A DNA stretch of 64,000 nucleotides, from positions 1 to 64,000 of the forward strand of contig CANNIA010000013.1 of assembly GCA_947504705.1 (NCBI GenBank), read 5' to 3'. The position numbers were made by a program, and so were the translations under genes. The stretch's first letter is position 1. Every line of letters begins with the position of its first letter. Below are positions 1-64,000 of the stretch, in pieces. The notes beneath the pieces are model-generated. The model was not told where the DNA came from. It searched no databases and was given only the letters and a program-made list of their open reading frames with translations. This stretch comes from Paracoccaceae bacterium (GTDB lineage: Bacteria; Pseudomonadota; Alphaproteobacteria; Rhodobacterales; Rhodobacteraceae).

Positions 1-19
1 AAATCGGCCTGGACCCCGC

Positions 20-3000
20 TCAGCTTGCGAGCAGGACCTTTGCTTCATGCGCCTTCAGTGACAGCCGGGCCGAAGCAAAGCCATCCGCGTCTACCCGCAG
101 TTCTGGGAAGAGCGTCAGGATTTCTTCACGCACGGCATCGTCCAGCGCATTCAGAGACCGTTCGGCAGGCTGGAAACTTTCGGTCCAGATTCCGTCTGAT
201 AGGATGACCTCATGCTGAGCGAAGAGCAGGTGGATGTAGGTCACGCCTTCCGCAGGAAGCGCACGGGTTACATCCAGCATGTCGACAAGGTACTTAGCCG
301 GAACCAGAACCTCAGCCTCGCCAAACAGCATTTCCGAGCGCGGCCCTTCGAACAGGACGCGGTGCTGCGGAGAGACCAGCATCGTGCGATCCGGTCCCTG
401 ACCCTTCAGTGCGTCTTTGGCGATGCGAACCGGCTGCAGGTCGGGGCTGGCAATCAGCTCGACCGCAGACAGCTTGCGCGAACCAGTCCAACGCAGCGGT
501 TGCAGACCGTTGTCGCGGGTCATCACCAGATCACCTGCCCGAAGATCCTCGACCGCGACACGTCCCTTGTCGGTTTCGATCATCGTCCCAGGGGTAAAGC
601 AGATGATCACCTTCTCGATTTCCGAGAAGTCGATCCGGCCCTGCTCAACCGTCTTCGTCGCGTCGGTGTAGATGATCACCGTACCGGCCAAGTTCAGCGG
701 GTCGGTGCTGGTATAGTTTACCGTGACGCGATTGGCCCCGATACCCTGCAGGTCGATGGTATCAAAGTCAGTCGCAGTCGTTTGACCCGCGCCGGTACCG
801 CCTTCGCCCGTACCGCCGCCGCCAAGGATCACATCGTTGCCAGCGGCGTCGACTTCACCCGGAAGGATGACAAACGTGTCGTTGCCAGCAGCGCCACTCA
901 TCGTGTCGGTGCCGGTGCCACCGATCAGACTGTCGTTGCCGACACCACCATTCACCGAGTCATTGTCGGCACCACCGTCAACGACGTCATTGCCGATCCC
1001 ACCAAGAACGGTGTCGTTCCCGGCATCGCCATTGACCGTATCGTTGCCATCGCCACCGTCGACCGAGTCATTCCCCGTGCCGCCGCTGACCGAGTCGTCG
1101 CCCGTGCCGCCAAGGACAGTGTCGTTGCCCGCATCGCCGGAAACCGTGTCATTGTCGGCACCGCCATCGACCGAGTCATTGTCGGCCCCACCGGAAACCG
1201 AGTCGTTGCCAGCACCGCCAAGGACGGTATCATTCCCGGCATCCCCGGACACCGTGTCATTGTCGGCACCGCCGTCAATCGAGTCGTTGCCGACCCCGCC
1301 ATTGATCGAGTCATTGCCGAGACTGCCAAGAAGCGTGTCGTCGCCCCAACCACCGCCGATGATATCGTTCCCGATACCGCCATCAACCGAGTCAGCGTCA
1401 GTCGTGGTCTGGATCGCATTGAACTGGATGTCCGAGACGTAGATATACTGGGTCGTCGTGCCCAAATTGTCATAAGTGATCTGGATCCGCGACACCGGTC
1501 CTGCGATGTTGATCAAGACCGAGCTGAACACCAGGTCCGGCGATGACCCCCCGCCGCTGGCAGTTATTGTGTCGCCGGAAACCGCAATGCCGGTCGAAGT
1601 CTCGGTGTAATTAATTGTTACCGGATTGCCATTTGCATCCCAGGCTTTGATTATGACACGGTCAACAAAGGTGCCCGTATCAATGTCCGAGATGCGAAAC
1701 GCAACGTCTTCGACGTTGTTGGACATGCCCGAACCGGACACACCCGCAAAGGTGATGTCGGTAACCGTTGCAGCGCCGTTGCTGCCGCGGGCCAGCCAAC
1801 CCGAGGAGTTGGGATCGAAGGTTTCACCGGCGACTGTGTCAACATAAATCGCATCGGCGGTGTCAGCTTGGAACGACGTGAAGTTGGCACCCGGCGTCGT
1901 CAGTGCGACGTTGACGTTAACCCCGCCGGTGTCCTGCGTGACGTTGGTAATGTTGGTCCCGTCGCCAAGCGCGCTCCAATTAAAGTCCAGCGGCACTGAC
2001 GTTGTACCGCCACCGGTGGCCGGGCCAGCCGTGATGGTATCATCGCCTGCGCCACCAAGGACCGTGTCGTTTCCATCCCCGGCCGAGATCGAATCCGACC
2101 CGTCAGCGCCGTCAATCGAATTGGCCCCGCTGTCCCCGACCAGCGTGTCACCGTTGCTGGAACCTGTCAGGTTTTCGATACCGGTCAGGGTGTCCCCCGC
2201 CGCGTCGCCACCAACCCCGGCTGCGCCGTTGATGGTGACGTTCACGCCTGCGCCGGAACCGACATAGCTTGCCGTATCGGTTCCCGCACCACCGCTGATA
2301 ACATCGGCACCTGCGCCACCAACCAGGATGTCGTTGCCAGCATCGCCCGTCAGGCTGTCAGCACCGGACCCGCCGCTAAGTTGGTCATCATCCGCGCCAC
2401 CGGCAAGTGTGTCGCTGTCGGCACCGCCATCAAGCGTGTCGTTGCCCGCACCACCGACCAGCGAGTCATTGCCCGCCGCACCGCCAAGCGAATCCGCCCC
2501 GGCACCGCCATCAATTGTCTCGTTGCCAGTGCTGCCAAAGATCGTGTCGGCATTGCCGGTACCGATGACATTCTCGACCGCCGTCAGCGTATCGCCCTGG
2601 GCATCCCCACCCGAACCGGCACCACCGTCAATGGTGATATTGATCCCGGCAGCGGAAGCCGAATAGTTAACGGTATCAACGCCCGCACCGCCGTCGATCG
2701 AGTCGTTGCCAGCCCCACCAACCAGAGAATCCGCGTCGTTTCCACCCAGCAGCGTATCGTCGCCAGCGCCGCCGGACAGGGTATCCGCACCCGCCCCACC
2801 GGCAAGGTAGTTGCCGACCGTGTCGCCGGTGATGTTGTCAGCAAGGCCGGTCCCGACAATCCCTTCGATCCCGGACAGGACATCGGTATTGTTTGGGCCC
2901 GACTGGTTGACGTTGGCGTTGCCAGCAGTCAGCGTGACGGTCACGCCCGAGCCAACCTCGGAAAAGTCGACGATGTCAAAGTCGGCACCACCACTGATGA

Positions 3001-3910
3001 CGTCGTTGTCACCGTTGCCCGCAGCGCCCGCAAAGAAATAGTCGTTGCCCGCACCACCGACCATAGAGTCGTTGTTAAGACCGCCAACCAGGGTATCGTT
3101 CCCGGTGCCCCCATCAAGCGTATCAGCCCCGGCACCGCCGATCAGCGAGTCATTGCCGCCCGCGGCGGTGATGGTATCTGCCCCAGCCGCGCCATCGATG
3201 GTTTCGTCGGCTGCGCTGCCGCCCAGCGTATCACCGCTGCCCGAACCAATCAGATATTCGACGTTCGAAATCGTATCGCCGGCAGCATCCGAACCCGTTC
3301 CGGCACCGCCGCCGATTGTGATGTTGATTGCACCAGAAGCCGAATAATCAACCGTATCAATGCCGCTTCCGCCATCGATCGAGTCGCCCCCGGTGCCGCC
3401 AATCAGCGAATCCGCCCCATCGCCACCAAGTAGCGTGTCGACACCAGCCCCACCAGACAGCGTATCGTTGCCGACACCGCCGGAAAGATAGTTGTTGTTG
3501 GCGTCGCCAGTGATGCTGTCGTTGAAGCCGGAACCGACGATGGCTTCGATCCCGACCAGCGTATCGGAGCTTGCCGCAACAACAGTCGCGGCCCCTGCGT
3601 TTAGCGTAACAGTAATACCCGTGGTGGCCTGGGAAAAATCGACCGTGTCAACACCCGTGCCACCGTCAAGGCTGTCCGCGTCGCCTGCCGCACCGGTACC
3701 CGCGTAAAGGTAGTCGTCGTTCGCGCCGCCAAACAGCCGGTCGTTACCCGCACCACCGTCAAGTGCGTCATTGCCAGCATCGCCGTTGACCGTGTCATTG
3801 CCTGCACCAGCAAAGACCGTGTCGTTGCCGTTGCCCATGTTATAGACATCGGACGTACCAACGGTGTCGTTAGAGGTGTCGTTGCCTATGGTGCCAGTAA
3901 CTGTAGCCAT
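20..3910 (-). CDS. RTX-repeat calcium-binding protein with C-terminal Hint domain
   Basis: This 1296-residue acidic protein is probably exported by a type I system and is either secreted or surface-bound. Residues about 25-640 and 835-1010 are glycine/aspartate nonapeptide repeats (GGxGNDxxx), the calcium-binding RTX beta-roll. They are split by a non-repetitive, beta-rich insert at about 640-830. Two long modules of about 224 residues repeat in tandem (one begins near 'VDFSQ' at 90, the next near 'VDFSE' at 314), followed by a partial third. Residues about 1104-1250 form a Hint (hedgehog/intein) domain: Cys1104 in CFTPGTMI is the expected nucleophile and SPQHRVL at 1180-1186 carries the block-B histidine. 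RTX-Hint fusions are common in Rhodobacteraceae. Hint domains can self-cleave; whether this one does is inference. No type I secretion genes are in the window. There is no signal peptide, as expected for this route. Confidence 0.9.
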   Translation of the reverse strand: MATVTGTIGNDTSNDTVGTSDVYNMGNGNDTVFAGAGNDTVNGDAGNDALDGGAGNDRLFGGANDDYLYAGTGAAGDADSLDGGTGVDTVDFSQATTGITVTLNAGAATVVAASSDTLVGIEAIVGSGFNDSITGDANNNYLSGGVGNDTLSGGAGVDTLLGGDGADSLIGGTGGDSIDGGSGIDTVDYSASGAINITIGGGAGTGSDAAGDTISNVEYLIGSGSGDTLGGSAADETIDGAAGADTITAAGGNDSLIGGAGADTLDGGTGNDTLVGGLNNDSMVGGAGNDYFFAGAAGNGDNDVISGGADFDIVDFSEVGSGVTVTLTAGNANVNQSGPNNTDVLSGIEGIVGTGLADNITGDTVGNYLAGGAGADTLSGGAGDDTLLGGNDADSLVGGAGNDSIDGGAGVDTVNYSASAAGINITIDGGAGSGGDAQGDTLTAVENVIGTGNADTIFGSTGNETIDGGAGADSLGGAAGNDSLVGGAGNDTLDGGADSDTLAGGADDDQLSGGSGADSLTGDAGNDILVGGAGADVISGGAGTDTASYVGSGAGVNVTINGAAGVGGDAAGDTLTGIENLTGSSNGDTLVGDSGANSIDGADGSDSISAGDGNDTVLGGAGDDTITAGPATGGGTTSVPLDFNWSALGDGTNITNVTQDTGGVNVNVALTTPGANFTSFQADTADAIYVDTVAGETFDPNSSGWLARGSNGAATVTDITFAGVSGSGMSNNVEDVAFRISDIDTGTFVDRVIIKAWDANGNPVTINYTETSTGIAVSGDTITASGGGSSPDLVFSSVLINIAGPVSRIQITYDNLGTTTQYIYVSDIQFNAIQTTTDADSVDGGIGNDIIGGGWGDDTLLGSLGNDSINGGVGNDSIDGGADNDTVSGDAGNDTVLGGAGNDSVSGGADNDSVDGGADNDTVSGDAGNDTVLGGTGDDSVSGGTGNDSVDGGDGNDTVNGDAGNDTVLGGIGNDVVDGGADNDSVNGGVGNDSLIGGTGTDTMSGAAGNDTFVILPGEVDAAGNDVILGGGGTGEGGTGAGQTTATDFDTIDLQGIGANRVTVNYTSTDPLNLAGTVIIYTDATKTVEQGRIDFSEIEKVIICFTPGTMIETDKGRVAVEDLRAGDLVMTRDNGLQPLRWTGSRKLSAVELIASPDLQPVRIAKDALKGQGPDRTMLVSPQHRVLFEGPRSEMLFGEAEVLVPAKYLVDMLDVTRALPAEGVTYIHLLFAQHEVILSDGIWTESFQPAERSLNALDDAVREEILTLFPELRVDADGFASARLSLKAHEAKVLLAS

Positions 3911-4192
3911 TTACTCGTTCCCCAATCTCAATGCCTCATATTAAACCGCTAGATCATGGCCATTTCCGGTCACGGCTGCGATAGAATCGGGCATTTTTCC
4001 GAAATTCTGCAGTTTTTTGGGCCATTTTCAACTATGCCCCGCACGTTTCCTATCTTCTTCCACCATGGGTTGCAAAACTGCATCACCCTCTTCGCGTCTT
4101 GAACGAGCAGCGAACTGCCCAACGACCCTGGCCAAAACTGGCATCCGCAAGGGTCACACCCAATTCCCAAAATCAGCAAGGCAAATGAATTT

Positions 4193-4276
4193 TGGTGCCC
4201 GAGGCGAGACTCGAACTCGCAAGCCTTGCGGCGGAGGATTTTGAGTCCCCTGCGTCTACCATTCCACCACTCGGGC
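4193..4276 (-). tRNA. tRNA-Leu (anticodon CAA)
   Basis: The minus strand gives an 84-nt class II tRNA with acceptor GCCCGAG paired to CTCGGGC, a D-arm, the anticodon loop CTCAAAA (anticodon CAA, reads UUG), a long variable arm and T-loop GTTCGAGTC. The 3' CCA is encoded at 4193-4195. Confidence 0.95.
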
Positions 4277-4330
4277 CACCGGAGCGCGGTTTAAAGCCTG
4301 GGCGCTGGCGCGTCAATCCGGCAAAAGGCG

Positions 4331-5191
4331 TCAAAGGGCCTTGGCGCCGAACGTATCGCAGTCTTCCAGCTTGCCCGATTGCATGCCCACCGAAAACCAA
4401 TGCGACCGCTGTTTCGAGGTGCCATGGGTAAAGCTGTCCGGCATCGGCCGCATGCCCGCATTACGCTGCAAGGTGTCATCGCCGATCTGGGCAGCGGCGT
4501 TCAGGGCCTCTTCCAAATCGCCCTTTTCTACCACACCCAGCGTGTCCGCCGCCTCGCGCGCCCAGATGCCGGCAAGGCAATCGGCTTGCAACTCGATCCG
4601 GACAGAGATGGCGTTGGATTCGGTCTCGCTGACCCGGGAGCGCGTCTCGTTGGCCTGGCCAAGAATGCCAAGTTCATCCTGCACATGGTGGCCGATTTCA
4701 TGCGCCACGACATAGGCCGCCGCAAAATCGCCGCCCGCGCCAAGCCGGTCGCGCATGGTGGTGAAAAACCCGGTGTCGAGGTAGACCTTCTTGTCGCTGG
4801 GGCAGTAGAATGGGCCGGTTGCTTCGGACGCGCCGCCACAAGGAGAACGAGTTGCATCCTTGAACAGAACCAGCACCGCGGGATGGTATCTTTCACCCAG
4901 CTGGCTCTTGAAAAGACGGGTCCAGATTTCCTCGGTATCCGCTAGAACGACCGAGGCGAACTGCCCTTCGGCCTCATCCTTGGCGGTCAACTCGGCGGGC
5001 TGGCTGGAGCCACTGCTGCCGCCAAGACCGCCCGGCCCAAGGATCTGGCTGGGGTCGACCCCAAGAAACATCGCCAGAAGCACGACGATGATGGCCCCTG
5101 CCCCACCGATCCCGCCTGCCCGCGCGGCGCCACCGCCCATACGGCGGCGGTCTTCGATGTTGCTGCTTTCCCGCCGACCACGCCACTGCAT
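4331..5191 (-). CDS. ypfJ: Neutral zinc metallopeptidase (YpfJ family)
   Basis: This is a 286-residue membrane-anchored metallopeptidase of the YpfJ/KPN_02809 family. Its N-terminus (MQWRGRR...NIEDRR) is typical of the family, which fixes the start at 5191; an AAGGGG ribosome site lies 5-6 bases before it, and a longer open frame reaches 5278. One transmembrane helix lies at about 42-55 after a glycine-rich stretch. The zinc motif HEIGHH is at about residues 174-179. The physiological substrate of the family is unknown. A perfect 17-bp palindrome lies 25 bp upstream of the start (see 5216-5232). Confidence 0.88.
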   Translation of the reverse strand: MQWRGRRESSNIEDRRRMGGGAARAGGIGGAGAIIVVLLAMFLGVDPSQILGPGGLGGSSGSSQPAELTAKDEAEGQFASVVLADTEEIWTRLFKSQLGERYHPAVLVLFKDATRSPCGGASEATGPFYCPSDKKVYLDTGFFTTMRDRLGAGGDFAAAYVVAHEIGHHVQDELGILGQANETRSRVSETESNAISVRIELQADCLAGIWAREAADTLGVVEKGDLEEALNAAAQIGDDTLQRNAGMRPMPDSFTHGTSKQRSHWFSVGMQSGKLEDCDTFGAKAL

Positions 5192-5215
5192 GCGCCACCC
5201 CTTGACTGCGAGGCC

Positions 5216-5232
5216 CTGTCCACGGTGGACAG
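5216..5232. promoter_or_regulatory. 17-bp palindrome, copy 1 of a three-copy motif
   Basis: CTGTCCAC-G-GTGGACAG is a perfect palindrome around a central base, 25-41 bp upstream of the metallopeptidase start on the minus strand. The 15-bp core TGTCCACSGTGGACA recurs at 34168-34182 and 35379-35393. A dimeric repressor site is the simplest reading, but the binding protein is unknown. Confidence 0.5.
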
Positions 5233-5426
5233 CAACCTGACTCTCTAAGAAATCAATGCCTTGGCCGTGGGGATTCACTAATCCTTGGGATTCGGCACCA
5301 AGCTCAATAGAACCCTACCCACTCCTTTGCCGCACTGGAAGTGTGAAAGACTGCGACCAAAGGGTGACTTCCCTTGTCCGCCGCCTTTGCCTATGGTGCG
5401 CGCGAAACGTTTTCCCGGAGTTCGCA

Positions 5427-5897
5427 ATGTCCCCGAACCGCCCCATGCTGACTCTGATCGCCACGCTTGGATCAGCAGCCCTTCTGGGCGGGGCCTTCGC
5501 GTTCCAGTACATCGGTGGCCTAGCACCCTGCCAGCTGTGCCTGTGGCAGCGTTGGCCCCATGCGGCGGCGATCCTGATCGGGATCATCGCGCTGACCACC
5601 GGCTGGCGCGGGCTAGCCTGGCTGGGCGCGCTTTCCGCGCTGGCGACCGCGGGGATTGGCATGTTCCATGTGGGCGTCGAGCAGCATTGGTGGGAAGGTC
5701 TTGCCACCTGCACCGCCGGGTCGATCGCGGGCATCTCGACTGCCGACCTTTTGAACCCGTCAGTCGATGTCGCCCCCGTGGTGCGCTGTGACGAGATTGC
5801 GTGGGCTATGCTGGGGATATCGATGGCAGGGTGGAACGTGCTGATTTCGCTAGGGCTGGCGGTGGTCTGGGCCAAGGCAGCCCGGTCAAACGGTTAA
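5427..5897 (+). CDS. dsbB: Disulfide bond formation protein B (DsbB family)
   Basis: This 156-residue inner-membrane protein has four predicted helices and should reoxidise periplasmic DsbA by passing electrons to quinone. The quinone-proximal pair is C35-x-x-C38 (CQLC, followed by LWQRWPH). The periplasmic pair is C95 and C121. The open frame extends back to 5256, but ATG 5427 has a GGAG site 6 bases upstream and gives the usual DsbB length. A DsbA-like thiol oxidoreductase lies at 26796, not adjacent. Confidence 0.9.
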   Translation: MSPNRPMLTLIATLGSAALLGGAFAFQYIGGLAPCQLCLWQRWPHAAAILIGIIALTTGWRGLAWLGALSALATAGIGMFHVGVEQHWWEGLATCTAGSIAGISTADLLNPSVDVAPVVRCDEIAWAMLGISMAGWNVLISLGLAVVWAKAARSNG

Positions 5898-5917
5898 CAG
5901 GGAGCCAAATTTCTTGC

Positions 5918-7129
5918 TTAAGGAATTAGTCTCCCCTCGGTCCCCGTCGCGCCACCGACCAGCCGCGCATGTTCCTGAATGGCAAAGCGGTCGGTCATCC
6001 CGGCGACGTAATCGGCCACGACCCTTGCCAGCTGCGCTTCACCCTTCGCCACCTGCACATCGGCCTGCCATTCAGGAGGCAGAAGTGCTGGGTCCTTCAA
6101 AAACAGCGGGAAGAGGTCATCCACCATCCGCGTGACTTCGGCCCTGACCGCCATCACGCTGGGTGCCCGATACATGCGATGGAACAGGAAGCTGCGCACC
6201 GCCTTCAGCTCCTGAAACAGCGGCTTTGAGAACCGGATCACAGTTGTGCCCAACTGGCGGATGTCATCGACCGACTTTGGCTGCGCCGAGGTCAGCCGGT
6301 TCTGAGCCACGGCAATCACATCCTCGACCATGCGGCCAAAGACCCGGCGCAGGGCTTCATGGCGACGGCGCATCTTGTCGAGGCCAGGATAGGTGCGGTC
6401 GACATCCTCAAACGCGGGGCCGGTGACCGGCAGGTCCATCAGGTCGGCTTCGGTGAACAGGCCCGAGCGCAAACCGTCATGCAGGTCGTGGTGCGAATAG
6501 GCTACGTCATCGGCAATCGCCGCCACCTGCGCCTCGGCGGATGCATGGGTGTCGAGATCAAGGTCCCACTGGGCGTTTACCTCGGCCAAAGCGTAGGGGA
6601 GCGGGCCCCCCTCTTCGGACTGGGCGTGTTTCTTGTCGGCATTCGGACCGGTCACCGGGCCGTTGTGCTTGGCGATGCCTTCCAGCGTCTCCCATGTCAG
6701 GTTCAGCCCGTCGAAATCGGCGTAATGCCGTTCCAGCCGCGTGACGATCCGCAGGGCTTGGGCGTTGTGGTCAAAGCCGCCAAAGGGCGCCATCAACCGC
6801 TCCATCGCGTCTTCGCCGGTATGGCCAAAGGGTGTGTGGCCAAGGTCGTGCGCCAAGGCGACGGCTTCGGCGAGGTCGGTGTTCAGGCCCAAGACTCCGG
6901 CAATGGTGCGGGCAACCTGTGCCACTTCGATCGTGTGGGTCAGGCGGGTGCGGTAGTAATCGCCCTCATGTTCGACAAAGACCTGCGTCTTGTGCTTCAG
7001 CCGCCGGAAGGCACTGGAATGGATGATCCGGTCGCGATCCCGCTGGAAGGGTGAGCGGAAGGATGACAGGCGTTCCGGCCACAATCGTCCACGGGAAGCA
7101 TCGGGTTGGCAGGCATAGGGGGCAAGCAT
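5918..7129 (-). CDS. dgt: Deoxyguanosinetriphosphate triphosphohydrolase-like protein
   Basis: This HD-domain enzyme of 403 residues hydrolyses dNTPs (dGTP in the founding member) to the deoxynucleoside and triphosphate. The HD signatures are clear: R-x-x-H-T-I-E-V near residue 80, then AHDLGHTPFGH around 110. The open frame continues to 7177; ATG 7129 (MLAPYACQP) is preferred because homologues begin near there. The ribosome site is weak. It is convergent with dsbB (20 bp apart) and divergent from erpA. Confidence 0.87.
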   Translation of the reverse strand: MLAPYACQPDASRGRLWPERLSSFRSPFQRDRDRIIHSSAFRRLKHKTQVFVEHEGDYYRTRLTHTIEVAQVARTIAGVLGLNTDLAEAVALAHDLGHTPFGHTGEDAMERLMAPFGGFDHNAQALRIVTRLERHYADFDGLNLTWETLEGIAKHNGPVTGPNADKKHAQSEEGGPLPYALAEVNAQWDLDLDTHASAEAQVAAIADDVAYSHHDLHDGLRSGLFTEADLMDLPVTGPAFEDVDRTYPGLDKMRRRHEALRRVFGRMVEDVIAVAQNRLTSAQPKSVDDIRQLGTTVIRFSKPLFQELKAVRSFLFHRMYRAPSVMAVRAEVTRMVDDLFPLFLKDPALLPPEWQADVQVAKGEAQLARVVADYVAGMTDRFAIQEHARLVGGATGTEGRLIP

Positions 7130-7200
7130 CAGGGGTTCACTTGTTCCGGGCGCATTCCCCCCATATATTCGCTGCACAGGCCAAAGGATACGTGAACGAA

Positions 7201-7533
7201 ATGGAACTGACGCTTCCCCCCAAAGTCACCGACCGCGCCTTTGCGCGCTTGGCCGAGATTGCCGAAGCGATGGGCGAGGTGAAACCCCTGCGCGTCGCGG
7301 TCGATGGCGGCGGCTGTTCCGGTTTTCAGTATTCGATCACGCTGGATGCCCCGGCTGCGGATGATCTGGTGCTGGAAAAACAGGGCCAGCAGGTGCTTAT
7401 CGACCAGATCAGCCTGCCCTTCCTGTCGAACGCCGTGATCGATTTCACCGATGAGCTGATCGGCGCGCGGTTCGTCGTGCAGAACCCGAACGCCAAGTCG
7501 AGCTGCGGCTGCGGCACCAGCTTTTCGATGTAG
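7201..7533 (+). CDS. erpA: A-type iron-sulfur cluster carrier/insertion protein
   Basis: This 110-residue HesB/IscA/ErpA family protein carries [Fe-S] clusters to client proteins. The three ligand cysteines are present: one in GGGCSGFQY near residue 39 and two in the C-terminal SSCGCGTSF. The open frame begins at 7051 but the family N-terminus is at ATG 7201. A GTG at 7192 has the better-spaced AAGGA and would add three residues. IscA and ErpA cannot be told apart reliably by eye. Confidence 0.88.
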   Translation: MELTLPPKVTDRAFARLAEIAEAMGEVKPLRVAVDGGGCSGFQYSITLDAPAADDLVLEKQGQQVLIDQISLPFLSNAVIDFTDELIGARFVVQNPNAKSSCGCGTSFSM

Positions 7534-7548
7534 GATCGGCACGGCGGG

Positions 7549-8259
7549 ATGGGCGTGGTTCTTCTTCTTGGGTCCGCGCCGATGGCCGCCGAGGCGACGG
7601 GTTGGCCGCGCGCGCCCTTTGACCAGATCGCCGCGATCAACAACGCCTGGCGGATCCGGCCGGACTGGACCCACGCGATCTATCCATGGGATTTCCCGCC
7701 CGACCGCCATCCGGTTGCAGGGCCTGGTCAGTCTTTGGTGACGGAAGACGATTTTGTCCCGGCGCAGAACGCCTTTGGCGGTTTTGTCTATGCCGGGGCG
7801 ACCATGGCCTTTACGGCGGGTTATTGGGTGCTGCACGCGCTCCGCCCCAAGGTCATCGCCGTTTTCGGCTGCGACATGCAGTATCCCGCGACTGGCCAGA
7901 CTCATTTCTACGGCACCGGCAGCCCAGACCCCTTGCGCGCCGACATCACGCTCCGCTCGCTTGCGGCAAAGTCGGCACGACTGATGGTGCTGGCCGCCCA
8001 TCAGGGCTGCGCCATGGTGAACCTCTCGACCGGTCCCTCGCGGTTGGTCTTCCCACGTTGCGCGCCAGATCAGGTGGGTTTGGCGCAGCCGCATGCTTTT
8101 CCGGAGGGGCCGAGTGCCAAGGCCCTGACCCGCGAGGCGGAACTGGCCTACACTACCCCCTCGGGCCGGTACTGGGAGGAGTTGCACCGCTTTGATCCGG
8201 ATCAGATCGATCGGCTGGATGCGCTGTGGCTGGAAGCTGGCCAACCCATGACGGCTTGA
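7549..8259 (+). CDS. Conserved hypothetical protein (possible DUF115/MptE-like fold)
   Basis: This is a 236-residue soluble protein that I do not firmly recognise. It starts with a hydrophobic strand (MGVVLLLGSAP) followed by a motif resembling nucleotide or sugar-nucleotide binding folds. The stretch VIAVFGCDMQYP, then THFYG and DPL, recalls DUF115/6-hydroxymethylpterin pyrophosphokinase-like and some glycosyltransferase-related proteins, but this is a weak resemblance. It sits 15 bp after erpA and 48 bp before xthA on the same strand, so it may be cotranscribed. No signal peptide is obvious. Confidence 0.6.
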   Translation: MGVVLLLGSAPMAAEATGWPRAPFDQIAAINNAWRIRPDWTHAIYPWDFPPDRHPVAGPGQSLVTEDDFVPAQNAFGGFVYAGATMAFTAGYWVLHALRPKVIAVFGCDMQYPATGQTHFYGTGSPDPLRADITLRSLAAKSARLMVLAAHQGCAMVNLSTGPSRLVFPRCAPDQVGLAQPHAFPEGPSAKALTREAELAYTTPSGRYWEELHRFDPDQIDRLDALWLEAGQPMTA

Positions 8260-8307
8260 ACCGATGGGCCGGTCAGGCCTAGAACAGGGCAACCGAAGGG
8301 GATGCCC

Positions 8308-9087
8308 ATGAAACTCGCCAGCTTCAACATCAACGGGATCAAGGCGCGGATGGAGGCTTTGACCGCCTGGCTGACCGAGGCCGCGCCCGATGTTGTGGTC
8401 CTGCAGGAAATCAAGTCGGTGGACGAGAACTTCCCGCGCGCGCATTTCGAGGCGATGGGCTACCGCGTCGAAACCCACGGGCAGAAGGCGTTCAACGGCG
8501 TTGCGATCCTGTCGAAGCTTCCGCTTTCTGATATCCGCCGGGGTCTGCCGGGCGATGAGCGCGACGAACAGGCGCGCTGGATCGAGGCGGTGGTGGATGC
8601 TGGCCGACCGATCCGCGTCTGCGGGCTTTACCTGCCAAACGGCAACCCCGCTCCCGGCCCGAAGTATGACTACAAGCTGGCGTGGATGGACCGGATGGAG
8701 GCGCGGGTGCGCGACCTTCTGGCCATTGAGGAACCCTTCGTCTGCCTTGGCGATTACAATGTGATCCCGCAGGCGGTCGATGCGGCCAAGCCCGAGAATT
8801 GGCTCACCGATGCGCTCTACCTACCCCAAAGCCGCGAAGCCCTGCGCCGGATGGAGAATCTTGGCCTGACCGAAGCGATCCGCGCCCGCCTGCCCGGGCC
8901 AGGTGTCTATACGTTCTGGGACTTTCAGGCCGGCGCATGGGAGCGCAACAACGGTATCCGCATCGACCATGTGATGCTGTCGCCGCAAGCTGCCGACCGG
9001 CTGGAGGATGCGGGGATCGACAAGGCCGCGCGCGGGGGCGACAAGCCGTCCGATCACGTGCCGGTCTGGGTAAGGCTGGCGGCCTGA
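8308..9087 (+). CDS. xthA: Exodeoxyribonuclease III
   Basis: This 259-residue AP endonuclease/3'-5' exonuclease belongs to the EEP superfamily and acts in base-excision repair. Visible signatures are KLASFNINGI at the N-terminus, the metal ligand Glu in LQEIKS (about E34), LGDYNV, RIDHVMLS, and the C-terminal SDHVPVWV with the catalytic Asp-His. ATG 8308 is chosen over ATG 8302 because GAAGGGG ends 6 bases upstream of it. The next gene begins 4 bp after the stop. Confidence 0.93.
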   Translation: MKLASFNINGIKARMEALTAWLTEAAPDVVVLQEIKSVDENFPRAHFEAMGYRVETHGQKAFNGVAILSKLPLSDIRRGLPGDERDEQARWIEAVVDAGRPIRVCGLYLPNGNPAPGPKYDYKLAWMDRMEARVRDLLAIEEPFVCLGDYNVIPQAVDAAKPENWLTDALYLPQSREALRRMENLGLTEAIRARLPGPGVYTFWDFQAGAWERNNGIRIDHVMLSPQAADRLEDAGIDKAARGGDKPSDHVPVWVRLAA

Positions 9088-9091
9088 TCTG

Positions 9092-10381
9092 ATGACAAGA
9101 CCTGAAGGCTGGCCCGATACCTGGTATGCCCGCACGGCTGTGGATCAACACGCCCGTACCGCGCTTAAAGGCCCGACTGAGGCCGATGTCATCATCGTCG
9201 GCGCAGGGCTTGCTGGCCTGACCACTGCCCTGCACCTTGCCCGCGCCGGGCTGAAGCCGCTGGTCCTTGAAGCGAGATCCATCGGCTTCGGCGCCTCGGG
9301 CCGGAACGGTGGGCTAGTCAGCCCGGCCTTTGCGGGCGGAGATGATGCGATCCGCAAGCGGGTGGGCGAGGATCAGGCCAAGGCCCTGCACCGCCTTTCC
9401 ATCGAAGGCGTGGAACGGTTGCGCGACACGATCCGCGATCTGGGGATTGCCGGGGCCGATCCGCTTCCCGGATTGCTGTCCCTGCGCCGCTTTGATCAAG
9501 CTCAGGACCTGAAGGACCACGTCGAGGATTTCGCCCGGACCTATGGCTATGAGATGACCTATCTCGACCGTCGCGCACTGGCGAACCACATGACAAGCCC
9601 GCGCTATTTCCACGCCATCCACGACCCGAACGCCTTTCACATCCATCCGCTGAACACCTTGCGCGCCATTGCGGCCGAGGTGGAACGGCTGGGTGGCGTG
9701 ATCCATGACGCCTCGCCGGCCATCACGGCTGACTTCACCGCCGCGACCAAGCAGGTGACCACGCCCGAGGGCCGCGCTGAAGCCCCGCGCATCATCTTTG
9801 CAACCGGCGGTTATACCGGCCCCTTGGTACCGCGCCTGCACCGGGCCGTGCTGCCGATTGCCACCTACATGATGATCTCGGAAGCCGCGCCCGACCTGAT
9901 CGCCAACGCGATCCAGACCCGCGCCTGCATGTATGACGACCGCCGCGCCGGGGATTACTACCGCCTTGTCGAAGGTGGTGCGCGGCTTTTGTGGGGCGGT
10001 CGCATCACCACCCGGGCCGCCGATCCGGCGGGGATTGCGCACGAGCTTCGCCGCGAGATGCTGACGGCCTATCCGCAACTTGCAAGCCTCAAAACCGAAA
10101 TTAGCTGGTCCGGCCTGATGGGCTATTCCCGCCACCTTATGCCGCAGTTGGGGCAAATGGCACCCAACACCTGGCACATCACCGCTTTTGGCGGCCACGG
10201 GCTGAACACGACGGCGATTGCCGGGAAAGTGCTGGCCGAGGCGATCTTGGGCGAGACTGACCGGATCAAGCTTTTCACCCCTTTTGGCCTCGACTGGGCG
10301 GGCGGCGAAGTTGGGCTTCTGGCCGCACAGCTGACCTATTGGAAGCTGCAACTGCAAGACTGGTGGCGCGAGCGGGGCTAG
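9092..10381 (+). CDS. FAD-dependent oxidoreductase (DAO family, PuuB-like)
   Basis: This 429-residue flavoprotein belongs to the D-amino-acid oxidase/glycine oxidase superfamily. The FAD-binding motif DVIIVGAGLAGLTTA is at about residues 31-45, followed by FGASGRNGG, typical of gamma-glutamylputrescine oxidoreductase and related amine oxidases. The C-terminus keeps the second FAD motif region (WHITAFGGHGLN). A polyamine or amino-acid-derived amine is the likely substrate, but no putrescine-pathway genes are nearby. Its stop codon overlaps that of the convergent monooxygenase gene in a CTAG. Confidence 0.82.
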   Translation: MTRPEGWPDTWYARTAVDQHARTALKGPTEADVIIVGAGLAGLTTALHLARAGLKPLVLEARSIGFGASGRNGGLVSPAFAGGDDAIRKRVGEDQAKALHRLSIEGVERLRDTIRDLGIAGADPLPGLLSLRRFDQAQDLKDHVEDFARTYGYEMTYLDRRALANHMTSPRYFHAIHDPNAFHIHPLNTLRAIAAEVERLGGVIHDASPAITADFTAATKQVTTPEGRAEAPRIIFATGGYTGPLVPRLHRAVLPIATYMMISEAAPDLIANAIQTRACMYDDRRAGDYYRLVEGGARLLWGGRITTRAADPAGIAHELRREMLTAYPQLASLKTEISWSGLMGYSRHLMPQLGQMAPNTWHITAFGGHGLNTTAIAGKVLAEAILGETDRIKLFTPFGLDWAGGEVGLLAAQLTYWKLQLQDWWRERG

Positions 10382-11568
10382 ACCCCACCTTGTGTCACGT
10401 CATGGCCGTAAAGCCAGTCGAACCGGTTCAGCATGGCCGCAGGCGCGAACCGGCCCAGAAGTCGCAGGCCGGTATGACCGACCGCACGCGGCAGGCCCTT
10501 CAAATGATAGGCGCGCGCATTGGCATTCGCTGCCGCGACGATCCGAGTGCAGCGCGGTTTGCGCGCAGCCTGATAGGCCAGCACTGCCGCCGCGACCGTG
10601 TCATGCCCGGCCAGCGCTTCGGCAAGGACCCAGGCATCCTCCAGCCCCATGCTGGCACCCTGCGCCAGAAAGGGCAGCGTCGGGTGGGCGGCATCGCCAA
10701 GGATCATCGCCGCGCCTTCGGGCAGGGATTTGGCCAAATTCCGCGCCACCTCATGCCGGAACAGGCCCCAAAGCCAAGGATCCTCGACCTGCTCCAGCCA
10801 GCCGCGCACGCGGGGGGAGAAGCCCCCGAAAGCCAGGCGCAGGTCTATGCTGTCATCGCGAAGGGTCCAGCTTTCCTCGGCCCACCGCTTCCGCTCCTCG
10901 ACCGCGACGATGTTGCGCAAGGTTCCCCCGCGCATCGGATAGCTGACCAGATGCCGGCCCGGCCCCATATGGACCTCAGCCACTGGCTGGGCACCGGGTT
11001 CCGCCGGGATCACGGCGCGCCAGGCGACCTGACCGGTGAAGAAGGGCTTTTCCGCCCCGTTCATCGCCTTGCGCAGGTGCGAATGCAGGCCGTCTGCCCC
11101 AACCAGCAGCCCGGTCTCGATCCGTTCGCCGGTTTCCAGCGTGACAGCAGGCTGGAGGCCGGACAGGTCCACCGCCTCAACCCGCGACAAAAGCCGCAAG
11201 GTGACCCCGGCCTCGATAGCGCCCTTCAAAAGCAAGTCGATCAGATCCGCGCGGTGCAGGAAGTGATAGCCCTGCCCCGGCCGCAGCCGCGCGAGGTCGA
11301 GCCGCGTGACCCCGTCGCCGGAAGCCCCGTCGATCAGTTCCACCGCCTCGGCCCGCAACGACGCCGCTTCCAGCGCGTCCTGAAGACCCAACCCCCGAAG
11401 AACAGCCGCGCCGTTGGGAGAAATCTGCAGCCCTGCGCCCACTTCGCGGATCGCATCGGCCTGTTCCAGCACCGTGACCGAGGCCCCGCGCAGGGCCAGT
11501 GCCCGCGCCACGGCAAGGCCCGCGACGCCCGCGCCAAGGACAGAGACGGATTGGCCGATCAGGCTCAT
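10378..11568 (-). CDS. FAD-dependent aromatic monooxygenase (salicylate hydroxylase/UbiH-like)
   Basis: This 396-residue group A flavoprotein monooxygenase should use NAD(P)H and O2 to hydroxylate an aromatic substrate. It has the GxGxxG dinucleotide motif (VLGAGVAGLAVARAL), an arginine-containing middle section (GLLVGADGLHSHLR, the DG motif) and the GD motif MILGDAAHPTLPFLAQG. Start 11568 (MSLIGQSV) has CAGGGG about 7 bases upstream; the frame is open to 11589. Substrate cannot be assigned; 3-hydroxybenzoate or salicylate hydroxylases are the nearest named relatives. Confidence 0.82.
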   Translation of the reverse strand: MSLIGQSVSVLGAGVAGLAVARALALRGASVTVLEQADAIREVGAGLQISPNGAAVLRGLGLQDALEAASLRAEAVELIDGASGDGVTRLDLARLRPGQGYHFLHRADLIDLLLKGAIEAGVTLRLLSRVEAVDLSGLQPAVTLETGERIETGLLVGADGLHSHLRKAMNGAEKPFFTGQVAWRAVIPAEPGAQPVAEVHMGPGRHLVSYPMRGGTLRNIVAVEERKRWAEESWTLRDDSIDLRLAFGGFSPRVRGWLEQVEDPWLWGLFRHEVARNLAKSLPEGAAMILGDAAHPTLPFLAQGASMGLEDAWVLAEALAGHDTVAAAVLAYQAARKPRCTRIVAAANANARAYHLKGLPRAVGHTGLRLLGRFAPAAMLNRFDWLYGHDVTQGGV

Positions 11569-11589
11569 GGCAGCCCCCTGAAATGACAA

Positions 11590-11612
11590 CGCCGGACCAT
11601 CATGGCCCGGCG
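11590..11612. other. Strong hairpin downstream of dksA
   Basis: The sequence forms an 11-bp stem (CGCCGGGCCAT with its complement, one G-U pair, on the minus strand) with almost no loop, in the gap between dksA and the monooxygenase gene. There is no U-tract on the minus strand, so it is not a classic terminator. It may pause transcription or stabilise an end. Confidence 0.35.
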
Positions 11613-11639
11613 CGCTAAAAGAAGAACGCCGGGCGGGCG

Positions 11640-12062
11640 TCAGTCGTCGCGGTGCACTTTCTCGCGGCGTTCGTGTTTTTCCTGCGCTTCCAGCGTCATC
11701 GTGGCAATCGGGCGCGCGTCCAGCCGTTTCAGGCTGATCGGTTCACCCGACACTTCGCAATAGCCGAATTCACCATTCTCGATCCGCCGCAAGGCCGCGT
11801 CGATCTTGGACACCAGCTTGCGTTGACGGTCACGGGTCCGCAGTTCCAGCGCGCGATCAGTTTCCTCGGACGCACGGTCGGCAATGTCGGGAACGTTGCG
11901 CGCGCTTTCCTGCAGGCTGTCGATGGTTTCGGCGGACTGGTCCAGAAGTTCCTGCTTCCAGATCAGAAGCTTGCGGCGGAAATATTCAAGCTGACGCTCG
12001 TTCATGAAGGGCTCGTCCTCGGCGGGACGATAGTCATCAGCCAGAAAAACCTCGGCCTTCAT
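11640..12062 (-). CDS. dksA: RNA polymerase-binding transcription factor DksA (single-cysteine form)
   Basis: This 140-residue DksA inserts its coiled coil into the RNA polymerase secondary channel and adjusts transcription with ppGpp. The coiled-coil tip (PDIADRAS) and the ELRTRDRQRKLVSKI helix match E. coli DksA well. The zinc-finger region is unusual: GYCEVSGEPI keeps only the first of four cysteines, and the second pair is replaced (IATMTLEAQ). Start 12062 has AAGGAGAG about 7 bases upstream; the frame is open to 12137. One-cysteine DksA proteins are known in Rhodobacterales, where they still work, so this is family-typical. Confidence 0.9.
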   Translation of the reverse strand: MKAEVFLADDYRPAEDEPFMNERQLEYFRRKLLIWKQELLDQSAETIDSLQESARNVPDIADRASEETDRALELRTRDRQRKLVSKIDAALRRIENGEFGYCEVSGEPISLKRLDARPIATMTLEAQEKHERREKVHRDD

Positions 12063-12233
12063 CGCAACTCTCTCCTTCGCGTCGGATCGCTCCGACAGGT
12101 GGGCTTCTGTCATGATGCGCTCCTGCTGGCGCGCCATTTACCGCAAGGTCAAAGGATTGTCACTAGCGGTTGCGCAGAAATCCTAGCGCCGGTAGGGTCT
12201 GTCGTCCAACTGTCACAGCCTGTTGAAAGCACG

Positions 12234-13085
12234 ATGAAATTCGCAACGACCGAAAGCTATGTGGCCACCGATGATCTGACCCAGGCCGTCAATGCCGCCG
12301 TGCTTCTGCAGCGCCCGCTACTGGTCAAGGGCGAACCCGGCACTGGCAAGACCGAACTGGCCCGGCAGGTTGCAACCGCGCTTGGAATGCCCCTGATCGA
12401 ATGGCATGTGAAATCGACGACAAAGGCGCAGCAGGGGCTTTACGAATATGACGCCGTCAGCCGCTTGCGCGACAGCCAGCTGGGCCCCGAACTTGGTGGC
12501 GCGCGGGTGCATGAGGTGCGCAACTATATCCGCAAGGGCAAGCTTTGGCAGGCCTTCGACGCCGAGGCGCGGGTCGTGCTGTTGATCGACGAGATCGACA
12601 AGGCCGATATCGAGTTTCCCAATGACCTTCTGCAAGAACTCGACCGGATGGAGTTTCACGTCTACGAGACGGGTGAGACCGTCCGGGCCAAGCATCGCCC
12701 GGTGGTCATCATCACCTCGAACAACGAAAAGGAACTGCCCGACGCCTTTCTGCGCCGGTGCTTCTTCCACTACATTCGCTTTCCCGACCCCGAGAACTTG
12801 GCCGCCATCGTCCGCATACACTTTCCCGGGATCAAAGACGCGCTTCTGGCCGAGGCTTTGACCCGTTTCTTTGACATCCGCGAGGTTCCGGGGCTGAAGA
12901 AAAGGCCCTCGACCTCCGAAGTTCTGGACTGGCTGCGCCTGCTGCTGGCCGAGGATCTGGCCCCTGAAGACTTGCGCAAGGATGCCAAGAACAGCCTGCC
13001 CCGTCTGCACGGCGCGCTGTTGAAGAACGAACAGGATGTGCAGCTTTTCGAACGCCTCGCCTTCATGTCGCGCGGCCAAAGATAG
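12234..13085 (+). CDS. MoxR-family AAA+ ATPase
   Basis: This 283-residue AAA+ ATPase is the chaperone-like partner of VWA-domain proteins. Walker A GEPGTGKT is at residues 33-40, Walker B VVLLIDE at about 114-120, sensor 1 in VIITSNNEKELPDAF, and an arginine finger region (FLRRCFF) follows. The longer open frame back to 11652 runs antisense through dksA and is rejected; ATG 12234 gives the normal MoxR N-terminus. The ribosome site is weak. The VWA protein expected as its partner is encoded three genes downstream at 14837. Confidence 0.9.
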   Translation: MKFATTESYVATDDLTQAVNAAVLLQRPLLVKGEPGTGKTELARQVATALGMPLIEWHVKSTTKAQQGLYEYDAVSRLRDSQLGPELGGARVHEVRNYIRKGKLWQAFDAEARVVLLIDEIDKADIEFPNDLLQELDRMEFHVYETGETVRAKHRPVVIITSNNEKELPDAFLRRCFFHYIRFPDPENLAAIVRIHFPGIKDALLAEALTRFFDIREVPGLKKRPSTSEVLDWLRLLLAEDLAPEDLRKDAKNSLPRLHGALLKNEQDVQLFERLAFMSRGQR

Positions 13086-13155
13086 CGAATCGGTTTCCGG
13101 TCTTACACGTAAGATCACAGGCGCATCCGGCAAGGCTGTAACATTCCGTGAAGCC

Positions 13156-13184
13156 TGTGGATAAATCCTGCGCCTTTATCCACA
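13156..13184. promoter_or_regulatory. Facing pair of consensus DnaA boxes
   Basis: TGTGGATAAA at 13156-13165 and TTTATCCACA at 13175-13184 form a perfect 10-bp inverted repeat with a 9-base spacer. Each arm contains the exact nine-base consensus DnaA box TTATCCACA. The site lies in the 218-bp gap between the MoxR and DUF2927 genes. It could bind DnaA and regulate the downstream gene, or simply form a hairpin. Confidence 0.5.
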
Positions 13185-13303
13185 TCAACCGCGAGGGGTA
13201 GTGTTCGGAGATTTCGTCATTTTTCCCGAATTGACTCCTGATTGACCTTGGTCCGAGACTGACAGAGCCCCAGCTGCCGGGGCAGTTCGGGATCGGCTTG
13301 ACC

Positions 13304-14614
13304 ATGCGTCTCCCCCTTATCCTTGCCGCGTTTGCCGCGCTTTCAGCCTGTGCGCCGCCGGCCCAAGTCTCGATGGACCAGCCGCAAAGCGGCGTCGGCT
13401 TTGGCACGCTTGGAACGGCACCTGTCGCAACTGCGCCTCTCGGTTTGGCCTCGCTGGCGCGCAACTTCATGGACCTGACCTTCGCGATGGAAAGCGGCTA
13501 CGCCCTTTCGACCTTCACCCGGTTCGAAGGCCCAATCACTGTGGCGATGATTGGTGATGTGCCCCCGACCGCCGCCCGTGACTTGGGCGATCTTCTGACC
13601 CGGCTGCAAACCGAGGCCGGGATCGACATTCGTCCCGTCTCTGGCGCGGGCAGGATCACGATCGAGTTCACCAGCCGGGCCGAACTGCGCCGCCTGGCCC
13701 CGACGGCAGCCTGCTTTGTCGTGCCGAATGTCAGCTCACTTGCGCAATACCGCCAATTGCACGGGACAGCGGCTGTCGACTGGGCACAGGTCACCGAACG
13801 CAAAAGTGCCGCGATCTTCATTCCCGCCGACACCAGCCCACAGGAAGTGCGCGATTGTCTGCATGAGGAGTTGGCGCAGGCCATCGGCCCCTTGAACGAC
13901 CTTTACCTGTTGGCCGACAGCATCTTCAACGATGACAATTTCCATTCGGTCCTGACCGGCACCGACATGGACATTCTGCGTCTGACCTATTCGCCGGATC
14001 TGCATAACGGGATGAGCCGGGCTGAAGTCGCCGCGCATCTTGGAGTTTCGCCCAACATCGCAGCCGCAGCTTTGCCAGATTGGGAACGCGCGATTGAAAC
14101 GGCACTGGGAAAGACCGGCTCGCTTAGCGCACGGCAAGCCGCAGCCGAACGGGCGCTGTCGATGGCGCAGAATGCGGGCTGGCAAGACAGTCGCACCGCC
14201 TTCAGCTATTTCGCCTTGGGTCGGCTTTTGGCCGGAACCGACCCGGAACGTGCCTTTGACGCCTTCAAGGCTGCATCCTCGATCTATGCCCACCTACCCG
14301 AGGGTGAATTACAGGTTGCCCATGTCGACATGCAGCTTGCCGCCATGGCGCTGGCCAGTGGGCTTTCCGATCAGGCGATCATGCTTGCTGATCGTGCCAT
14401 GCCTGTGGTCAAGCGCTATGAAAACTATGCACTCCTTGCCACGCTGATGCTGATCAAGGCCGAGGCACTGGAACAACTGGGCGATGCGACAGCGGCGGCG
14501 GCCTTGCGGCTCGACTCTCAACCTTACGCAAGTTATGGCTTCGGACCTGACAGCGTGATCCAGGACCGGATGCGGGATATTGCGTCTGTGGCCAATCGCG
14601 CGACAACGGGCTGA
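13304..14614 (+). CDS. DUF2927 lipoprotein
   Basis: This 436-residue predicted lipoprotein has a short signal peptide ending in the lipobox LSAC, so it should be anchored by Cys at about residue 16. The central section (LTRLQTEAGIDI... to ...FSVL, with a conserved C-x-H-E-E-L-x-Q-A-I-G motif around DCLHEELAQAIG) matches DUF2927, a family with a metallopeptidase-like HE motif but no known function. The C-terminal third is helical and TPR-like. Start ATG 13304 follows a possible TTG at 13298. It lies between the MoxR and VWA genes and may be part of that system. Confidence 0.78.
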   Translation: MRLPLILAAFAALSACAPPAQVSMDQPQSGVGFGTLGTAPVATAPLGLASLARNFMDLTFAMESGYALSTFTRFEGPITVAMIGDVPPTAARDLGDLLTRLQTEAGIDIRPVSGAGRITIEFTSRAELRRLAPTAACFVVPNVSSLAQYRQLHGTAAVDWAQVTERKSAAIFIPADTSPQEVRDCLHEELAQAIGPLNDLYLLADSIFNDDNFHSVLTGTDMDILRLTYSPDLHNGMSRAEVAAHLGVSPNIAAAALPDWERAIETALGKTGSLSARQAAAERALSMAQNAGWQDSRTAFSYFALGRLLAGTDPERAFDAFKAASSIYAHLPEGELQVAHVDMQLAAMALASGLSDQAIMLADRAMPVVKRYENYALLATLMLIKAEALEQLGDATAAAALRLDSQPYASYGFGPDSVIQDRMRDIASVANRATTG

Positions 14615-14645
14615 GGGGCCGAACGGCCTCTGGAGATGAGGCGAC

Positions 14646-14831
14646 ATGTTCGTAATCGGCTATTATTTTCTTGGCGCATTCCTTCTTGGCGCAATCGGCG
14701 GCGGCCTGCGGGCGCGCTCCATGGGCGGAAAGCCTGCTGACATCGCGCAATATGCCGCTGTCTTCGGCATCATCTTTGGCCTGATCGGGCTTTTCATCAC
14801 CGTCTACCTTGACCGTATGCTTCGGGGCTAA
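14646..14831 (+). CDS. Small two-helix membrane protein
   Basis: This 61-residue protein has two hydrophobic segments (about 3-20 and 36-56) separated by a short basic, glycine-rich loop. A good GGAGATGAGG site lies just before the start. It fits tightly between the DUF2927 gene and the VWA gene (5 bp before the latter), so it is probably translated with them. I do not recognise the family. Confidence 0.7.
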   Translation: MFVIGYYFLGAFLLGAIGGGLRARSMGGKPADIAQYAAVFGIIFGLIGLFITVYLDRMLRG

Positions 14832-14836
14832 ACCCC

Positions 14837-16018
14837 ATGTTCCTCCCGTTCTTCCAGACCTTGCGGGAAGAGGGGGTGCCGGTTTCCCTGCGCGAATTTC
14901 TGTCGTTTCTTGAGGCGATGGCGGCGGGCATCGTGATCTACGACCCCGAGGGGTTCTATAACCTTGCCCGCATGTGCATGGTCAAGGACGAACGCCACAT
15001 CGACCGCTTTGACCGCGCCTTTGCCCGCGCCTTTTCGGGTCTGGAGCGGATCAGCGTCGATCAGGTGCTAAAGGCGATGGACCTGCCCGTCGAATGGCTG
15101 ACAAAACTGGCTGAACGCCATCTGTCCGCAGAGGAACGCGCGGCTATTCAAGCCCTGGGCGGGTTTGAGGCGCTGATGGAAACCCTGCGTCAGCGGCTGG
15201 AGGAACAGAAGGGCCGCCATCAGGGTGGGTCGAAATGGATCGGCACGGCGGGGACTTCTCCCTTTGGCGCCTATGGCTATAACCCCGAAGGCGTGCGGAT
15301 CGGCCAGGATCAAAGCCGCCACCAGCGCGCGGTCAAGGTCTGGGACAAGCGCGAGTTTCGCAATCTGGACGGCGACGCCGAAATCGGCACCCGGACGATC
15401 AAACTGGCATTGCGCCGGCTGCGCCGCTGGGCCCGCGAAGGGGCTGCGGATGAGTTGGACCTTGACGGCACGATCCGCGCGACGGCAGCGCAGGGGTGGC
15501 TGGATGTGCAGACCCGACCGGAACGCCGGAATGCTGTGAAGGTGCTGCTGCTTCTGGATATCGGCGGCTCGATGGACCCGCATGTCAAGGTGATGGAGGA
15601 GCTTTTCACCGCCGCCAAGGCCGAGTTCCGGCACCTTGAGGTCCTTTACTTCCACAACTGCGTCTACGAGGGCCTTTGGCGTGACAACCGCCGCCGCTGG
15701 GACGCGCAGACCCCGACCTGGGACATGATCCGCACCTATGGCCCGGACTGGCGGTTGATCCTTGTCGGTGATGCCGCAATGTCGCCTTATGAAGTCACCC
15801 ATCCCGGCGGGGCCAACGAACATTGGAACCGCGAGGCAGGTCAGGTCTGGCTAGAACGGCTGCGGTCGCAATGGCCGCACCACCTTTGGATCAATCCGGT
15901 CGCGGAAAAGGACTGGGCCTATACCATCTCCACCGCCGTTATCCGCGCGATATTCGAAGACCGGATGGTGCCGATGACGCTGGATGGCCTTTCGCGCGGG
16001 ATCAGAGAGTTGCGATAA
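14837..16018 (+). CDS. VWA-domain protein (CoxE-like)
   Basis: This 393-residue protein has a CoxE-type architecture: a helical N-terminal half and a von Willebrand factor A domain from about residue 232. The metal-ion site reads D241-I-G-G-S245 where DxSxS is usual, so the first serine is glycine. CoxE/VWA proteins pair with MoxR ATPases to insert metals or remodel complexes; the MoxR gene is at 12234. The client protein is unknown. A stretch around 135-160 (GTSPFGAYGYNPEG) is typical of the family in Rhodobacterales. Confidence 0.85.
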   Translation: MFLPFFQTLREEGVPVSLREFLSFLEAMAAGIVIYDPEGFYNLARMCMVKDERHIDRFDRAFARAFSGLERISVDQVLKAMDLPVEWLTKLAERHLSAEERAAIQALGGFEALMETLRQRLEEQKGRHQGGSKWIGTAGTSPFGAYGYNPEGVRIGQDQSRHQRAVKVWDKREFRNLDGDAEIGTRTIKLALRRLRRWAREGAADELDLDGTIRATAAQGWLDVQTRPERRNAVKVLLLLDIGGSMDPHVKVMEELFTAAKAEFRHLEVLYFHNCVYEGLWRDNRRRWDAQTPTWDMIRTYGPDWRLILVGDAAMSPYEVTHPGGANEHWNREAGQVWLERLRSQWPHHLWINPVAEKDWAYTISTAVIRAIFEDRMVPMTLDGLSRGIRELR

Positions 16019-16060
16019 GCCCGTTCCCGGCCTAGCCTTCACTGGAACAAGGAGGCCCCG

Positions 16061-17095
16061 ATGCCCGAAGATGCTCTCCAGACCACGCAATACCTGAACC
16101 TCGACCCCGCGCTCTATGTGCGTGAGGATGTCTGGCAGGAAGAACGCCGCCGGATCTTTGCCCGGACCTGGCAGTTCATGGGTCCGGTAAGCCAAGTGGC
16201 CGAACCCGGCCAATATCTTGCCATCGACATCGCGGGCACGCCGGTCTTTGCGATCCGGGGCAAGGACGCGGCCTTGCGCGGCTTCAAGAATGTCTGCCGC
16301 CACCGGGGCGCCAAGCTTTTGGCCGATGGGAGCGGCAGCTGCGGCCTTGTCGTCTGCCCCTATCACAAATGGTCCTATGCCGACACCGGGCGGCTGGTGC
16401 AGGCCCCGTGGTATGGCAAAGACCCTGCCATCATTCCCGAGGACTGGCCGCTGGAACCCGTGCATCTGGCCGAATGGCGCGGGCTTTTGTTTGCGGCGCT
16501 TGACCCTGAGACATCGCTCCTCGACCAGTTGGGTGAGTTACCCGCCGAACTCGCCGATGAACCAATAGAAAGCTACACGACCACGGACAGCGACTCGGTC
16601 AGTTTCGATGCGAACTGGAAGGTCTACACCGACAATTTCGTCGAGGGCTATCATATTCCCGGCACCCACCCCAGCTTCTACGCCGCCATTGATTTCGAGG
16701 CGTTCGAGACCACTGCGCATCCCGGTTACGTCAAAATGACCGCCCCTCCGAAGGCCGACCTCTTCTACCGGGGCAAATGGCTGTGGATGTGGCCGAACTG
16801 GACGCTGTCACTGTTTGACGGCGGGATGAACGTCAGCCGGATCAACCCGACCAGCGCCCACCACACCGACCAGCACTATCACTTCTTCTTCGCCGACACC
16901 TCCGAAGCCGGGGCCGAGACGCGCGCGAAATCGGTGCAAGGCACGCTTGCCGTGGTGCGCGAGGATTATCAGGTCTGCACCGAGACCCATCGCAACTATG
17001 CCGCCGGGGTCTATTCCTCGGGTCCGCTGTCGGGGCGGCATGAAAAGGGTGTGCGCTATTTTCAGGAACGGGTTGCAGGGGCCTTGGGGCTTTGA
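16061..17095 (+). CDS. Rieske aromatic ring-hydroxylating-type oxygenase, alpha subunit
   Basis: This 344-residue oxygenase component has an N-terminal Rieske [2Fe-2S] domain (C79-x-H81 ... C99-P-Y-H102) and a C-terminal mononuclear iron domain (DNFVEGYHIPGTHP with H198 and H203 as ligands). No small subunit or reductase is adjacent. The family includes choline/carnitine-type monooxygenases as well as aromatic dioxygenases; the lack of a beta subunit favours the former type, by inference. A strong AAGGAGG site precedes ATG 16061. Confidence 0.85.
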   Translation: MPEDALQTTQYLNLDPALYVREDVWQEERRRIFARTWQFMGPVSQVAEPGQYLAIDIAGTPVFAIRGKDAALRGFKNVCRHRGAKLLADGSGSCGLVVCPYHKWSYADTGRLVQAPWYGKDPAIIPEDWPLEPVHLAEWRGLLFAALDPETSLLDQLGELPAELADEPIESYTTTDSDSVSFDANWKVYTDNFVEGYHIPGTHPSFYAAIDFEAFETTAHPGYVKMTAPPKADLFYRGKWLWMWPNWTLSLFDGGMNVSRINPTSAHHTDQHYHFFFADTSEAGAETRAKSVQGTLAVVREDYQVCTETHRNYAAGVYSSGPLSGRHEKGVRYFQERVAGALGL

Positions 17096-17125
17096 TCGGC
17101 CCGCGACCCGGCCTATATCGAGGGG

Positions 17126-17812
17126 ATGAGCAAGCTTCTCCTCCCCCTGCTGCTGACCCTTGGCTATGCCTTCATCATGCTGCGATTCTCGATCGCGCGC
17201 ACGAAGAAGATGCTTGATGAAAAGTCAGTGCATTTGACCGATCCGCAGCTCACCCAGCTTGCTGACAAGATGGCCAAGGCGCTTGACCTGCCCAAGATCG
17301 AGGTTCGGGTCTTCGAGGTCGACCCGGTGAATGGCCTCGCCTCGCCCGATGGGCGGATTTACCTGACCCGTGGCTTCATGGACCGAAAGGCGCGGGGCGA
17401 GGTGACGGCCGAAGAGCTGGCGTCGGTCATCGCCCACGAAATGGGTCACGTCGCCCTGGGCCACATGCGGCGGCGGATGATCGACTTTACCGGCCAGAAT
17501 GCCGTCTTCGTCATGCTTTCGGCCCTTCTAAGCCGATTCCTGCCCTTTATAGGCATCTGGATCGCCAGTTTTCTGTCAAGCGTGCTGATGGCCCGCATGT
17601 CACGCCGCGATGAATTCGAGGCCGACGCCTATGCCTCGGCCCTGCTTCTGAAGTCGGGCATCGGGACCGGGCCGCAGAAATCGCTGTTTCGCAAGCTTGG
17701 GGCGCTGACCCAGCAGCGCGCAGAAGGGATCCCGGCCTGGCTGATGAGCCACCCCAAAACGACCGAACGCATTGCAGCGATCGAAGCCAATGAGGCGCGG
17801 TGGCTGGCATGA
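17126..17812 (+). CDS. M48-family zinc metallopeptidase
   Basis: This 228-residue membrane metallopeptidase is related to HtpX. An N-terminal hydrophobic segment (about 4-20) precedes the zinc motif H104-E-M-G-H108, a second hydrophobic segment (about 129-155), and the downstream ligand motif DEFEADAYA. It is shorter than HtpX (about 290 residues). A GAGGGG site lies just before the ATG. Probable role is membrane-protein or envelope quality control. Confidence 0.85.
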   Translation: MSKLLLPLLLTLGYAFIMLRFSIARTKKMLDEKSVHLTDPQLTQLADKMAKALDLPKIEVRVFEVDPVNGLASPDGRIYLTRGFMDRKARGEVTAEELASVIAHEMGHVALGHMRRRMIDFTGQNAVFVMLSALLSRFLPFIGIWIASFLSSVLMARMSRRDEFEADAYASALLLKSGIGTGPQKSLFRKLGALTQQRAEGIPAWLMSHPKTTERIAAIEANEARWLA

Positions 17813-17849
17813 AGGCTTCTTCCATCTTGGCAAAGGGCGCAGAAAAGCC

Positions 17850-18668
17850 ATGACCACATCCCTTGCGGAAATGGCCGTCGAGGTCCTGACCACCGCTGAC
17901 GGGCGCACCAAGGCGGCCCTTTCCTTGCGTCACGCCGCAAGCTGGTTTGCCGCGCGCGAAACCGGTGCGCCCTTTCCCATCGGCCATGCGAAACCGCCCG
18001 CGCGCCCCGCGCGGCCCAAAAAACCGGACCTTCTGGACCCAAGGGACGTTCCCCGCCGCCGCCCCGGCTCGCCCCTCGGGCGGACAGCACTTTTGCATGC
18101 GGTGGCGCATATTGAGCTGAACGCCGTCGACCTGCATTGGGACATCATCGCCCGCTTCACGGGTCACCCGATGCCGGTCGGCTTTTATGACGACTGGGTC
18201 AAGGCGGCAGCCGAGGAAGCCAAGCACTTCACCCTGATCTGCGACTGCCTTGAGGCGATGGGCAGCCATTATGGCGCGTTGCCAGCCCATGCCGGCATGT
18301 GGCGCGCAGCGGAAGATACCGCCGACGACTTGCACGGGCGTCTGGCGGTCGTGCCCATGGTGCTGGAAGCCCGCGGCCTTGATGTGACCCCCGGCATGAT
18401 CGAGATATTCCGCAAGGCGGGCGAGGCGCAGGCCATTGCGGCCCTTGAGGTGATCTATGCCGAAGAGGTTGCCCATGTCGCTTATGGCTCGAAATGGTTC
18501 AACTGGCTTTGCGGGCGCGACGGGACTGATCCGAAAGAGGTGTTCCACACCCTTGTCCGCCGCTACTTTCACGGCGCGCTGAAGCCCCCCTTCAACGAAG
18601 CAAAACGCGCTGACGCAGGCCTGCCGCCCGACTTTTACTGGCCTCTGGCAGAAAGCCACAACCGATAG
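17850..18668 (+). CDS. Ferritin-like protein (DUF455 family)
   Basis: This 272-residue protein is a DUF455 ferritin-like helical protein. Likely iron-ligand motifs are visible: AHIELNAVDLHWD (Glu/His near residue 94), AAEEAKHF (Glu-x-x-His) and AEEVAHVAYGSKWF (Glu-x-x-His). The arrangement suggests a di-iron four-helix bundle, as in MiaE-like tRNA hydroxylases, but no reaction is established for the family. ATG 17850 (MTTSLAEM) is chosen over the longer frame from 17772. It begins 37 bp after the M48 gene. Confidence 0.82.
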   Translation: MTTSLAEMAVEVLTTADGRTKAALSLRHAASWFAARETGAPFPIGHAKPPARPARPKKPDLLDPRDVPRRRPGSPLGRTALLHAVAHIELNAVDLHWDIIARFTGHPMPVGFYDDWVKAAAEEAKHFTLICDCLEAMGSHYGALPAHAGMWRAAEDTADDLHGRLAVVPMVLEARGLDVTPGMIEIFRKAGEAQAIAALEVIYAEEVAHVAYGSKWFNWLCGRDGTDPKEVFHTLVRRYFHGALKPPFNEAKRADAGLPPDFYWPLAESHNR

Positions 18669-18824
18669 GCGAAATTCTGCCGATGAACAGATTTGCCTGG
18701 GCGGAAACCACCTGAGTTTGGTCAAATTTGTTGCAGTATAGAAACAGGCTGACTAAGCAGACCAAGCCCCGCTTTGCCGGTGTGCCGAAAGCCGGGGGAC
18801 GGCCAGAAATCGGGTGATCGGAAC

Positions 18825-20162
18825 GTGCTCAACCGCTACCTCTACCGGTTTCACGTCGCGCTGGAGCGGCGTTTTCCCGAGCAGCGGCTTTTTCTGAAAT
18901 CCGACACCGAAACCCGCTTCATCCGCCTGCGCCCGGCCACTCAGGTCATCGCCATGGCTGGGGGCACGCTTGCCCTTGCCTGGACGATCGTCGCCACGGC
19001 GCTGATCATGATGGACAGCATCGGTGCAGGTTCGGCACGCGAACAGTCAGTGCGCCAGCAGGCCCTTTATGAGGAACGCTTGAACGCGCTTTCGACTGAC
19101 CGCGACCTGCGGGTGGAAGAGGCTGCCCGCGCACAAGAACGCTTTAACGTGGCCCTTGCCCAAGTATCGGCTATGCAGGAACGCCTGCTCGCCTCGGAAG
19201 ACCGACGGCGCGAGCTTGAAACAGGGATCGAGGCGATCCAGGACACATTGCGCATCGCGATCAAGGAACGCGACGAAGCCCGCGGCGAAGCCGATGAAGC
19301 CAACCTGGCGCTGAACGAACAATCCGGCGGGGCCAGCGATGTCAGCCGCGCCAAGGATGCGATGGCCACGCTTGAGATCATGACCGACGCGCTTGGCTCG
19401 ACCGCCAAGGAACGCGACACCGAACTGGCCGAAGCGAATGCCGCGCGCGAAGATGCGCAAAAGGTTACCGACGAAAAGCGCGATCTGGAACTGCGCAGTG
19501 ACGCGATCTTCGCCAAGCTGGAAGAAGCCGTCACCGTATCGATGGAGCCACTAGACAAGATGTTCCGCGACGCGGGCATGGAACCCGAAGACCTGCTTGA
19601 ATCGATCCGCGCGGGCTATTCCGGCCAGGGTGGCCCCTTGACCCCTATCAGCGTGTCAACCTCGGGCCTGCCGCTATCGCCCGATGAAATCCGCGCCAAC
19701 ACGATCCTCGCCGGGCTTGACCAGATGAACACCTACAAGATGGCAGCCTTCAAACTGCCGTTCTCGATGCCGGTGCTTGATCGGTTCCGCTTTACCTCGG
19801 GCTTTGGTTCGCGCGAAGATCCGCTTGGTGCGGGGACCCGGATGCACAAGGGTCTGGATTTTGCGGGCTCCTATGGTACGCCGATCTATGCCTCGGCAGA
19901 CGGTGTCGTCACCAAGGCAGGCTGGGGAAATGGCTATGGTCAGCAGGTCACGATCAAGCACGAATACGGGATCGAAACCGTCTACGGACATCTCAGCGAA
20001 ATCCGGGTCGAGGTCGGCCAAAGGGTATCGCGCGGGGACCGGATCGGTGATATGGGCAGTACTGGCCGTTCCACCGGGACGCACCTTCACTACGAAATCC
20101 ACCTAGGCGGAACGCCGGTGAATCCAATGACCTTCATCAAGGCAGGGAAGAATGTTTTCTAA
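18825..20162 (+). CDS. M23 (LytM-type) peptidoglycan endopeptidase with coiled coil
   Basis: This 445-residue inner-membrane protein has a cytoplasmic N-terminus, one transmembrane helix (about 41-65), a long charged coiled coil (about 75-230) and a C-terminal LytM domain. The zinc motifs HKGLD and HLHYE are intact, so it should be an active endopeptidase that cuts peptidoglycan cross-bridges. The start is probably GTG 18825 (VLNRYLYRF...), since related proteins begin here; the frame is open to 18774. Its last 11 bases overlap the bactofilin gene, and bactofilins recruit M23 enzymes in other bacteria. Confidence 0.88.
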   Translation: MLNRYLYRFHVALERRFPEQRLFLKSDTETRFIRLRPATQVIAMAGGTLALAWTIVATALIMMDSIGAGSAREQSVRQQALYEERLNALSTDRDLRVEEAARAQERFNVALAQVSAMQERLLASEDRRRELETGIEAIQDTLRIAIKERDEARGEADEANLALNEQSGGASDVSRAKDAMATLEIMTDALGSTAKERDTELAEANAAREDAQKVTDEKRDLELRSDAIFAKLEEAVTVSMEPLDKMFRDAGMEPEDLLESIRAGYSGQGGPLTPISVSTSGLPLSPDEIRANTILAGLDQMNTYKMAAFKLPFSMPVLDRFRFTSGFGSREDPLGAGTRMHKGLDFAGSYGTPIYASADGVVTKAGWGNGYGQQVTIKHEYGIETVYGHLSEIRVEVGQRVSRGDRIGDMGSTGRSTGTHLHYEIHLGGTPVNPMTFIKAGKNVF

Positions 20163-20670
20163 GAGCCGCATCAACGAGCCTGGCCTCAAGGCCGATACCG
20201 AAACCCCGAAGGCAGCCGATGCTCCGGCAGCGAAACCGGTGATGGAATTCAGCCCGGTCGCGCCCAAGGGCAAGACCTCGGCTTCGGTCCTGTCTTCGGA
20301 CCTGACGGTTGTGGGCAACCTTCGCACCACTGGCGACATTCAGGTTGAAGGCACGGTCGAAGGCGACATCCGCGCGCATCTTCTGACCGTCGGCGAAAGC
20401 GCCACGATCCGGGGCGAAATCGTTGCCGATGATATCGTTGTCAATGGCCGCGTCATCGGCCGTGTGCGTGGCCTGAAGGTCCGCCTGACCTCGACCGCGC
20501 GGGTCGAAGGCGACATCATCCACAAAACCATCGCCATCGAATCCGGCGCCCATTTCGAAGGCTCGGTGCAACGGCAGGACGATCCCCTGTCCGCCGGCCG
20601 CCCGGCCCCAGCGGGCATGCGGATGGAAGCTCCCGCCGCGGCCCCGGTCGAGCCGAAAAGCGAAGACTGA
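20152..20670 (+). CDS. Bactofilin (polymer-forming cytoskeletal protein)
   Basis: This 172-residue bactofilin has the DUF583 core at about residues 42-135, with the repeated hydrophobic/glycine pattern of a right-handed beta-helix (VVGNLRTTGDIQVEGTVEG, IRGEIVADDIVVNGRVIG), flanked by disordered proline/alanine-rich ends. Bactofilins polymerise without nucleotide and scaffold wall enzymes. The gene overlaps the upstream M23 endopeptidase gene by 11 bp, which supports a joint role in local wall remodelling and cell shape. Confidence 0.92.
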   Translation: MFSKSRINEPGLKADTETPKAADAPAAKPVMEFSPVAPKGKTSASVLSSDLTVVGNLRTTGDIQVEGTVEGDIRAHLLTVGESATIRGEIVADDIVVNGRVIGRVRGLKVRLTSTARVEGDIIHKTIAIESGAHFEGSVQRQDDPLSAGRPAPAGMRMEAPAAAPVEPKSED

Positions 20671-20692
20671 TCCTTTCGGATTAAGTTTCAAG

Positions 20693-20720
20693 GGCATCGG
20701 GTCCTTCCCGGTGCCTTTTT
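20693..20720 (+). terminator. Rho-independent terminator after the bactofilin gene
   Basis: The 9-bp stem GGCATCGGG/CCCGGTGCC (one T-G pair) with loop TCCTT is followed by five T residues, 22 bp after the bactofilin stop. Confidence 0.85.
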
Positions 20721-20740
20721 CTTTGCGCTGACGACAGGGC

Positions 20741-21508
20741 TTAGCTGATCGCCCGGCGGTAAAGATGCCAGCTTGCATGGCCAAACAGCGGCAGGATCAC
20801 GAACAACCCCAAAAACGCCGGGATCATCGCCGCAAACAGGCTGATCGCGATCAACGCACCCCAGCCCAACATGACGGCGGGGTTTTCCCGGACCAGCGAA
20901 AAGCTTGTCAGCATTGCCGTGACGAAATCGACCTCGCGGTCCAGAAGCATCGGCAGGCTGACGACGGTCAGGCAGAACAGCAGCGTCGCGAATGCCGCCC
21001 CGACCAGCGTGCCAAAACCCAGCATCACCAGCCCCTGCCCCGACAGGAACACGGCCAGCGAGCTTGACACATTGGTCATCACCGCATTGCCCAGAAACAG
21101 CGCAAAGATCATGTGCGACAGGAAGCTCCAGAACAGGAAATAGACCACGATCATCGCCGCAATCGCCGGGATCTGGCGATCCTTTTGCCGGAAGATCACG
21201 CCAAAGATTTCCCCCGCGACCAAAGGCTCGCCCCCCTCCAACCGACGCGAGATTTCGTAGAAACCGCAGGCGATAAAGGGGCCAAGGATCGGAAACCCGG
21301 CACTTGCGGGCAGGGTCCACCAAAGCTGCCCCTTGGCCATCGTCGCCCAGACCAAAAGCCAGCCGCCCAGCACATAGATCAGCGAAAACGCCAGCCCGAG
21401 CAGCGGCGCGCGGCGAAAGTCCTGCCAGCCAAGCGCAAGGCTTGCTTTCAGGTCGCTGACATCGACCTCATTGACTTCTGGGACATTGGGCGGTGCGGGT
21501 TCGGCCAT
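20741..21508 (-). CDS. DUF2189 multi-pass membrane protein
   Basis: This 255-residue protein has about six transmembrane segments and the DUF2189 pattern (LALGWQDFRRAPLLGL near the N-terminus and PMLLDREVDFVTAM later). The function of the family is unknown. It is the last gene of the minus-strand series amiC-mrcA-prfB. An FNR-type box (21544-21557) lies 36-49 bp upstream, overlapping the prfB stop codon, so it may have its own oxygen-responsive promoter. Confidence 0.82.
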   Translation of the reverse strand: MAEPAPPNVPEVNEVDVSDLKASLALGWQDFRRAPLLGLAFSLIYVLGGWLLVWATMAKGQLWWTLPASAGFPILGPFIACGFYEISRRLEGGEPLVAGEIFGVIFRQKDRQIPAIAAMIVVYFLFWSFLSHMIFALFLGNAVMTNVSSSLAVFLSGQGLVMLGFGTLVGAAFATLLFCLTVVSLPMLLDREVDFVTAMLTSFSLVRENPAVMLGWGALIAISLFAAMIPAFLGLFVILPLFGHASWHLYRRAIS

Positions 21509-21543
21509 TCCGCAAGGCTAAGCGGCCAATCTCGCGTTCGGCT

Positions 21544-21557
21544 TTGACTTCGATCAA
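21544..21557 (-). promoter_or_regulatory. FNR-type box upstream of the DUF2189 gene
   Basis: TTGACTTCGATCAA fits the FNR/FnrL consensus TTGAT-N4-ATCAA with one difference. It overlaps the prfB stop codon and lies 36-49 bp before the DUF2189 start, a fitting place for an activator or repressor. Confidence 0.5.
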
Positions 21558-22681
21558 TCCACGTCCGCGAAATCGCCGCGCTTCTTGCCGCTTGCGTTCA
21601 AGGCCAGCGTCGCGGCCATGAACCCATCAAGGTCGCCGTTCAGAACCCCCTGCGTGTCCGAGGTCTCATGTCCCGTCCGCAGGTCCTTCACCATCTGATA
21701 GGGCTGCAGCACATAGGACCGGATCTGGTTGCCCCAGCCCGCATCGCCCTTGTTTTCATGCGCTTCGTTGATCGAGGCGCTGCGCCTGTCCAGCTCCATC
21801 TGGTAAAGTCGGGACTTCAACGCCTTCATCGCGATGTCGCGGTTCTGATGCTGCGACTTCAAGCTGGAGGTCACCACGATCCCCGATGGGAAGTGCGTGA
21901 TCCGCACTGCCGAGTCAGTCTTGTTGACGTGCTGGCCACCCGCACCCGACGACCGATAGGTGTCGATGCGGATGTCCTTGTCCTGCACCTCGATCTCGAT
22001 GTTGTCATCCACAACCGGATAGACCCAGACGGAACAGAACGACGTGTGCCGCCGGGCCGCACTATCATAGGGGCTGATCCGCACCAAACGATGCACCCCC
22101 GCTTCGGTCTTCAGCCAGCCATAGGCATTCTTGCCGGAAATCTTGTAGGCAGCCGACTTGATCCCGGCCCCGTCGCCATCGGATTCCGACTGCAACTCCA
22201 CCGTAAGCCCATGCGCTTCGGCCCAGCGGACATACATCCGCGCCAGAATCGAGGCCCAGTCACAGCTTTCCGTACCACCGGCCCCTGCGTTGATTTCCAG
22301 GAACGTATCGTTCCCATCCGCCTCGCCGTCCAGCAACGCCTCAAGCTCTCGGGCTTCGGCCACCTTCACCAACGCGCCAAGCGCCGTCTCGGCCTCGGTC
22401 ACGATCTCGGTGTCACCCTCCATCTCGCCCAGCTCGATCAGCTCGACATTGTCTTTCAGCCCCCCGGCCAAAACCTTGTAGCCGTTCACCGCATCCAGCA
22501 AGGCCTGCCGGTCGCGCATCAGTATCTGCGCGCGGCCTGGGTCGTTCCACAGATCCGGCGCCTCGATCATGGCGTCGAATTCTTCCAACCGGTGCGGGGC
22601 CGTTTCCCAATCCATCCGCTGCGCCAGAAGCTTCAGCGTCTTTTCGATCGCCTCGATATTGTCTTGGGTTTCGGCGCGCAT
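21554..22681 (-). CDS. prfB: Peptide chain release factor 2
   Basis: This 375-residue RF2 ends translation at UGA and UAA. The GGQ motif is in SSGAGGQHVNKTDS; the codon-recognition site reads SPY (RISPYDSAARR) where many RF2 proteins have SPF. The reading frame is continuous from MRAETQDNIEAIEK, so the E. coli-type programmed frameshift is absent. CAGGA lies 9 bases before ATG 22681. It follows mrcA by 87 bp. Confidence 0.95.
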   Translation of the reverse strand: MRAETQDNIEAIEKTLKLLAQRMDWETAPHRLEEFDAMIEAPDLWNDPGRAQILMRDRQALLDAVNGYKVLAGGLKDNVELIELGEMEGDTEIVTEAETALGALVKVAEARELEALLDGEADGNDTFLEINAGAGGTESCDWASILARMYVRWAEAHGLTVELQSESDGDGAGIKSAAYKISGKNAYGWLKTEAGVHRLVRISPYDSAARRHTSFCSVWVYPVVDDNIEIEVQDKDIRIDTYRSSGAGGQHVNKTDSAVRITHFPSGIVVTSSLKSQHQNRDIAMKALKSRLYQMELDRRSASINEAHENKGDAGWGNQIRSYVLQPYQMVKDLRTGHETSDTQGVLNGDLDGFMAATLALNASGKKRGDFADVD

Positions 22682-22768
22682 CTCTTTTGGTCCTGACGTT
22701 TGGTCTCGCGGGCGGTCATACGGAATTGACCGCGCCCCGACAAGGCCCGGTCCGTCCAATCGAAAAGG

Positions 22769-25324
22769 TCAGTAAAGCCCACCCGAAGATACGGTGCCGA
22801 AATCCGCATTGTCGGGCACGACCACGGTTTCTCCGTCCGCATTGATCACTTCGGTGCCCTGGCCCGCATCGCTTTCGCCATAGGAAAAGAGCGGCAGGTT
22901 AGACCCCATCGCAAAGCCGCCGTCGATCATCCCGCTTAACCCGAAGATCGGGCTTTCGCCTTGACGGAAATACTCGGACACCACGAAATCCCCGGTTGAG
23001 TCATCTGGAAGTTGCGCCCCGGTGAACCGGTCGATCCTCAGGAAATAGCCACCCGGAGGCACCTTGAACCTGGCACCACCGAATTTTTTGACCGCAACCT
23101 CCATGAAATCATCGAAGACGGGGCCACAGAAATGCCCGCCCGAAGCCCCCGGCATGGTGCGCGGCTGGTCATAGCCGATGTAGCAGCCGGCCACGATGTT
23201 CGAGGTATAGCCGATGAACCACACGTCCTTGCCGTCGTTCGTCGTCCCGGTCTTTCCTGCCACCGGAACCGGAAGATGGATCATTCCCGCCGCAGTACCG
23301 CGTTGAACCACACCTTCCAGCATCGAGGTCAACTGATAAGCAGTAATCGGGTCCAAGACCTGCTCGCGATGCGAGGTGATGTCGACGCCCTTACCGGCGT
23401 CCAGATCCGGCGCGCCGCAATTTTCGCAGACCCGCTGGTCGTGCAAATAGATCGTGCGGCCAAAGCGGTCCTGAACCCGGTCAACCAGCGTCGGTTCAAC
23501 CCGCTCGCCGCCATTGGCAAACATCGCATAGGCGGCAACCATCTTGAACAGTGTGGTCTCTTGCGCGCCAAGCGCATTGGCCAGGTAGGGGCCAAGGTGG
23601 TCATAGACCCCGAACCGTTCGGCATAGCTTGCGACCACATCCATGCCGATTTCCTGCGCGACCCGAACCGTCATCAGGTTCCGGCTCTGCTCGACCCCGG
23701 TGCGCAGTGGCGTCGGGCCATAGAACTTGTTCGAGGCATTCTTTGGCGTCCAAAGGCCCTGAGGCGTGTCCACTTCGATCGGCGCGTCGATCACGATTGT
23801 GGCCGGGGTAAAGCCCGAATCCAGCGCCGCCGCATAGACAAAGGGCTTGAAGCTGGATCCCGGCTGCCGCGTCGCTTGGGTCGCACGGTTGAACACCGAA
23901 TACTGATAGCTGAACCCACCCTGCATCGCCAGAACGCGACCGGTGTTCACATCCATCGCCATGAAGGCGCCCTGCACTTCCGGCACCTGGCGCAGCGACC
24001 AGCGCTTGAACGTGCCATCGTCATTCGTCAACGCGCGGACCAGTACCACATCGCCGACCGCCACCAGATCGCCGACGACCTTGGCCTTGCGCCCCAACTC
24101 ACCATCAGCAAGCTGCTTGCGCGCCCAGGTCACATCCTCCGAGGGAATGAAATGGCCTTCGCCATCTTCAGCCACACCTTCAATGCCGATGCGGGCATCC
24201 GACTCACCAACCTCCAGCACAACGGCGGGGAACCAGGTCGCGATATCACGGGGAATCTCAACATCAGCCAGCGCCGCGCGCCAGCTTTCCTCGGACCCCA
24301 GAACGTCCGAAGACAGGGTCGTGCCGGTGCCACGCCAGACACCCTGATCACGGTCATACTTCTCCAACCCCTTGCGCAGCGCCGCTGCTGCGGCTTCCTG
24401 CAGTTCGGCATCGACGGTCGCGCGGATCGTCAGGCCACCGGTGAAGAATGCATCCTCGCCAAACGTGCCGGACAGCTGGCGGCGAATTTCATCGGTGAAA
24501 TAGTCGCGCAGCGGCAGGGATTCGCGAAACGCCTCGTAATCGCCGTTCTGCACCGTCAGCAACGGTTCAGCCAGCGCCGCGTCCAGCATTGCCTGATCAA
24601 TAAAGCCATTCTCCCGCATCTGTCCTAGAACGTAGTTCCGGCGGTCAATCGCCGCGTCATGCTCTTCGACCGGACGCAGCCCTTTTCCGGGCGACTTCGG
24701 CAAACCGGCCAGATAGGCTGCTTCCGCGACCGACAACTGGTCGAGCGACTTATTGAAATAGGTCTGCGCCGCCGCCGCCACCCCAAAGCTGCGATAGCCA
24801 AGATCGATCTCGTTCATGTAGAGTTCAAGGATCTTCTCTTTGCTCAGAACCGCTTCCAGCCGCGAGGCAAGGATGATCTCCTTGATCTTGCGCTCGGCTG
24901 TGCGATCCGCGGACAAAAGCAGGTTTTTGGCGACCTGCTGCGTGATGGTCGAGGCACCCCGCACATTCGCGCCGCGCGACTTGATTGCTTCGACCAGTGC
25001 CGCGACCATCGCGCGAGGATCATATCCCGCGTGGGTGTAGAAGTTCTTGTCCTCGGCGCTGATGAAAGCCTGTTTCACCAGATCGGGAATATCCTCGATC
25101 GGAACGAACAATCGGCGTTCCTGGGCAAATTCATCGATGATCCGACCTTCCCCGGAATAGATCCGGCTGATCGTCGCGGGGCTGTATTGCGCCAGGTTGT
25201 CGACGCTTGGCAGGTCGCGGGAATACATGACCACGATGCCGCCCACGACCAAGGAACCAAAAAACAAGCCCATGGTCAGCGTGGTGAAAATCCCGCCCAG
25301 AACATTACCGATGAATCTGAGCAC
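22769..25324 (-). CDS. mrcA: Penicillin-binding protein 1A (bifunctional transglycosylase/transpeptidase)
   Basis: This 851-residue class A PBP polymerises and cross-links peptidoglycan at the inner membrane. It has an N-terminal transmembrane helix (about 10-33), a GT51 domain with EDKNFYTHAG and GASTITQQVAKN (about 90-150), an OB-like linker, and a transpeptidase domain with SSFK in RQPGSSFKPF (about 488), SRN in EQSRNLMT, and KTG in AGKTGTTND (about 689). It lies about 100 bp downstream of amiC on the same strand. Confidence 0.94.
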   Translation of the reverse strand: MLRFIGNVLGGIFTTLTMGLFFGSLVVGGIVVMYSRDLPSVDNLAQYSPATISRIYSGEGRIIDEFAQERRLFVPIEDIPDLVKQAFISAEDKNFYTHAGYDPRAMVAALVEAIKSRGANVRGASTITQQVAKNLLLSADRTAERKIKEIILASRLEAVLSKEKILELYMNEIDLGYRSFGVAAAAQTYFNKSLDQLSVAEAAYLAGLPKSPGKGLRPVEEHDAAIDRRNYVLGQMRENGFIDQAMLDAALAEPLLTVQNGDYEAFRESLPLRDYFTDEIRRQLSGTFGEDAFFTGGLTIRATVDAELQEAAAAALRKGLEKYDRDQGVWRGTGTTLSSDVLGSEESWRAALADVEIPRDIATWFPAVVLEVGESDARIGIEGVAEDGEGHFIPSEDVTWARKQLADGELGRKAKVVGDLVAVGDVVLVRALTNDDGTFKRWSLRQVPEVQGAFMAMDVNTGRVLAMQGGFSYQYSVFNRATQATRQPGSSFKPFVYAAALDSGFTPATIVIDAPIEVDTPQGLWTPKNASNKFYGPTPLRTGVEQSRNLMTVRVAQEIGMDVVASYAERFGVYDHLGPYLANALGAQETTLFKMVAAYAMFANGGERVEPTLVDRVQDRFGRTIYLHDQRVCENCGAPDLDAGKGVDITSHREQVLDPITAYQLTSMLEGVVQRGTAAGMIHLPVPVAGKTGTTNDGKDVWFIGYTSNIVAGCYIGYDQPRTMPGASGGHFCGPVFDDFMEVAVKKFGGARFKVPPGGYFLRIDRFTGAQLPDDSTGDFVVSEYFRQGESPIFGLSGMIDGGFAMGSNLPLFSYGESDAGQGTEVINADGETVVVPDNADFGTVSSGGLY

Positions 25325-25426
25325 CTGTCGTCCCCTTGCCTGCGCAGTCTTCCCTATACCAGACGCACCCCAAGGTCAAAAGCTTGGGTCATCACGATTG
25401 CAGGTTACGGCGGGGATTCGCAGCCT

Positions 25427-26641
25427 TCAGGGGTTCGCCACCGCGCGCAGGGCGTCCTCACCAGCGGCCCAGCTTACCAGAGCCTGCTGTATCGCCCCAG
25501 CAAGCTTTGCGCGCCAGTCCGGGTCGATCAGCCGGTTCAGGTCGCGCTCTGACGAGAGGAACCCCAGTTCCAAAAGGATCGACGGAATATCCGGCGATTT
25601 CAGCACGGAAAACCCTGCTGTCTGATGCGGCTTGCGGTGCATGCGAATTTCAGCCGCCTTGATTGCGGCGACCAGCGCATCGGCCAGCCTTGCTGTGCGC
25701 GGCTCGGTCTCGGTCCGGGCCATGTCCATCAGCACATCGGCCACCACGTCATCTTGTTCCGACAAGTCCACCCCCGCCAGCAGATCGTCACGGTCGTGCC
25801 GTTCGGCCAGCGCATCCGAAGCCGCATCTGTGGCCTCTTCGGCCAGCGTATAGACCGTCGCTCCCTGCGCCTCACCCTCGGCCAAGGCATCGGCATGCAG
25901 CGACAGGAACAGGTCCGCCTCCGCCTCGCGCGCAATCGAGGTGCGGGTTTCCAGCGGTACGAAGATATCGTCATCCCGGGTCAGGATCACAGAGAACCGA
26001 CCATCGCGCAGCAGCACTTCTTTCAGTTCCCGCGCGAAGGTCAGCGTCAACTCCGCCTCGGTCGTGCCATCCCGCTCGGCCCCCGGGTCGATGCCACCAT
26101 GGCCGGGATCAAGCACAATGACCAAAGGCCCCGACCCTTCCGGCAAAGGTGCCATCAGCTCGGCTTCCTCGGGTGCGGCCCAGTCTGGCAGGTCAGGCTT
26201 TGCCGCCTCGATCGCAAAAGCCTCGGGGTCACTCGGCTCCAGGCTGATCCGGATTACCGCCCGCTCACCCCCTGTCGCCATTTCCGCCGTGCCAAGCTTG
26301 ACCGGACCGGCAAGTTCAATCACCAGCCGCGACCAACCCGTCCGAAAGCTTCCCGCCCGCAAGGCCAGAACCTGCGTCGGAAGCTCCAACCCCGATGATC
26401 CCGTCCAATCCACCTCACGCGTGTCGATGACCAACCTCGGCGGCGCGTCCAGAAACCGCAGCCGCCATGGCACCGGCTGGCTGATGTCGAAGCTTACCTC
26501 CAACCCGCCATTCGCCCGCCCCTCAACCGACGACGACGCCACATCCAGCCGCGCCAGCGCCGAAAGCCCCTCGGCCCCGGCAGGCAGGGCCAGACACAGA
26601 ATAACGCCGCCGATCGCGGCAAGGTTGTGGAAAATCCTCAT
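25427..26641 (-). CDS. amiC: N-acetylmuramoyl-L-alanine amidase (AmiC type)
   Basis: This 404-residue periplasmic amidase removes stem peptides from glycan strands during cell separation. A signal peptide (MRIFHNLAAIGGVILCLALPAGAEG by position 1-23) is followed by an AMIN domain (about 30-130) and a zinc amidase_3 domain (about 170-395) with DPGHGGIDPGA, SLHADA and a late catalytic Glu in ILLELGFLS. Start 26641 has AAGGTG just upstream; the open frame to 26818 is not used. It is divergent from the DsbA-like gene. Confidence 0.92.
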   Translation of the reverse strand: MRIFHNLAAIGGVILCLALPAGAEGLSALARLDVASSSVEGRANGGLEVSFDISQPVPWRLRFLDAPPRLVIDTREVDWTGSSGLELPTQVLALRAGSFRTGWSRLVIELAGPVKLGTAEMATGGERAVIRISLEPSDPEAFAIEAAKPDLPDWAAPEEAELMAPLPEGSGPLVIVLDPGHGGIDPGAERDGTTEAELTLTFARELKEVLLRDGRFSVILTRDDDIFVPLETRTSIAREAEADLFLSLHADALAEGEAQGATVYTLAEEATDAASDALAERHDRDDLLAGVDLSEQDDVVADVLMDMARTETEPRTARLADALVAAIKAAEIRMHRKPHQTAGFSVLKSPDIPSILLELGFLSSERDLNRLIDPDWRAKLAGAIQQALVSWAAGEDALRAVANP

Positions 26642-26795
26642 ACCCACCTTATCCCCGCTTGACCTGCAAAAGGCAATTCCGCATCCCCCATCACAAAGCA
26701 GAGAGCGCCTTGATCTTGGCGCCCCACTCCCCCTATCCTGCGTCAACCGTTGCGCAATTGCCCGGCCCACCCGCCGGACCGCTGAAGGAGCCCCC

Positions 26796-27545
26796 ATGTC
26801 CCGCCCTGCCCTTGGCATCTTCCTTGGCCTTGCCCTTGGCCTGTCATCCCTGCCCCTTCAGGCGGAAGAGTTGACCGATGCCCAACGCGATGCCCTGGGC
26901 GAAGAGATCCGCGCCTACATCCTTGCTCATCCCGAAGTGCTGGTCGAAGCCATGAACATCCTGCAAGAGCGCGAGGATGCCGCCGCGCAGGAACGCGACC
27001 TGTCTTTGGTCGTCAGCCAATCCGACGCGCTTTTCGTTAATGAAAGCGACTGGGTCGGCGGCAATCCCGAAGGCGACGTCACCCTTGTCGAATTCATGGA
27101 CTACCGCTGCAGCTATTGCCGCAAGGCCTATGAAGAGGTTGCAAAGCTGGTCGAAGCCGACGGCAACATCCGTTTTGTCGTCAAGGAATTCCCGATCCTT
27201 GGCGAAGCGTCGATGGTATCGTCGCAATTCGCCATTGCCGTCCTGCAACTCCATGGGGATGAGGCTTACGCCAAGGTGCATGACGGGCTGATCACGCTCC
27301 GCGGTGAGCCTACGCCCGAAACCCTGTCGCGCTTTGCCACCGAGATGGGCCTTGACCCCAAGCCGATCATGGACCGGATGAATACGCCCGAAGTGATGGA
27401 CATCATCAAGGCCAACCGCGCGCTGGCTGAAACGATGGACGTCACGGGCACCCCGGCCTTTATCACCCTCGCCGGTGTGATGCGCGGCTATGCCCCGCTT
27501 GAGACGATGCAGGACTTCGTCGCCGCCGCCCGCGAAGGCGGCTGA
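26796..27545 (+). CDS. DsbA/ScsC-like periplasmic thiol oxidoreductase
   Basis: This 249-residue protein has a cleavable signal peptide (about 1-23, ending LPLQAEE), a helical N-terminal extension (24-90) as in ScsC/Com1-type proteins, and a thioredoxin fold with active site C105-S-Y-C108 and cis-proline in TGTPAFI. It should oxidise or isomerise disulfides in the periplasm and be reoxidised by DsbB (5427). GAAGGAG lies 6 bases before ATG 26796; the very long upstream open frame is antisense to amiC. Confidence 0.9.
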   Translation: MSRPALGIFLGLALGLSSLPLQAEELTDAQRDALGEEIRAYILAHPEVLVEAMNILQEREDAAAQERDLSLVVSQSDALFVNESDWVGGNPEGDVTLVEFMDYRCSYCRKAYEEVAKLVEADGNIRFVVKEFPILGEASMVSSQFAIAVLQLHGDEAYAKVHDGLITLRGEPTPETLSRFATEMGLDPKPIMDRMNTPEVMDIIKANRALAETMDVTGTPAFITLAGVMRGYAPLETMQDFVAAAREGG

Positions 27546-27550
27546 GGCGT

Positions 27551-28060
27551 TTAGCCGCCGACTTCACCCCGACGCTGGTCGGTCACCCCGTCATGTCCAC
27601 CCAACGGCCTTTCCGGTGCATCGCCCCACCAATCGACGCGAATGGCCTTCCGTTCGGGATTGACCGGATAGACAATGCGGTTGGCCGCAATGTCCGCATT
27701 GCCGACGACCAGCAGCGTGACCTCAGCCTCGGTATTGTTCAGAAACGAATGCGCCATGCCGGTCCCGGCGGGAAACCCCACGGATTCCCCCGGACCAAGC
27801 CGATGCAGCACGCCATCCAGCCAGACATCCGGTGTCCCGGCCAGGACATGGACGAACTCTTCCTCATGGCTTTCCGCATGGGGAAGCGAGGTTCTGCGTC
27901 CCGGCAACAGCCGCATGTGATGGATGCCGATGGTCTTCAACCCAAGGCTTTCCCCCACCGCCGCGCCAAAGCTCATCGGCTCAACGGTCCCTTGAAAATT
28001 CCCCGGTTCCGTATCCTCAACCGCCCGCCAATGCAGGATCGCCGGATGCCGCGCGGTCAT
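27551..28060 (-). CDS. Cupin-domain protein
   Basis: This 169-residue protein has a single cupin barrel: [17 protein letters not shown] carries the first motif (His-x-x-x-Glu type), and [18 protein letters not shown] the second with its His. A metal site is likely. Its ATG overlaps the ispG stop (ATGA at 28057-28060), so translation is probably coupled. Function is not known; a small-molecule binding or isomerase/oxygenase role is possible. Confidence 0.8.
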
Positions 28061-29196
28061 TCCGCCGCCCCAACCGCCTCTGCCTCAGCCGCCGCCCGGT
28101 CAATCTCGGCAGCCTTCTTTTCCACCAGCCCGACGATGTGGTCGATCATCTTGTCGTTGCCCAACGTATGGTCCTGCTTGCCCGCCAGATAGACCATCCC
28201 TTTGCCCGCCCCGCCGCCGGTAAAGCCGATGTCGGTCATCAGGGCCTCACCCGGGCCATTCACCACGCAACCGATGATCGACAGGCTAAGCGGAGTGGTA
28301 ATATGCGCCAACCGCTCTTCCAGCACCGAGACGGTCTTGATCACGTCAAACCCCTGCCGCGCGCAAGAGGGGCACGAGATGATCGTGACCCCCCGATGCC
28401 GCAACCCCAGCGATTTCAGGATTTCAAAGCCGACCTTCACTTCCTCCACTGGGTCCGCCGAAAGCGACACCCGGATCGTGTCGCCGATCCCGAACCATAG
28501 AAGGCTGCCAAGACCAATCGCCGATTTCACCGTGCCCGAAACCAGCCCACCGGCCTCGGTGATCCCCAGATGGATCGGCGCGTCGGTGACTGTCGCCAGC
28601 TGCTGATAAGCCGCCGCCGCCATGAACACATCGGACGCCTTCACCGAAATCTTGAATTCGTGAAAGTCATTGTCCTGCAACAGCTTGATATGGTCGAGGC
28701 CACTTTCCACCATCGCATCCGGGCAAGGCTCGCCATACTTGTCCAGCAGGTGCTTTTCCAACGACCCCGCATTCACCCCGATCCGGATAGAACAGCCATG
28801 GTCCTTGGCCGCCCGCACCACCTCGGCCACGCGCCTAGCGTCACCGATATTTCCGGGGTTGATCCGCAGACAAGCCGCCCCAGCCTCCGCCGCCTCGATC
28901 GCACGCTTATAGTGGAAATGGATGTCCGCCACGATCGGAACCGGGCTTTCCGCCACAATCTCGCGCAGGGCGCGGGTGCTGGCCTCGTCCGGGGTTGAGA
29001 CACGCACGATATCAACCCCCGCGACCGCCGCCCGCTGGATCTGCTCGATGGTTGCCGCCACATCGGTGGTCAGCGTGTTGGTCATGGTCTGCACCGAGAT
29101 CGGCGCGTCGCCCCCGACAAGGACCTTGCCCACCCGAATCTGGCGGCTTACCCGCCGGTCAATGTTGCGCCAGGGACGGATGGGATTGTGGGTCAT
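28057..29196 (-). CDS. ispG: 4-hydroxy-3-methylbut-2-enyl diphosphate synthase
   Basis: This 379-residue [4Fe-4S] enzyme of the non-mevalonate isoprenoid pathway converts methylerythritol cyclodiphosphate to HMBPP. The three cluster cysteines are in SCPSCARQG (about 271 and 274) and CVVNGPGE (about 306). The TIM-barrel N-terminus [12 protein letters not shown] is typical. The A-type carrier ErpA (7201) is a known supplier of its cluster in other bacteria. It follows the rodZ gene by 81 bp. Confidence 0.95.
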
Positions 29197-29277
29197 GGCC
29201 TGCCTATCGGGTTTTGCCGGAACATAGCAAAAGCCCGGTCAGCGGCAATGCAGATCAGGGGGAAAGCAACGCCTGCC

Positions 29278-30468
29278 TCAGGGGCAGAGCAGCACTTCGT
29301 TCAGATCAGTGTCCAGCGCCGCAAGTTCGGTATCCGCGCTGCAATCTGCCAAGGCGATGTTTTGCGCCAAGGCCTCCGGGGCAAGCGAGATGTCTTTCAC
29401 CACATTGGCACCGGGGGCAGCCGGCCCATAGGTCTGACCGTTGACCAAGAAATAGACAGCCCCCGAATTGCCGGTGCGAAAGATCGCAGCCGTCTCCATC
29501 GGGGCAACCTGATAGCGCTCGCCAGCGTCCAGGATCTTTTCGAACAGCACCGTGCCATCGGCGGCATCGATCTGCACCCAAGCCGGACGCACTGCCAGAA
29601 TTTCCACCCCTGCGTCGGCGGCGGCGACAACCTGCACATCCGCGCCCAAGGCTTCGTCAATGGCCGCATCGATGGCCGAATCTCCGGCTCCGGCCAGCAC
29701 CCCGGCCTGATTGGGGTCGATGGCTGCAATGGGACCGTCACGCGCCGTCAGAACGGGCACTTCCAGCGCCTCAGGACGATACAGCCGATCAAGCGGGTCC
29801 GCTACCTCACCCTCGGCACTGGCCAGTTCCTCGGAGCCGGCATCTGCGCCCTGACCGGTCAGCGGAACGCCACCCGGTTGCAGCGGATCAATCTCGGTAA
29901 GAACATTTGGCGCTTCATCGACCGGGGCAAGCTGGACCCGCTGCACTTCCTGCAGAATCGACCAGCCACCATAGCCGATTGCCCCCAAAAGCGCGACCAG
30001 AACCGCAACAGACCCCAAGGCACCAGGTTCGACCCGCGACATGAATGTCTCGCTGCGCGGGATGTACATCGCATGCGGATTGGCCAAAGGGTCAGAATAT
30101 TCCACGCCGGCGCGGGCACGGGCAGGCTGCGTCGTTGCAGCACCCGCCGAAAGCCCATGCGAAACGGTATAGCCTGCCTCACGGCAGAAACGCTCAAAGG
30201 CCCATTCAGGGTCCATGCCCAGATAGCGCGCATAGGAGCGCAGATAGCCCGCGACAAACCCGGGGGTCTCAAAGGCGGAAAGATCGGCGTTTTCGATCGC
30301 TGAGATATAGGTGGCTTTGATCTTAAGTTCGCGCTGGACATCAAGCAGCGATTTCCCAAGCGTGGCACGTTCGCCCCGCATGAGATCGCCCAGTCGCAAT
30401 TCGAAGTCGTCAAAGCCTTTCGGCTTGTCTTCTTCGATTGTCGAAGGTTTTGCCCTCCAACCGAACAT
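29278..30468 (-). CDS. rodZ: RodZ-like cytoskeletal/HTH membrane protein
   Basis: This 396-residue bitopic protein has a cytoplasmic helix-turn-helix domain (about 25-100, SLLDVQRELKIKATYISAIEN), one transmembrane helix (about 150-172), a low-complexity acidic linker, and a periplasmic DUF4115 domain (about 300-375). This is the RodZ layout; RodZ links MreB to the wall synthesis machinery. A rodZ-ispG pair is a common arrangement in proteobacteria, which supports the call. No MreB gene is in the window. Confidence 0.87.
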   Translation of the reverse strand: MFGWRAKPSTIEEDKPKGFDDFELRLGDLMRGERATLGKSLLDVQRELKIKATYISAIENADLSAFETPGFVAGYLRSYARYLGMDPEWAFERFCREAGYTVSHGLSAGAATTQPARARAGVEYSDPLANPHAMYIPRSETFMSRVEPGALGSVAVLVALLGAIGYGGWSILQEVQRVQLAPVDEAPNVLTEIDPLQPGGVPLTGQGADAGSEELASAEGEVADPLDRLYRPEALEVPVLTARDGPIAAIDPNQAGVLAGAGDSAIDAAIDEALGADVQVVAAADAGVEILAVRPAWVQIDAADGTVLFEKILDAGERYQVAPMETAAIFRTGNSGAVYFLVNGQTYGPAAPGANVVKDISLAPEALAQNIALADCSADTELAALDTDLNEVLLCP

Positions 30469-30587
30469 TATTGCCCTGTCCCCTTCGATCTGCCTGCGTG
30501 CCCGGTCGCCTTCCCCGACGACTCGTGCCTTCTTCGTATTAGCTAGAACTTAACACAGAACAAGGGGTTTTCCACAGCCCAAACTGC

Positions 30588-31817
30588 TTATGCGACGGCC
30601 TCAGCGCGATTCAGCGCACAATGGATCCACAAGGAATCCATCGCCTTGACCAGCCGGTCGATCTCCTCTGCCCCATGCACGGGCGAAGGCGTAAAGCGCA
30701 GCCGTTCGGTTCCACGCGGAACGGTCGGGAAATTGATCGGCTGGACATAGATTCCATGATCTTCCAGCAATAAATCCGACAGCATCTTGCAATGCACAGG
30801 GTTGCCGACATGGACCGGCACGATATGGCTGCCGTGGTCGATCAACGGCAGCCCAAGCGCCTTCAAACGCATCTTCAGCGCCCGCGCCTGCGCCTGATGT
30901 TTTGCCCGCAACGCATTGTCTGTCTTCAGAAAACGGACCGAGGCCGCAGCCCCCGCAGCCACGGCAGGTGGCAACGAGGTCGTGAAGATGAACCCCGGCG
31001 CATAGGACCGGATCGCATCGACCATCTTGGCCGACGCCGCGATGTAACCGCCAAAGACGCCGTAAGCCTTGGCCAGCGTGCCGTTGATGATGTCGACCCG
31101 GTGCATCTGCCCGTCGCGCTCTGCAATCCCTGCGCCGCGTGGGCCGTACATGCCGACGGCATGAACCTCGTCCAGATAGGTCAATGCGCCGAATTCCGCC
31201 GCCAGATCGCAAATTGCGCTGATCGGCCCGAAATCCCCATCCATCGAATAGATCGACTCAAACGCGATCAGCTTCGGTGCGGCCGAATCATCTGCAGCCA
31301 ACAACTCGCGCAGATGCGCCACATCATTGTGCCGGAATATCCGCTTTTCCCCGCCCCCGCGCCGCACGCCTTCGATCATCGAGGCATGGTTCAGGGCGTC
31401 GGAATAAATGATCAGCCCCGGAAATATCGCCCGCAGCGTCGACAAGGTCGCATCATTCGCCACATAGGCCGAGGTAAAGACCAGCGCCGCATCCTTGCCA
31501 TGCAAATCCGCCAGCTCGGCCTCCAGCGCCTTGTGCCAGCGCGTCGTGCCCGAGATGTTCCGCGTGCCTCCAGACCCGGCCCCCGCCTCATCCAGCGCCT
31601 GATGCATCGCCTCCAGCACCACGGGATGTTGCCCCATGCCAAGGTAGTCGTTGCCGCACCAGACAGTGATGTCCTTCTGGCTGCCATCCGGCCTGGTCCA
31701 GACCGCATGCGGGAACCGCCCCTGATCGCGCGCGATGTCGATAAAGGTGCGATAGCGCCCCTCGTCGTGCAACCGCTGCAGGCTTGCGTCCAGTGCTGCT
31801 TCGTAATCCATGGTCAT
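30588..31817 (-). CDS. hemA: 5-aminolevulinate synthase
   Basis: This 409-residue PLP enzyme condenses glycine and succinyl-CoA to 5-aminolevulinate, the first step of tetrapyrrole synthesis by the C4 route. The sequence is strikingly close to Rhodobacter HemA/Hem[41 protein letters not shown], and the PLP lysine in [21 protein letters not shown] is spaced 8 bases from ATG 31817; ATG 31811 (MDYEAALD) would match the Rhodobacter N-terminus exactly and is the alternative. The frame is open to 31934. An FNR-type box lies 49-62 bp upstream. Confidence 0.95.
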
Positions 31818-31865
31818 CCCGGGCTTCCTTTGCGCCAGCCTTCGCAGGAACGGCGCATCAAGGCC

Positions 31866-31879
31866 TTGATTTCGGTCAA
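31866..31879 (-). promoter_or_regulatory. FNR/FnrL box upstream of hemA
   Basis: TTGACCGAAATCAA on the minus strand matches TTGAT-N4-ATCAA with one difference and lies 49-62 bp upstream of hemA. FnrL control of hemA is established in Rhodobacter sphaeroides, which supports function here. Confidence 0.65.
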
Positions 31880-32013
31880 GTCGCGGCAAGTTCCAAGACG
31901 GCGAAATGTCGCCCCCAACGGGTGCCTGCGCCAAAGCTTACCCAAATCCGCGCGCTATAGACAGAACCAAGCCGCCTGCTAACCTGTCAGCCAATCACAT
32001 TCCGGAGAGTGCC

Positions 32014-33387
32014 ATGTCCCTCGACGCCGTCCTTTCGCACATCGACGCCACCTTGCCCGAAGCCATCGACCGCCTGATCGCGCTTCTGCGCATCCCCTCG
32101 ATCTCAACCGACCCTGCCTACAAGGACGATTGCGCCCGCGCCGCCGACTGGCTGACCGAAGACCTGAAGACGCTGGGTTTTGACGCCCGCTCTGCCCCAA
32201 CTCCCGGGCACCCGATGGTCGTGGGCCATGGCGGTACCGGCAACCGCCACATCCTTTTCTACGGCCACTATGACGTGCAACCCGTTGATCCACTTTCCCT
32301 TTGGCACAGTGACCCGTTCGACCCCCAACTGGAAGACACCCCCAAAGGCCGCGTGATCCGCGCCCGTGGCGCCTCGGACGACAAGGGCCAGCTGATGACC
32401 TTCATCGAGGCCTGCCGCGCATGGAAAGCCGTCCACGGCACGCTGCCCGGCAAGCTGACGATCTTTCTGGAAGGCGAAGAGGAATCGGGCTCTCCCTCGC
32501 TCATCCCTTTCATGGAAGCCAACCGCGCCGAACTCACGGCCAGCCTTGCCCTCATCTGCGACACCGGACTGTACGAAGACCGCCTTCCCGCCATCTCCAC
32601 CCAACTCCGCGGCCTTGCGAAATCCGAATTCACCATCCACGCCGCCAGCCGCGATCTGCATTCCGGCGCTTACGGCGGCCTTGCCCGCAATCCGCTGCAT
32701 GTCATGGCGCAGCTTTTGGCCGACCTTCACGATGCCGAAGGCCGCGTCATGGTTCCCCGCTTCTATGATGATGTCGAGGAACTCTCAGACAAGCTTCGCC
32801 AGCAATGGCAGGGCCTTGCCTTCAACCATGCCGCCTATCTGGGCGATGTCGGCCTTTCCATTCCGGCAGGCGAACAGGACCGCACACCCTTGGAAATGCT
32901 CTGGTCGCGGCCAACGGCCGAGGTCAACGGCATGTGGGGCGGCTACAACGGTGCGGGCTTCAAGACCGTACTTCCGGCCGAGGTCCACGCCAAGGTCAGC
33001 TTCCGCCTTGTCTCGCGCCAGGACCCCGCGAAGGTTCTGCAATCCTTCCGCACCTGGGCCGAAGCCCGCATCCCCGCCGATTGCCGCATCGCCTGGCACG
33101 ATGAAATCGAAGGCTCACCCGCCTCGGTCATGTCGATCGCCGATCCTGCGTTCGAGGCTGCCCGCGCCGCATTGACCGAAGAATGGGGCCGCCCCGCTGT
33201 CTTCATTGGCGAAGGTGGCTCGATTCCGATTGCCGGCTACTTCAAATCCATCCTTGGCATGGACGCGATGCTGGTCGGTTTTGCCAAGGACGATGACCAG
33301 ATCCACTCACCCAACGAAAAATACGATGTCGAAAGTTTCCACAAAGGCATCCGCTCCTGGGCCCGCATCTTGGAACGAATCGCATGA
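32014..33387 (+). CDS. M20-family dipeptidase
   Basis: This 457-residue zinc peptidase belongs to the M20 (CNDP/PepV-like) group. Metal-site motifs are FYGHYDVQPVDP, GASDDKGQL and EGEEESGSPS (the general-base Glu pair), with a dimerisation insert in between and a late His (DDQIHSPNE). It should cleave dipeptides or related amides in the cytoplasm. ATG 32014 has a GGAG site; the frame is open to 31906. The next gene overlaps its stop (ATGA). Confidence 0.9.
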   Translation: MSLDAVLSHIDATLPEAIDRLIALLRIPSISTDPAYKDDCARAADWLTEDLKTLGFDARSAPTPGHPMVVGHGGTGNRHILFYGHYDVQPVDPLSLWHSDPFDPQLEDTPKGRVIRARGASDDKGQLMTFIEACRAWKAVHGTLPGKLTIFLEGEEESGSPSLIPFMEANRAELTASLALICDTGLYEDRLPAISTQLRGLAKSEFTIHAASRDLHSGAYGGLARNPLHVMAQLLADLHDAEGRVMVPRFYDDVEELSDKLRQQWQGLAFNHAAYLGDVGLSIPAGEQDRTPLEMLWSRPTAEVNGMWGGYNGAGFKTVLPAEVHAKVSFRLVSRQDPAKVLQSFRTWAEARIPADCRIAWHDEIEGSPASVMSIADPAFEAARAALTEEWGRPAVFIGEGGSIPIAGYFKSILGMDAMLVGFAKDDDQIHSPNEKYDVESFHKGIRSWARILERIA

Positions 33388-33842
33388 CAATCGAAATCCG
33401 CAATGCACACTCTGCAGACCGCGACGCATTCCTGTTGCTTTGGAAGCGCTTCATTGATGGCTACAGAATTGTACTGAAAGACGGGGTCAGCGATTTTACT
33501 TGGCACCGCCTGATGGACCCGGCCAGCAAGCTTACCGCGCGCATTGCTTGCCTGGATGGCAAGCCGGTAGGCTTTGCAATTCACCAGCACCATCCATCAA
33601 CCTGGGTCATGGGGGATGATTGCTATCTCGAAGATCTCTTCGTCGCTCCGGAAGCCCGGGGCAAGGGTCTTGGTCGTGCCCTGATCGAAGACTTGATTGC
33701 GTTGGCCCGTTCAAGGGGTTGGAAGCGGCTTTACTGGATGACCGAAATCGAGAACGACATCGCCCGTCAACTTTACGACCAGTTCTGCAAGGACGACGGT
33801 CACATACGCTATCGAATGAACCTTTCCTCCGGTACCGAATGA
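33384..33842 (+). CDS. GNAT-family N-acetyltransferase
   Basis: This 152-residue acetyltransferase has the acetyl-CoA motif A in DLFVAPEARGKGLGRALIEDL (R-G-K-G-L-G). Its start overlaps the M20 peptidase stop by 4 bp, so the two are likely coupled. The acceptor is unknown. The base composition is a little less GC-rich than its neighbours. A 12-base direct repeat (CGAATGAACCT) occurs across its 3' end. Confidence 0.87.
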   Translation: MTIEIRNAHSADRDAFLLLWKRFIDGYRIVLKDGVSDFTWHRLMDPASKLTARIACLDGKPVGFAIHQHHPSTWVMGDDCYLEDLFVAPEARGKGLGRALIEDLIALARSRGWKRLYWMTEIENDIARQLYDQFCKDDGHIRYRMNLSSGTE

Positions 33843-33865
33843 ACCTCTAAGGTACATGGGGAAAG

Positions 33866-33942
33866 TGGCGCGGTGGACGGGACTCGAACCCGCGACCCCC
33901 GGCGTGACAGGCCGGTACTCTAACCAACTGAGCTACCACCGC
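33866..33942 (-). tRNA. tRNA-Asp (anticodon GTC), copy 1
   Basis: A 77-nt cloverleaf on the minus strand: acceptor GCGGTGG/CCACCGC, D-arm AGCTCAGTTGGT, anticodon loop CTGTCAC (GTC), T-loop GTTCGAGTC, with CCA encoded. Nearly identical to the copy at 34215-34291 (one difference in the T-stem). Confidence 0.96.
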
Positions 33943-34141
33943 GCGATTGGGGCGGGATAATGGGTTGGCCGGGGGGCGTCAAGCGGGAAAAGACAGTGGG
34001 ATGGCGACAAATACTCCGGGCTTTGCGCAGCGCCTCTTACCACGCTATGCCGAAGGTGCGTCCGCGCAAGGATCGTCAAGGACCCTGGAAAATGCGGAAT
34101 TTCAAAGTCCAAATTTTCCGTAAACGTTCACGCGTAAGCAT

Positions 34142-34155
34142 TTGATATAAATCAG
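34142..34155. promoter_or_regulatory. FNR-like dyad between the tRNA-Asp genes
   Basis: TTGATATAAATCAG matches TTGAT-N4-ATCAA except the last base. No protein gene is adjacent, so it may be chance in an AT-richer stretch. Confidence 0.25.
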
Positions 34156-34167
34156 CAATCACCAAAG

Positions 34168-34182
34168 TGTCCACCGTGGACA
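34168..34182. promoter_or_regulatory. 15-bp palindrome, copy 2 of a three-copy motif
   Basis: TGTCCAC-C-GTGGACA, 13 bp after the FNR-like dyad and between two tRNA-Asp genes. It is the same palindrome as at 5216 and 35378, here with central C. The rest of the 271-bp spacer (33943-34214) holds no convincing gene. Confidence 0.5.
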
Positions 34183-34214
34183 GTTTTGACGATTCCGGGG
34201 CTGAAAGGAAAGAC

Positions 34215-34291
34215 TGGCGCGGTGGACGGGGCTCGAACCCGCGACCCCCGGCGTGACAGGCCGGTACTCTAACCAACTGAGCTACCACCGC
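34215..34291 (-). tRNA. tRNA-Asp (anticodon GTC), copy 2
   Basis: A 77-nt tRNA on the minus strand with the same acceptor, D-arm and anticodon (GTC) as the copy at 33866, CCA encoded. The only visible difference is A to G in the T-stem region, as read on the plus strand. Confidence 0.96.
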
Positions 34292-34349
34292 GCGTAGAGG
34301 CCGAAATAGACGCATCCTTCGGGGCCGTCAATGGGGCCGCTGGGGTTTT

Positions 34350-35285
34350 TCAACGCTCCGGAGCGGGGATCCATTCCCCCTCATCCCCCGGCGGCAGTTT
34401 GAACCGCCCATGCTGCCAGTCCCCAGCCCGCCAAGCCTCCCGCGCCGCATCCAGCCGATCGCGGGACGAGGCGACGAAGTTCCACCAGATATACCGGGGT
34501 CCGTCCATCGTGGCCCCACCCAGAACCATCATCCGCGCGCCCTGCTCGCCAGCTTTGACCGAGATCCGGTCACCAGGCCGGAAAACCAGCATCCGGCCGG
34601 CCTCGAACTCCTGCCCGGCGCAGCTGATGCTGCCTTCCAGCACGAAGATCCCCCGATCCTCATGATTGTCCGGCAAAGGCAGCGCCGCGCCGGGCTGAAG
34701 CAGCGCGTCGGCATAGAAGACCTCCGAGGGCATCTTCAGCGGCACCTCCTCTCCCCAGGCATTGCCAAGGATCAGCCGGACCTGCTTGCCCTCCCCCTCC
34801 AACTCGGGCAGATTGGCGCGGGGAAGGTGGGCGAAATCCGCCGCATCATCCTCGCGGTCGCGCGGCAGGGCCAGCCATGTCTGCAGCCCATACAGCGACA
34901 GCGGGGCCTGCCGCGCCGGGCCATCCGTCCGCTCGGAATGGGTGATCCCCTGCCCCGCCAGCATCCAGTTGATCGCCCCCGGCTCGATCCACATGTCGTT
35001 GCCGATGCTGTCGCGGTGATGGATCCGGCCCTTCAGAAGGTAGGTCACGGTCCCAAGCCCGATATGGGGATGGGGCCGGACGTCCAGACCTTGACCGGTC
35101 AGAAACTCGGCCGGGCCGAACTGGTCGAAAAAGATGAAAGGCCCGACCATCTGCCGCTCGGCCGAGGGCAGTGCGCGGCGGACTTCGAACCCACCCAAGT
35201 CTCGGGCGCGGGGGACGATCACGGTTTCAATCGCATCCACGGCATCGCCGATCGGGATCGTGGGGTCAAGCAGAGGGTTCCACAT
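34350..35285 (-). CDS. Pirin-family protein
   Basis: This 311-residue bicupin belongs to the pirin family. The N-terminal metal site is clear: RPHPHIGLGTVTYLLKG, HHRDSIG and a Glu in GQGITHSERTDG. Some bacterial pirins have quercetinase activity and others bind metabolic enzymes, so the role here is open. The palindrome at 35378-35394 lies 93 bp upstream and may be its operator. Confidence 0.9.
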   Translation of the reverse strand: MWNPLLDPTIPIGDAVDAIETVIVPRARDLGGFEVRRALPSAERQMVGPFIFFDQFGPAEFLTGQGLDVRPHPHIGLGTVTYLLKGRIHHRDSIGNDMWIEPGAINWMLAGQGITHSERTDGPARQAPLSLYGLQTWLALPRDREDDAADFAHLPRANLPELEGEGKQVRLILGNAWGEEVPLKMPSEVFYADALLQPGAALPLPDNHEDRGIFVLEGSISCAGQEFEAGRMLVFRPGDRISVKAGEQGARMMVLGGATMDGPRYIWWNFVASSRDRLDAAREAWRAGDWQHGRFKLPPGDEGEWIPAPER

Positions 35286-35377
35286 GATCGGTCTCCTTTG
35301 CAGACAAGCTAGCCAGTGGCCGGGAAAAAAACACCCCTTTGCGAAGCGCGAGGGCTGTGCGGGAATGAACAGGGGGG

Positions 35378-35394
35378 ATGTCCACGGTGGACAT
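35378..35394. promoter_or_regulatory. 17-bp palindrome, copy 3 of a three-copy motif
   Basis: ATGTCCAC-G-GTGGACAT is a perfect palindrome 93-109 bp upstream of the pirin start (minus strand). It shares the 15-bp core TGTCCACSGTGGACA with the sites at 5216 and 34168. Confidence 0.5.
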
Positions 35395-35486
35395 TCCTTA
35401 GCTTTCGATTTGTATTCAAATGGTTGGCTGCGGGCGTTGACGACTTGTGAACTTTGTTTCTTTTAGAAAGCGCGCCGCCTAGGAAA

Positions 35487-35562
35487 TGGTGGGTCGTGAC
35501 GGGCTCGAACCGCCGACATTCTCGGTGTAAACGAGACGCTCTACCAACTGAGCTAACGACCC
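35487..35562 (-). tRNA. tRNA-Val (anticodon TAC)
   Basis: A 76-nt cloverleaf on the minus strand: acceptor GGGTCGT/ACGACCC, D-arm AGCTCAGTTGGT, anticodon loop TTTACAC (TAC), T-loop GTTCGAGCC, CCA encoded. Confidence 0.95.
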
Positions 35563-35589
35563 GGCACCTTCCGGTTCTGAATGCGCGGT

Positions 35590-36192
35590 CTAGCTGCGGT
35601 CGGAGTGTTTTGCAAGCCGGGTCTGAGCGTGCCGCAGCACAAGTTCCTGTCCGTCAAGGATGCGGTAGACGACGCCCTGCTCGCAGGTCAACCTTGCCGT
35701 ATCCAAGTGCGAAAGGCCCAGAAGCTGGCCGCGCAGGTGGCAAGCGGTCACGCCATGGGTGACCAGAATGACGGGACGACTGACCTCGGCCAGCAGGTCA
35801 GCCACACGGGCGGCAACCGCAAGATGCCCTTCCCCGCCGGGGGCGTTGTCCATCCACCAGAAACTGTCATCGTCAAGGATACTTGTTCCAAAGATGTCCT
35901 CGCGACAAATCCCCTCCTACTGACCGATCGAGATTTCGCGCAGCCTTGCCTCGGGCTGCTCCACGCGACCCAATTCCGCAAGGGACAGAACAGCGGTGCG
36001 GGCCGCTCTGGGCTGTGGGCTGGTTAGAACCTGATAGTCCAGCGGATCAACGATATGGGACGCAAGACTGCGTCCCTGTGCTTCGGCTTGCTGCACCCCA
36101 AGCGGGGTCAGCGGCGCATCCATGGCCGCCTGATAGCGTTGCGCGAGGCTCCACACGGTCTGACCGTGGCGCAGGATCAAGACTTCTGACAT
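35590..36192 (-). pseudogene. Histidine phosphatase-family gene interrupted by an in-frame amber codon
   Basis: Two halves of one phosphoglycerate-mutase-like phosphatase lie in the same frame. The first (from ATG 36192) has the catalytic RHG motif (VLILRHGQTVW) and ends LREISIGQ at TAG 35917-35919. After the stop the frame continues EGICREDIFG and then contains the second catalytic His in VTHGVTACHL. In intact family members the position after 'G-x' is usually tryptophan (GxWEG), so TAG most likely arose from TGG by one base change. No frameshift is needed. It could be a recent pseudogene, a sequencing error, or amber readthrough. Confidence 0.8.
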
Positions 36193-36232
36193 GGGGTTCC
36201 GCAAACAGCTGCCACGGGCATCAGGGGCAAAA

Positions 36233-36307
36233 TGGTGGGCGATAACGGATTTGAACCGCTGACATCTTCGATGTGAACGAAGCGCTCTACCGCTGAGCTA
36301 ATCGCCC
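36233..36307 (-). tRNA. tRNA-Val (anticodon CAC)
   Basis: A 75-nt cloverleaf on the minus strand: acceptor GGGCGAT/ATCGCCC, D-arm AGCTCAGCGGT, anticodon loop TTCACAT (CAC), T-loop GTTCAAATC, CCA encoded. Confidence 0.95.
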
Positions 36308-36346
36308 GAAATCTGCATTCGGTATCTGCATTCGGTGCGGCGGCTT

Positions 36347-36754
36347 TTAGCTATCCTCGTCTTCATCCGCAAGAGCCAATCCAGCGGCGCGTGGACCGTC
36401 TGCAAGGCGCAGCTTCAGCGTCATGACCGGCGGCTGGTTCTTGGCCACACGGAGCTTGCCAAGGGGCGGGACGTTCAGGTCGTTGCCGGTCGCAAGGGCT
36501 ATGCCGATTGCCTCCAGCACGGCCTCGACGGTCTTTTTGAGGTCGTTCTTGTTGCCACCGATGGCTGACGCGACCGTATCGACAAGGTCCTTGACCTTCA
36601 GACCCTCGCCCTTTTGTCCGACCGCGGGGAAGCCACCGGAGTCCCCCTGAACCAGCTTTAGCACAGGCTTGACCTCTTTGCCTTTCGTCAGCCGGTCAGC
36701 CCGCTTTTCAGCGCGCGCGCGCCGCTTGGAACCGTCGAAGTCATCTGCTGCCAT
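36347..36754 (-). CDS. HU/IHF-like DNA-binding protein
   Basis: This 135-residue protein has a basic N-terminal extension (RRARAEKRADRL) and, from about residue 48, an HU-type domain (KDLVDTVASAIGGNKNDLKKTVEAVLEAI...LPPLGKLRV pattern). The extended beta-arm of classical HU seems shortened. It probably binds DNA and helps organise the nucleoid. Start 36754 (MAADDFDG) is chosen; the frame continues far upstream antisense to the next genes and cannot be coding there. Confidence 0.78.
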   Translation of the reverse strand: MAADDFDGSKRRARAEKRADRLTKGKEVKPVLKLVQGDSGGFPAVGQKGEGLKVKDLVDTVASAIGGNKNDLKKTVEAVLEAIGIALATGNDLNVPPLGKLRVAKNQPPVMTLKLRLADGPRAAGLALADEDEDS

Positions 36755-36895
36755 AGTGCCATTCACTCCAGTGTTTGCCAGAGGATAGCCTGCCCCGTGC
36801 CATCCGGCCAGCCGTTTCGGCGCCCCTAAATTCGTTGATTGACCGGGCCAAAGGTGGTTAGCTTCTTTCCGTGAAATCGCGAAAGGAAAGCCAAA

Positions 36896-37321
36896 ATGCG
36901 CAAACTGCTCTTGTTGTCGACGGCCCTGACGCTTGGGGCGATCAACCCGGTTCTGGCGGGCGGGCCGGCGGTTGTCGTCGAAGAAGAAACCCCTGTCGTC
37001 GCGGCACAACCCGCGTCGTCGGGCGGGATGCTGATTCCGCTGCTTCTGATCGGGGTGGTCATTGCGGTTGCGGTATCGGGGGACGATTCCACGACCACAC
37101 TCAGCGACATCCGTCTGAAGGAAGATATCCGCCGGGTCGGCACCAACCGCCTGGGGCTTGGGGTCTATCAATACCGCTACAAAGGCTTTGAAGGCATCTA
37201 TGAGGGCGTGATGGCGCAAGAGGTCGAGATCATGCACCCCGGCGCGATCCGCGCGCTGCCTGAGGGCTATAAGGGCGTGGATTACGTGAAGCTGGGTCTT
37301 GAACTGCGGCGGGTCGCCTGA
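36896..37321 (+). CDS. Small exported protein with tail-fibre (S74-type) chaperone domain, copy 1
   Basis: This 141-residue protein has a signal peptide (about 1-21, cut after VLAGG), a short acidic linker, a hydrophobic segment (about 44-61, MLIPLLLIGVVIAVAV) and a C-terminal domain that matches the Peptidase_S74/endosialidase chaperone signature: SDIRLKEDI at the start, GLGVYQYRYKG, GVMAQEV and GYKGVDY. In phage tail fibres this domain trimerises and then cleaves itself off before the Ser-Asp. Here it may trimerise a membrane or periplasmic protein. AAAGGAAAG precedes ATG. It is a tandem duplicate of the next gene. Confidence 0.8.
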   Translation: MRKLLLLSTALTLGAINPVLAGGPAVVVEEETPVVAAQPASSGGMLIPLLLIGVVIAVAVSGDDSTTTLSDIRLKEDIRRVGTNRLGLGVYQYRYKGFEGIYEGVMAQEVEIMHPGAIRALPEGYKGVDYVKLGLELRRVA

Positions 37322-37348
37322 GGCATTGGATAAAGGAAAGGAAACCAC

Positions 37349-37777
37349 ATGCGGAAACTGTTTTTGTTGTCGACGGCCCTGACGCTTGGGGCGATCAACC
37401 CGGTTCTGGCTGGCGGGCCGGCGGTTGTCGTCGAAGAAGAAACCCCTGTCGTAGAGGCGAAACCCACGTCGTCGGGTGGGATGCTCCTGCCTTTGCTCCT
37501 GATTGGAGTGGTGATCGCGGTGGCCGTATCGGGTGGGAACGATTCTCCGCCGATAGCAAGTGATATCCGCCTGAAGGAAGATATCCGCAGGGTGGGCACC
37601 AACCGCCTGGGGCTTGGGGTCTATCAATACCGCTACAAAGGCTTTGAAGGCATCTATGAGGGCGTGATGGCGCAAGAGGTCGAGATCATGCACCCCGGCG
37701 CGATCCGCGCGCTGCCTGAGGGCTATAAGGGCGTTGATTATGGCAAGCTTGGACTGGAGCTGCGCCGCGTCGCCTGA
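37349..37777 (+). CDS. Small exported protein with tail-fibre (S74-type) chaperone domain, copy 2
   Basis: This 142-residue paralogue begins 27 bp after copy 1 and has the same layout: signal peptide, linker, hydrophobic segment, S74-like domain (SDIRLKEDI ... GVMAQEVEI ... GYKGVDYG). A 140-bp block (37595-37734) is identical, base for base, to 37139-37278 in copy 1, while the linker and hydrophobic segment differ. That pattern fits a recent duplication or gene conversion with divergence of the middle. Confidence 0.8.
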   Translation: MRKLFLLSTALTLGAINPVLAGGPAVVVEEETPVVEAKPTSSGGMLLPLLLIGVVIAVAVSGGNDSPPIASDIRLKEDIRRVGTNRLGLGVYQYRYKGFEGIYEGVMAQEVEIMHPGAIRALPEGYKGVDYGKLGLELRRVA

Positions 37778-37800
37778 ATATCGGACTGAAAGAACGAAAG

Positions 37801-37833
37801 ACGGCGCGCGAGGAGATCGCGCGCCGTTTCTTT
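37801..37833. terminator. Strong terminator between the S74 genes and lon
   Basis: The 11-bp perfect stem ACGGCGCGCGA/TCGCGCGCCGT with loop GGAGA is followed by TTTCTTT on the plus strand. It lies between convergent genes; on the minus strand the following bases are T-rich as well (CTTTCGTTCTTTC), so it may serve lon too. Confidence 0.85.
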
Positions 37834-37842
37834 ATCGAAGGC

Positions 37843-40239
37843 TCAATGTGCCGTCTGCGCCGGAGCCGGACTTCCCAGCGCCCGTGCAGCAGCGGCGGCT
37901 TCTTCGGCGGCTTCATCCCATTCGACCGGCTCGGGCTGGCGGGTCAGAACCTGGGCCAGCACTTCGCGGACGTGGCTGACCGGGATGATCTTCAGGCCTT
38001 CCTTCACATTGTCCGGAATCTCTGCCAGATCCTTGGCGTTTTCTTCCGGGATGAAGACGGTCGTGATCCCCCCGCGCAGGGCGGCGAGCAGCTTTTCCTT
38101 AAGTCCCCCGATCGGCATCGCATTGCCGCGCAGGGAAACCTCACCCGTCATGGCGATGTCCTTGCGCACCGGAATCCCGGTCAGGACCGAGACGATGGAG
38201 GTGACCATCGCCAGACCAGCCGAGGGCCCGTCTTTCGGCGTCGCGCCGTCGGGAACGTGGACGTGGATGTCCATCGTCTCAAACTTGGGCGGCTTGACCC
38301 CGATCTGCGGGCTGATCGAGCGGACATAGCTTGCCGCCGCTTCGATCGACTCCTTCATCACGTCGCCCAGCTTGCCGGTGGTCTTCATCCGTCCCTTGCC
38401 CGGCAGGCGCAAAGCTTCGATCTGCAGAAGGTCGCCACCGACGCTGGTCCAGGCCAGACCGGTCACCACACCGACCTGATCCTCTTTCTCGGCCAAGCCA
38501 TAGCGGTGGCGCTGCACGCCAAGGTATTCCTCGACCTTGGCGATATCGACATCAACCTTCTCGGTCTTGCCTTTCAGGATTTCGGTCACGGCCTTGCGCG
38601 CCAGTTTGGCAATTTCGCGCTCCAGGCTCCGCACGCCGGCTTCGCGGGTATAGTAGCGGATGACATGGGTCAGTGCGGCGTCCGAGATGCTGAACTCGCC
38701 CTTCTTCAGACCGTTCGCGGTGATCTGCTTTTGCAGCAGATGACCCTTGGCGATCTCGCGCTTTTCATCCTCGGTATAGCCGGCCAGCGGGATGATCTCC
38801 ATCCGGTCCATCAAGGGGCCCGGCATATTGTAGCTGTTGGCCGTGGTGATGAACATGACGTTCGAGAGGTCATATTCGACCTCAAGATAGTGGTCCGAGA
38901 AGGTGGAGTTCTGTTCCGGGTCCAGCACCTCAAGCAGGGCAGACGCAGGGTCGCCGCGGAAATCCTGGCCCATCTTGTCGATTTCATCCAACAGGATCAG
39001 CGGGTTGGTCGTCTTGGCCTTCTTCAGGCTTTGGATGATCTTGCCCGGCATCGAGCCGATATAGGTGCGCCGGTGACCGCGGATTTCGGATTCGTCGCGC
39101 ACGCCGCCAAGGCTGATGCGGATGAATTCACGCCCGGTGGCCTTGGCGACCGACCGGCCAAGCGAGGTCTTGCCCACGCCCGGAGGGCCGACGAGGCAGA
39201 GGATCGGGCCTTTCAGCTTGGTCGAGCGGGCCTGCACCGCCAGATATTCGACGATGCGTTCCTTGACCTTTTCAAGCGCGTAATGGTCAGCGTCCAGCAC
39301 CTTTTGCGCCGCGCCCAGATCCTTTTTCACACGGGATTTAACACCCCACGGCACGCCCAGAAGCCAGTCAAGGTAGTTGCGGACCACTGTGGCCTCGGCC
39401 GACATCGGGGACATCGTCTTCAGCTTCTTCAGCTCGGCATCGGCCTTTTCGCGCGCTTCTTTGGAAAGTGCGGTCTTTCGGATCCGCTCTTCCAACTCGG
39501 TGATCTCGTTCTGGCCTTCCTCACCGTCGCCCAACTCTCTCTGAATGGCCTTCATCTGCTCGTTCAGATAGTATTCGCGCTGGGTCTTCTCCATCTGGGT
39601 TTTCACCCGGGATTTGATCTTCTTTTCCACCTGCAGGACGGACAATTCCCCCTGCATGTGGCCATAGATCTTTTCCAGACGCTCAGCGACATCCAGCGTT
39701 TCCAGGATCGCCTGCTTCTGCACCACGTCGATACCAAGATGCCCGGCCACAAGGTCAGCCAGACGCGCGGGTTCGCGGGTGTCGGAAACTGCGGCAAGGG
39801 CCTCTTCCGGGATGTTCTTCTTGACCTTGGAATAGCGTTCGAATTCTTCGCTGACCGCGCGGACCAGCGCCTCGACCGAGGTTTCATCCCCGTCGGTTTC
39901 CTCCAAAGGCTCAACCGTCGCTTCAAAGAACGAGGGGTTCTCGATGAAACCGGTGATCCGGACGCGGGCCTTGCCTTCGACCAGCACTTTCACCGTACCG
40001 TCGGGCAGTTTCAGCAATTGCAGCACATTGGCCAGAACCCCGGTGCGGAAAATGCCATCGGCGTCCGGGTCATCGGCGGTGGGGTCCTTTTGCGAGGAAA
40101 GAAGGATCTGCTTGTCGTCCTGCATCACCTCTTCAAGCGCGCGAACCGATTTCTCGCGGCCGACGAACAGCGGCACGATCATGTGGGGGAACACCACGAT
40201 GTCGCGCAGGGGCAGGACAGGATAGCTTTGCGTGTTCAT
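37843..40239 (-). CDS. lon: Lon protease (endopeptidase La)
   Basis: This 798-residue cytoplasmic ATP-dependent protease degrades misfolded and regulatory proteins. It has the N-terminal substrate domain ([23 protein letters not shown]), the AAA+ module with Walker [14 protein letters not shown] (about 353), ILLDEIDKM as Walker B, and the Ser-Lys protease domain with catalytic serine in [11 protein letters not shown] (about 676) and lysine in [11 protein letters not shown] (about 719). A CTTGAA element about 100 bp upstream could belong to a heat-shock promoter. Confidence 0.97.
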
Positions 40240-40321
40240 GTGTCTACTTTCGCTTGCAGCAACGTGGCTGGGCCCCGACCATCGGCAACCCTGCCCGCTC
40301 CGCCTTCAGATGTGTTAACTT

Positions 40322-40346
40322 GTGGTGTCCCGGCTGGAGATTCAAG
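40322..40346 (-). promoter_or_regulatory. Possible sigma-32 type promoter of lon
   Basis: On the minus strand CTTGAA (40341-40346) is followed after 13 bases by CACCAC, a partial match to the heat-shock -10 (CCCCAT type). It lies about 85-107 bp upstream of lon, whose family is commonly under RpoH control. The -10 match is poor. Confidence 0.3.
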
Positions 40347-40428
40347 TTCCTGCTTGGTTCGGCAGAATGAACCCACGCGTGCGCGGCTGCAAGGTCGGAA
40401 TATGCCCGGCCGAGCAGCCCAAGTGAGG

Positions 40429-42318
<1,890 letters not shown>

Positions 42319-42321
42319 GCT

Positions 42322-43521
42322 ATGAAGCGTCAGTATCTTGCCCTTGGGTTTGTATCTTTGGTTGCCTTAACCCTGCAGGCCCAACCCGGCCTTGCCGATG
42401 AGGCTGCCGCAGCCGAGGCGACCGAAACGCCCGAGGCCTCCACCCTGCCCGCGATCAGCGTGGTCACGGTGGGCAAGCAGATGCTTTCCGACCGGATCAT
42501 CGCTTCGGGGCTGATTGCCGCCGTCGAAGAGGTGCAGGTTGTGCCCCTGATCGAGGGCCAACCGATTGAGACGCTGTTGACCGATGTCGGCGACCGGGTT
42601 GAGGCAGGGGCGGTGCTGGCCCGCCTTTCCACCTCGACGCTGGAGTTGCAGACGGCCGAGGCTGTGGCAGGTGTCGCTTCGGCCGAGGCCGCGATTGCGC
42701 AGGTCAATGCCCAGATGGTCGAAGCCGAAGCCGGTGCCGCACAGGCCGAGCGGGAAATGACACGGGCGACCACGTTGAAGGAACAGGGATCCGCGCCGCA
42801 GTCGATCTTGGACGCCGCCAATTCGGCCAAGATCGCCGCCGATGCCCGGGTGCTGCAGGCGACCGAGGGGCTGAAAGCCGCCGAAGCCCAGCTTGCGTTG
42901 GCCAAGGCGCGCCTTGAGACGGCCAAACTTTACCTTGGCCGGACCGAGGTAAAAGCCCCCGTCGCGGGCGAAGTTGTGGCCCGGAATGCCAAAGTTGGCG
43001 CCCTTGCCTCGGCCGCAGGTCAGCCGATGTTCACGATCACCCGCGACGGTGCGCTGGAACTGCGCGTCGATGTGGCCGAGGGTGATGTGACGCGGCTTGC
43101 CCCGGGCATGAAGGTGCGCATCCGTTCGGTCGGGATGACCGAACCGACCATGGGCACGGTTCGGCTGGTTGAACCTGTTATCGACCCGGTCACTCGCCTT
43201 GGCCGTGCCAGGATCAGCCTGGATGAGCCGGGTGCCTTGCGGTCAGGCATGTTCGCCGAAGCCGAGATTCTGATTGTCGAACGTCAGGGGCTTGCCGTGC
43301 CGGTCACCGCCATAGGGCGGTTGGACGGAGAAACCACGGTCATGCGGGTGCGCGACGGTGTGGTAGAGGTCGCCCTCGTGACGGTTGGCATCCGCGACGG
43401 CGGGTCTGTCGAGATCACCGAAGGTCTGGCCGAGGGCGATCTGGTGGTTGCCAAGTCCGGGGCCTTTGTCCGTAGTGGCGACCGGGTCAATCCGGTAGCC
43501 CTTGCTCAGCCCGCAAACTAA
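42322..43521 (+). CDS. RND efflux periplasmic adaptor (membrane fusion protein)
   Basis: This 399-residue HlyD/AcrA-type adaptor has an N-terminal signal peptide (about 1-25), a lipoyl-like half-motif (VQVVPLIEGQPIETLLTDVGDRVEAG region, about 75-97), a helical hairpin (about 105-205, alanine/glutamate-rich) and beta-barrel and membrane-proximal domains (VTRLAPGMKVRIRS...). It couples the inner-membrane pump to an outer-membrane channel. It lacks a lipobox. It starts 3 bp after the TetR gene. Confidence 0.9.
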   Translation: MKRQYLALGFVSLVALTLQAQPGLADEAAAAEATETPEASTLPAISVVTVGKQMLSDRIIASGLIAAVEEVQVVPLIEGQPIETLLTDVGDRVEAGAVLARLSTSTLELQTAEAVAGVASAEAAIAQVNAQMVEAEAGAAQAEREMTRATTLKEQGSAPQSILDAANSAKIAADARVLQATEGLKAAEAQLALAKARLETAKLYLGRTEVKAPVAGEVVARNAKVGALASAAGQPMFTITRDGALELRVDVAEGDVTRLAPGMKVRIRSVGMTEPTMGTVRLVEPVIDPVTRLGRARISLDEPGALRSGMFAEAEILIVERQGLAVPVTAIGRLDGETTVMRVRDGVVEVALVTVGIRDGGSVEITEGLAEGDLVVAKSGAFVRSGDRVNPVALAQPAN

Positions 43522-43532
43522 GGGGCCGCGCG

Positions 43533-46500
43533 ATGAATTTCTCGGCTTGGTCGATCCGCAATCCCGTAGCACCCCTGCTGGCGTTCTTCCTTCTCGTGCT
43601 TCTGGGATGGCAAAGCTTTTACAGCCTGCCCATCACCAAATTCCCCAACATCGACGTGCCGATTGCTGCCGTAACGGTGGTGCAATCCGGCGCAGCCCCG
43701 GCGGAAATGGAAACGCAGATCACCAAAGAGATCGAGGATGCCGTCGCCGGGATCACCGGGGCCAAGCGGATCACCTCGACCGTGACCGACGGGCTTTCGA
43801 CGACGATCATCGAATTCCGCATGGAAGTGCCGACCGAAAAGGCGGTGCAAGACACCAAGGATGCCATCGACCGCATTCGGGGCGACTTGCCCGCTGGGAT
43901 CGAAGCCCCCATCGTTACGCGCATCGATGTCGAAAACGGCGCGATCATGACCTTTCGGGTCACCGCCCCCGGCATGACGCTGGAAGAGCTGAGCTGGTTT
44001 GTCGACGACACCGTCATCCGCGCCTTGCAAGGCAAGCCGGGGGTTGGCCGGGTTGACCGCATGGGCGGGGCGATGCGCGAAATCCGCATCGAGCTGGATC
44101 CGGTGCGGCTGGACAGTTTCGGCGTCACCGCCCAAGCCGTCAGCGCACAGCTTTCCGCGACCAACACCAATCTTGGTGCCGGCAAGTTCGAGCTTGGGAC
44201 CGGCGAGCAGGTGATCCGCACCTTGGGCGACACCGGCACGGTCGAAGCGCTTGCCGCCACCACCATCGCGCTGCCGTCAGGTCGGTTCGTCAAGCTTGCC
44301 GAACTGGGCGACGTCATCGACGGCTATGAAAAACCGCGCAGCTTTGCCCGCGTTGATGGCGAAGAGGCGGTTGCTTTCCAGATATTCCGCACGAAGGGGG
44401 CGTCCGAAGTCAGCGTCGCGGAAGTCGCGAATGCCGTGATTGATGATCTGCGCAAGGTGCATCCCGACGTCACCCTGACCAAGATCGACGACACGGTGTT
44501 CTATACCTACGGCAACTACACATCCGCGTTGAACACGCTGGTCGAAGGCTCGCTTCTTGCGGTATTCGTCGTGCTTTTGTTCCTGAAGAACTGGCGCGCT
44601 ACGCTGATTTCGGCGATTGCATTGCCGTTGTCGGCAGTTCCGACCTTTTACATCATGGAGCTTTTGGGCTTTTCGCTGAACCTTGTCAGCTTTCTTGCCC
44701 TGACCTTGGCCACCGGCATCCTTGTCGACGACGCCATTGTGGAAATCGAAAATATCGCGCGGCACATCCGCATGGGAAAAACCCCCTATCGCGCGGCTAT
44801 CGAGGCGGCGGATGAAATCGGCCTTGCCGTCATCGCGACCACCTTCACCATCGTTGCGGTCTTCATTCCGGTCAGCTTCATGCCCGGCATTCCGGGGCAG
44901 TATTTCATTCAGTTCGGCCTGACCGTCGCGGTGGCCGTCCTTTTCTCGCTGATGGTCGCGCGTCTGATCACGCCGATGATGGCCGCCTATTTCATGCGGG
45001 CGACTGAGATTACCCTGCCCCGCTGGCTGTCGCTGACCCTGCGCCTAGCTGTCGCCGGGATCGTCGGGTTTCTGACGCTTGGCTACGGGGTGATGGTGGC
45101 GGCGGGTGCGACGCTGGTGGCCTATCTTCTGTGGCCCTACCTGGTGCGGTTCCTGACCCAACCGCTTCAAGACGAACATGCCGACGGCGCGATCACACGG
45201 GGTTATATGTGGATCGTCAGGCATACGGCTGGCGGCAAGGTTCCGCTGATCCGCCTTCCGGGGCGCTACGCTACGCTGATCGTCGCGATCATGGTGGTCT
45301 ATGGCTCGATCCTGGCGATGGTCCAGATCCCCGGCAGCCTTTTCCCGCCCGAGGATGAAAGCAAGATCAAGGTCTCGGTCGAACTTCCGCCCGGCTCCTC
45401 GCTTGCCGACACTGCTACGACCACGGACGCGATGGCCGATGCAATCAAGGATATCGACGGGGTCAAATCGGTCGTGGTCATTGGCGGCACGACCCCGCTT
45501 GGCGAGCTTGACATCCGCCGCGCCAGCTTTTCCATCATTCTGGACCGGCTGGACAACGGGCTGGAGCGCAAGCTGATCGATCTTGGCCACCATCTGCCGC
45601 TGATCGGCAGCCTGATCCCCGACATCCCCTCAGAAGGTCGCCTGCGCCCGCAAGTCGAGATCGAGGCCGATGTTCTGGCCGCGCTGAAACCGATCCCGGA
45701 TGTGCGGGCCTACAAGCTGCCCGGCGGCGGCGGTCCCGGCGCACGGCCCTTCAGTTTTGACATCCTGTCCGGCAGTGAAACGGATCTTGCCATCGCCGTG
45801 CGCAAGATCGAGGCGGCCTTACAGAATGAACCCTCGCTGCAGAACGTCTGGGCCGAAACCGCCCTGCCCCGGCCGGAAATCCTGATCACCCCGCGCGCGG
45901 ATGAGGCGGCACGACTGGGCGTTACGGCGCAGCAGATCGCGGCTGCCGTCAGGGTGGCGACGATTGGCGATGTTCCGGCGGCGCTGGCCAAGCTGTCCAT
46001 CGACGACCGGCTGATCCCGATCCGGGTTGAGTTCGCCGAAAGCGCGCGCGACGATCTGGCCCGGATTTCGGCGATGAAACTGATGACGGCGGCTGGCCCA
46101 GTGCCGCTGTCGGCTGTGGCGACGGTTGAACTGGCCGAGGGCCCTTCGGTCGTCAAACGCCTGAACCGGCTGCGCGTTGCGACCTTGGGCGGTGACATCG
46201 CGCCGGGCTTTGTGCTGGATCAGGCGACCGCACGGTTTTACGAAATCCTGCCAACACTCGGCCTACCAGCTTCGGTCACGGTCACACCTTCCGGCGATGC
46301 CGAAGTCCAGGCAGAACTGCAGTCGAGCTTTGGCAACGCGATGGTCATGGGCGTCCTTCTGATGATGTTCGTGCTGATCCTTCTGTTCCACTCGGTCCTG
46401 CAACCCCTGACCATCGTCTTCTCGCTCCTCCTGTCGGTCGGCGGGGTCGCGGCGGCGCTGATCATCACGCAGAACCCGCTGTCGATGCCGGTCCTGATCG

Positions 46501-46970
46501 GAATTCTGATGTTGATGGGGATCGTCGCAAAGAACGCGATCCTGCTGATAGATTTCGCCATCGAGATGCGAGTGCGCGGCATGGACCGGATCGCCGCTGT
46601 CATCGAAGCTGGGCACAAGCGGGCACGGCCCATCGTGATGACATCCATCGCCATGTCGGCGGGGATGCTGCCCTCGGCCCTTGGTGTCGGCGAGGGCGGG
46701 TCGTTCCGTGCGCCAATGGCGATTGCGGTGATGGGCGGGATTATCGTCTCGACCGGGCTGAGCCTGATCGTGGTGCCTGCGGCCTATCTGGTGATGGACG
46801 ACGTGTCGCGCTCTTTCATGTGGATCTTCGGCCACATCTTCGCCGAAAAGGAACCCGAACCAGAAGCGCCCCCCGCGGCGGAACTGGCGGGAAGGATCGA
46901 CGGCTTGCGCCAAAACCTTGTGCTGATCAACGGCAGGCTTGGCGCTGTTGAAAGCCGGGCCAAGGCCTAA
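43533..46970 (+). CDS. RND-family inner-membrane efflux transporter
   Basis: This 1145-residue proton-driven pump of the AcrB/MexB/MdtBC type has 12 transmembrane helices and two large periplasmic loops. The N-terminus (IRNPVAPLLAFFLLVLLGW) is typical. Proton-relay aspartates are in GILVDDAIVEIENI and the partner lysine in GIVAKNAILLIDF. It follows the adaptor by 11 bp. The C-terminal extension after about 1095 is charged and cytoplasmic. No outer-membrane TolC gene is adjacent, so it must share one from elsewhere. Substrates are unknown. Confidence 0.93.
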   Translation: MNFSAWSIRNPVAPLLAFFLLVLLGWQSFYSLPITKFPNIDVPIAAVTVVQSGAAPAEMETQITKEIEDAVAGITGAKRITSTVTDGLSTTIIEFRMEVPTEKAVQDTKDAIDRIRGDLPAGIEAPIVTRIDVENGAIMTFRVTAPGMTLEELSWFVDDTVIRALQGKPGVGRVDRMGGAMREIRIELDPVRLDSFGVTAQAVSAQLSATNTNLGAGKFELGTGEQVIRTLGDTGTVEALAATTIALPSGRFVKLAELGDVIDGYEKPRSFARVDGEEAVAFQIFRTKGASEVSVAEVANAVIDDLRKVHPDVTLTKIDDTVFYTYGNYTSALNTLVEGSLLAVFVVLLFLKNWRATLISAIALPLSAVPTFYIMELLGFSLNLVSFLALTLATGILVDDAIVEIENIARHIRMGKTPYRAAIEAADEIGLAVIATTFTIVAVFIPVSFMPGIPGQYFIQFGLTVAVAVLFSLMVARLITPMMAAYFMRATEITLPRWLSLTLRLAVAGIVGFLTLGYGVMVAAGATLVAYLLWPYLVRFLTQPLQDEHADGAITRGYMWIVRHTAGGKVPLIRLPGRYATLIVAIMVVYGSILAMVQIPGSLFPPEDESKIKVSVELPPGSSLADTATTTDAMADAIKDIDGVKSVVVIGGTTPLGELDIRRASFSIILDRLDNGLERKLIDLGHHLPLIGSLIPDIPSEGRLRPQVEIEADVLAALKPIPDVRAYKLPGGGGPGARPFSFDILSGSETDLAIAVRKIEAALQNEPSLQNVWAETALPRPEILITPRADEAARLGVTAQQIAAAVRVATIGDVPAALAKLSIDDRLIPIRVEFAESARDDLARISAMKLMTAAGPVPLSAVATVELAEGPSVVKRLNRLRVATLGGDIAPGFVLDQATARFYEILPTLGLPASVTVTPSGDAEVQAELQSSFGNAMVMGVLLMMFVLILLFHSVLQPLTIVFSLLLSVGGVAAALIITQNPLSMPVLIGILMLMGIVAKNAILLIDFAIEMRVRGMDRIAAVIEAGHKRARPIVMTSIAMSAGMLPSALGVGEGGSFRAPMAIAVMGGIIVSTGLSLIVVPAAYLVMDDVSRSFMWIFGHIFAEKEPEPEAPPAAELAGRIDGLRQNLVLINGRLGAVESRAKA

Positions 46971-46973
46971 ACC

Positions 46974-48665
46974 TTAAGTCGGCGGCAGAACCCCGGGCCA
47001 GAGCCGTTCCGCTTCGGCCCGGGAATAGCGCCCCAGCGCCACGTCACGGGCAAGGCTTGCCGGATCGCGTCTTGCCGGGTCGCCATAACCCCCGCCACCC
47101 GGTGTGCGGACCCGCACCCGGTCGCCCGGCTTTAGCGCAATGTCCTGCGCCTTGGACAGATGCTCGGGCACCATGACCACGCTATCACGTGTCACCTCCA
47201 CCCGGTTCACCGCCCCATCACCGCCCCCCAACGCGCCCTGAGGCCCGGTGCGGCCATGGTCCATCACGAAACTCGCCCGCGCTTCGCCGCGCAGAAGCTC
47301 GATTTCGTAGTCGAGGCCCAACCCACCCCGATACTCCCCCGCCCCGCCCGACCCTTCGTGCAGGGCATAATGGCAGTAAAGCACCGGATATGTCTGCTCC
47401 ATGATTTCGACCGGCGGAGCCTTGGAAATGCCAATTGTCGAACACCCGTTCGCAATCCCGTCGCCGCCCGCAAAGCCGCCATAGCCGCCGCCAGAAATCT
47501 GGTACATGACAAAATCACGGCCCTTCTCCGGGTCATTGCCGCCAAGGCCAAAGTTGCCCGAGGTGCCAGCCGGAGCCGCAGTCACCCGATCCGGCACCGC
47601 CTGCACCAAAGCGGCAAACACAGCTTCGGCGATCCGCTGGCTGACTTCCGCCGCGCAGCCCGAAACCGGGCGCGGATAGGCGGCGTCGAGGAAGGTGCCT
47701 TCGATCCCGGTGACATGCAGGGGTTCAAAAGCGCCCGCAGAAATCGGGACATCGGGGAAGATGTGCCGCATCGCAAGGTAGACCGATGACAGGGTCGTCG
47801 CCCGGACCGAGTTCATCGGACCCCGGCAAGGGTCCGAGGAGCCAGAAAAATCGAAGGTCAGGTCGTCGTCTTTGCGCGTGACGGTCAGGGCGATGGTCAG
47901 GGGTTCGTTCACCACCCCGTCGCTGTCGATATAGGCGCGGGCCTGATAGGCACCTGCGGGAATAAGCCCAATCATCGCCCGCATCTGCCGGGCGGCAAGG
48001 CGGCGCATTTCGGCGATGGCCTCGGTCACCGTGGCATCGCCATAGCGGTCCAGAAGCCCCGCCAACCGGTCTGCGCCCACCATCAGGGCCGAGGCCTGCG
48101 CCTTAACATCGCCGATCCGTTGTTCGGATACCCGGATGTTGGAACAGATGATCTGGTAGATTTCCTGATCCAGCACGCCCTTCTTGAACAGCTTGACCGG
48201 CGGCAGGCGCAGGCCCTCCTGTTCGGCGCTGATCGCGGATGCCGAAAACCCCCCCGGCACCGCACCCCCGGTGTCGGGCCAATGGCCGGTGTTGGAAAGC
48301 CAGCAGAAGATCTCGCCACAGCGCCAGACGGGCATGGCGAAGCGCACGTCCATCAGATGCGTGCCTCCCAGATAGGGGTCGTTGACGATGTAGATATCGC
48401 CCGGTTCCGGTGCGGCAGTTATCCCGTCGCGGATACGTTCCAGAATCGTCCGAGTGGAAAACTGCATGACACCGACAAAGACCGGCAGGCCTTTAGCGCC
48501 TTGCGCGATCAGGCTGCCATCCGTGGCAGAGTAAATGCCGTCCGACCGGTCGTCGGCCTCGGCGATCACGGGGGAGAAAGCGGCGCGCGAAAAGGTCAGG
48601 TCCATCTCGTCGCAGACCTGCTGCAGGCCCGCTTGGATGACAGCAAGGGTGACGGGGTCGATCAT
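46974..48665 (-). CDS. hyuB: Hydantoinase B/oxoprolinase-family protein
   Basis: This 563-residue subunit pairs with HyuA in ATP-dependent hydrolysis of cyclic amides (5-oxoproline, hydantoins, related lactams). Family marks include the opening DPVTLAVIQAGLQQVCDEMD, the SPVIAEADDRSDG region, YIVNDPYLGGTHLMD, and the late GGGGYGDP. A GGAGGAG site precedes ATG 48665. It is the last gene of the long minus-strand series and its stop is 3 bp from that of the convergent RND gene. Confidence 0.9.
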   Translation of the reverse strand: MIDPVTLAVIQAGLQQVCDEMDLTFSRAAFSPVIAEADDRSDGIYSATDGSLIAQGAKGLPVFVGVMQFSTRTILERIRDGITAAPEPGDIYIVNDPYLGGTHLMDVRFAMPVWRCGEIFCWLSNTGHWPDTGGAVPGGFSASAISAEQEGLRLPPVKLFKKGVLDQEIYQIICSNIRVSEQRIGDVKAQASALMVGADRLAGLLDRYGDATVTEAIAEMRRLAARQMRAMIGLIPAGAYQARAYIDSDGVVNEPLTIALTVTRKDDDLTFDFSGSSDPCRGPMNSVRATTLSSVYLAMRHIFPDVPISAGAFEPLHVTGIEGTFLDAAYPRPVSGCAAEVSQRIAEAVFAALVQAVPDRVTAAPAGTSGNFGLGGNDPEKGRDFVMYQISGGGYGGFAGGDGIANGCSTIGISKAPPVEIMEQTYPVLYCHYALHEGSGGAGEYRGGLGLDYEIELLRGEARASFVMDHGRTGPQGALGGGDGAVNRVEVTRDSVVMVPEHLSKAQDIALKPGDRVRVRTPGGGGYGDPARRDPASLARDVALGRYSRAEAERLWPGVLPPT

Positions 48666-48762
48666 GCGGGTCTCCTCCAGCCGCTCGGCGCGGCGCGGGT
48701 GCTTGCTTCTCGCTGGGGCGCGTCAGCGATGAGCGCCCGCACGGGAGCGAAGAGCGACCCGG

Positions 48763-50781
48763 TCATGCTGTCACCTCCACGATCAGGTTGCCATCGCTGT
48801 CCGAAGTAACCCTTGTTCCGGGGTCGATGACAATGGTCGTGTCCATCTGCTCGATGATCACGGGGCCACGCAGGTCCAGATTCAAGGGCAAGTGGTCGCG
48901 CCAGTAGACCGGGGTGTCGTGCCAGGTGTCGAACCAGACTTTGCGGATCGAGGCGGGTTCGGCGCTGGGCTTCCGTCCGTCCGGATCGATCAGCCGCGAG
49001 AGGTCCAGCGCCGGGCGTTCACCGATGACCGAGCAGTTGAGGTTCACAAGATTCGCCCGGATCGTTGGCAGGTCGACCCGGAAGCGGGCGTGGTAAGCGA
49101 CCTCAAACAGGCGCTGCAACTCATCTCGGCTGGGGGTGGACGAGGGCAGAGCCACGCGCAGAAGATGGGTTTGGCCGACGAATTGCATATCGGCAGAGAA
49201 TTCAGCGCGGACTTGGGTCAGGGCGATTTTCTCAAGGCCGATCAGGCGGCGGCCTTCGGCCTCTTGAGCGGCGAGGACGCCGTGGACATCCCCCATATCC
49301 ACCACGTCCAGCGGGCGGTTCAGTGTGCGCACGAAGTCATGTCGCAGGTCTGCCACCACGCAGCCAAGCGCGTTGGTGATGCCGGGGCGGGCGGGGATCA
49401 GGACTTTTGGAACGTTCAGTTCACGCGCCAAGGCCACCGCATGCAGCGGCCCCGCACCGCCAAAGGCAAACAGCGCAAAGTCGCGTGGGTCAGCACCGAG
49501 AGAGATGGAGACCATCCGGATCGCCCCCGCCATATGTGTGTTTGCGATACGGATCACCGCTTCGGCGGCCTGTTCGACGGATAGGCCAAGGGGCTTGGCG
49601 ATCTGGTCGTGCATCGCCTGATGGGCCGCCTCAGCCGCCTGACCAAAGCGGCTGGCGGGAAGGCGTCCAAGGATCAGGTTCGCGTCCGAAATCGTGACCC
49701 TCGTGCCGCCCCGGCCATAGCAGACCGGGCCGGGGGTGGAGCCCGCGCTTTCCGGCCCCACCCGCAGCATGCCACCGGCATCGATCCTTGCGATACTGCC
49801 TCCGCCCGCTCCCACGGTCCGCACATCGACCATCGGCACATGGATCGGCATGGCATATTCCACCTCGATCTCGTTCGAGACCGGGGCGATGCCCGCCTTG
49901 ATCATCGCCACGTCCGTGCTGGTCCCGCCCATGTCATAGGTCAGCAAGTTCGCAATCCCCGCCCGCCGCCCGGTGGCAACAGCCGCCATGACACCCGAGG
50001 CGGGACCGGACATCACGGTCTTGACCGCCTCTTTCGCCACATCGCGGGCCGCGACCATGCCGCCGTTGCCGTTCATCACCAGAAGGTCGCGGGCATAGCC
50101 CTTGGCGGCCAACTCGTCGGCCAGCCGTGCAACATAGCGCTCCAGGAGGGGCTGGACCGAGGCGTTCACAGCCGCAGTCACCCCGCGTTCGTATTCGCGG
50201 CTTTCCGACAAAAGCGCATGGCCAAGCGTCACATAGGAGTTCGGCCAAAGGCTTCGCGCAATCTCACCCGCCCGCAACTCATGCGCCGGGTTGGCATAGG
50301 CATGCAGGAAATGGATCACCAGACTTTCGCAGCCCTGATCCCGCAGCTGGATCACCGCCGCGCGCAAAGCGTCTTCGTCCAGCGTGATCAGCACCCTGCC
50401 CCTCGCGTCCATCCGTTCCGGCACCTCAAGCCTAAGGTCGCGGGGGATGACCGGGGTGAAGGAGCCGTACATGCCATAGGCCTGCGGACGGGTGCGGCGG
50501 CCAAGCTCTAAGACGTCGCGAAAGCCCCGCGTGGTGATCATGCCAGTTTTCGACAACTGGCGTTCCAGCACGGCATTGGTGGTCGTGGTTGTTCCATGAA
50601 CAATTAGGTCGATGGTCGAAAGCTCCGTCCCGGCAGCCGCGAAAGCCTCCAGCACCCCGCCCGACTGGTTCGGCAAGGTCGTCGGCACCTTGGCCAGCCG
50701 GACTGCGCCCGTGGCCGGGTCAAAGATCACCAGATCGGTGAAGGTGCCACCCACATCGACGCCTGCGACAAGACCCGCCAT
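48763..50781 (-). CDS. hyuA: Hydantoinase A/oxoprolinase-family ATPase subunit
   Basis: This 672-residue subunit has an actin-like ATPase fold with GVDVGGTFTDLVIFD at the start (phosphate 1) and DMGGTSTDVAMI (phosphate 2). It should phosphorylate the carbonyl of a cyclic amide so that HyuB can help open it. The length is that of a HyuA or N-methylhydantoinase A subunit rather than the fused eukaryotic oxoprolinase. It follows livF directly and precedes hyuB by 97 bp. In this operon the likely substrate is a lactam formed from a reduced N-heterocycle, by inference. Confidence 0.92.
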   Translation of the reverse strand: MAGLVAGVDVGGTFTDLVIFDPATGAVRLAKVPTTLPNQSGGVLEAFAAAGTELSTIDLIVHGTTTTTNAVLERQLSKTGMITTRGFRDVLELGRRTRPQAYGMYGSFTPVIPRDLRLEVPERMDARGRVLITLDEDALRAAVIQLRDQGCESLVIHFLHAYANPAHELRAGEIARSLWPNSYVTLGHALLSESREYERGVTAAVNASVQPLLERYVARLADELAAKGYARDLLVMNGNGGMVAARDVAKEAVKTVMSGPASGVMAAVATGRRAGIANLLTYDMGGTSTDVAMIKAGIAPVSNEIEVEYAMPIHVPMVDVRTVGAGGGSIARIDAGGMLRVGPESAGSTPGPVCYGRGGTRVTISDANLILGRLPASRFGQAAEAAHQAMHDQIAKPLGLSVEQAAEAVIRIANTHMAGAIRMVSISLGADPRDFALFAFGGAGPLHAVALARELNVPKVLIPARPGITNALGCVVADLRHDFVRTLNRPLDVVDMGDVHGVLAAQEAEGRRLIGLEKIALTQVRAEFSADMQFVGQTHLLRVALPSSTPSRDELQRLFEVAYHARFRVDLPTIRANLVNLNCSVIGERPALDLSRLIDPDGRKPSAEPASIRKVWFDTWHDTPVYWRDHLPLNLDLRGPVIIEQMDTTIVIDPGTRVTSDSDGNLIVEVTA

Positions 50782-51480
50782 TCACACCCCCACATAGGTT
50801 CGGAAGACCGGGTCAACCGCTACCAGCCCTACGACATCTCGTATCTCCTCGACCCTACCCGCCCGCATGAAACCCACGCGGTCGGCAAGCTTCAACACGG
50901 CATCGACCCGCTGTTCGACCAAGACCACGGCCACGCCTTGCGCTTTCAGGGTCAGCACCGCCTCCTGGATCAGCGTGATCATCGACGGCTGCAGACCTTC
51001 GGTCGGTTCATCCAGCAAAAGAACCTTCGGGTTCAGACACAGCGCGCGGGCAATGGCCAGCATCTGCTGCTCGCCCCCCGACAGCGTTTGCGCGGTTTGG
51101 GTCAGACGTTCGCGCAGGCGGGGGAACAGCGTCAGCACCCGGTGAAGGGTGTTTTCGTCATTGCCCTGCACCAAGCCGCCGATAGCAAGGTTTTCAGCCA
51201 CCGTCAACGGCCCGAACAGGCGGCGGCCCTGGGGGACATAGGCAAGGCCTCGCTTTGGCACCTGATGCGCGGGCAGGCCTTGCAGCGCAATGCCGTTCAG
51301 CTGGATCGTCCCGGAGGTCGCAGGCAACAGGCCCATCAGGCATTTCAGGAAGGTTGATTTCCCCACCCCGTTGCGGCCCATCAGGCAGGTTATCTGCCCC
51401 GGCTCGGCCCGGAAATCGACGCCGCGCAGCACGGTGAACGGGCCATAACCTGCGGTGATGCCCGAAACCTCAAGCGCCAA
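50782..51480 (-). CDS. livF: Branched-chain-type ABC transporter ATP-binding protein
   Basis: This 232-residue ATPase has Walker A GRNGVGKST, the LSGGEQQ signature and Walker B VLLLDEPTEGL. The true start is very probably TTG 51480 (LALEVSGITAGYG), with a perfect AGGAGG 6 bases upstream (51487-51492); the frame is open to 51549, but that would cover the end of livG with poor sequence. The TTG start overlaps livG by 11 bases. Partner of LivG, LivH and LivM. Confidence 0.93.
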   Translation of the reverse strand: MALEVSGITAGYGPFTVLRGVDFRAEPGQITCLMGRNGVGKSTFLKCLMGLLPATSGTIQLNGIALQGLPAHQVPKRGLAYVPQGRRLFGPLTVAENLAIGGLVQGNDENTLHRVLTLFPRLRERLTQTAQTLSGGEQQMLAIARALCLNPKVLLLDEPTEGLQPSMITLIQEAVLTLKAQGVAVVLVEQRVDAVLKLADRVGFMRAGRVEEIRDVVGLVAVDPVFRTYVGV

Positions 51481-52174
51481 GATAGGCCTCCTGCACGGCG
51501 CGATTGGCGCGGATCGCCTCGGGCGTGCCAGTAGCAAGCACCTGACCAAAGTTCAGGACGGTGATATTGGTGGCAAGATCCATCACCACCTCCATATTGT
51601 GTTCGATCAAGAGGACTGTAGTTTCCGGCACCAGACCTTCCACCAACGCTTTGAAGCCTTCGATCTCGCTGGCCGCAAGGCCCTGGGTCGGCTCATCCAG
51701 GATCAGCAGCCGGGGGTGGAGGGCCAGCCCCATCGCCAGTTCCAACAGGCGCTGATGGCCGTAGGAAAGGGTCTGCGCCTCTTGGCTTTCAAGCCCCGCT
51801 AGGCCGACACGCGCCAGCGCCGCGCGGGTCTGGGCGGCAAGGTCTCGGGTGCCACGGGATTGCACGGCAAGGGCGACGTTGTCGAAGACCGTCAGGCGCG
51901 GGAAGATCGAGGTGATCTGGAACGTATAGGCAATCCCCTTGCGCACCCGCAGATGGGCGGGAAGGCGGGTGATGTCTTCGCCTTCCAGAAGAACGCTGCC
52001 CGACTGCGGCAGGCGGCGACCTGACAGCAGGCTGACAAAGGTGGTCTTGCCCGCCCCATTGGGGCCGATCAGGGCATGGATCTCCCCGGCGTTCAGGATG
52101 AAATCGACGCCATCCACCGCGCGAAGTCCGCCGAAATGAAGGGTAAGGTCGCGGGTTTCGATCAAGGGAGCCAT
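51470..52174 (-). CDS. livG: Branched-chain-type ABC transporter ATP-binding protein
   Basis: This 234-residue ATPase has Walker A GPNGAGKTT, a Q-loop (IAYTFQITSIF), LSYGHQR in place of LSGGQ, and Walker B LLILDEPTQGL. The LivG-type replacement of the signature is common. ATG 52174 (MAPLIETRD) is preferred over the open frame to 52285. It overlaps livM by 13 bases. Confidence 0.93.
   Translation of the reverse strand: MAPLIETRDLTLHFGGLRAVDGVDFILNAGEIHALIGPNGAGKTTFVSLLSGRRLPQSGSVLLEGEDITRLPAHLRVRKGIAYTFQITSIFPRLTVFDNVALAVQSRGTRDLAAQTRAALARVGLAGLESQEAQTLSYGHQRLLELAMGLALHPRLLILDEPTQGLAASEIEGFKALVEGLVPETTVLLIEHNMEVVMDLATNITVLNFGQVLATGTPEAIRANRAVQEAYLGA
51487..51492 (-). promoter_or_regulatory. 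Shine-Dalgarno site fixing the TTG start of livF
   Basis: AGGAGG on the minus strand lies inside the end of livG, 6 bases before TTG 51480. No ATG or GTG of comparable quality is present in this frame. Confidence 0.7.
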
Positions 52175-53127
52175 TTCAGCCCCCTTTCCCGCAACGTGCC
52201 CAAAATGCCCCGTGGCGCGAAGAGGACCAGCACGACCAGCGCGGCACCGATCACGAAGTAATCCATCCCCTCCAGCACCGGCCAAAGCCGCGCCAGCCTA
52301 GACGTGCCTTCGATCAGCACGAACATCAACAACGCGCCAAGGAAGGGGCCGATCGTGGTGCCCGCCCCGCCAAGAAGCACGTAAAGCATCGGCAGGATCG
52401 AATACTGGATCGTCGCAAAATTCGCGCCCGCATAGCCGAAAAGAAGCGCATAAGCCGCCCCCGCCGCCCCGGCATAAAGGCCTGAGATCACAAGGGCTGC
52501 CAGCTTCACCGTAAAGGGGTTGATCCCCAGCATGCGTGAGCGTTCCTCGTTCTCACGCATCGCAACCATGCTGCGGCCAAAGGGCGAGCGGACAAGGGCT
52601 AGGCTGACCAGAAGGCCAATCGCGAAGAGGAAAAGGGCCGCAACGAAGCGGGGGGTGTCGGTCGACATGTCAAAGCCAAGGATCACCCGGCTGGCGGCGG
52701 GCAGGGTAAAGCCCTCGTCGCCGCCGGTGATGGGTCCAAAGTACAGGATGGTCAGGTACCCCGCCTGCGCGAACATCAGCGTCACGATCATGAAACTGAC
52801 CCCCGCCGTGCGCAGTGCTAGAAGACCGACAGCCGCCGCCATACCCCCCCCGGCCAGCACGCCAAGCAGCAGCGCAGGGCCTGCGGAAAGCCCCCAGAAT
52901 TGGGCGGAAAGGCCAGCGGCAAAGACTCCAGCCGCCAGAAACAGCGCGTGGCCAAGGCTCAGAAGACCGGTGTATCCGTAGGCCAGATTGTAACCCATGG
53001 CAAAGACCGCCAGCACAAGGATCCGTGCCAACATCGTCGCCGGATAGGGTGGCAGCACCGCCAGTGCCACGGCCAAGGCAAGGATCAGCGCCAGATGCAG
53101 GGCGAAGGGCTTTACGCTTTCGCCCAT
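52162..53127 (-). CDS. livM: Branched-chain-type ABC transporter permease
   Basis: This 321-residue permease has about nine to ten transmembrane segments and the LivM-typical GYTGLLSLGHALFLAAG and GPITGGDEGF motifs. The C-terminus (APRGILGTLRERGLKWLP) is basic. Start ATG 53127 overlaps the livH stop by one base; a GTG codon directly before it is an alternative. It forms the membrane channel with LivH. Confidence 0.92.
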   Translation of the reverse strand: MGESVKPFALHLALILALAVALAVLPPYPATMLARILVLAVFAMGYNLAYGYTGLLSLGHALFLAAGVFAAGLSAQFWGLSAGPALLLGVLAGGGMAAAVGLLALRTAGVSFMIVTLMFAQAGYLTILYFGPITGGDEGFTLPAASRVILGFDMSTDTPRFVAALFLFAIGLLVSLALVRSPFGRSMVAMRENEERSRMLGINPFTVKLAALVISGLYAGAAGAAYALLFGYAGANFATIQYSILPMLYVLLGGAGTTIGPFLGALLMFVLIEGTSRLARLWPVLEGMDYFVIGAALVVLVLFAPRGILGTLRERGLKWLP

Positions 53128-54005
53128 CACGCTTTCGCTCCGAACAGGCCTTGCGGGCGGAAGACCAGCACCATGGCGACCAGAAGGGTGGCGATGATCT
53201 TGGCAAGGGTGGGCGAGAAGAACATCGAGATCACCCCATCCGACAGCCCGATGATCAGCGCCGCGACAATCGTGCCGCGCAGGCTCCCCAACCCGCCGAT
53301 GATCACCACGATGAACGACAGAAGCAGGGGATCGCCCCCCATCAGATAATGCGCCTGCTGGATCGGCACGATAAGCACTCCGGCCAGCGCGGCCAGTGCC
53401 GCCCCCAGCGCAAAGGTGCCCATATAGACCCGGTCGACATTGATCCCGAAAGCCCTCGCCATGGTGCGGTCAACCTGCGTCGCCCGCATGATCAGCCCGG
53501 CCTTGGTGCGGGTCATGAAGGCCCAAAGCGCAAGGAGGACAAGGGCGGCAGCGACAACGACGAAAAGCTTGTAGCCAGAATAGCCGAACCACGGGAACTG
53601 CAGGCGAAGCTCGAAAGGCGCTGTCACCGGGTTCGCATTGGGCCCGTAAAGCGCAAGGGTTGCCTGCTGGATCATGTAGAGAAGCCCGATGGTCGCGACG
53701 ATGGTCGCCTCGGGATCGTAGTTCAGCCGCTTCAGGATCAATCCATCCGCAACGGCGGCAAGGCTTGCGACAAGCAGCGGCGCTATCACCAGCGCCGCAA
53801 GAAACGCCAAGGCCGGGGGGGCCGGAACCACAGAATCGACGGCCCAGGCAAGCACCGCCCCCAGCATGAAGAAGGCTCCATGCGCCACGTTCACCACCCG
53901 CATGACCCCAAAGAGAAGGCTAAGCCCAGAGGCCGCCAATGCCAGGACGGCGGCGGTCACAAGGCCCTCCATCAGGGCAAGAAGCAGGAAGGGTCCGAAG
54001 GCCAA
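53127..54005 (-). CDS. livH: Branched-chain-type ABC transporter permease
   Basis: This 292-residue permease has about eight transmembrane segments, with SLLFGVMRVVNVAHGAFFMLG near the N-terminus and GGLGSLRGTIVAALIIGL near the C-terminus, both LivH hallmarks. It is separated from the substrate-binding protein gene by 90 bp that hold two palindromes. Confidence 0.93.
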   Translation of the reverse strand: MAFGPFLLLALMEGLVTAAVLALAASGLSLLFGVMRVVNVAHGAFFMLGAVLAWAVDSVVPAPPALAFLAALVIAPLLVASLAAVADGLILKRLNYDPEATIVATIGLLYMIQQATLALYGPNANPVTAPFELRLQFPWFGYSGYKLFVVVAAALVLLALWAFMTRTKAGLIMRATQVDRTMARAFGINVDRVYMGTFALGAALAALAGVLIVPIQQAHYLMGGDPLLLSFIVVIIGGLGSLRGTIVAALIIGLSDGVISMFFSPTLAKIIATLLVAMVLVFRPQGLFGAKA

Positions 54006-54026
54006 TCAGGGCTCACAAGGGTTGGG

Positions 54027-54049
54027 AGGGTGGGCAGATTGCCCACCCT
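54027..54049. repeat. REP-like palindrome 1 (livK-livH gap)
   Basis: AGGGTGGGCA-GAT-TGCCCACCCT: a 10-bp perfect stem with a 3-base loop, in the 90-bp gap of the transporter operon. A related stem follows at 54067. Confidence 0.6.
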
Positions 54050-54066
54050 ACGGGGGTGGAATTGCA

Positions 54067-54087
54067 GGGTGGGCGATCCGCCCACCC
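54067..54087. repeat. REP-like palindrome 2 (livK-livH gap)
   Basis: GGGTGGGCG-ATC-CGCCCACCC: a 9-bp perfect stem with a 3-base loop, 17 bp after palindrome 1 and sharing its GGGTGGGC arm. Paired palindromes of this kind can stabilise the upstream mRNA, here that of the binding protein. Confidence 0.6.
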
Positions 54088-54095
54088 CATCACCT

Positions 54096-55370
54096 TCAGA
54101 AGGACATCGTCGTATAGTCGACCGCATCCGGATAGGCGCCATCTTCCATCAACGTCTGATGCACCCGGACCAGCTTGCCGCCCTGAACTTGGCTGATGTT
54201 CTGGGAACCGAAGACTTGGTGTGTCTTGCCGTTAAACACCTTCGCGCCCTGCGGGCGTTCGATCCCGTAAGGCATGTCGGTCATCGCCTCCATCGCTTCG
54301 ACGAACTTCTGCCGGTCGGCGGGGCCTGCATAACCCGAAGCCTCCATCCCCGCCTTGATCGCGAACAATGTCTCCCAGGTGGAAAACATGTGGGAATAGG
54401 TTGCCACATCCGCCGCATCCGACACGCTTGCGCCGTTGTCATCAACCCCGACAGCCGCGCGATAGGCCGCCTCATGTTCGCCTGCATCCGCCGGTTTCAC
54501 CCGGTTATGCGCCTCCCAGAAATGGGTGCCTTCCAGGAATTCGAGGCCCGGCGTTGCGGTATCCACCGCCTCTAGGCTGTCGATAAAGCCGAACATCTGC
54601 GGCTTGGCACCCGAGCCATAGAATTCACCCAACTCCTTGACAAAGGTCAGAACGCCCGGGCCCACCATGACGTGGTAAAGCACCTCGGTTTCCGCCGGGA
54701 TCTGCGCGAAATACTTGGTAAAGCTGGTTTCGGTCGGCGGAACAGCGATCTGGGCGATCACCTCACCCCCTTGCGCCACCATCGCGGCGGTAAAGAAATC
54801 GCGGTGGTCATAGCCGAAGGCAAAGTCCGGGAAGATCATCGCGACCTTTTTGCCAAGGTTCGCCGAAACCCAAGGCGCCATCGCCGAAATCTGGCTGCGC
54901 ACATCGGTGATCCCCGGCTGCAGCGTCCAGCGGTTCAGCATGCCACTGGCCACATGATAGCCCTCGGAACACACCAGATAGGGCACCTTCAACTCCGCCG
55001 CGCGGGGGGCCGAGCCGATGACGACATGGGAAAACAGCGTCCCCATCACCACTTCGCAGCCGTCCGACTGGGTCAGTTTGTCCACCACTTCCGCGCCACG
55101 CGCCGGGTCGGTTGCATCATCATCGAACAGGATCTCGACCGGGCGGCCATTGATGCCACCGCCATCGTTGATCAGCTTCAGTGCCGCCTGCGCGGTGCGC
55201 TCATACCAACGACCATAGGAGGCCCCGATCCCGGTCCGGTGCAGTTGGAACCCGATCTTGATCGGAGCCCCTTGCGCCGCCACATAGCTCGGCAAGGCCG
55301 CCGTCAAAAGCCCGGCACCCCCGGCCATCAGAAGGCCGCGGCGGGTAGGATTGAATGTCGTTTTCGTCAT
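54096..55370 (-). CDS. ABC transporter substrate-binding protein (Liv/amide type, Tat signal)
   Basis: This 424-residue periplasmic binding protein has a twin-arginine-like signal (NPTRRGLLMAGGAGLLTAALPSYVAA at about 7-32) and a type I periplasmic-binding fold (IKIGFQLHRTGIGASYG, LINDGGGINGRPVEILFDDDATDP). It supplies LivHMGF. The close relatives transport amino acids, amides, urea or aromatic acids, so the ligand is not fixed by family. Operon context suggests an N-heterocyclic or amide substrate. Confidence 0.92.
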   Translation of the reverse strand: MTKTTFNPTRRGLLMAGGAGLLTAALPSYVAAQGAPIKIGFQLHRTGIGASYGRWYERTAQAALKLINDGGGINGRPVEILFDDDATDPARGAEVVDKLTQSDGCEVVMGTLFSHVVIGSAPRAAELKVPYLVCSEGYHVASGMLNRWTLQPGITDVRSQISAMAPWVSANLGKKVAMIFPDFAFGYDHRDFFTAAMVAQGGEVIAQIAVPPTETSFTKYFAQIPAETEVLYHVMVGPGVLTFVKELGEFYGSGAKPQMFGFIDSLEAVDTATPGLEFLEGTHFWEAHNRVKPADAGEHEAAYRAAVGVDDNGASVSDAADVATYSHMFSTWETLFAIKAGMEASGYAGPADRQKFVEAMEAMTDMPYGIERPQGAKVFNGKTHQVFGSQNISQVQGGKLVRVHQTLMEDGAYPDAVDYTTMSF

Positions 55371-55445
55371 TTCCGTCTCTCCACTGTTGCGGCCTCTGAG
55401 GGGGCCATTGCCATCATCCGGGCGAAATGCCCGCTGTCCAACCTC

Positions 55446-56852
55446 TTATCCGGTCCGGGCTGTGGACAACAACCAAAGACCAAGCACTGTATAAAGCACC
55501 ATCAGACCCGTCATCGGCAGGTGCGCCAAGGGCCTTGTGCCCTGCATTGCCAATTTCAGCCCCAAAACCACGGCCAGCAAGTGCGCTCCAAGGATAGAAG
55601 CGAATTGGGCGGCATAGATCAACGGCATCACCCGCGGGTCGGTCAGGAAGCCGAAGGACACGAAGTAGGGCGGCAGACCCAGCCAGCTATCGCCCTGCAG
55701 GAACGGATCATTCAGCGCGGCCAGCGTGTATTGGCCAGCGGTCAGCAGCATCACAAGGTAATGTGCCGCATGATAGCCCGCCGCGATGGCGAGGAACGGC
55801 AACACAATCTTGCCAGTCGGTAACCGCCCGCTGATCTTGCGCCCCAGCATGACCATTGCAAGGATCAGGCCAAGCGTCAGCCACCACACACCCAGCAGGC
55901 CAGCCGTATTCTCGGCCATAACCGCGCTGCGGCCAACGGGCTCCAGCGGGTTTTGCCCGATCAGCGCTTGCCACCAGAAGGTTTCCGAAAGCCCGTCAAA
56001 GGTCACTGCCGCCAATGCCAAGCTGACAAAGACCACGGCCGAGGCGGAAAGCCCCGGCATCGCCACCACCTGCGCTCCGGGCCAGCCACGCATCAGCCTC
56101 GAGCGCCCCGCAGCCACCTGAAGCCAAAAGGGCGACACCCGCGCGATCATGCCGAAAAGAACAGTGAGAAACTCACCCCTTTCCAGCCAACCCTCGCCCT
56201 CCAGAACGGCAAGGACGAAAATCACCAGCCAATAGCCAAGCCCGACCTTTGCCAGCACCGCTGGATCGTCGGGGTAAAGCGAGACCATCTGGAACCAGGC
56301 AAACCCGAAATAGAACAGAACCGCTGGCCAATGATCCAGCCGACTAAGCCCGATACCTTTGGTCCGTCCCAGCAGAGTGCGCGCAATCCGCACCGGCCCG
56401 GTCCAGGGGTTGATGATCCGCCAAATATTGCCGAGGGCCATCGACCCCAGCGGAACGGCAATCCACACCACGGTCCAGAAGACCAGCGTCATAAGATTGT
56501 GCATCGGGTCACGTTCGCCATAAAATCCGACAAAGACGAGGCCGAGAAACACAAGGAAGGCTAGGTAAGAGGTCAGCGCCTCGGGCAGGATTACCCGGTG
56601 CTCCCACATCAGATGTGGGGCCATGACCGGCAGACGATGCACAATGGCACCTAGCACGCCGGTCAGTGCAACTGTCAGCGCGGCGGCGGCGATGTAAAGT
56701 CCGGTCGGCAGGGTCAGGATAACCGAAGGCGGCAAGGCACAGGCAAAGGCAACCCCGGGCATCAAGAGCAGGCCCACGAGAACCAGCCCCAGAATTTTTG
56801 AAAATTCCGGCCAAAATTCTTCGAAGAATTTTGCTCTTGGCCCCAAGGTCAC
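55446..56852 (-). CDS. Multi-pass membrane protein of unknown function
   Basis: This 468-residue protein has about 11-12 transmembrane segments. I do not recognise the family with confidence. Marks that might help: GFYGERDPMHNLMTLVFWTVVWIAV region, GNIWRIINPWTGP, and histidine pairs in GYHAAHYL and LGAHLLA, which could bind heme or metal. ATG 56852 overlaps the stop of the DUF1185 gene (ATGA). It may be a transporter or a membrane electron-transfer component for the operon. Confidence 0.75.
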   Translation of the reverse strand: MTLGPRAKFFEEFWPEFSKILGLVLVGLLLMPGVAFACALPPSVILTLPTGLYIAAAALTVALTGVLGAIVHRLPVMAPHLMWEHRVILPEALTSYLAFLVFLGLVFVGFYGERDPMHNLMTLVFWTVVWIAVPLGSMALGNIWRIINPWTGPVRIARTLLGRTKGIGLSRLDHWPAVLFYFGFAWFQMVSLYPDDPAVLAKVGLGYWLVIFVLAVLEGEGWLERGEFLTVLFGMIARVSPFWLQVAAGRSRLMRGWPGAQVVAMPGLSASAVVFVSLALAAVTFDGLSETFWWQALIGQNPLEPVGRSAVMAENTAGLLGVWWLTLGLILAMVMLGRKISGRLPTGKIVLPFLAIAAGYHAAHYLVMLLTAGQYTLAALNDPFLQGDSWLGLPPYFVSFGFLTDPRVMPLIYAAQFASILGAHLLAVVLGLKLAMQGTRPLAHLPMTGLMVLYTVLGLWLLSTARTG

Positions 56853-57430
56853 CGCAACCCGTCCTCCCCCTTGACCTGATCCATCTCCAGTCCGCCCATG
56901 CGGCTATGCACCCGCCCCCCGCGTGCCATGGCCAGCGCGAAAAGCACCTCATTCGCCCGCGGCCCGTCCGCGCAAGCCAAGGTGATTACGTCAAACCGAG
57001 ACCGCACGTAGGCCGCGTTCAGATGCCCCATCGGCACGTCCAGCGAGGCCCCCATGCCCCCCACCTTCATCGCGCTTGGCACAATGGCCCGGCATTCCCC
57101 CAGCCGCTCGCGCATCCCGTAACCGCCCGCGACATGCCAAAGCGCGCCATGTTCGGCTTCGCCATTCTCGCCCACCAAGGCTCCTTTGCCATAGGCATCA
57201 ATCCCCTCACGCCCGCCCAAAGCCGCAACAAGACGGTTAGTCAACTCCAGCGCCAAGGGCTTCAAAGCCTCCATGGCGGGCTGCAGATCGGGTTCATAGC
57301 ACCCCGCAAACGGGTTCGCGCAGATCGCATAGATCGCCCCCCGAACCGGCGGCGGCATGACCAAAGGCCCACCCTCATGCCGGATCTCCTCCAGCTGAAC
57401 CACCACCTTACGTACTGCAAAATCAGTCAC
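56849..57430 (-). CDS. Amino acid synthesis family protein (DUF1185)
   Basis: This 193-residue soluble protein matches the family called 'amino acid synthesis protein' (DUF1185): VRKVVVQLEEIRHEGG, ANPFAGCY, IDAYGKGALVGENGEAEHGA and GMGASLDVPMGH. The fold of the family suggests an oligomer; its reaction is not established. It overlaps the UPF0280 gene by 8 bp and the membrane-protein gene by 4 bp, so the three are tightly coupled. Confidence 0.85.
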   Translation of the reverse strand: MTDFAVRKVVVQLEEIRHEGGPLVMPPPVRGAIYAICANPFAGCYEPDLQPAMEALKPLALELTNRLVAALGGREGIDAYGKGALVGENGEAEHGALWHVAGGYGMRERLGECRAIVPSAMKVGGMGASLDVPMGHLNAAYVRSRFDVITLACADGPRANEVLFALAMARGGRVHSRMGGLEMDQVKGEDGLR

Positions 57431-58244
57431 TTGCCCATCTCCCCTGCAGCGCCATCGCGCCGGTCATCATTGCCTCACCCTGAAGGAAAAGTGCGGCCCC
57501 TTCAATCAATCCGCGCTGGCGGTAGCCCTCGGCCACGGCAAAACCTGCAATCAACGCCTGAGAACGTTCCTCTGTCGATAGAAGCGGCACGGCCACGGTT
57601 ACCAGCTGCGCCCCAAGGTCATTGTCGGGCTGCAGCTCCCGCGCCGGACGCCGCAGGATACCCGGATGATCCAGCACCACCGCATTCGCCACCATCGTCG
57701 CCGCCGCATCCGCCATCGCCGCCGTCCGCGCCAGCACCGTCACCGCATCCGCAATACCCAGCGAAAAGCTCCGCCCCCGCCATCCCGATGTCGCAATACC
57801 CCTGACCGGATCGGCCTCGCCAACCGTCACCCGATCCGCCCCCTCGCTTGCGGCAAGGGCACAGGTGAGACTCTCCCCTTCGCCAAGCCACAAAGCTATA
57901 TCTCCGCCATTGTTCGCATAGGCGCGGGCAATCCCCGGCCCGATCAGCGCCGCCAGAACCTCCTCGGCAACCGCCCCGGCAACCGCCGCCATAGGAGTAA
58001 TAAAGGCAGGACGGAACGGCGCCACCGCCGCCGCCATCCGCCGCGCAATTCGCCCTTCGACAGGCCTGCCTTCCGACCGAAGCGCAGGCAGTTCAGCAAC
58101 CAGCTCCTCCAACACCGAAGCAAACCGCCCCGCCGCCTGCATATATCCCGCCTGCACCGCCGCAGGGTTACCAAAGGCCTCGGCCACGATATCAATCGGC
58201 CCATGCTGCAGATGTAGCCGCCTGCCTGGCAGAATGGCCGCCAT
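57423..58244 (-). CDS. UPF0280-family protein (ApbE superfamily)
   Basis: This 273-residue protein belongs to UPF0280, a group placed in the ApbE (FAD:protein FMN transferase) superfamily. ApbE-like marks are NNGGDIALWLGEG, GIATSGWRGRSFSLG and ADAVTVLARTAAMADAAATMVAN. ApbE enzymes attach FMN to threonine or serine of target proteins. The iron-sulfur reductase encoded next to it is a candidate target. Start 58244 (MAAILPGRRLHLQHGPIDI) matches family N-termini; the frame is open to 58397. A role in flavinylation is inference. Confidence 0.85.
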   Translation of the reverse strand: MAAILPGRRLHLQHGPIDIVAEAFGNPAAVQAGYMQAAGRFASVLEELVAELPALRSEGRPVEGRIARRMAAAVAPFRPAFITPMAAVAGAVAEEVLAALIGPGIARAYANNGGDIALWLGEGESLTCALAASEGADRVTVGEADPVRGIATSGWRGRSFSLGIADAVTVLARTAAMADAAATMVANAVVLDHPGILRRPARELQPDNDLGAQLVTVAVPLLSTEERSQALIAGFAVAEGYRQRGLIEGAALFLQGEAMMTGAMALQGRWASD

Positions 58245-58381
58245 CGCGCCTGTCGAATTCCCCTGGCCAAAAAATCCCCGCCGGAGGCGGCCCCCCGAGC
58301 CGGTTGGCCGCAGGCCAGAGGCGAGATAAAAGCCTTGCGGCTGCGCGCGCCTGCGCGGCTGCTCAATTTGAAAAGCGTCCC

Positions 58382-59818
58382 TCACCCCTTGGGCCATGGC
58401 TCGACCCTCGCTTCGGTGGGGTATTCCCCTCCCTCGGCCATGGATTGATCCAGCGTGCGGATCATCTCCTCATGCCCTCCCATCGCGAGATAAGCCTCGC
58501 GCAGGAGCGTAAACTCCAGCGGGGCCACCAAAGCAGGCGTCGGCACGTAACCGAAAGCCCCCTTCGGCAGCCGCTTCACATCGACCATGAAGGTGATCCC
58601 GCCGCCCGGCCAGACATAGGTCTCCGCGCCTCCCGAGGTGAGCCGTGTCACCCCACCCTGCACCGACCGGGTCAGCCGCACCGGGTTCTTGGTCACTCCG
58701 GCCCGCAAGCTGCCCCCCGCGCCGCCCATGAAGAGCACGGTGCAAAGCGAGGGCTCGCAATTTTCGTCGATCAGTCCGACCGTCTTCTTCAAGGCATCAG
58801 GCAGGTCCCGCTCAACGGGCTGCAACGCATCATCCAGCACATAATAGGCAAACTGCTCGCCCGTGGTTGACACCATCAGCAGCCGCAGGCCGGGCCGTGC
58901 ACCCTTCTTCGGGTTCCATTCGCCCAAGATCTCCAACGGATTGGTCAGCCGGGTTCCGCCCCAGCCCTGACCGGCCTCGGACACCCGGAAGTACCGCCCT
59001 GGGGTCGAGCGGTGGCCCTTGATCTTGATCCCCGTCGGCGCCCAGTCAATGACCTTGCCCGCCTGATGTTCGCTGACGACCCCGGTGATATGGTCATCAA
59101 CCACCACCACCTCATCCACCAGCCCCTGCCATTGCACCGCGAACATGCCGATAGTCGCGGACCCGCAGCCGACCCGCATCCGCCGCTCGCGCACCCCATC
59201 GACAATGGGGGCCTGCCCGGCCTGCACAGTGACGTGAGAGCCGCCCTCGATCTCCATCTCGACCGCTTCGCCATTGCAAAGCGCCAGCATCGCCGCACAG
59301 GTCACCCGGCCTTCGGCCTTGCCCCCCCCGGTCAGGTGGTGAACGCCGCCCAGCGACAGCATCTGAGACCCATATTCCGCCGTCGTCACATGGCCAATCG
59401 GTTCCCCCTGCACCCGGATCACCGCCCCTTCCGGACCAAGGAACCGGTCGGTGTCGATCTTCACCTTGACCCCGCAATAGGAAAAGATCGCCTCTGTCAC
59501 CACCGTAACCATATCCGCGCCGTCCACCTGCGAAGACACGATAAACGGCGCGGGTTTGTAGTCCGGGTAGGTCGTCCCCGAGCCGATCCCCGTTACAAAG
59601 GCATCCGCCGGAACGGGCGAGCCATCCCAATCCCGAGCTGCGAAAGGCACGACGCGGCCCCCAGCCTCGACCGTGTTCGACAGCAGGATCACCGGGTCCG
59701 TCCGCACGATCCGCCCGGCCGCATTGGCATAACGGTCACAAGCCCCGGTCATCCCCGGCGCGATGTAGCACATCACCGGACAGGCATCGCAACGGATTTT
59801 TTCGGGGGCTTCCGTCAT
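58382..59818 (-). CDS. 6-hydroxynicotinate reductase-like iron-sulfur protein
   Basis: This 478-residue protein resembles 6-hydroxynicotinate reductase of reductive nicotinate catabolism (Eubacterium barkeri type). An N-terminal cluster C10-x2-C13-x3-C17-x9-C27 looks like a [4Fe-4S] site; further cysteines occur in SYCGVK, CAAMLALC, VGCGSA and NCEPSLC. At residues 79-84 the sequence GSGTTYP resembles the S-G-A-T site used for covalent FMN attachment, with threonine at 83. It should reduce a hydroxylated N-heterocycle using low-potential electrons. The donor is not encoded next to it. AAGAGGG precedes ATG 59818. Confidence 0.78.
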   Translation of the reverse strand: MTEAPEKIRCDACPVMCYIAPGMTGACDRYANAAGRIVRTDPVILLSNTVEAGGRVVPFAARDWDGSPVPADAFVTGIGSGTTYPDYKPAPFIVSSQVDGADMVTVVTEAIFSYCGVKVKIDTDRFLGPEGAVIRVQGEPIGHVTTAEYGSQMLSLGGVHHLTGGGKAEGRVTCAAMLALCNGEAVEMEIEGGSHVTVQAGQAPIVDGVRERRMRVGCGSATIGMFAVQWQGLVDEVVVVDDHITGVVSEHQAGKVIDWAPTGIKIKGHRSTPGRYFRVSEAGQGWGGTRLTNPLEILGEWNPKKGARPGLRLLMVSTTGEQFAYYVLDDALQPVERDLPDALKKTVGLIDENCEPSLCTVLFMGGAGGSLRAGVTKNPVRLTRSVQGGVTRLTSGGAETYVWPGGGITFMVDVKRLPKGAFGYVPTPALVAPLEFTLLREAYLAMGGHEEMIRTLDQSMAEGGEYPTEARVEPWPKG

Positions 59819-59845
59819 GGGATGGCCCTCTTGTCCAAGGTCGGA

Positions 59846-59866
59846 CCGGGGGTTTCACACCCCCGG
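59846..59866. repeat. REP-like palindrome between the reductase and molybdenum hydroxylase genes
   Basis: CCGGGGGT-TTCAC-ACCCCCGG: an 8-bp perfect stem in the 88-bp gap, followed by another CCGGACCCCCG run. There is no U-tract on the minus strand, so it is not a classic terminator. Confidence 0.5.
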
Positions 59867-59906
59867 ACCCCCGTGGGATATTTGGAGAAGAGAAAACACT
59901 TAAGGA

Positions 59907-62576
59907 TCATGATTTGTCCTCTAGTGCCAAATGCAAACGATGTGGCAGGGCCGGAACGCGGGTGATTTCAGCCCCGGTGGCATGCCGGATGGCGTTCAGG
60001 ATCGCGGGGGCAGTCGGGATCAGGACATGTTCGCCAAGGCCCTTGGCACCAAACGGTCCTTCGGGGTCGGGGACCTCGATGATCAGGCTTTCAATCAGGG
60101 GAACGTCGCCCATGGTCGGGATCAGATAGTCATGCAGGTTTTCGGTCCGCCCCGGGAGATATTCCTCCATCAGCGCCATGCCGATGCCTTGGGCGATGCC
60201 GCCCTCGATCTGGCCACGCACCAGCATCGGGTTGATCGCGCGGCCCACATCGTGTGCTGCAATGATCTTCAGAAGTTTGACGGTTCCAAGCGCGCGGTCG
60301 ACCTCAAGCTCTACCATCTGCGCACCGTAACCATAGACCGCATAGGGCGCGCCCTGACCGTTCTGGTCCAGGGGCTTGGTCGGCGGGTCATAGCTGGCCT
60401 CGGCAGACAGCGCATGGCCATGGACATCGGGCACAAGGCCCGCAAGGTCGATCCGGGTTGTGTGGCCCCGGTCGGCGACAACCACCGTGCACGGTTCCAG
60501 CCTGAGGATCGCACCTTCACCCGCATTGGCGCGGCGCAGCACTTCGGCCCGGAGCTTCTCGGCAGCACCCTTGGCGGCGCGACCTGTGACATAGGTCTGG
60601 CGGCTGGCCGAAGTCTTGCCTGCATCCGGTGTCAGTCCGGTGTCGGGTCCAATCAAGCGAAAAGTCGAAAGCGGCAGGCCCAAAGCCTCACTCGCGATCT
60701 GGGCGATGACAGTGTTGGACCCTTGGCCGATGTCGGTTGCGCCCTGATGCAGCACCACCTCTCCCGCAGGCGACAGGCCAATGCGGATGGTCGAGGGGTT
60801 CGGCAAGGCCGTATTGCCGCAGCCATACCAGCAAGAGGCAACGCCCACGCCTCGCCCAGGCTTGTCCTTGGCCTCAGCCACCGCGCGCTGCCAATGCAGG
60901 CGCAGTGCCAGAAGGCAATCGTGGATTCCGACCGCCTGCAGGACATGCCCCGTGGCCGAAGCATCCCCGTCACGGAGAGCATTCAGGATGCGGAACTCCA
61001 GCCGGTCGATCCCAGCTTTGTCGGCCAGTCGGTCGTAAAGCGTTTCCTGCCACAAGGCCCCTTGCGGCACGCCAAAGCCCCGGAACGCCCCCGAAACTGG
61101 CCCATGCGTATGGATCGCCCGGGCTTTTGCCGAGATAGCGGGCGTGAAGTATGGCCCCGACACATGCACCGGCACCCGGTTCGCCACCGTCGGCCCCCAG
61201 CTGGAATAGGCCCCGGTGTTGAACCGGCCCTCAAACTCCATCCCGGTGATCCGGCCCGCAGCGTCACAACCGATCCGCCCCCGCATTTCTGCCGGATGCC
61301 GTTTGGTGGTCGAGGTCATGCTTTCGTGGCGGCTATAGACCATCCGGCAGGGCCGCCCGGTTTTCAGCGTGACCAGCCCGATCAGGGGTTGCAGCGAAAT
61401 ATCCAGTTTCGAGCCAAACCCCCCACCCACCGCCGAAGGGATGATCCTGACCCGCTCCATCGACAAACCAAGGATCGCCGCCGTATCCTCACGGTCCATG
61501 CCGGGGGCCTGCGTGCAGGCGCGGATGACAAGGGTGTCGCCGTCCATCCAGGCCGCACCGGCCTCGGGCTCGATATAGGCGTGTTCGACGAAGGCGGTGG
61601 TCATCTCGCCTTCGACAACATGGGCCGATCCGGCCAGCGCGGCAGCAACATCGCCCTTGATCACCCGGCCCTCGATCAAAAGGTTGCCTGCGCGGTTCGG
61701 GTGCAAAGGTTCGCCGACTTCCGCCTGTTCCGGCGTGGCAAGTGCGGGAAGAGGTGCCCAAGCGATTGGAAAGTCAGAAAGCTCGGGTTCAGCCCCCGGC
61801 TCAAACGCCACCAACGCCACGCATTCGCCGCGGAACTTGGCCGGAGAGGCGGCGATGGCGGGTTGGTCAGCAAAGGGCGGGATGACGGAAAAGGCGTTGC
61901 GGCCGGGGATATCCTCGACGGTGAAGATGGCGGCAACACCCGGCTTGGCGCGGAAGGCAGCAAGGTCGCCGATCCTGAATTCAGCATGCGGATGGGGCGA
62001 GCGGATGGCCTTTACTATTAGCGACCCCTCGGGCCATTCATCCGCGCCGAAACTGTCGCCTGCGACCTTCGCGGTCCCATCAACGCGGGCGATTGCCGCC
62101 CCGACCGCCCCCTGAACCAAAGGTGCAATGGCACCCTGCCCTGCGGCCACCACAGCGGCGATGATGCTGCGATAGCCGGTGCAGCGGCACAGAACGCCAC
62201 CAAGCGCCGTCTCGACCTCGGCCTCAGTGGGCTTGGCATTCCGCTTCAAAAGCCCCGCCGCCGTCAAAAGCATTCCCGGCGTGCAGATCCCACATTGCGC
62301 AGCGCCGTGGGTGTGAAAACTGGCGCGCAACCGCGTCAGTTCCGGTGTTTCACCCTCGATGGTCGTAACGGCCCGCCCCGCCACCCGCGCAGCAGGTGTC
62401 AGGCAAGCGCAAACCGCCGCCCCGTCGATCAGCACCGTGCAGGCCCCGCAATCACCGGCATCACAGCCGATCTTGGTGCCGGTCTTGCCCAAGCGTTCGC
62501 GAAGGGTCTCGGACAGCCGTTCGGTTGGCGGGGCCTCCACCTCGACAACCTTGTCGTTCAGCGTAAAGCGGATCAT
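59907..62576 (-). CDS. Molybdenum hydroxylase, fused [2Fe-2S] and Mo-cofactor subunit (xanthine/nicotinate dehydrogenase family)
   Basis: This 889-residue protein joins a two-domain [2Fe-2S] ferredoxin unit (about 1-155; C38, C43, C46, C58, then QCGICTPG and LCRCTGYR) to a molybdopterin-binding large subunit (about 165-880). The latter contains the DIGQGSNTVI-type cofactor region and the active-site Glu in AKGLGEHVLIP. The family inserts a hydroxyl from water next to ring nitrogen in purines, nicotinate and related compounds. It pairs with the FAD subunit just upstream, whose stop overlaps its start (ATGA). Confidence 0.93.
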   Translation of the reverse strand: MIRFTLNDKVVEVEAPPTERLSETLRERLGKTGTKIGCDAGDCGACTVLIDGAAVCACLTPAARVAGRAVTTIEGETPELTRLRASFHTHGAAQCGICTPGMLLTAAGLLKRNAKPTEAEVETALGGVLCRCTGYRSIIAAVVAAGQGAIAPLVQGAVGAAIARVDGTAKVAGDSFGADEWPEGSLIVKAIRSPHPHAEFRIGDLAAFRAKPGVAAIFTVEDIPGRNAFSVIPPFADQPAIAASPAKFRGECVALVAFEPGAEPELSDFPIAWAPLPALATPEQAEVGEPLHPNRAGNLLIEGRVIKGDVAAALAGSAHVVEGEMTTAFVEHAYIEPEAGAAWMDGDTLVIRACTQAPGMDREDTAAILGLSMERVRIIPSAVGGGFGSKLDISLQPLIGLVTLKTGRPCRMVYSRHESMTSTTKRHPAEMRGRIGCDAAGRITGMEFEGRFNTGAYSSWGPTVANRVPVHVSGPYFTPAISAKARAIHTHGPVSGAFRGFGVPQGALWQETLYDRLADKAGIDRLEFRILNALRDGDASATGHVLQAVGIHDCLLALRLHWQRAVAEAKDKPGRGVGVASCWYGCGNTALPNPSTIRIGLSPAGEVVLHQGATDIGQGSNTVIAQIASEALGLPLSTFRLIGPDTGLTPDAGKTSASRQTYVTGRAAKGAAEKLRAEVLRRANAGEGAILRLEPCTVVVADRGHTTRIDLAGLVPDVHGHALSAEASYDPPTKPLDQNGQGAPYAVYGYGAQMVELEVDRALGTVKLLKIIAAHDVGRAINPMLVRGQIEGGIAQGIGMALMEEYLPGRTENLHDYLIPTMGDVPLIESLIIEVPDPEGPFGAKGLGEHVLIPTAPAILNAIRHATGAEITRVPALPHRLHLALEDKS

Positions 62577-63418
62577 GCCAAGGCCTCCGCCAGGGCCCGG
62601 CGGACAAGTTCCACCGCCGCCGCGCGCCGGTAGGCCGCCGTCGCCCGCACATCATCGATGGGGGAAAGCGCGGCCTGAACGTCATGCGGCGTTACCCGCC
62701 CAATGGCGTCCGCCACCGAAGCGCCCTGTAAGGCCGTCTCAACCAGTGGCAACCGTACGGCGACCGGGGAGCAGGACCCGACCGCGACAGCCGCCTCAAC
62801 CACCCGACCCTTATCGACAACCACCCGCGCAGCGACCATGGCGATCGAGATCACCAGATGCAACCGCGCGCCCAATTTCACAAAGGCCGACCTGCCGGAG
62901 AGGCCCGCCTCGGGGATCACGACCGCCGCCATAACCTCACCCGGCAAAAGGGCCGTCCGACGCGGGCCAAGCAGGAACTCCTGCAAGGGAAGCCGCCTTG
63001 AGCCCTTTGCTGAGACCAGTTCAACCCCTGCCCCCAAGGCCAGCAGCGGCGGCACACTGTCCGCCGCAGGCGAGGCGTTGCAAAGGTTTCCGCCGATGGT
63101 CCCGGCATTCTGCACTTGCCGCCCGCCGATCTGCCGCGCCGCCTGCTGCAGGGCGTTCAAAGCGGGGGGCAACCGGGCCTCGGCAATCGAAGTCCAGGAC
63201 ACTGCAGCACCAATCCGCAGCCCCTGCCCCGACACGATCCGAGAAAACTCCGGCAGGCCGGTCACATCCAGCACCGGCCCCGCCAACCCGCTGCCTGCCC
63301 CCGGATACAGGTCCGTCCCCCCGGCCAGCACCCGCCAGTCACCCGCAGCCATCAGCCGCGAGGCCTCATCTACCGTCGATGGTCGGGCATAGTCCGGCAC
63401 GGCAAACCCAAAGTTCAT
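62573..63418 (-). CDS. Molybdenum hydroxylase FAD-binding subunit (CoxM/XdhB type)
   Basis: This 281-residue FAD protein has the typical N-terminus FAVPDYARPSTVDEASRLM, the FAD motifs VLAGGTDLYPG and NAGTIGGNLCNASPAAD, and the CO_deh_flav_C-like end. It passes electrons from the Mo/Fe-S protein to an acceptor. It is the first gene of the long operon. Its leader has no clear Shine-Dalgarno sequence, and AT-rich bases (TATACAT) abut the ATG. The MarR gene lies divergently 83 bp away. Confidence 0.92.
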   Translation of the reverse strand: MNFGFAVPDYARPSTVDEASRLMAAGDWRVLAGGTDLYPGAGSGLAGPVLDVTGLPEFSRIVSGQGLRIGAAVSWTSIAEARLPPALNALQQAARQIGGRQVQNAGTIGGNLCNASPAADSVPPLLALGAGVELVSAKGSRRLPLQEFLLGPRRTALLPGEVMAAVVIPEAGLSGRSAFVKLGARLHLVISIAMVAARVVVDKGRVVEAAVAVGSCSPVAVRLPLVETALQGASVADAIGRVTPHDVQAALSPIDDVRATAAYRRAAAVELVRRALAEALA

Positions 63419-63501
63419 ATGTATAGAAACAGTATTGCGACCCGGCCCCCGAGTCTGTCAACAGCCTTGCACGGATCACCCTCACGTCGTATCGCGTTGG
63501 A

Positions 63502-63921
63502 ATGACGGATGCAAAAGACTATCGCCTGGATGACCAGATCGGCTATGTCCTGCGCCGGGTGACGCAACGGCATCTGGCGATCTTTGCCGCAGCAATCCCC
63601 GAGGTCACCACCACCCAGTTCGCCGTGATGGCCCGGTTGGCCGAGGTTGGCCCCCTGTCGCAAAACCACCTTGGCCGGGCAACCGCGATGGATGCGGCGA
63701 CGATCAAGGGCGTGGTGGACCGGCTGGCAAAGCTTGACTTTGTCGAAACCGCCGCCGACCCCGAGGATCGCCGCCGCCTGACCGTCTCGCTGACCAAAGC
63801 CGGCTCGGCAATTGTCGCCGCCAAGGTCGCGACGGCGCTTCAGGTCTCAGGCAAAACGCTTGCCCCGCTGACGGCTGACGAATCCCGAACGCTTATGGCG
63901 CTGCTCCTGCGGCTGACCTGA
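63502..63921 (+). CDS. MarR-family transcriptional regulator
   Basis: This 139-residue winged-helix regulator has the MarR core (TTQFAVMARLAEVGPLSQNHLGRATAMDAATIKGVVDRLAKLDF by position about 37-80, then DPEDRRRLTVSLT as the wing). It is divergent from the catabolic operon and shares its 83-bp promoter region, so it probably controls it. MarR repressors such as NicR regulate nicotinate catabolism genes in other bacteria. No perfect palindrome was found in the intergenic region. Confidence 0.9.
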   Translation: MTDAKDYRLDDQIGYVLRRVTQRHLAIFAAAIPEVTTTQFAVMARLAEVGPLSQNHLGRATAMDAATIKGVVDRLAKLDFVETAADPEDRRRLTVSLTKAGSAIVAAKVATALQVSGKTLAPLTADESRTLMALLLRLT

Positions 63922-64000
63922 CGGTGTGGCGCTTCCGATAGGCGGCGACTTCCGCAACGCTGGGGGCTACCCCCGAGAACGTCAGCACATAGGCCGGGAT
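63893..64000 (-). CDS. Partial open frame at the window edge (C-terminus only)
   Basis: An open minus-strand frame enters from the right edge and ends at TAA 63893-63895, giving 35 residues (ending YRKRHTVRSAAGAAP). It overlaps the 3' end of the MarR gene by 29 bp. Too short to identify; it could be the end of a real gene or chance. Confidence 0.3.
   Translation of the reverse strand: MPAYVLTFSGVAPSVAEVAAYRKRHTVRSAAGAAP

Follow-up and report, generated by a model that had tools for sequence, protein, structure and literature searches.

A candidate nicotinate operon of a Paracoccaceae bacterium with HyuAB in the place of enamidase

The window, by which we mean the whole stretch of 64,000 nucleotides of DNA that was analysed, carries a run of 13 minus-strand genes extending from 63418 to 46974, with a divergent MarR-family gene at its upstream end (Table 1). 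Neighbouring open reading frames (ORFs) overlap or are separated by at most 97 bp throughout this run. Where the livG, livF and UPF0280 ORFs overlap extensively, this results from mechanically assigned ORF starts; the start of livG is likelier at 52174 than at the ORF start of 52285, and the true start of the UPF0280 gene probably lies downstream of 58397. The same gene order, divergent MarR gene included, recurs gene for gene on a plasmid of Fuscovulum ytuae (locus L057), which argues that the arrangement is more than chance. Beyond the MarR gene the gene content changes to an old-yellow-enzyme-like oxidoreductase, a Fur-type regulator and ribonucleotide reductase, names that come from our reading of the translations.

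An earlier, sequence-only reading of this DNA had described 13 nearly gapless minus-strand genes between 63418 and 46974, and the ORF coordinates, the family assignments and the Fuscovulum repeat bear this out. The families that it named (molybdenum hydroxylase, a 6-hydroxynicotinate-reductase-like protein, an ApbE-superfamily protein, DUF1185, a Liv importer and HyuAB) agree with our assignments, and its 13-bp overlap holds for livM and livG if livG starts at 52174.

Table 1. Features of the operon and its upstream region in the window.
Feature	Coordinates	Strand	Evidence
MarR-family regulator, divergent	63502..63921	+	PF12802/PF01047; ORF and family search; divergent MarR also in L057 and other close loci
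Promoter/operator-like region	63416..63461	-	TTGACA at 63456-63461; palindrome-like element at 63416-63431 overlapping the start codon
FAD subunit of molybdenum hydroxylase	62573..63418	-	PF00941, PF03450
Fused [2Fe-2S]/molybdopterin hydroxylase subunit, proposed nicotinate 6-hydroxylase	59907..62576	-	PF00111, PF01799, PF02738, PF20256
6-Hydroxynicotinate-reductase-type protein (HNR)	58382..59818	-	Name from the annotation of many homologues
UPF0280 protein, ApbE-like fold, proposed HNR flavin transferase	57423..58397	-	NCBIfam PRK04334.1-2, above cut-off
DUF1185/AA_synth protein	56849..57430	-	PF06684; PDB matches 3BYQ, 2QTP
Multi-TM membrane protein, no Pfam family	55446..56852	-	13 hydrophobic segments, some overlapping
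Periplasmic substrate-binding protein, Liv type	54096..55370	-	PF13458 (Peripla_BP_6)
LivH-type permease	53127..54005	-	PF02653
LivM-type permease	52162..53130	-	PF02653
LivG-type ATPase, likely start (ORF to 52285)	51470..52174	-	PF00005, PF12399
LivF-type ATPase (ORF; true start probably near 51470)	50782..51549	-	PF00005
HyuA, ATP-binding subunit, proposed ATP-dependent tetrahydro-6-oxonicotinate lactamase	48763..50781	-	PF05378, PF01968
HyuB, metal-binding subunit of the same proposed lactamase	46974..48665	-	PF02538, 521 bits

We surveyed the promoter region in 41 sequences (the window, L057, L064-L075, L097 and L184-L209), 27 of which, the window included, gave a divergent intergenic region between the MarR and FAD-subunit genes by the limits set (25 distinct sequences). 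TTGACA was present in all 27 regions and was followed downstream by an exact TTTGN4CAAA in 12 of them; in the identical sequences of L074 and L206 the palindrome is perfect across 8-base arms. The exact TTTGN4CAAA is not found in the intergenic region of the window, where a degenerate form of the element (best arms elsewhere, 4/8) lies directly against the start codon, ATG, of the gene for the FAD subunit. Because of this position, the operon transcript may be leaderless. Scanning the genome with the 16-base site of the window returned one exact occurrence and one more with three mismatches. The promoter data fit a single MarR-controlled transcript, which MarR would repress until its ligand is present.

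Many homologues of HNR are publicly annotated as 6-hydroxynicotinate reductase. Neither Pfam nor NCBIfam gives a significant match for the window protein, which is up to 72% identical to the HNR of large genomes with NicAB clusters. Cysteines 10, 13, 17, 27, 115, 218 and 354 are invariant across 14 aligned sequences. The iron-sulfur content of the Eubacterium barkeri enzyme would need more cysteines than these seven, and this low count is a point that does not fit. The AlphaFold model of HNR was mediocre (pLDDT 71.9, pTM 0.62), a PDB search with it returned nothing at E 0.001, and we base no conclusion on it. Among 390 genomes of the order, 97 carried HNR, and a phylum-wide draw of 398 genomes gave 32, six of them common to both sets, for a total of 123 HNR-positive genomes; its surroundings, up to 20 kb, were taken for 120 of these (all but the window's genome, G543 and G732).

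UPF0280 lay near HNR in all 120 loci and directly downstream of it in 116, and it was found at E 1e-5 in none of 80 HNR-negative genomes taken from the 293 of the order-level set (positive control 12/12). With its model (pLDDT 94.1) a structure search placed DVU1097 (2O34, 24% identity) nearest, followed by ApbE/Ftp/FmnB, and each of the 18 PDB chains at E <= 0.001 was 2O34, FmnB or ApbE/Ftp. The modelled protein would thus share an ApbE-like fold with the ApbE/FmnB flavin transferases, but its identity to the ApbE-type matches at E <= 0.001 is 9-16% and the TM-scores are modest (0.26-0.51). The stretch AD184AAAT188 of the model resembles an ApbE motif. Covalent flavin is said to have been described in E. 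barkeri HNR by Alhapel in 2006. Its constant proximity to HNR, and its absence where HNR is absent, make UPF0280 the leading candidate for an enzyme that flavinylates HNR, in which the conserved TTYPDYKP region (T82/T83) would be a possible attachment site. Our literature search returned no paper naming UPF0280 and, in the sources searched, no assigned function.

The nicotinate fermentation cluster of E. barkeri, reportedly described in the same work by Alhapel, is said to provide hydroxylation, HNR and ring opening of tetrahydro-6-oxonicotinate, as we propose for the window. Unlike the window it has enamidase (2VUN) rather than HyuAB, and its downstream fermentation genes, which the sequence-only reading had also noted as absent here, are not in the 13-gene operon. 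A second cluster like that of the window, with HNR, an ABC transporter, genes for the first three steps and two conserved proteins of unknown function, is common to A. caulinodans, B. japonicum, R. palustris and strain SG-6C. The accessible part of PMC3511419 assigns it to nicotinate breakdown via 1,4,5,6-tetrahydro-6-oxonicotinate (THON) and gives 42% identity between its HNR homologue and that of E. barkeri. By way of loci L130-L135, which we took for Bradyrhizobium, we infer that the two proteins of that account are UPF0280 and DUF1185. These loci carry NicAB, with enamidase near or up to ~10 kb beyond, whereas the window carries a fused XDH-type hydroxylase with an FAD subunit, and HyuAB. 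The cluster type is already known and UPF0280 and DUF1185 belong to its core, neither of which had been seen in the earlier reading; what the window would add is an exchanged ring-opening step. Searching the literature for THON or HNR with hydantoinase gave only PMC3511419, the accessible part of which makes no mention of hydantoinase, and no title among papers combining two of nicotinate, enamidase and hydantoinase pointed to such a swap.

A fused XDH-type hydroxylase was present in 104 of the 120 fetched HNR loci and NicAB in 12, with neither linked in the remaining 4. The NicAB-type hydroxylase of HNR loci has cytochrome c domains, and some NicAB loci also carry HyuAB. Sequence alone cannot single out a nicotinate hydroxylase in the molybdenum subunit of the window, which scores higher in PDB with aldehyde oxidoreductase 1DGJ (370 bits) than with E. 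barkeri nicotinate dehydrogenase 3HRD_A (236 bits). The best PDB relative of the binding protein, 4EY3 (E 2e-16, partial coverage), has a ligand that is not informative, and reading the substrate from PDB searches of these two proteins was set aside as not discriminating. We propose the molybdenum hydroxylase as a nicotinate hydroxylase because, in 12 of the 120 loci, NicAB occupies the position that it would otherwise hold. The predicted substrate can be narrowed to nicotinate or 6-hydroxynicotinate, because HNR is part of the published Azorhizobium/Bradyrhizobium nicotinate cluster and because the NicAB hydroxylase accompanies HNR in those 12 loci, including loci with HyuAB.

A xanthine dehydrogenase together with a hydantoinase might instead indicate catabolism of the purine/xanthine type, and the best NCBIfam model of the molybdenum subunit is indeed a Se-dependent xanthine dehydrogenase (550.5 bits). 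This score is below the cut-off of 830.45, however, neither the molybdenum nor the FAD subunit reached any NCBIfam cut-off, no purine-degradation family occurs among the 13 proteins, and HNR matches nicotinate clusters. We consider purine catabolism highly improbable and rejected it.

HyuA has the motifs DVGGT at 9, DMGGT at 283 and PGP at 350, and in an alignment to 6YRA_B the HyuB residues D39/H103/D106/H128 correspond to D41/H99/D102/H124 of CapB, which the accessible text of PMC8453981 gives as metal ligands together with the A-subunit ATP motifs DxGGT, DMGGT and GxxPGP. HyuAB has its subunit architecture, ATP motifs and four metal ligands in common with CapAB and OplAB, and differs from them in its predicted substrate, an enamide lactam with a carboxylate; OplAB relatives open the six-membered delta-valerolactam with ATP, as stated in the accessible part of PMC11033972. 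Scores with the NCBIfam caprolactamase models were 487.5 bits (HyuA, alpha) and 303.9 bits against cut-offs of 1000, and because both subunits fall far below these, HyuAB is by its sequence a caprolactamase relative and not caprolactamase itself. A carboxylase was considered and rejected, as acetophenone carboxylase models score below caprolactamase models. Enamidase yields 2-formylglutarate and ammonia. THON opened at its amide would pass through an enamine to the same products, 2-formylglutarate and ammonia. The ATP cost is a point that does not fit, as enamidase hydrolyses this enamide with no ATP.

To locate the two ring-opening enzymes we used as enamidase probe an amidohydrolase encoded in the HNR cluster of Sulfitobacter pontiacus, which matches E. 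barkeri enamidase 2VUN over nearly its full length (E 1e-106), and as Hyu probes HyuA and HyuB of the window. A first linkage tally of 207 HNR loci gave 66 with Hyu, 47 with enamidase, 94 with neither and none with both. Of the 94, 47 lay in the 120 fetched genomes and reflected the -8/+12 kb span examined; they disappeared when each of the 123 genomes was searched whole, with limits of E 1e-40 and 1e-150, for whichever enzyme its HNR surroundings lacked. The other 47, from named records with flanks of at most 10 kb and some on short contigs, are outside the 123-genome tally. In that tally, 56 genomes had a HyuA orthologue only, 64 enamidase only, three both (G206, G508 and G576) and none neither. 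HyuA orthologues were at least 59% identical and the paralogues listed 43-47%. None of the 80 HNR-negative genomes had a HyuA orthologue (eight had paralogues at 43-45%) or enamidase above 44% (one had it at 44%). HyuA and enamidase are thus complementary across genomes (Fisher p 7e-32, a value that ignores kinship).

On an HNR tree the Hyu/enamidase label changes five times, four of the changes being forced by well-supported branches, and G141, G078 and G178 are single Hyu rows inside the enamidase clade. A second tree without G405 and G353, whose rows contain stops, still has five changes. The three genomes with both enzymes, a point that does not fit, were left out of the change counts and kept in the independent-pairs test, in which four supported independent pairs all ran as expected. 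With four pairs the sign test (p 0.125) is unable to attain 0.05, for which six or more independent switches would be required, and support corrected for kinship is accordingly limited. The complementarity and these label changes make it most likely that HyuAB is the enzyme that opens tetrahydro-6-oxonicotinate, with ATP being spent. NicAB and HyuAB share one cluster in Neorhizobium, Paracoccaceae La 6 (HyuA 70%, HyuB 78%), G024 and G115, which ties HyuAB to nicotinate. In the whole genome of the window there is no enamidase match at E 1e-40, and HyuAB is found there instead. The sequence-only reading had been right about this absence, and had taken it as a sign that the substrate or later steps may differ; the ring-opening enzyme does appear to differ, and the complementarity of HyuA and enamidase resolves the difficulty.

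HyuAB adjoins the ABC genes, and it could be a side enzyme for an imported lactam or hydantoin (5-oxoproline or an N-substituted hydantoin) that travels with the transporter, the HNR product being opened by an unlinked enzyme or spontaneously. In 30 genomes the HyuA orthologue was found only by whole-genome search, and in 16 of these it is either separated from HNR by more than 25 kb or placed on a different contig. Three of the four remote copies read (L265-L267) adjoin the system's binding protein and TM protein, not HNR, as a side enzyme might, and the fourth (L264) has neither protein within 12 kb. Transporter type, too, is partly correlated with the label, Hyu-only loci having 30 Liv, 10 fused and 15 with none in the region and enamidase-only loci 14, 31 and 17, respectively; this partial tracking is a point that does not fit. 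Nevertheless, the alternative transporter type occurs in 10 Hyu-only loci, no HNR genome of 123 lacks both enzymes, and no HNR-negative genome of 80 has either orthologue. The distances in those 16 genomes also indicate that co-occurrence of HyuA with HNR is more than linkage, and we regard a side role as quite improbable.

A different pyridine is a somewhat better alternative, albeit still an unlikely one: trigonelline after demethylation, picolinate, isonicotinate or a pyridone might be the substrate, with HyuAB opening the matching lactam. The specificity of the molybdenum hydroxylase is unreadable from sequence, the PDB relatives of the binding protein do not give a ligand, and some relatives of the cluster add a Rieske VanA-type oxygenase, which could demethylate trigonelline. 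However, HNR is common to the published nicotinate cluster and is paired with NicAB in some loci, HyuAB loci included, and HNR of the enamidase clade is found in HyuA-only genomes.

DUF1185 was within 6 kb of HNR in 115 of 120 loci. A second copy occurred in 52 of 62 enamidase-only loci and in 9 of 55 Hyu-only loci, a skew that does not fit and that possibly reflects kinship only. Structures of DUF1185 proteins have been solved without a function (accessible part of PMC2954203), and relatives named HcdD and TgnF appear in other catabolic pathways (accessible part of PMC7913881). The multi-TM protein has no Pfam match up to E 1 and shares 35% identity with a protein encoded in the HNR cluster of Neorhizobium.

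Taken together, we read the operon, with a probability of about 0.74, as one for nicotinate uptake and reductive breakdown with HyuAB standing in for enamidase. The Liv-type ABC system would import nicotinate, the molybdenum hydroxylase would convert it to 6-hydroxynicotinate, and HNR, its covalent flavin attached by UPF0280, would reduce this to THON. HyuA would then activate the THON lactam with ATP and the metal site of HyuB would open it, giving 2-(aminomethylene)glutarate and, after loss of ammonia, 2-formylglutarate on the way toward glutarate; HyuAB, of the oxoprolinase/caprolactamase type, would here replace the ATP-independent enamidase of E. barkeri. DUF1185 might handle the enamine or formyl acid after ring opening, which is the weakest step. 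We infer every reaction, substrate and product of this pathway from the genes present. Import, hydroxylation beside the ring nitrogen, partial ring reduction and ATP-dependent lactam opening, as outlined in the earlier reading, are supported by the gene set and the comparative data.

More generally, we suggest tentatively, as a proposal whose chances fall a little short of even, that bacteria have exchanged two unrelated openers of the reduced nicotinate ring, enamidase and ATP-driven HyuAB, several times and that UPF0280 is a dedicated flavin transferase by which HNR becomes active. Such an exchange raises the question of why ATP is used for a step that a hydrolase performs without it. The proposed pathway suggests a concrete role for UPF0280 and gives DUF1185 a pathway context. 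HyuAB as ring opener would explain the absence of enamidase in 56 of the 123 sampled HNR genomes, and would assign a role to a HyuAB clade whose annotations so far name nothing but hydantoinase or acetophenone carboxylase.

Among the 120 fetched loci around genes for the 6-hydroxynicotinate-reductase-type protein (HNR), paired adjacent DUF1185 copies occur in 52 of the 62 in which an enamidase is the genome's sole proposed ring-opening enzyme, and a single copy is found in 42 of the 55 in which a HyuA orthologue takes that place. The HNR genes of two genomes (G353 and G405) match in two pieces with stops on straight read-through and are either broken genes or products of sequencing errors.

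In the window, the operon's first gene has its ATG immediately next to the operator-like element, an arrangement that suggests a transcript with no leader. The multi-TM protein, for which a Pfam search returned no match, has a relative in one Neorhizobium HNR cluster and others in three remote HyuAB-transporter clusters. Four tRNA genes lie within 2.5 kb elsewhere in the window.

Roseobacter HNR clusters that include a Rieske oxygenase of the VanA type, an assignment confirmed by family search in L058 alone, comprise the named-record loci L058, L060 and L062, each with a ferredoxin-NADP reductase nearby, and 15/120 fetched loci. This putative oxygenase could convert trigonelline to nicotinate by demethylation.

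Coordinates of the features discussed
Feature	Location	Remark
DUF1185 pair, example	L058:17365-18524	
VanA-type Rieske oxygenase	L058:18546-19616	family checked
VanA-type Rieske oxygenase	L060:18541-19611	roseobacter HNR cluster
VanA-type Rieske oxygenase	L062:19064-20131	roseobacter HNR cluster
HNR gene	G353:C5:158259-159687	two-piece match
HNR gene	G405:C1:2969823-2971252	two-piece match
Operator-like element	window 63416-63431	
Multi-TM protein	window 55446-56852	
tRNA genes	window 33866-36307, minus strand	Asp, Asp, Val, Val
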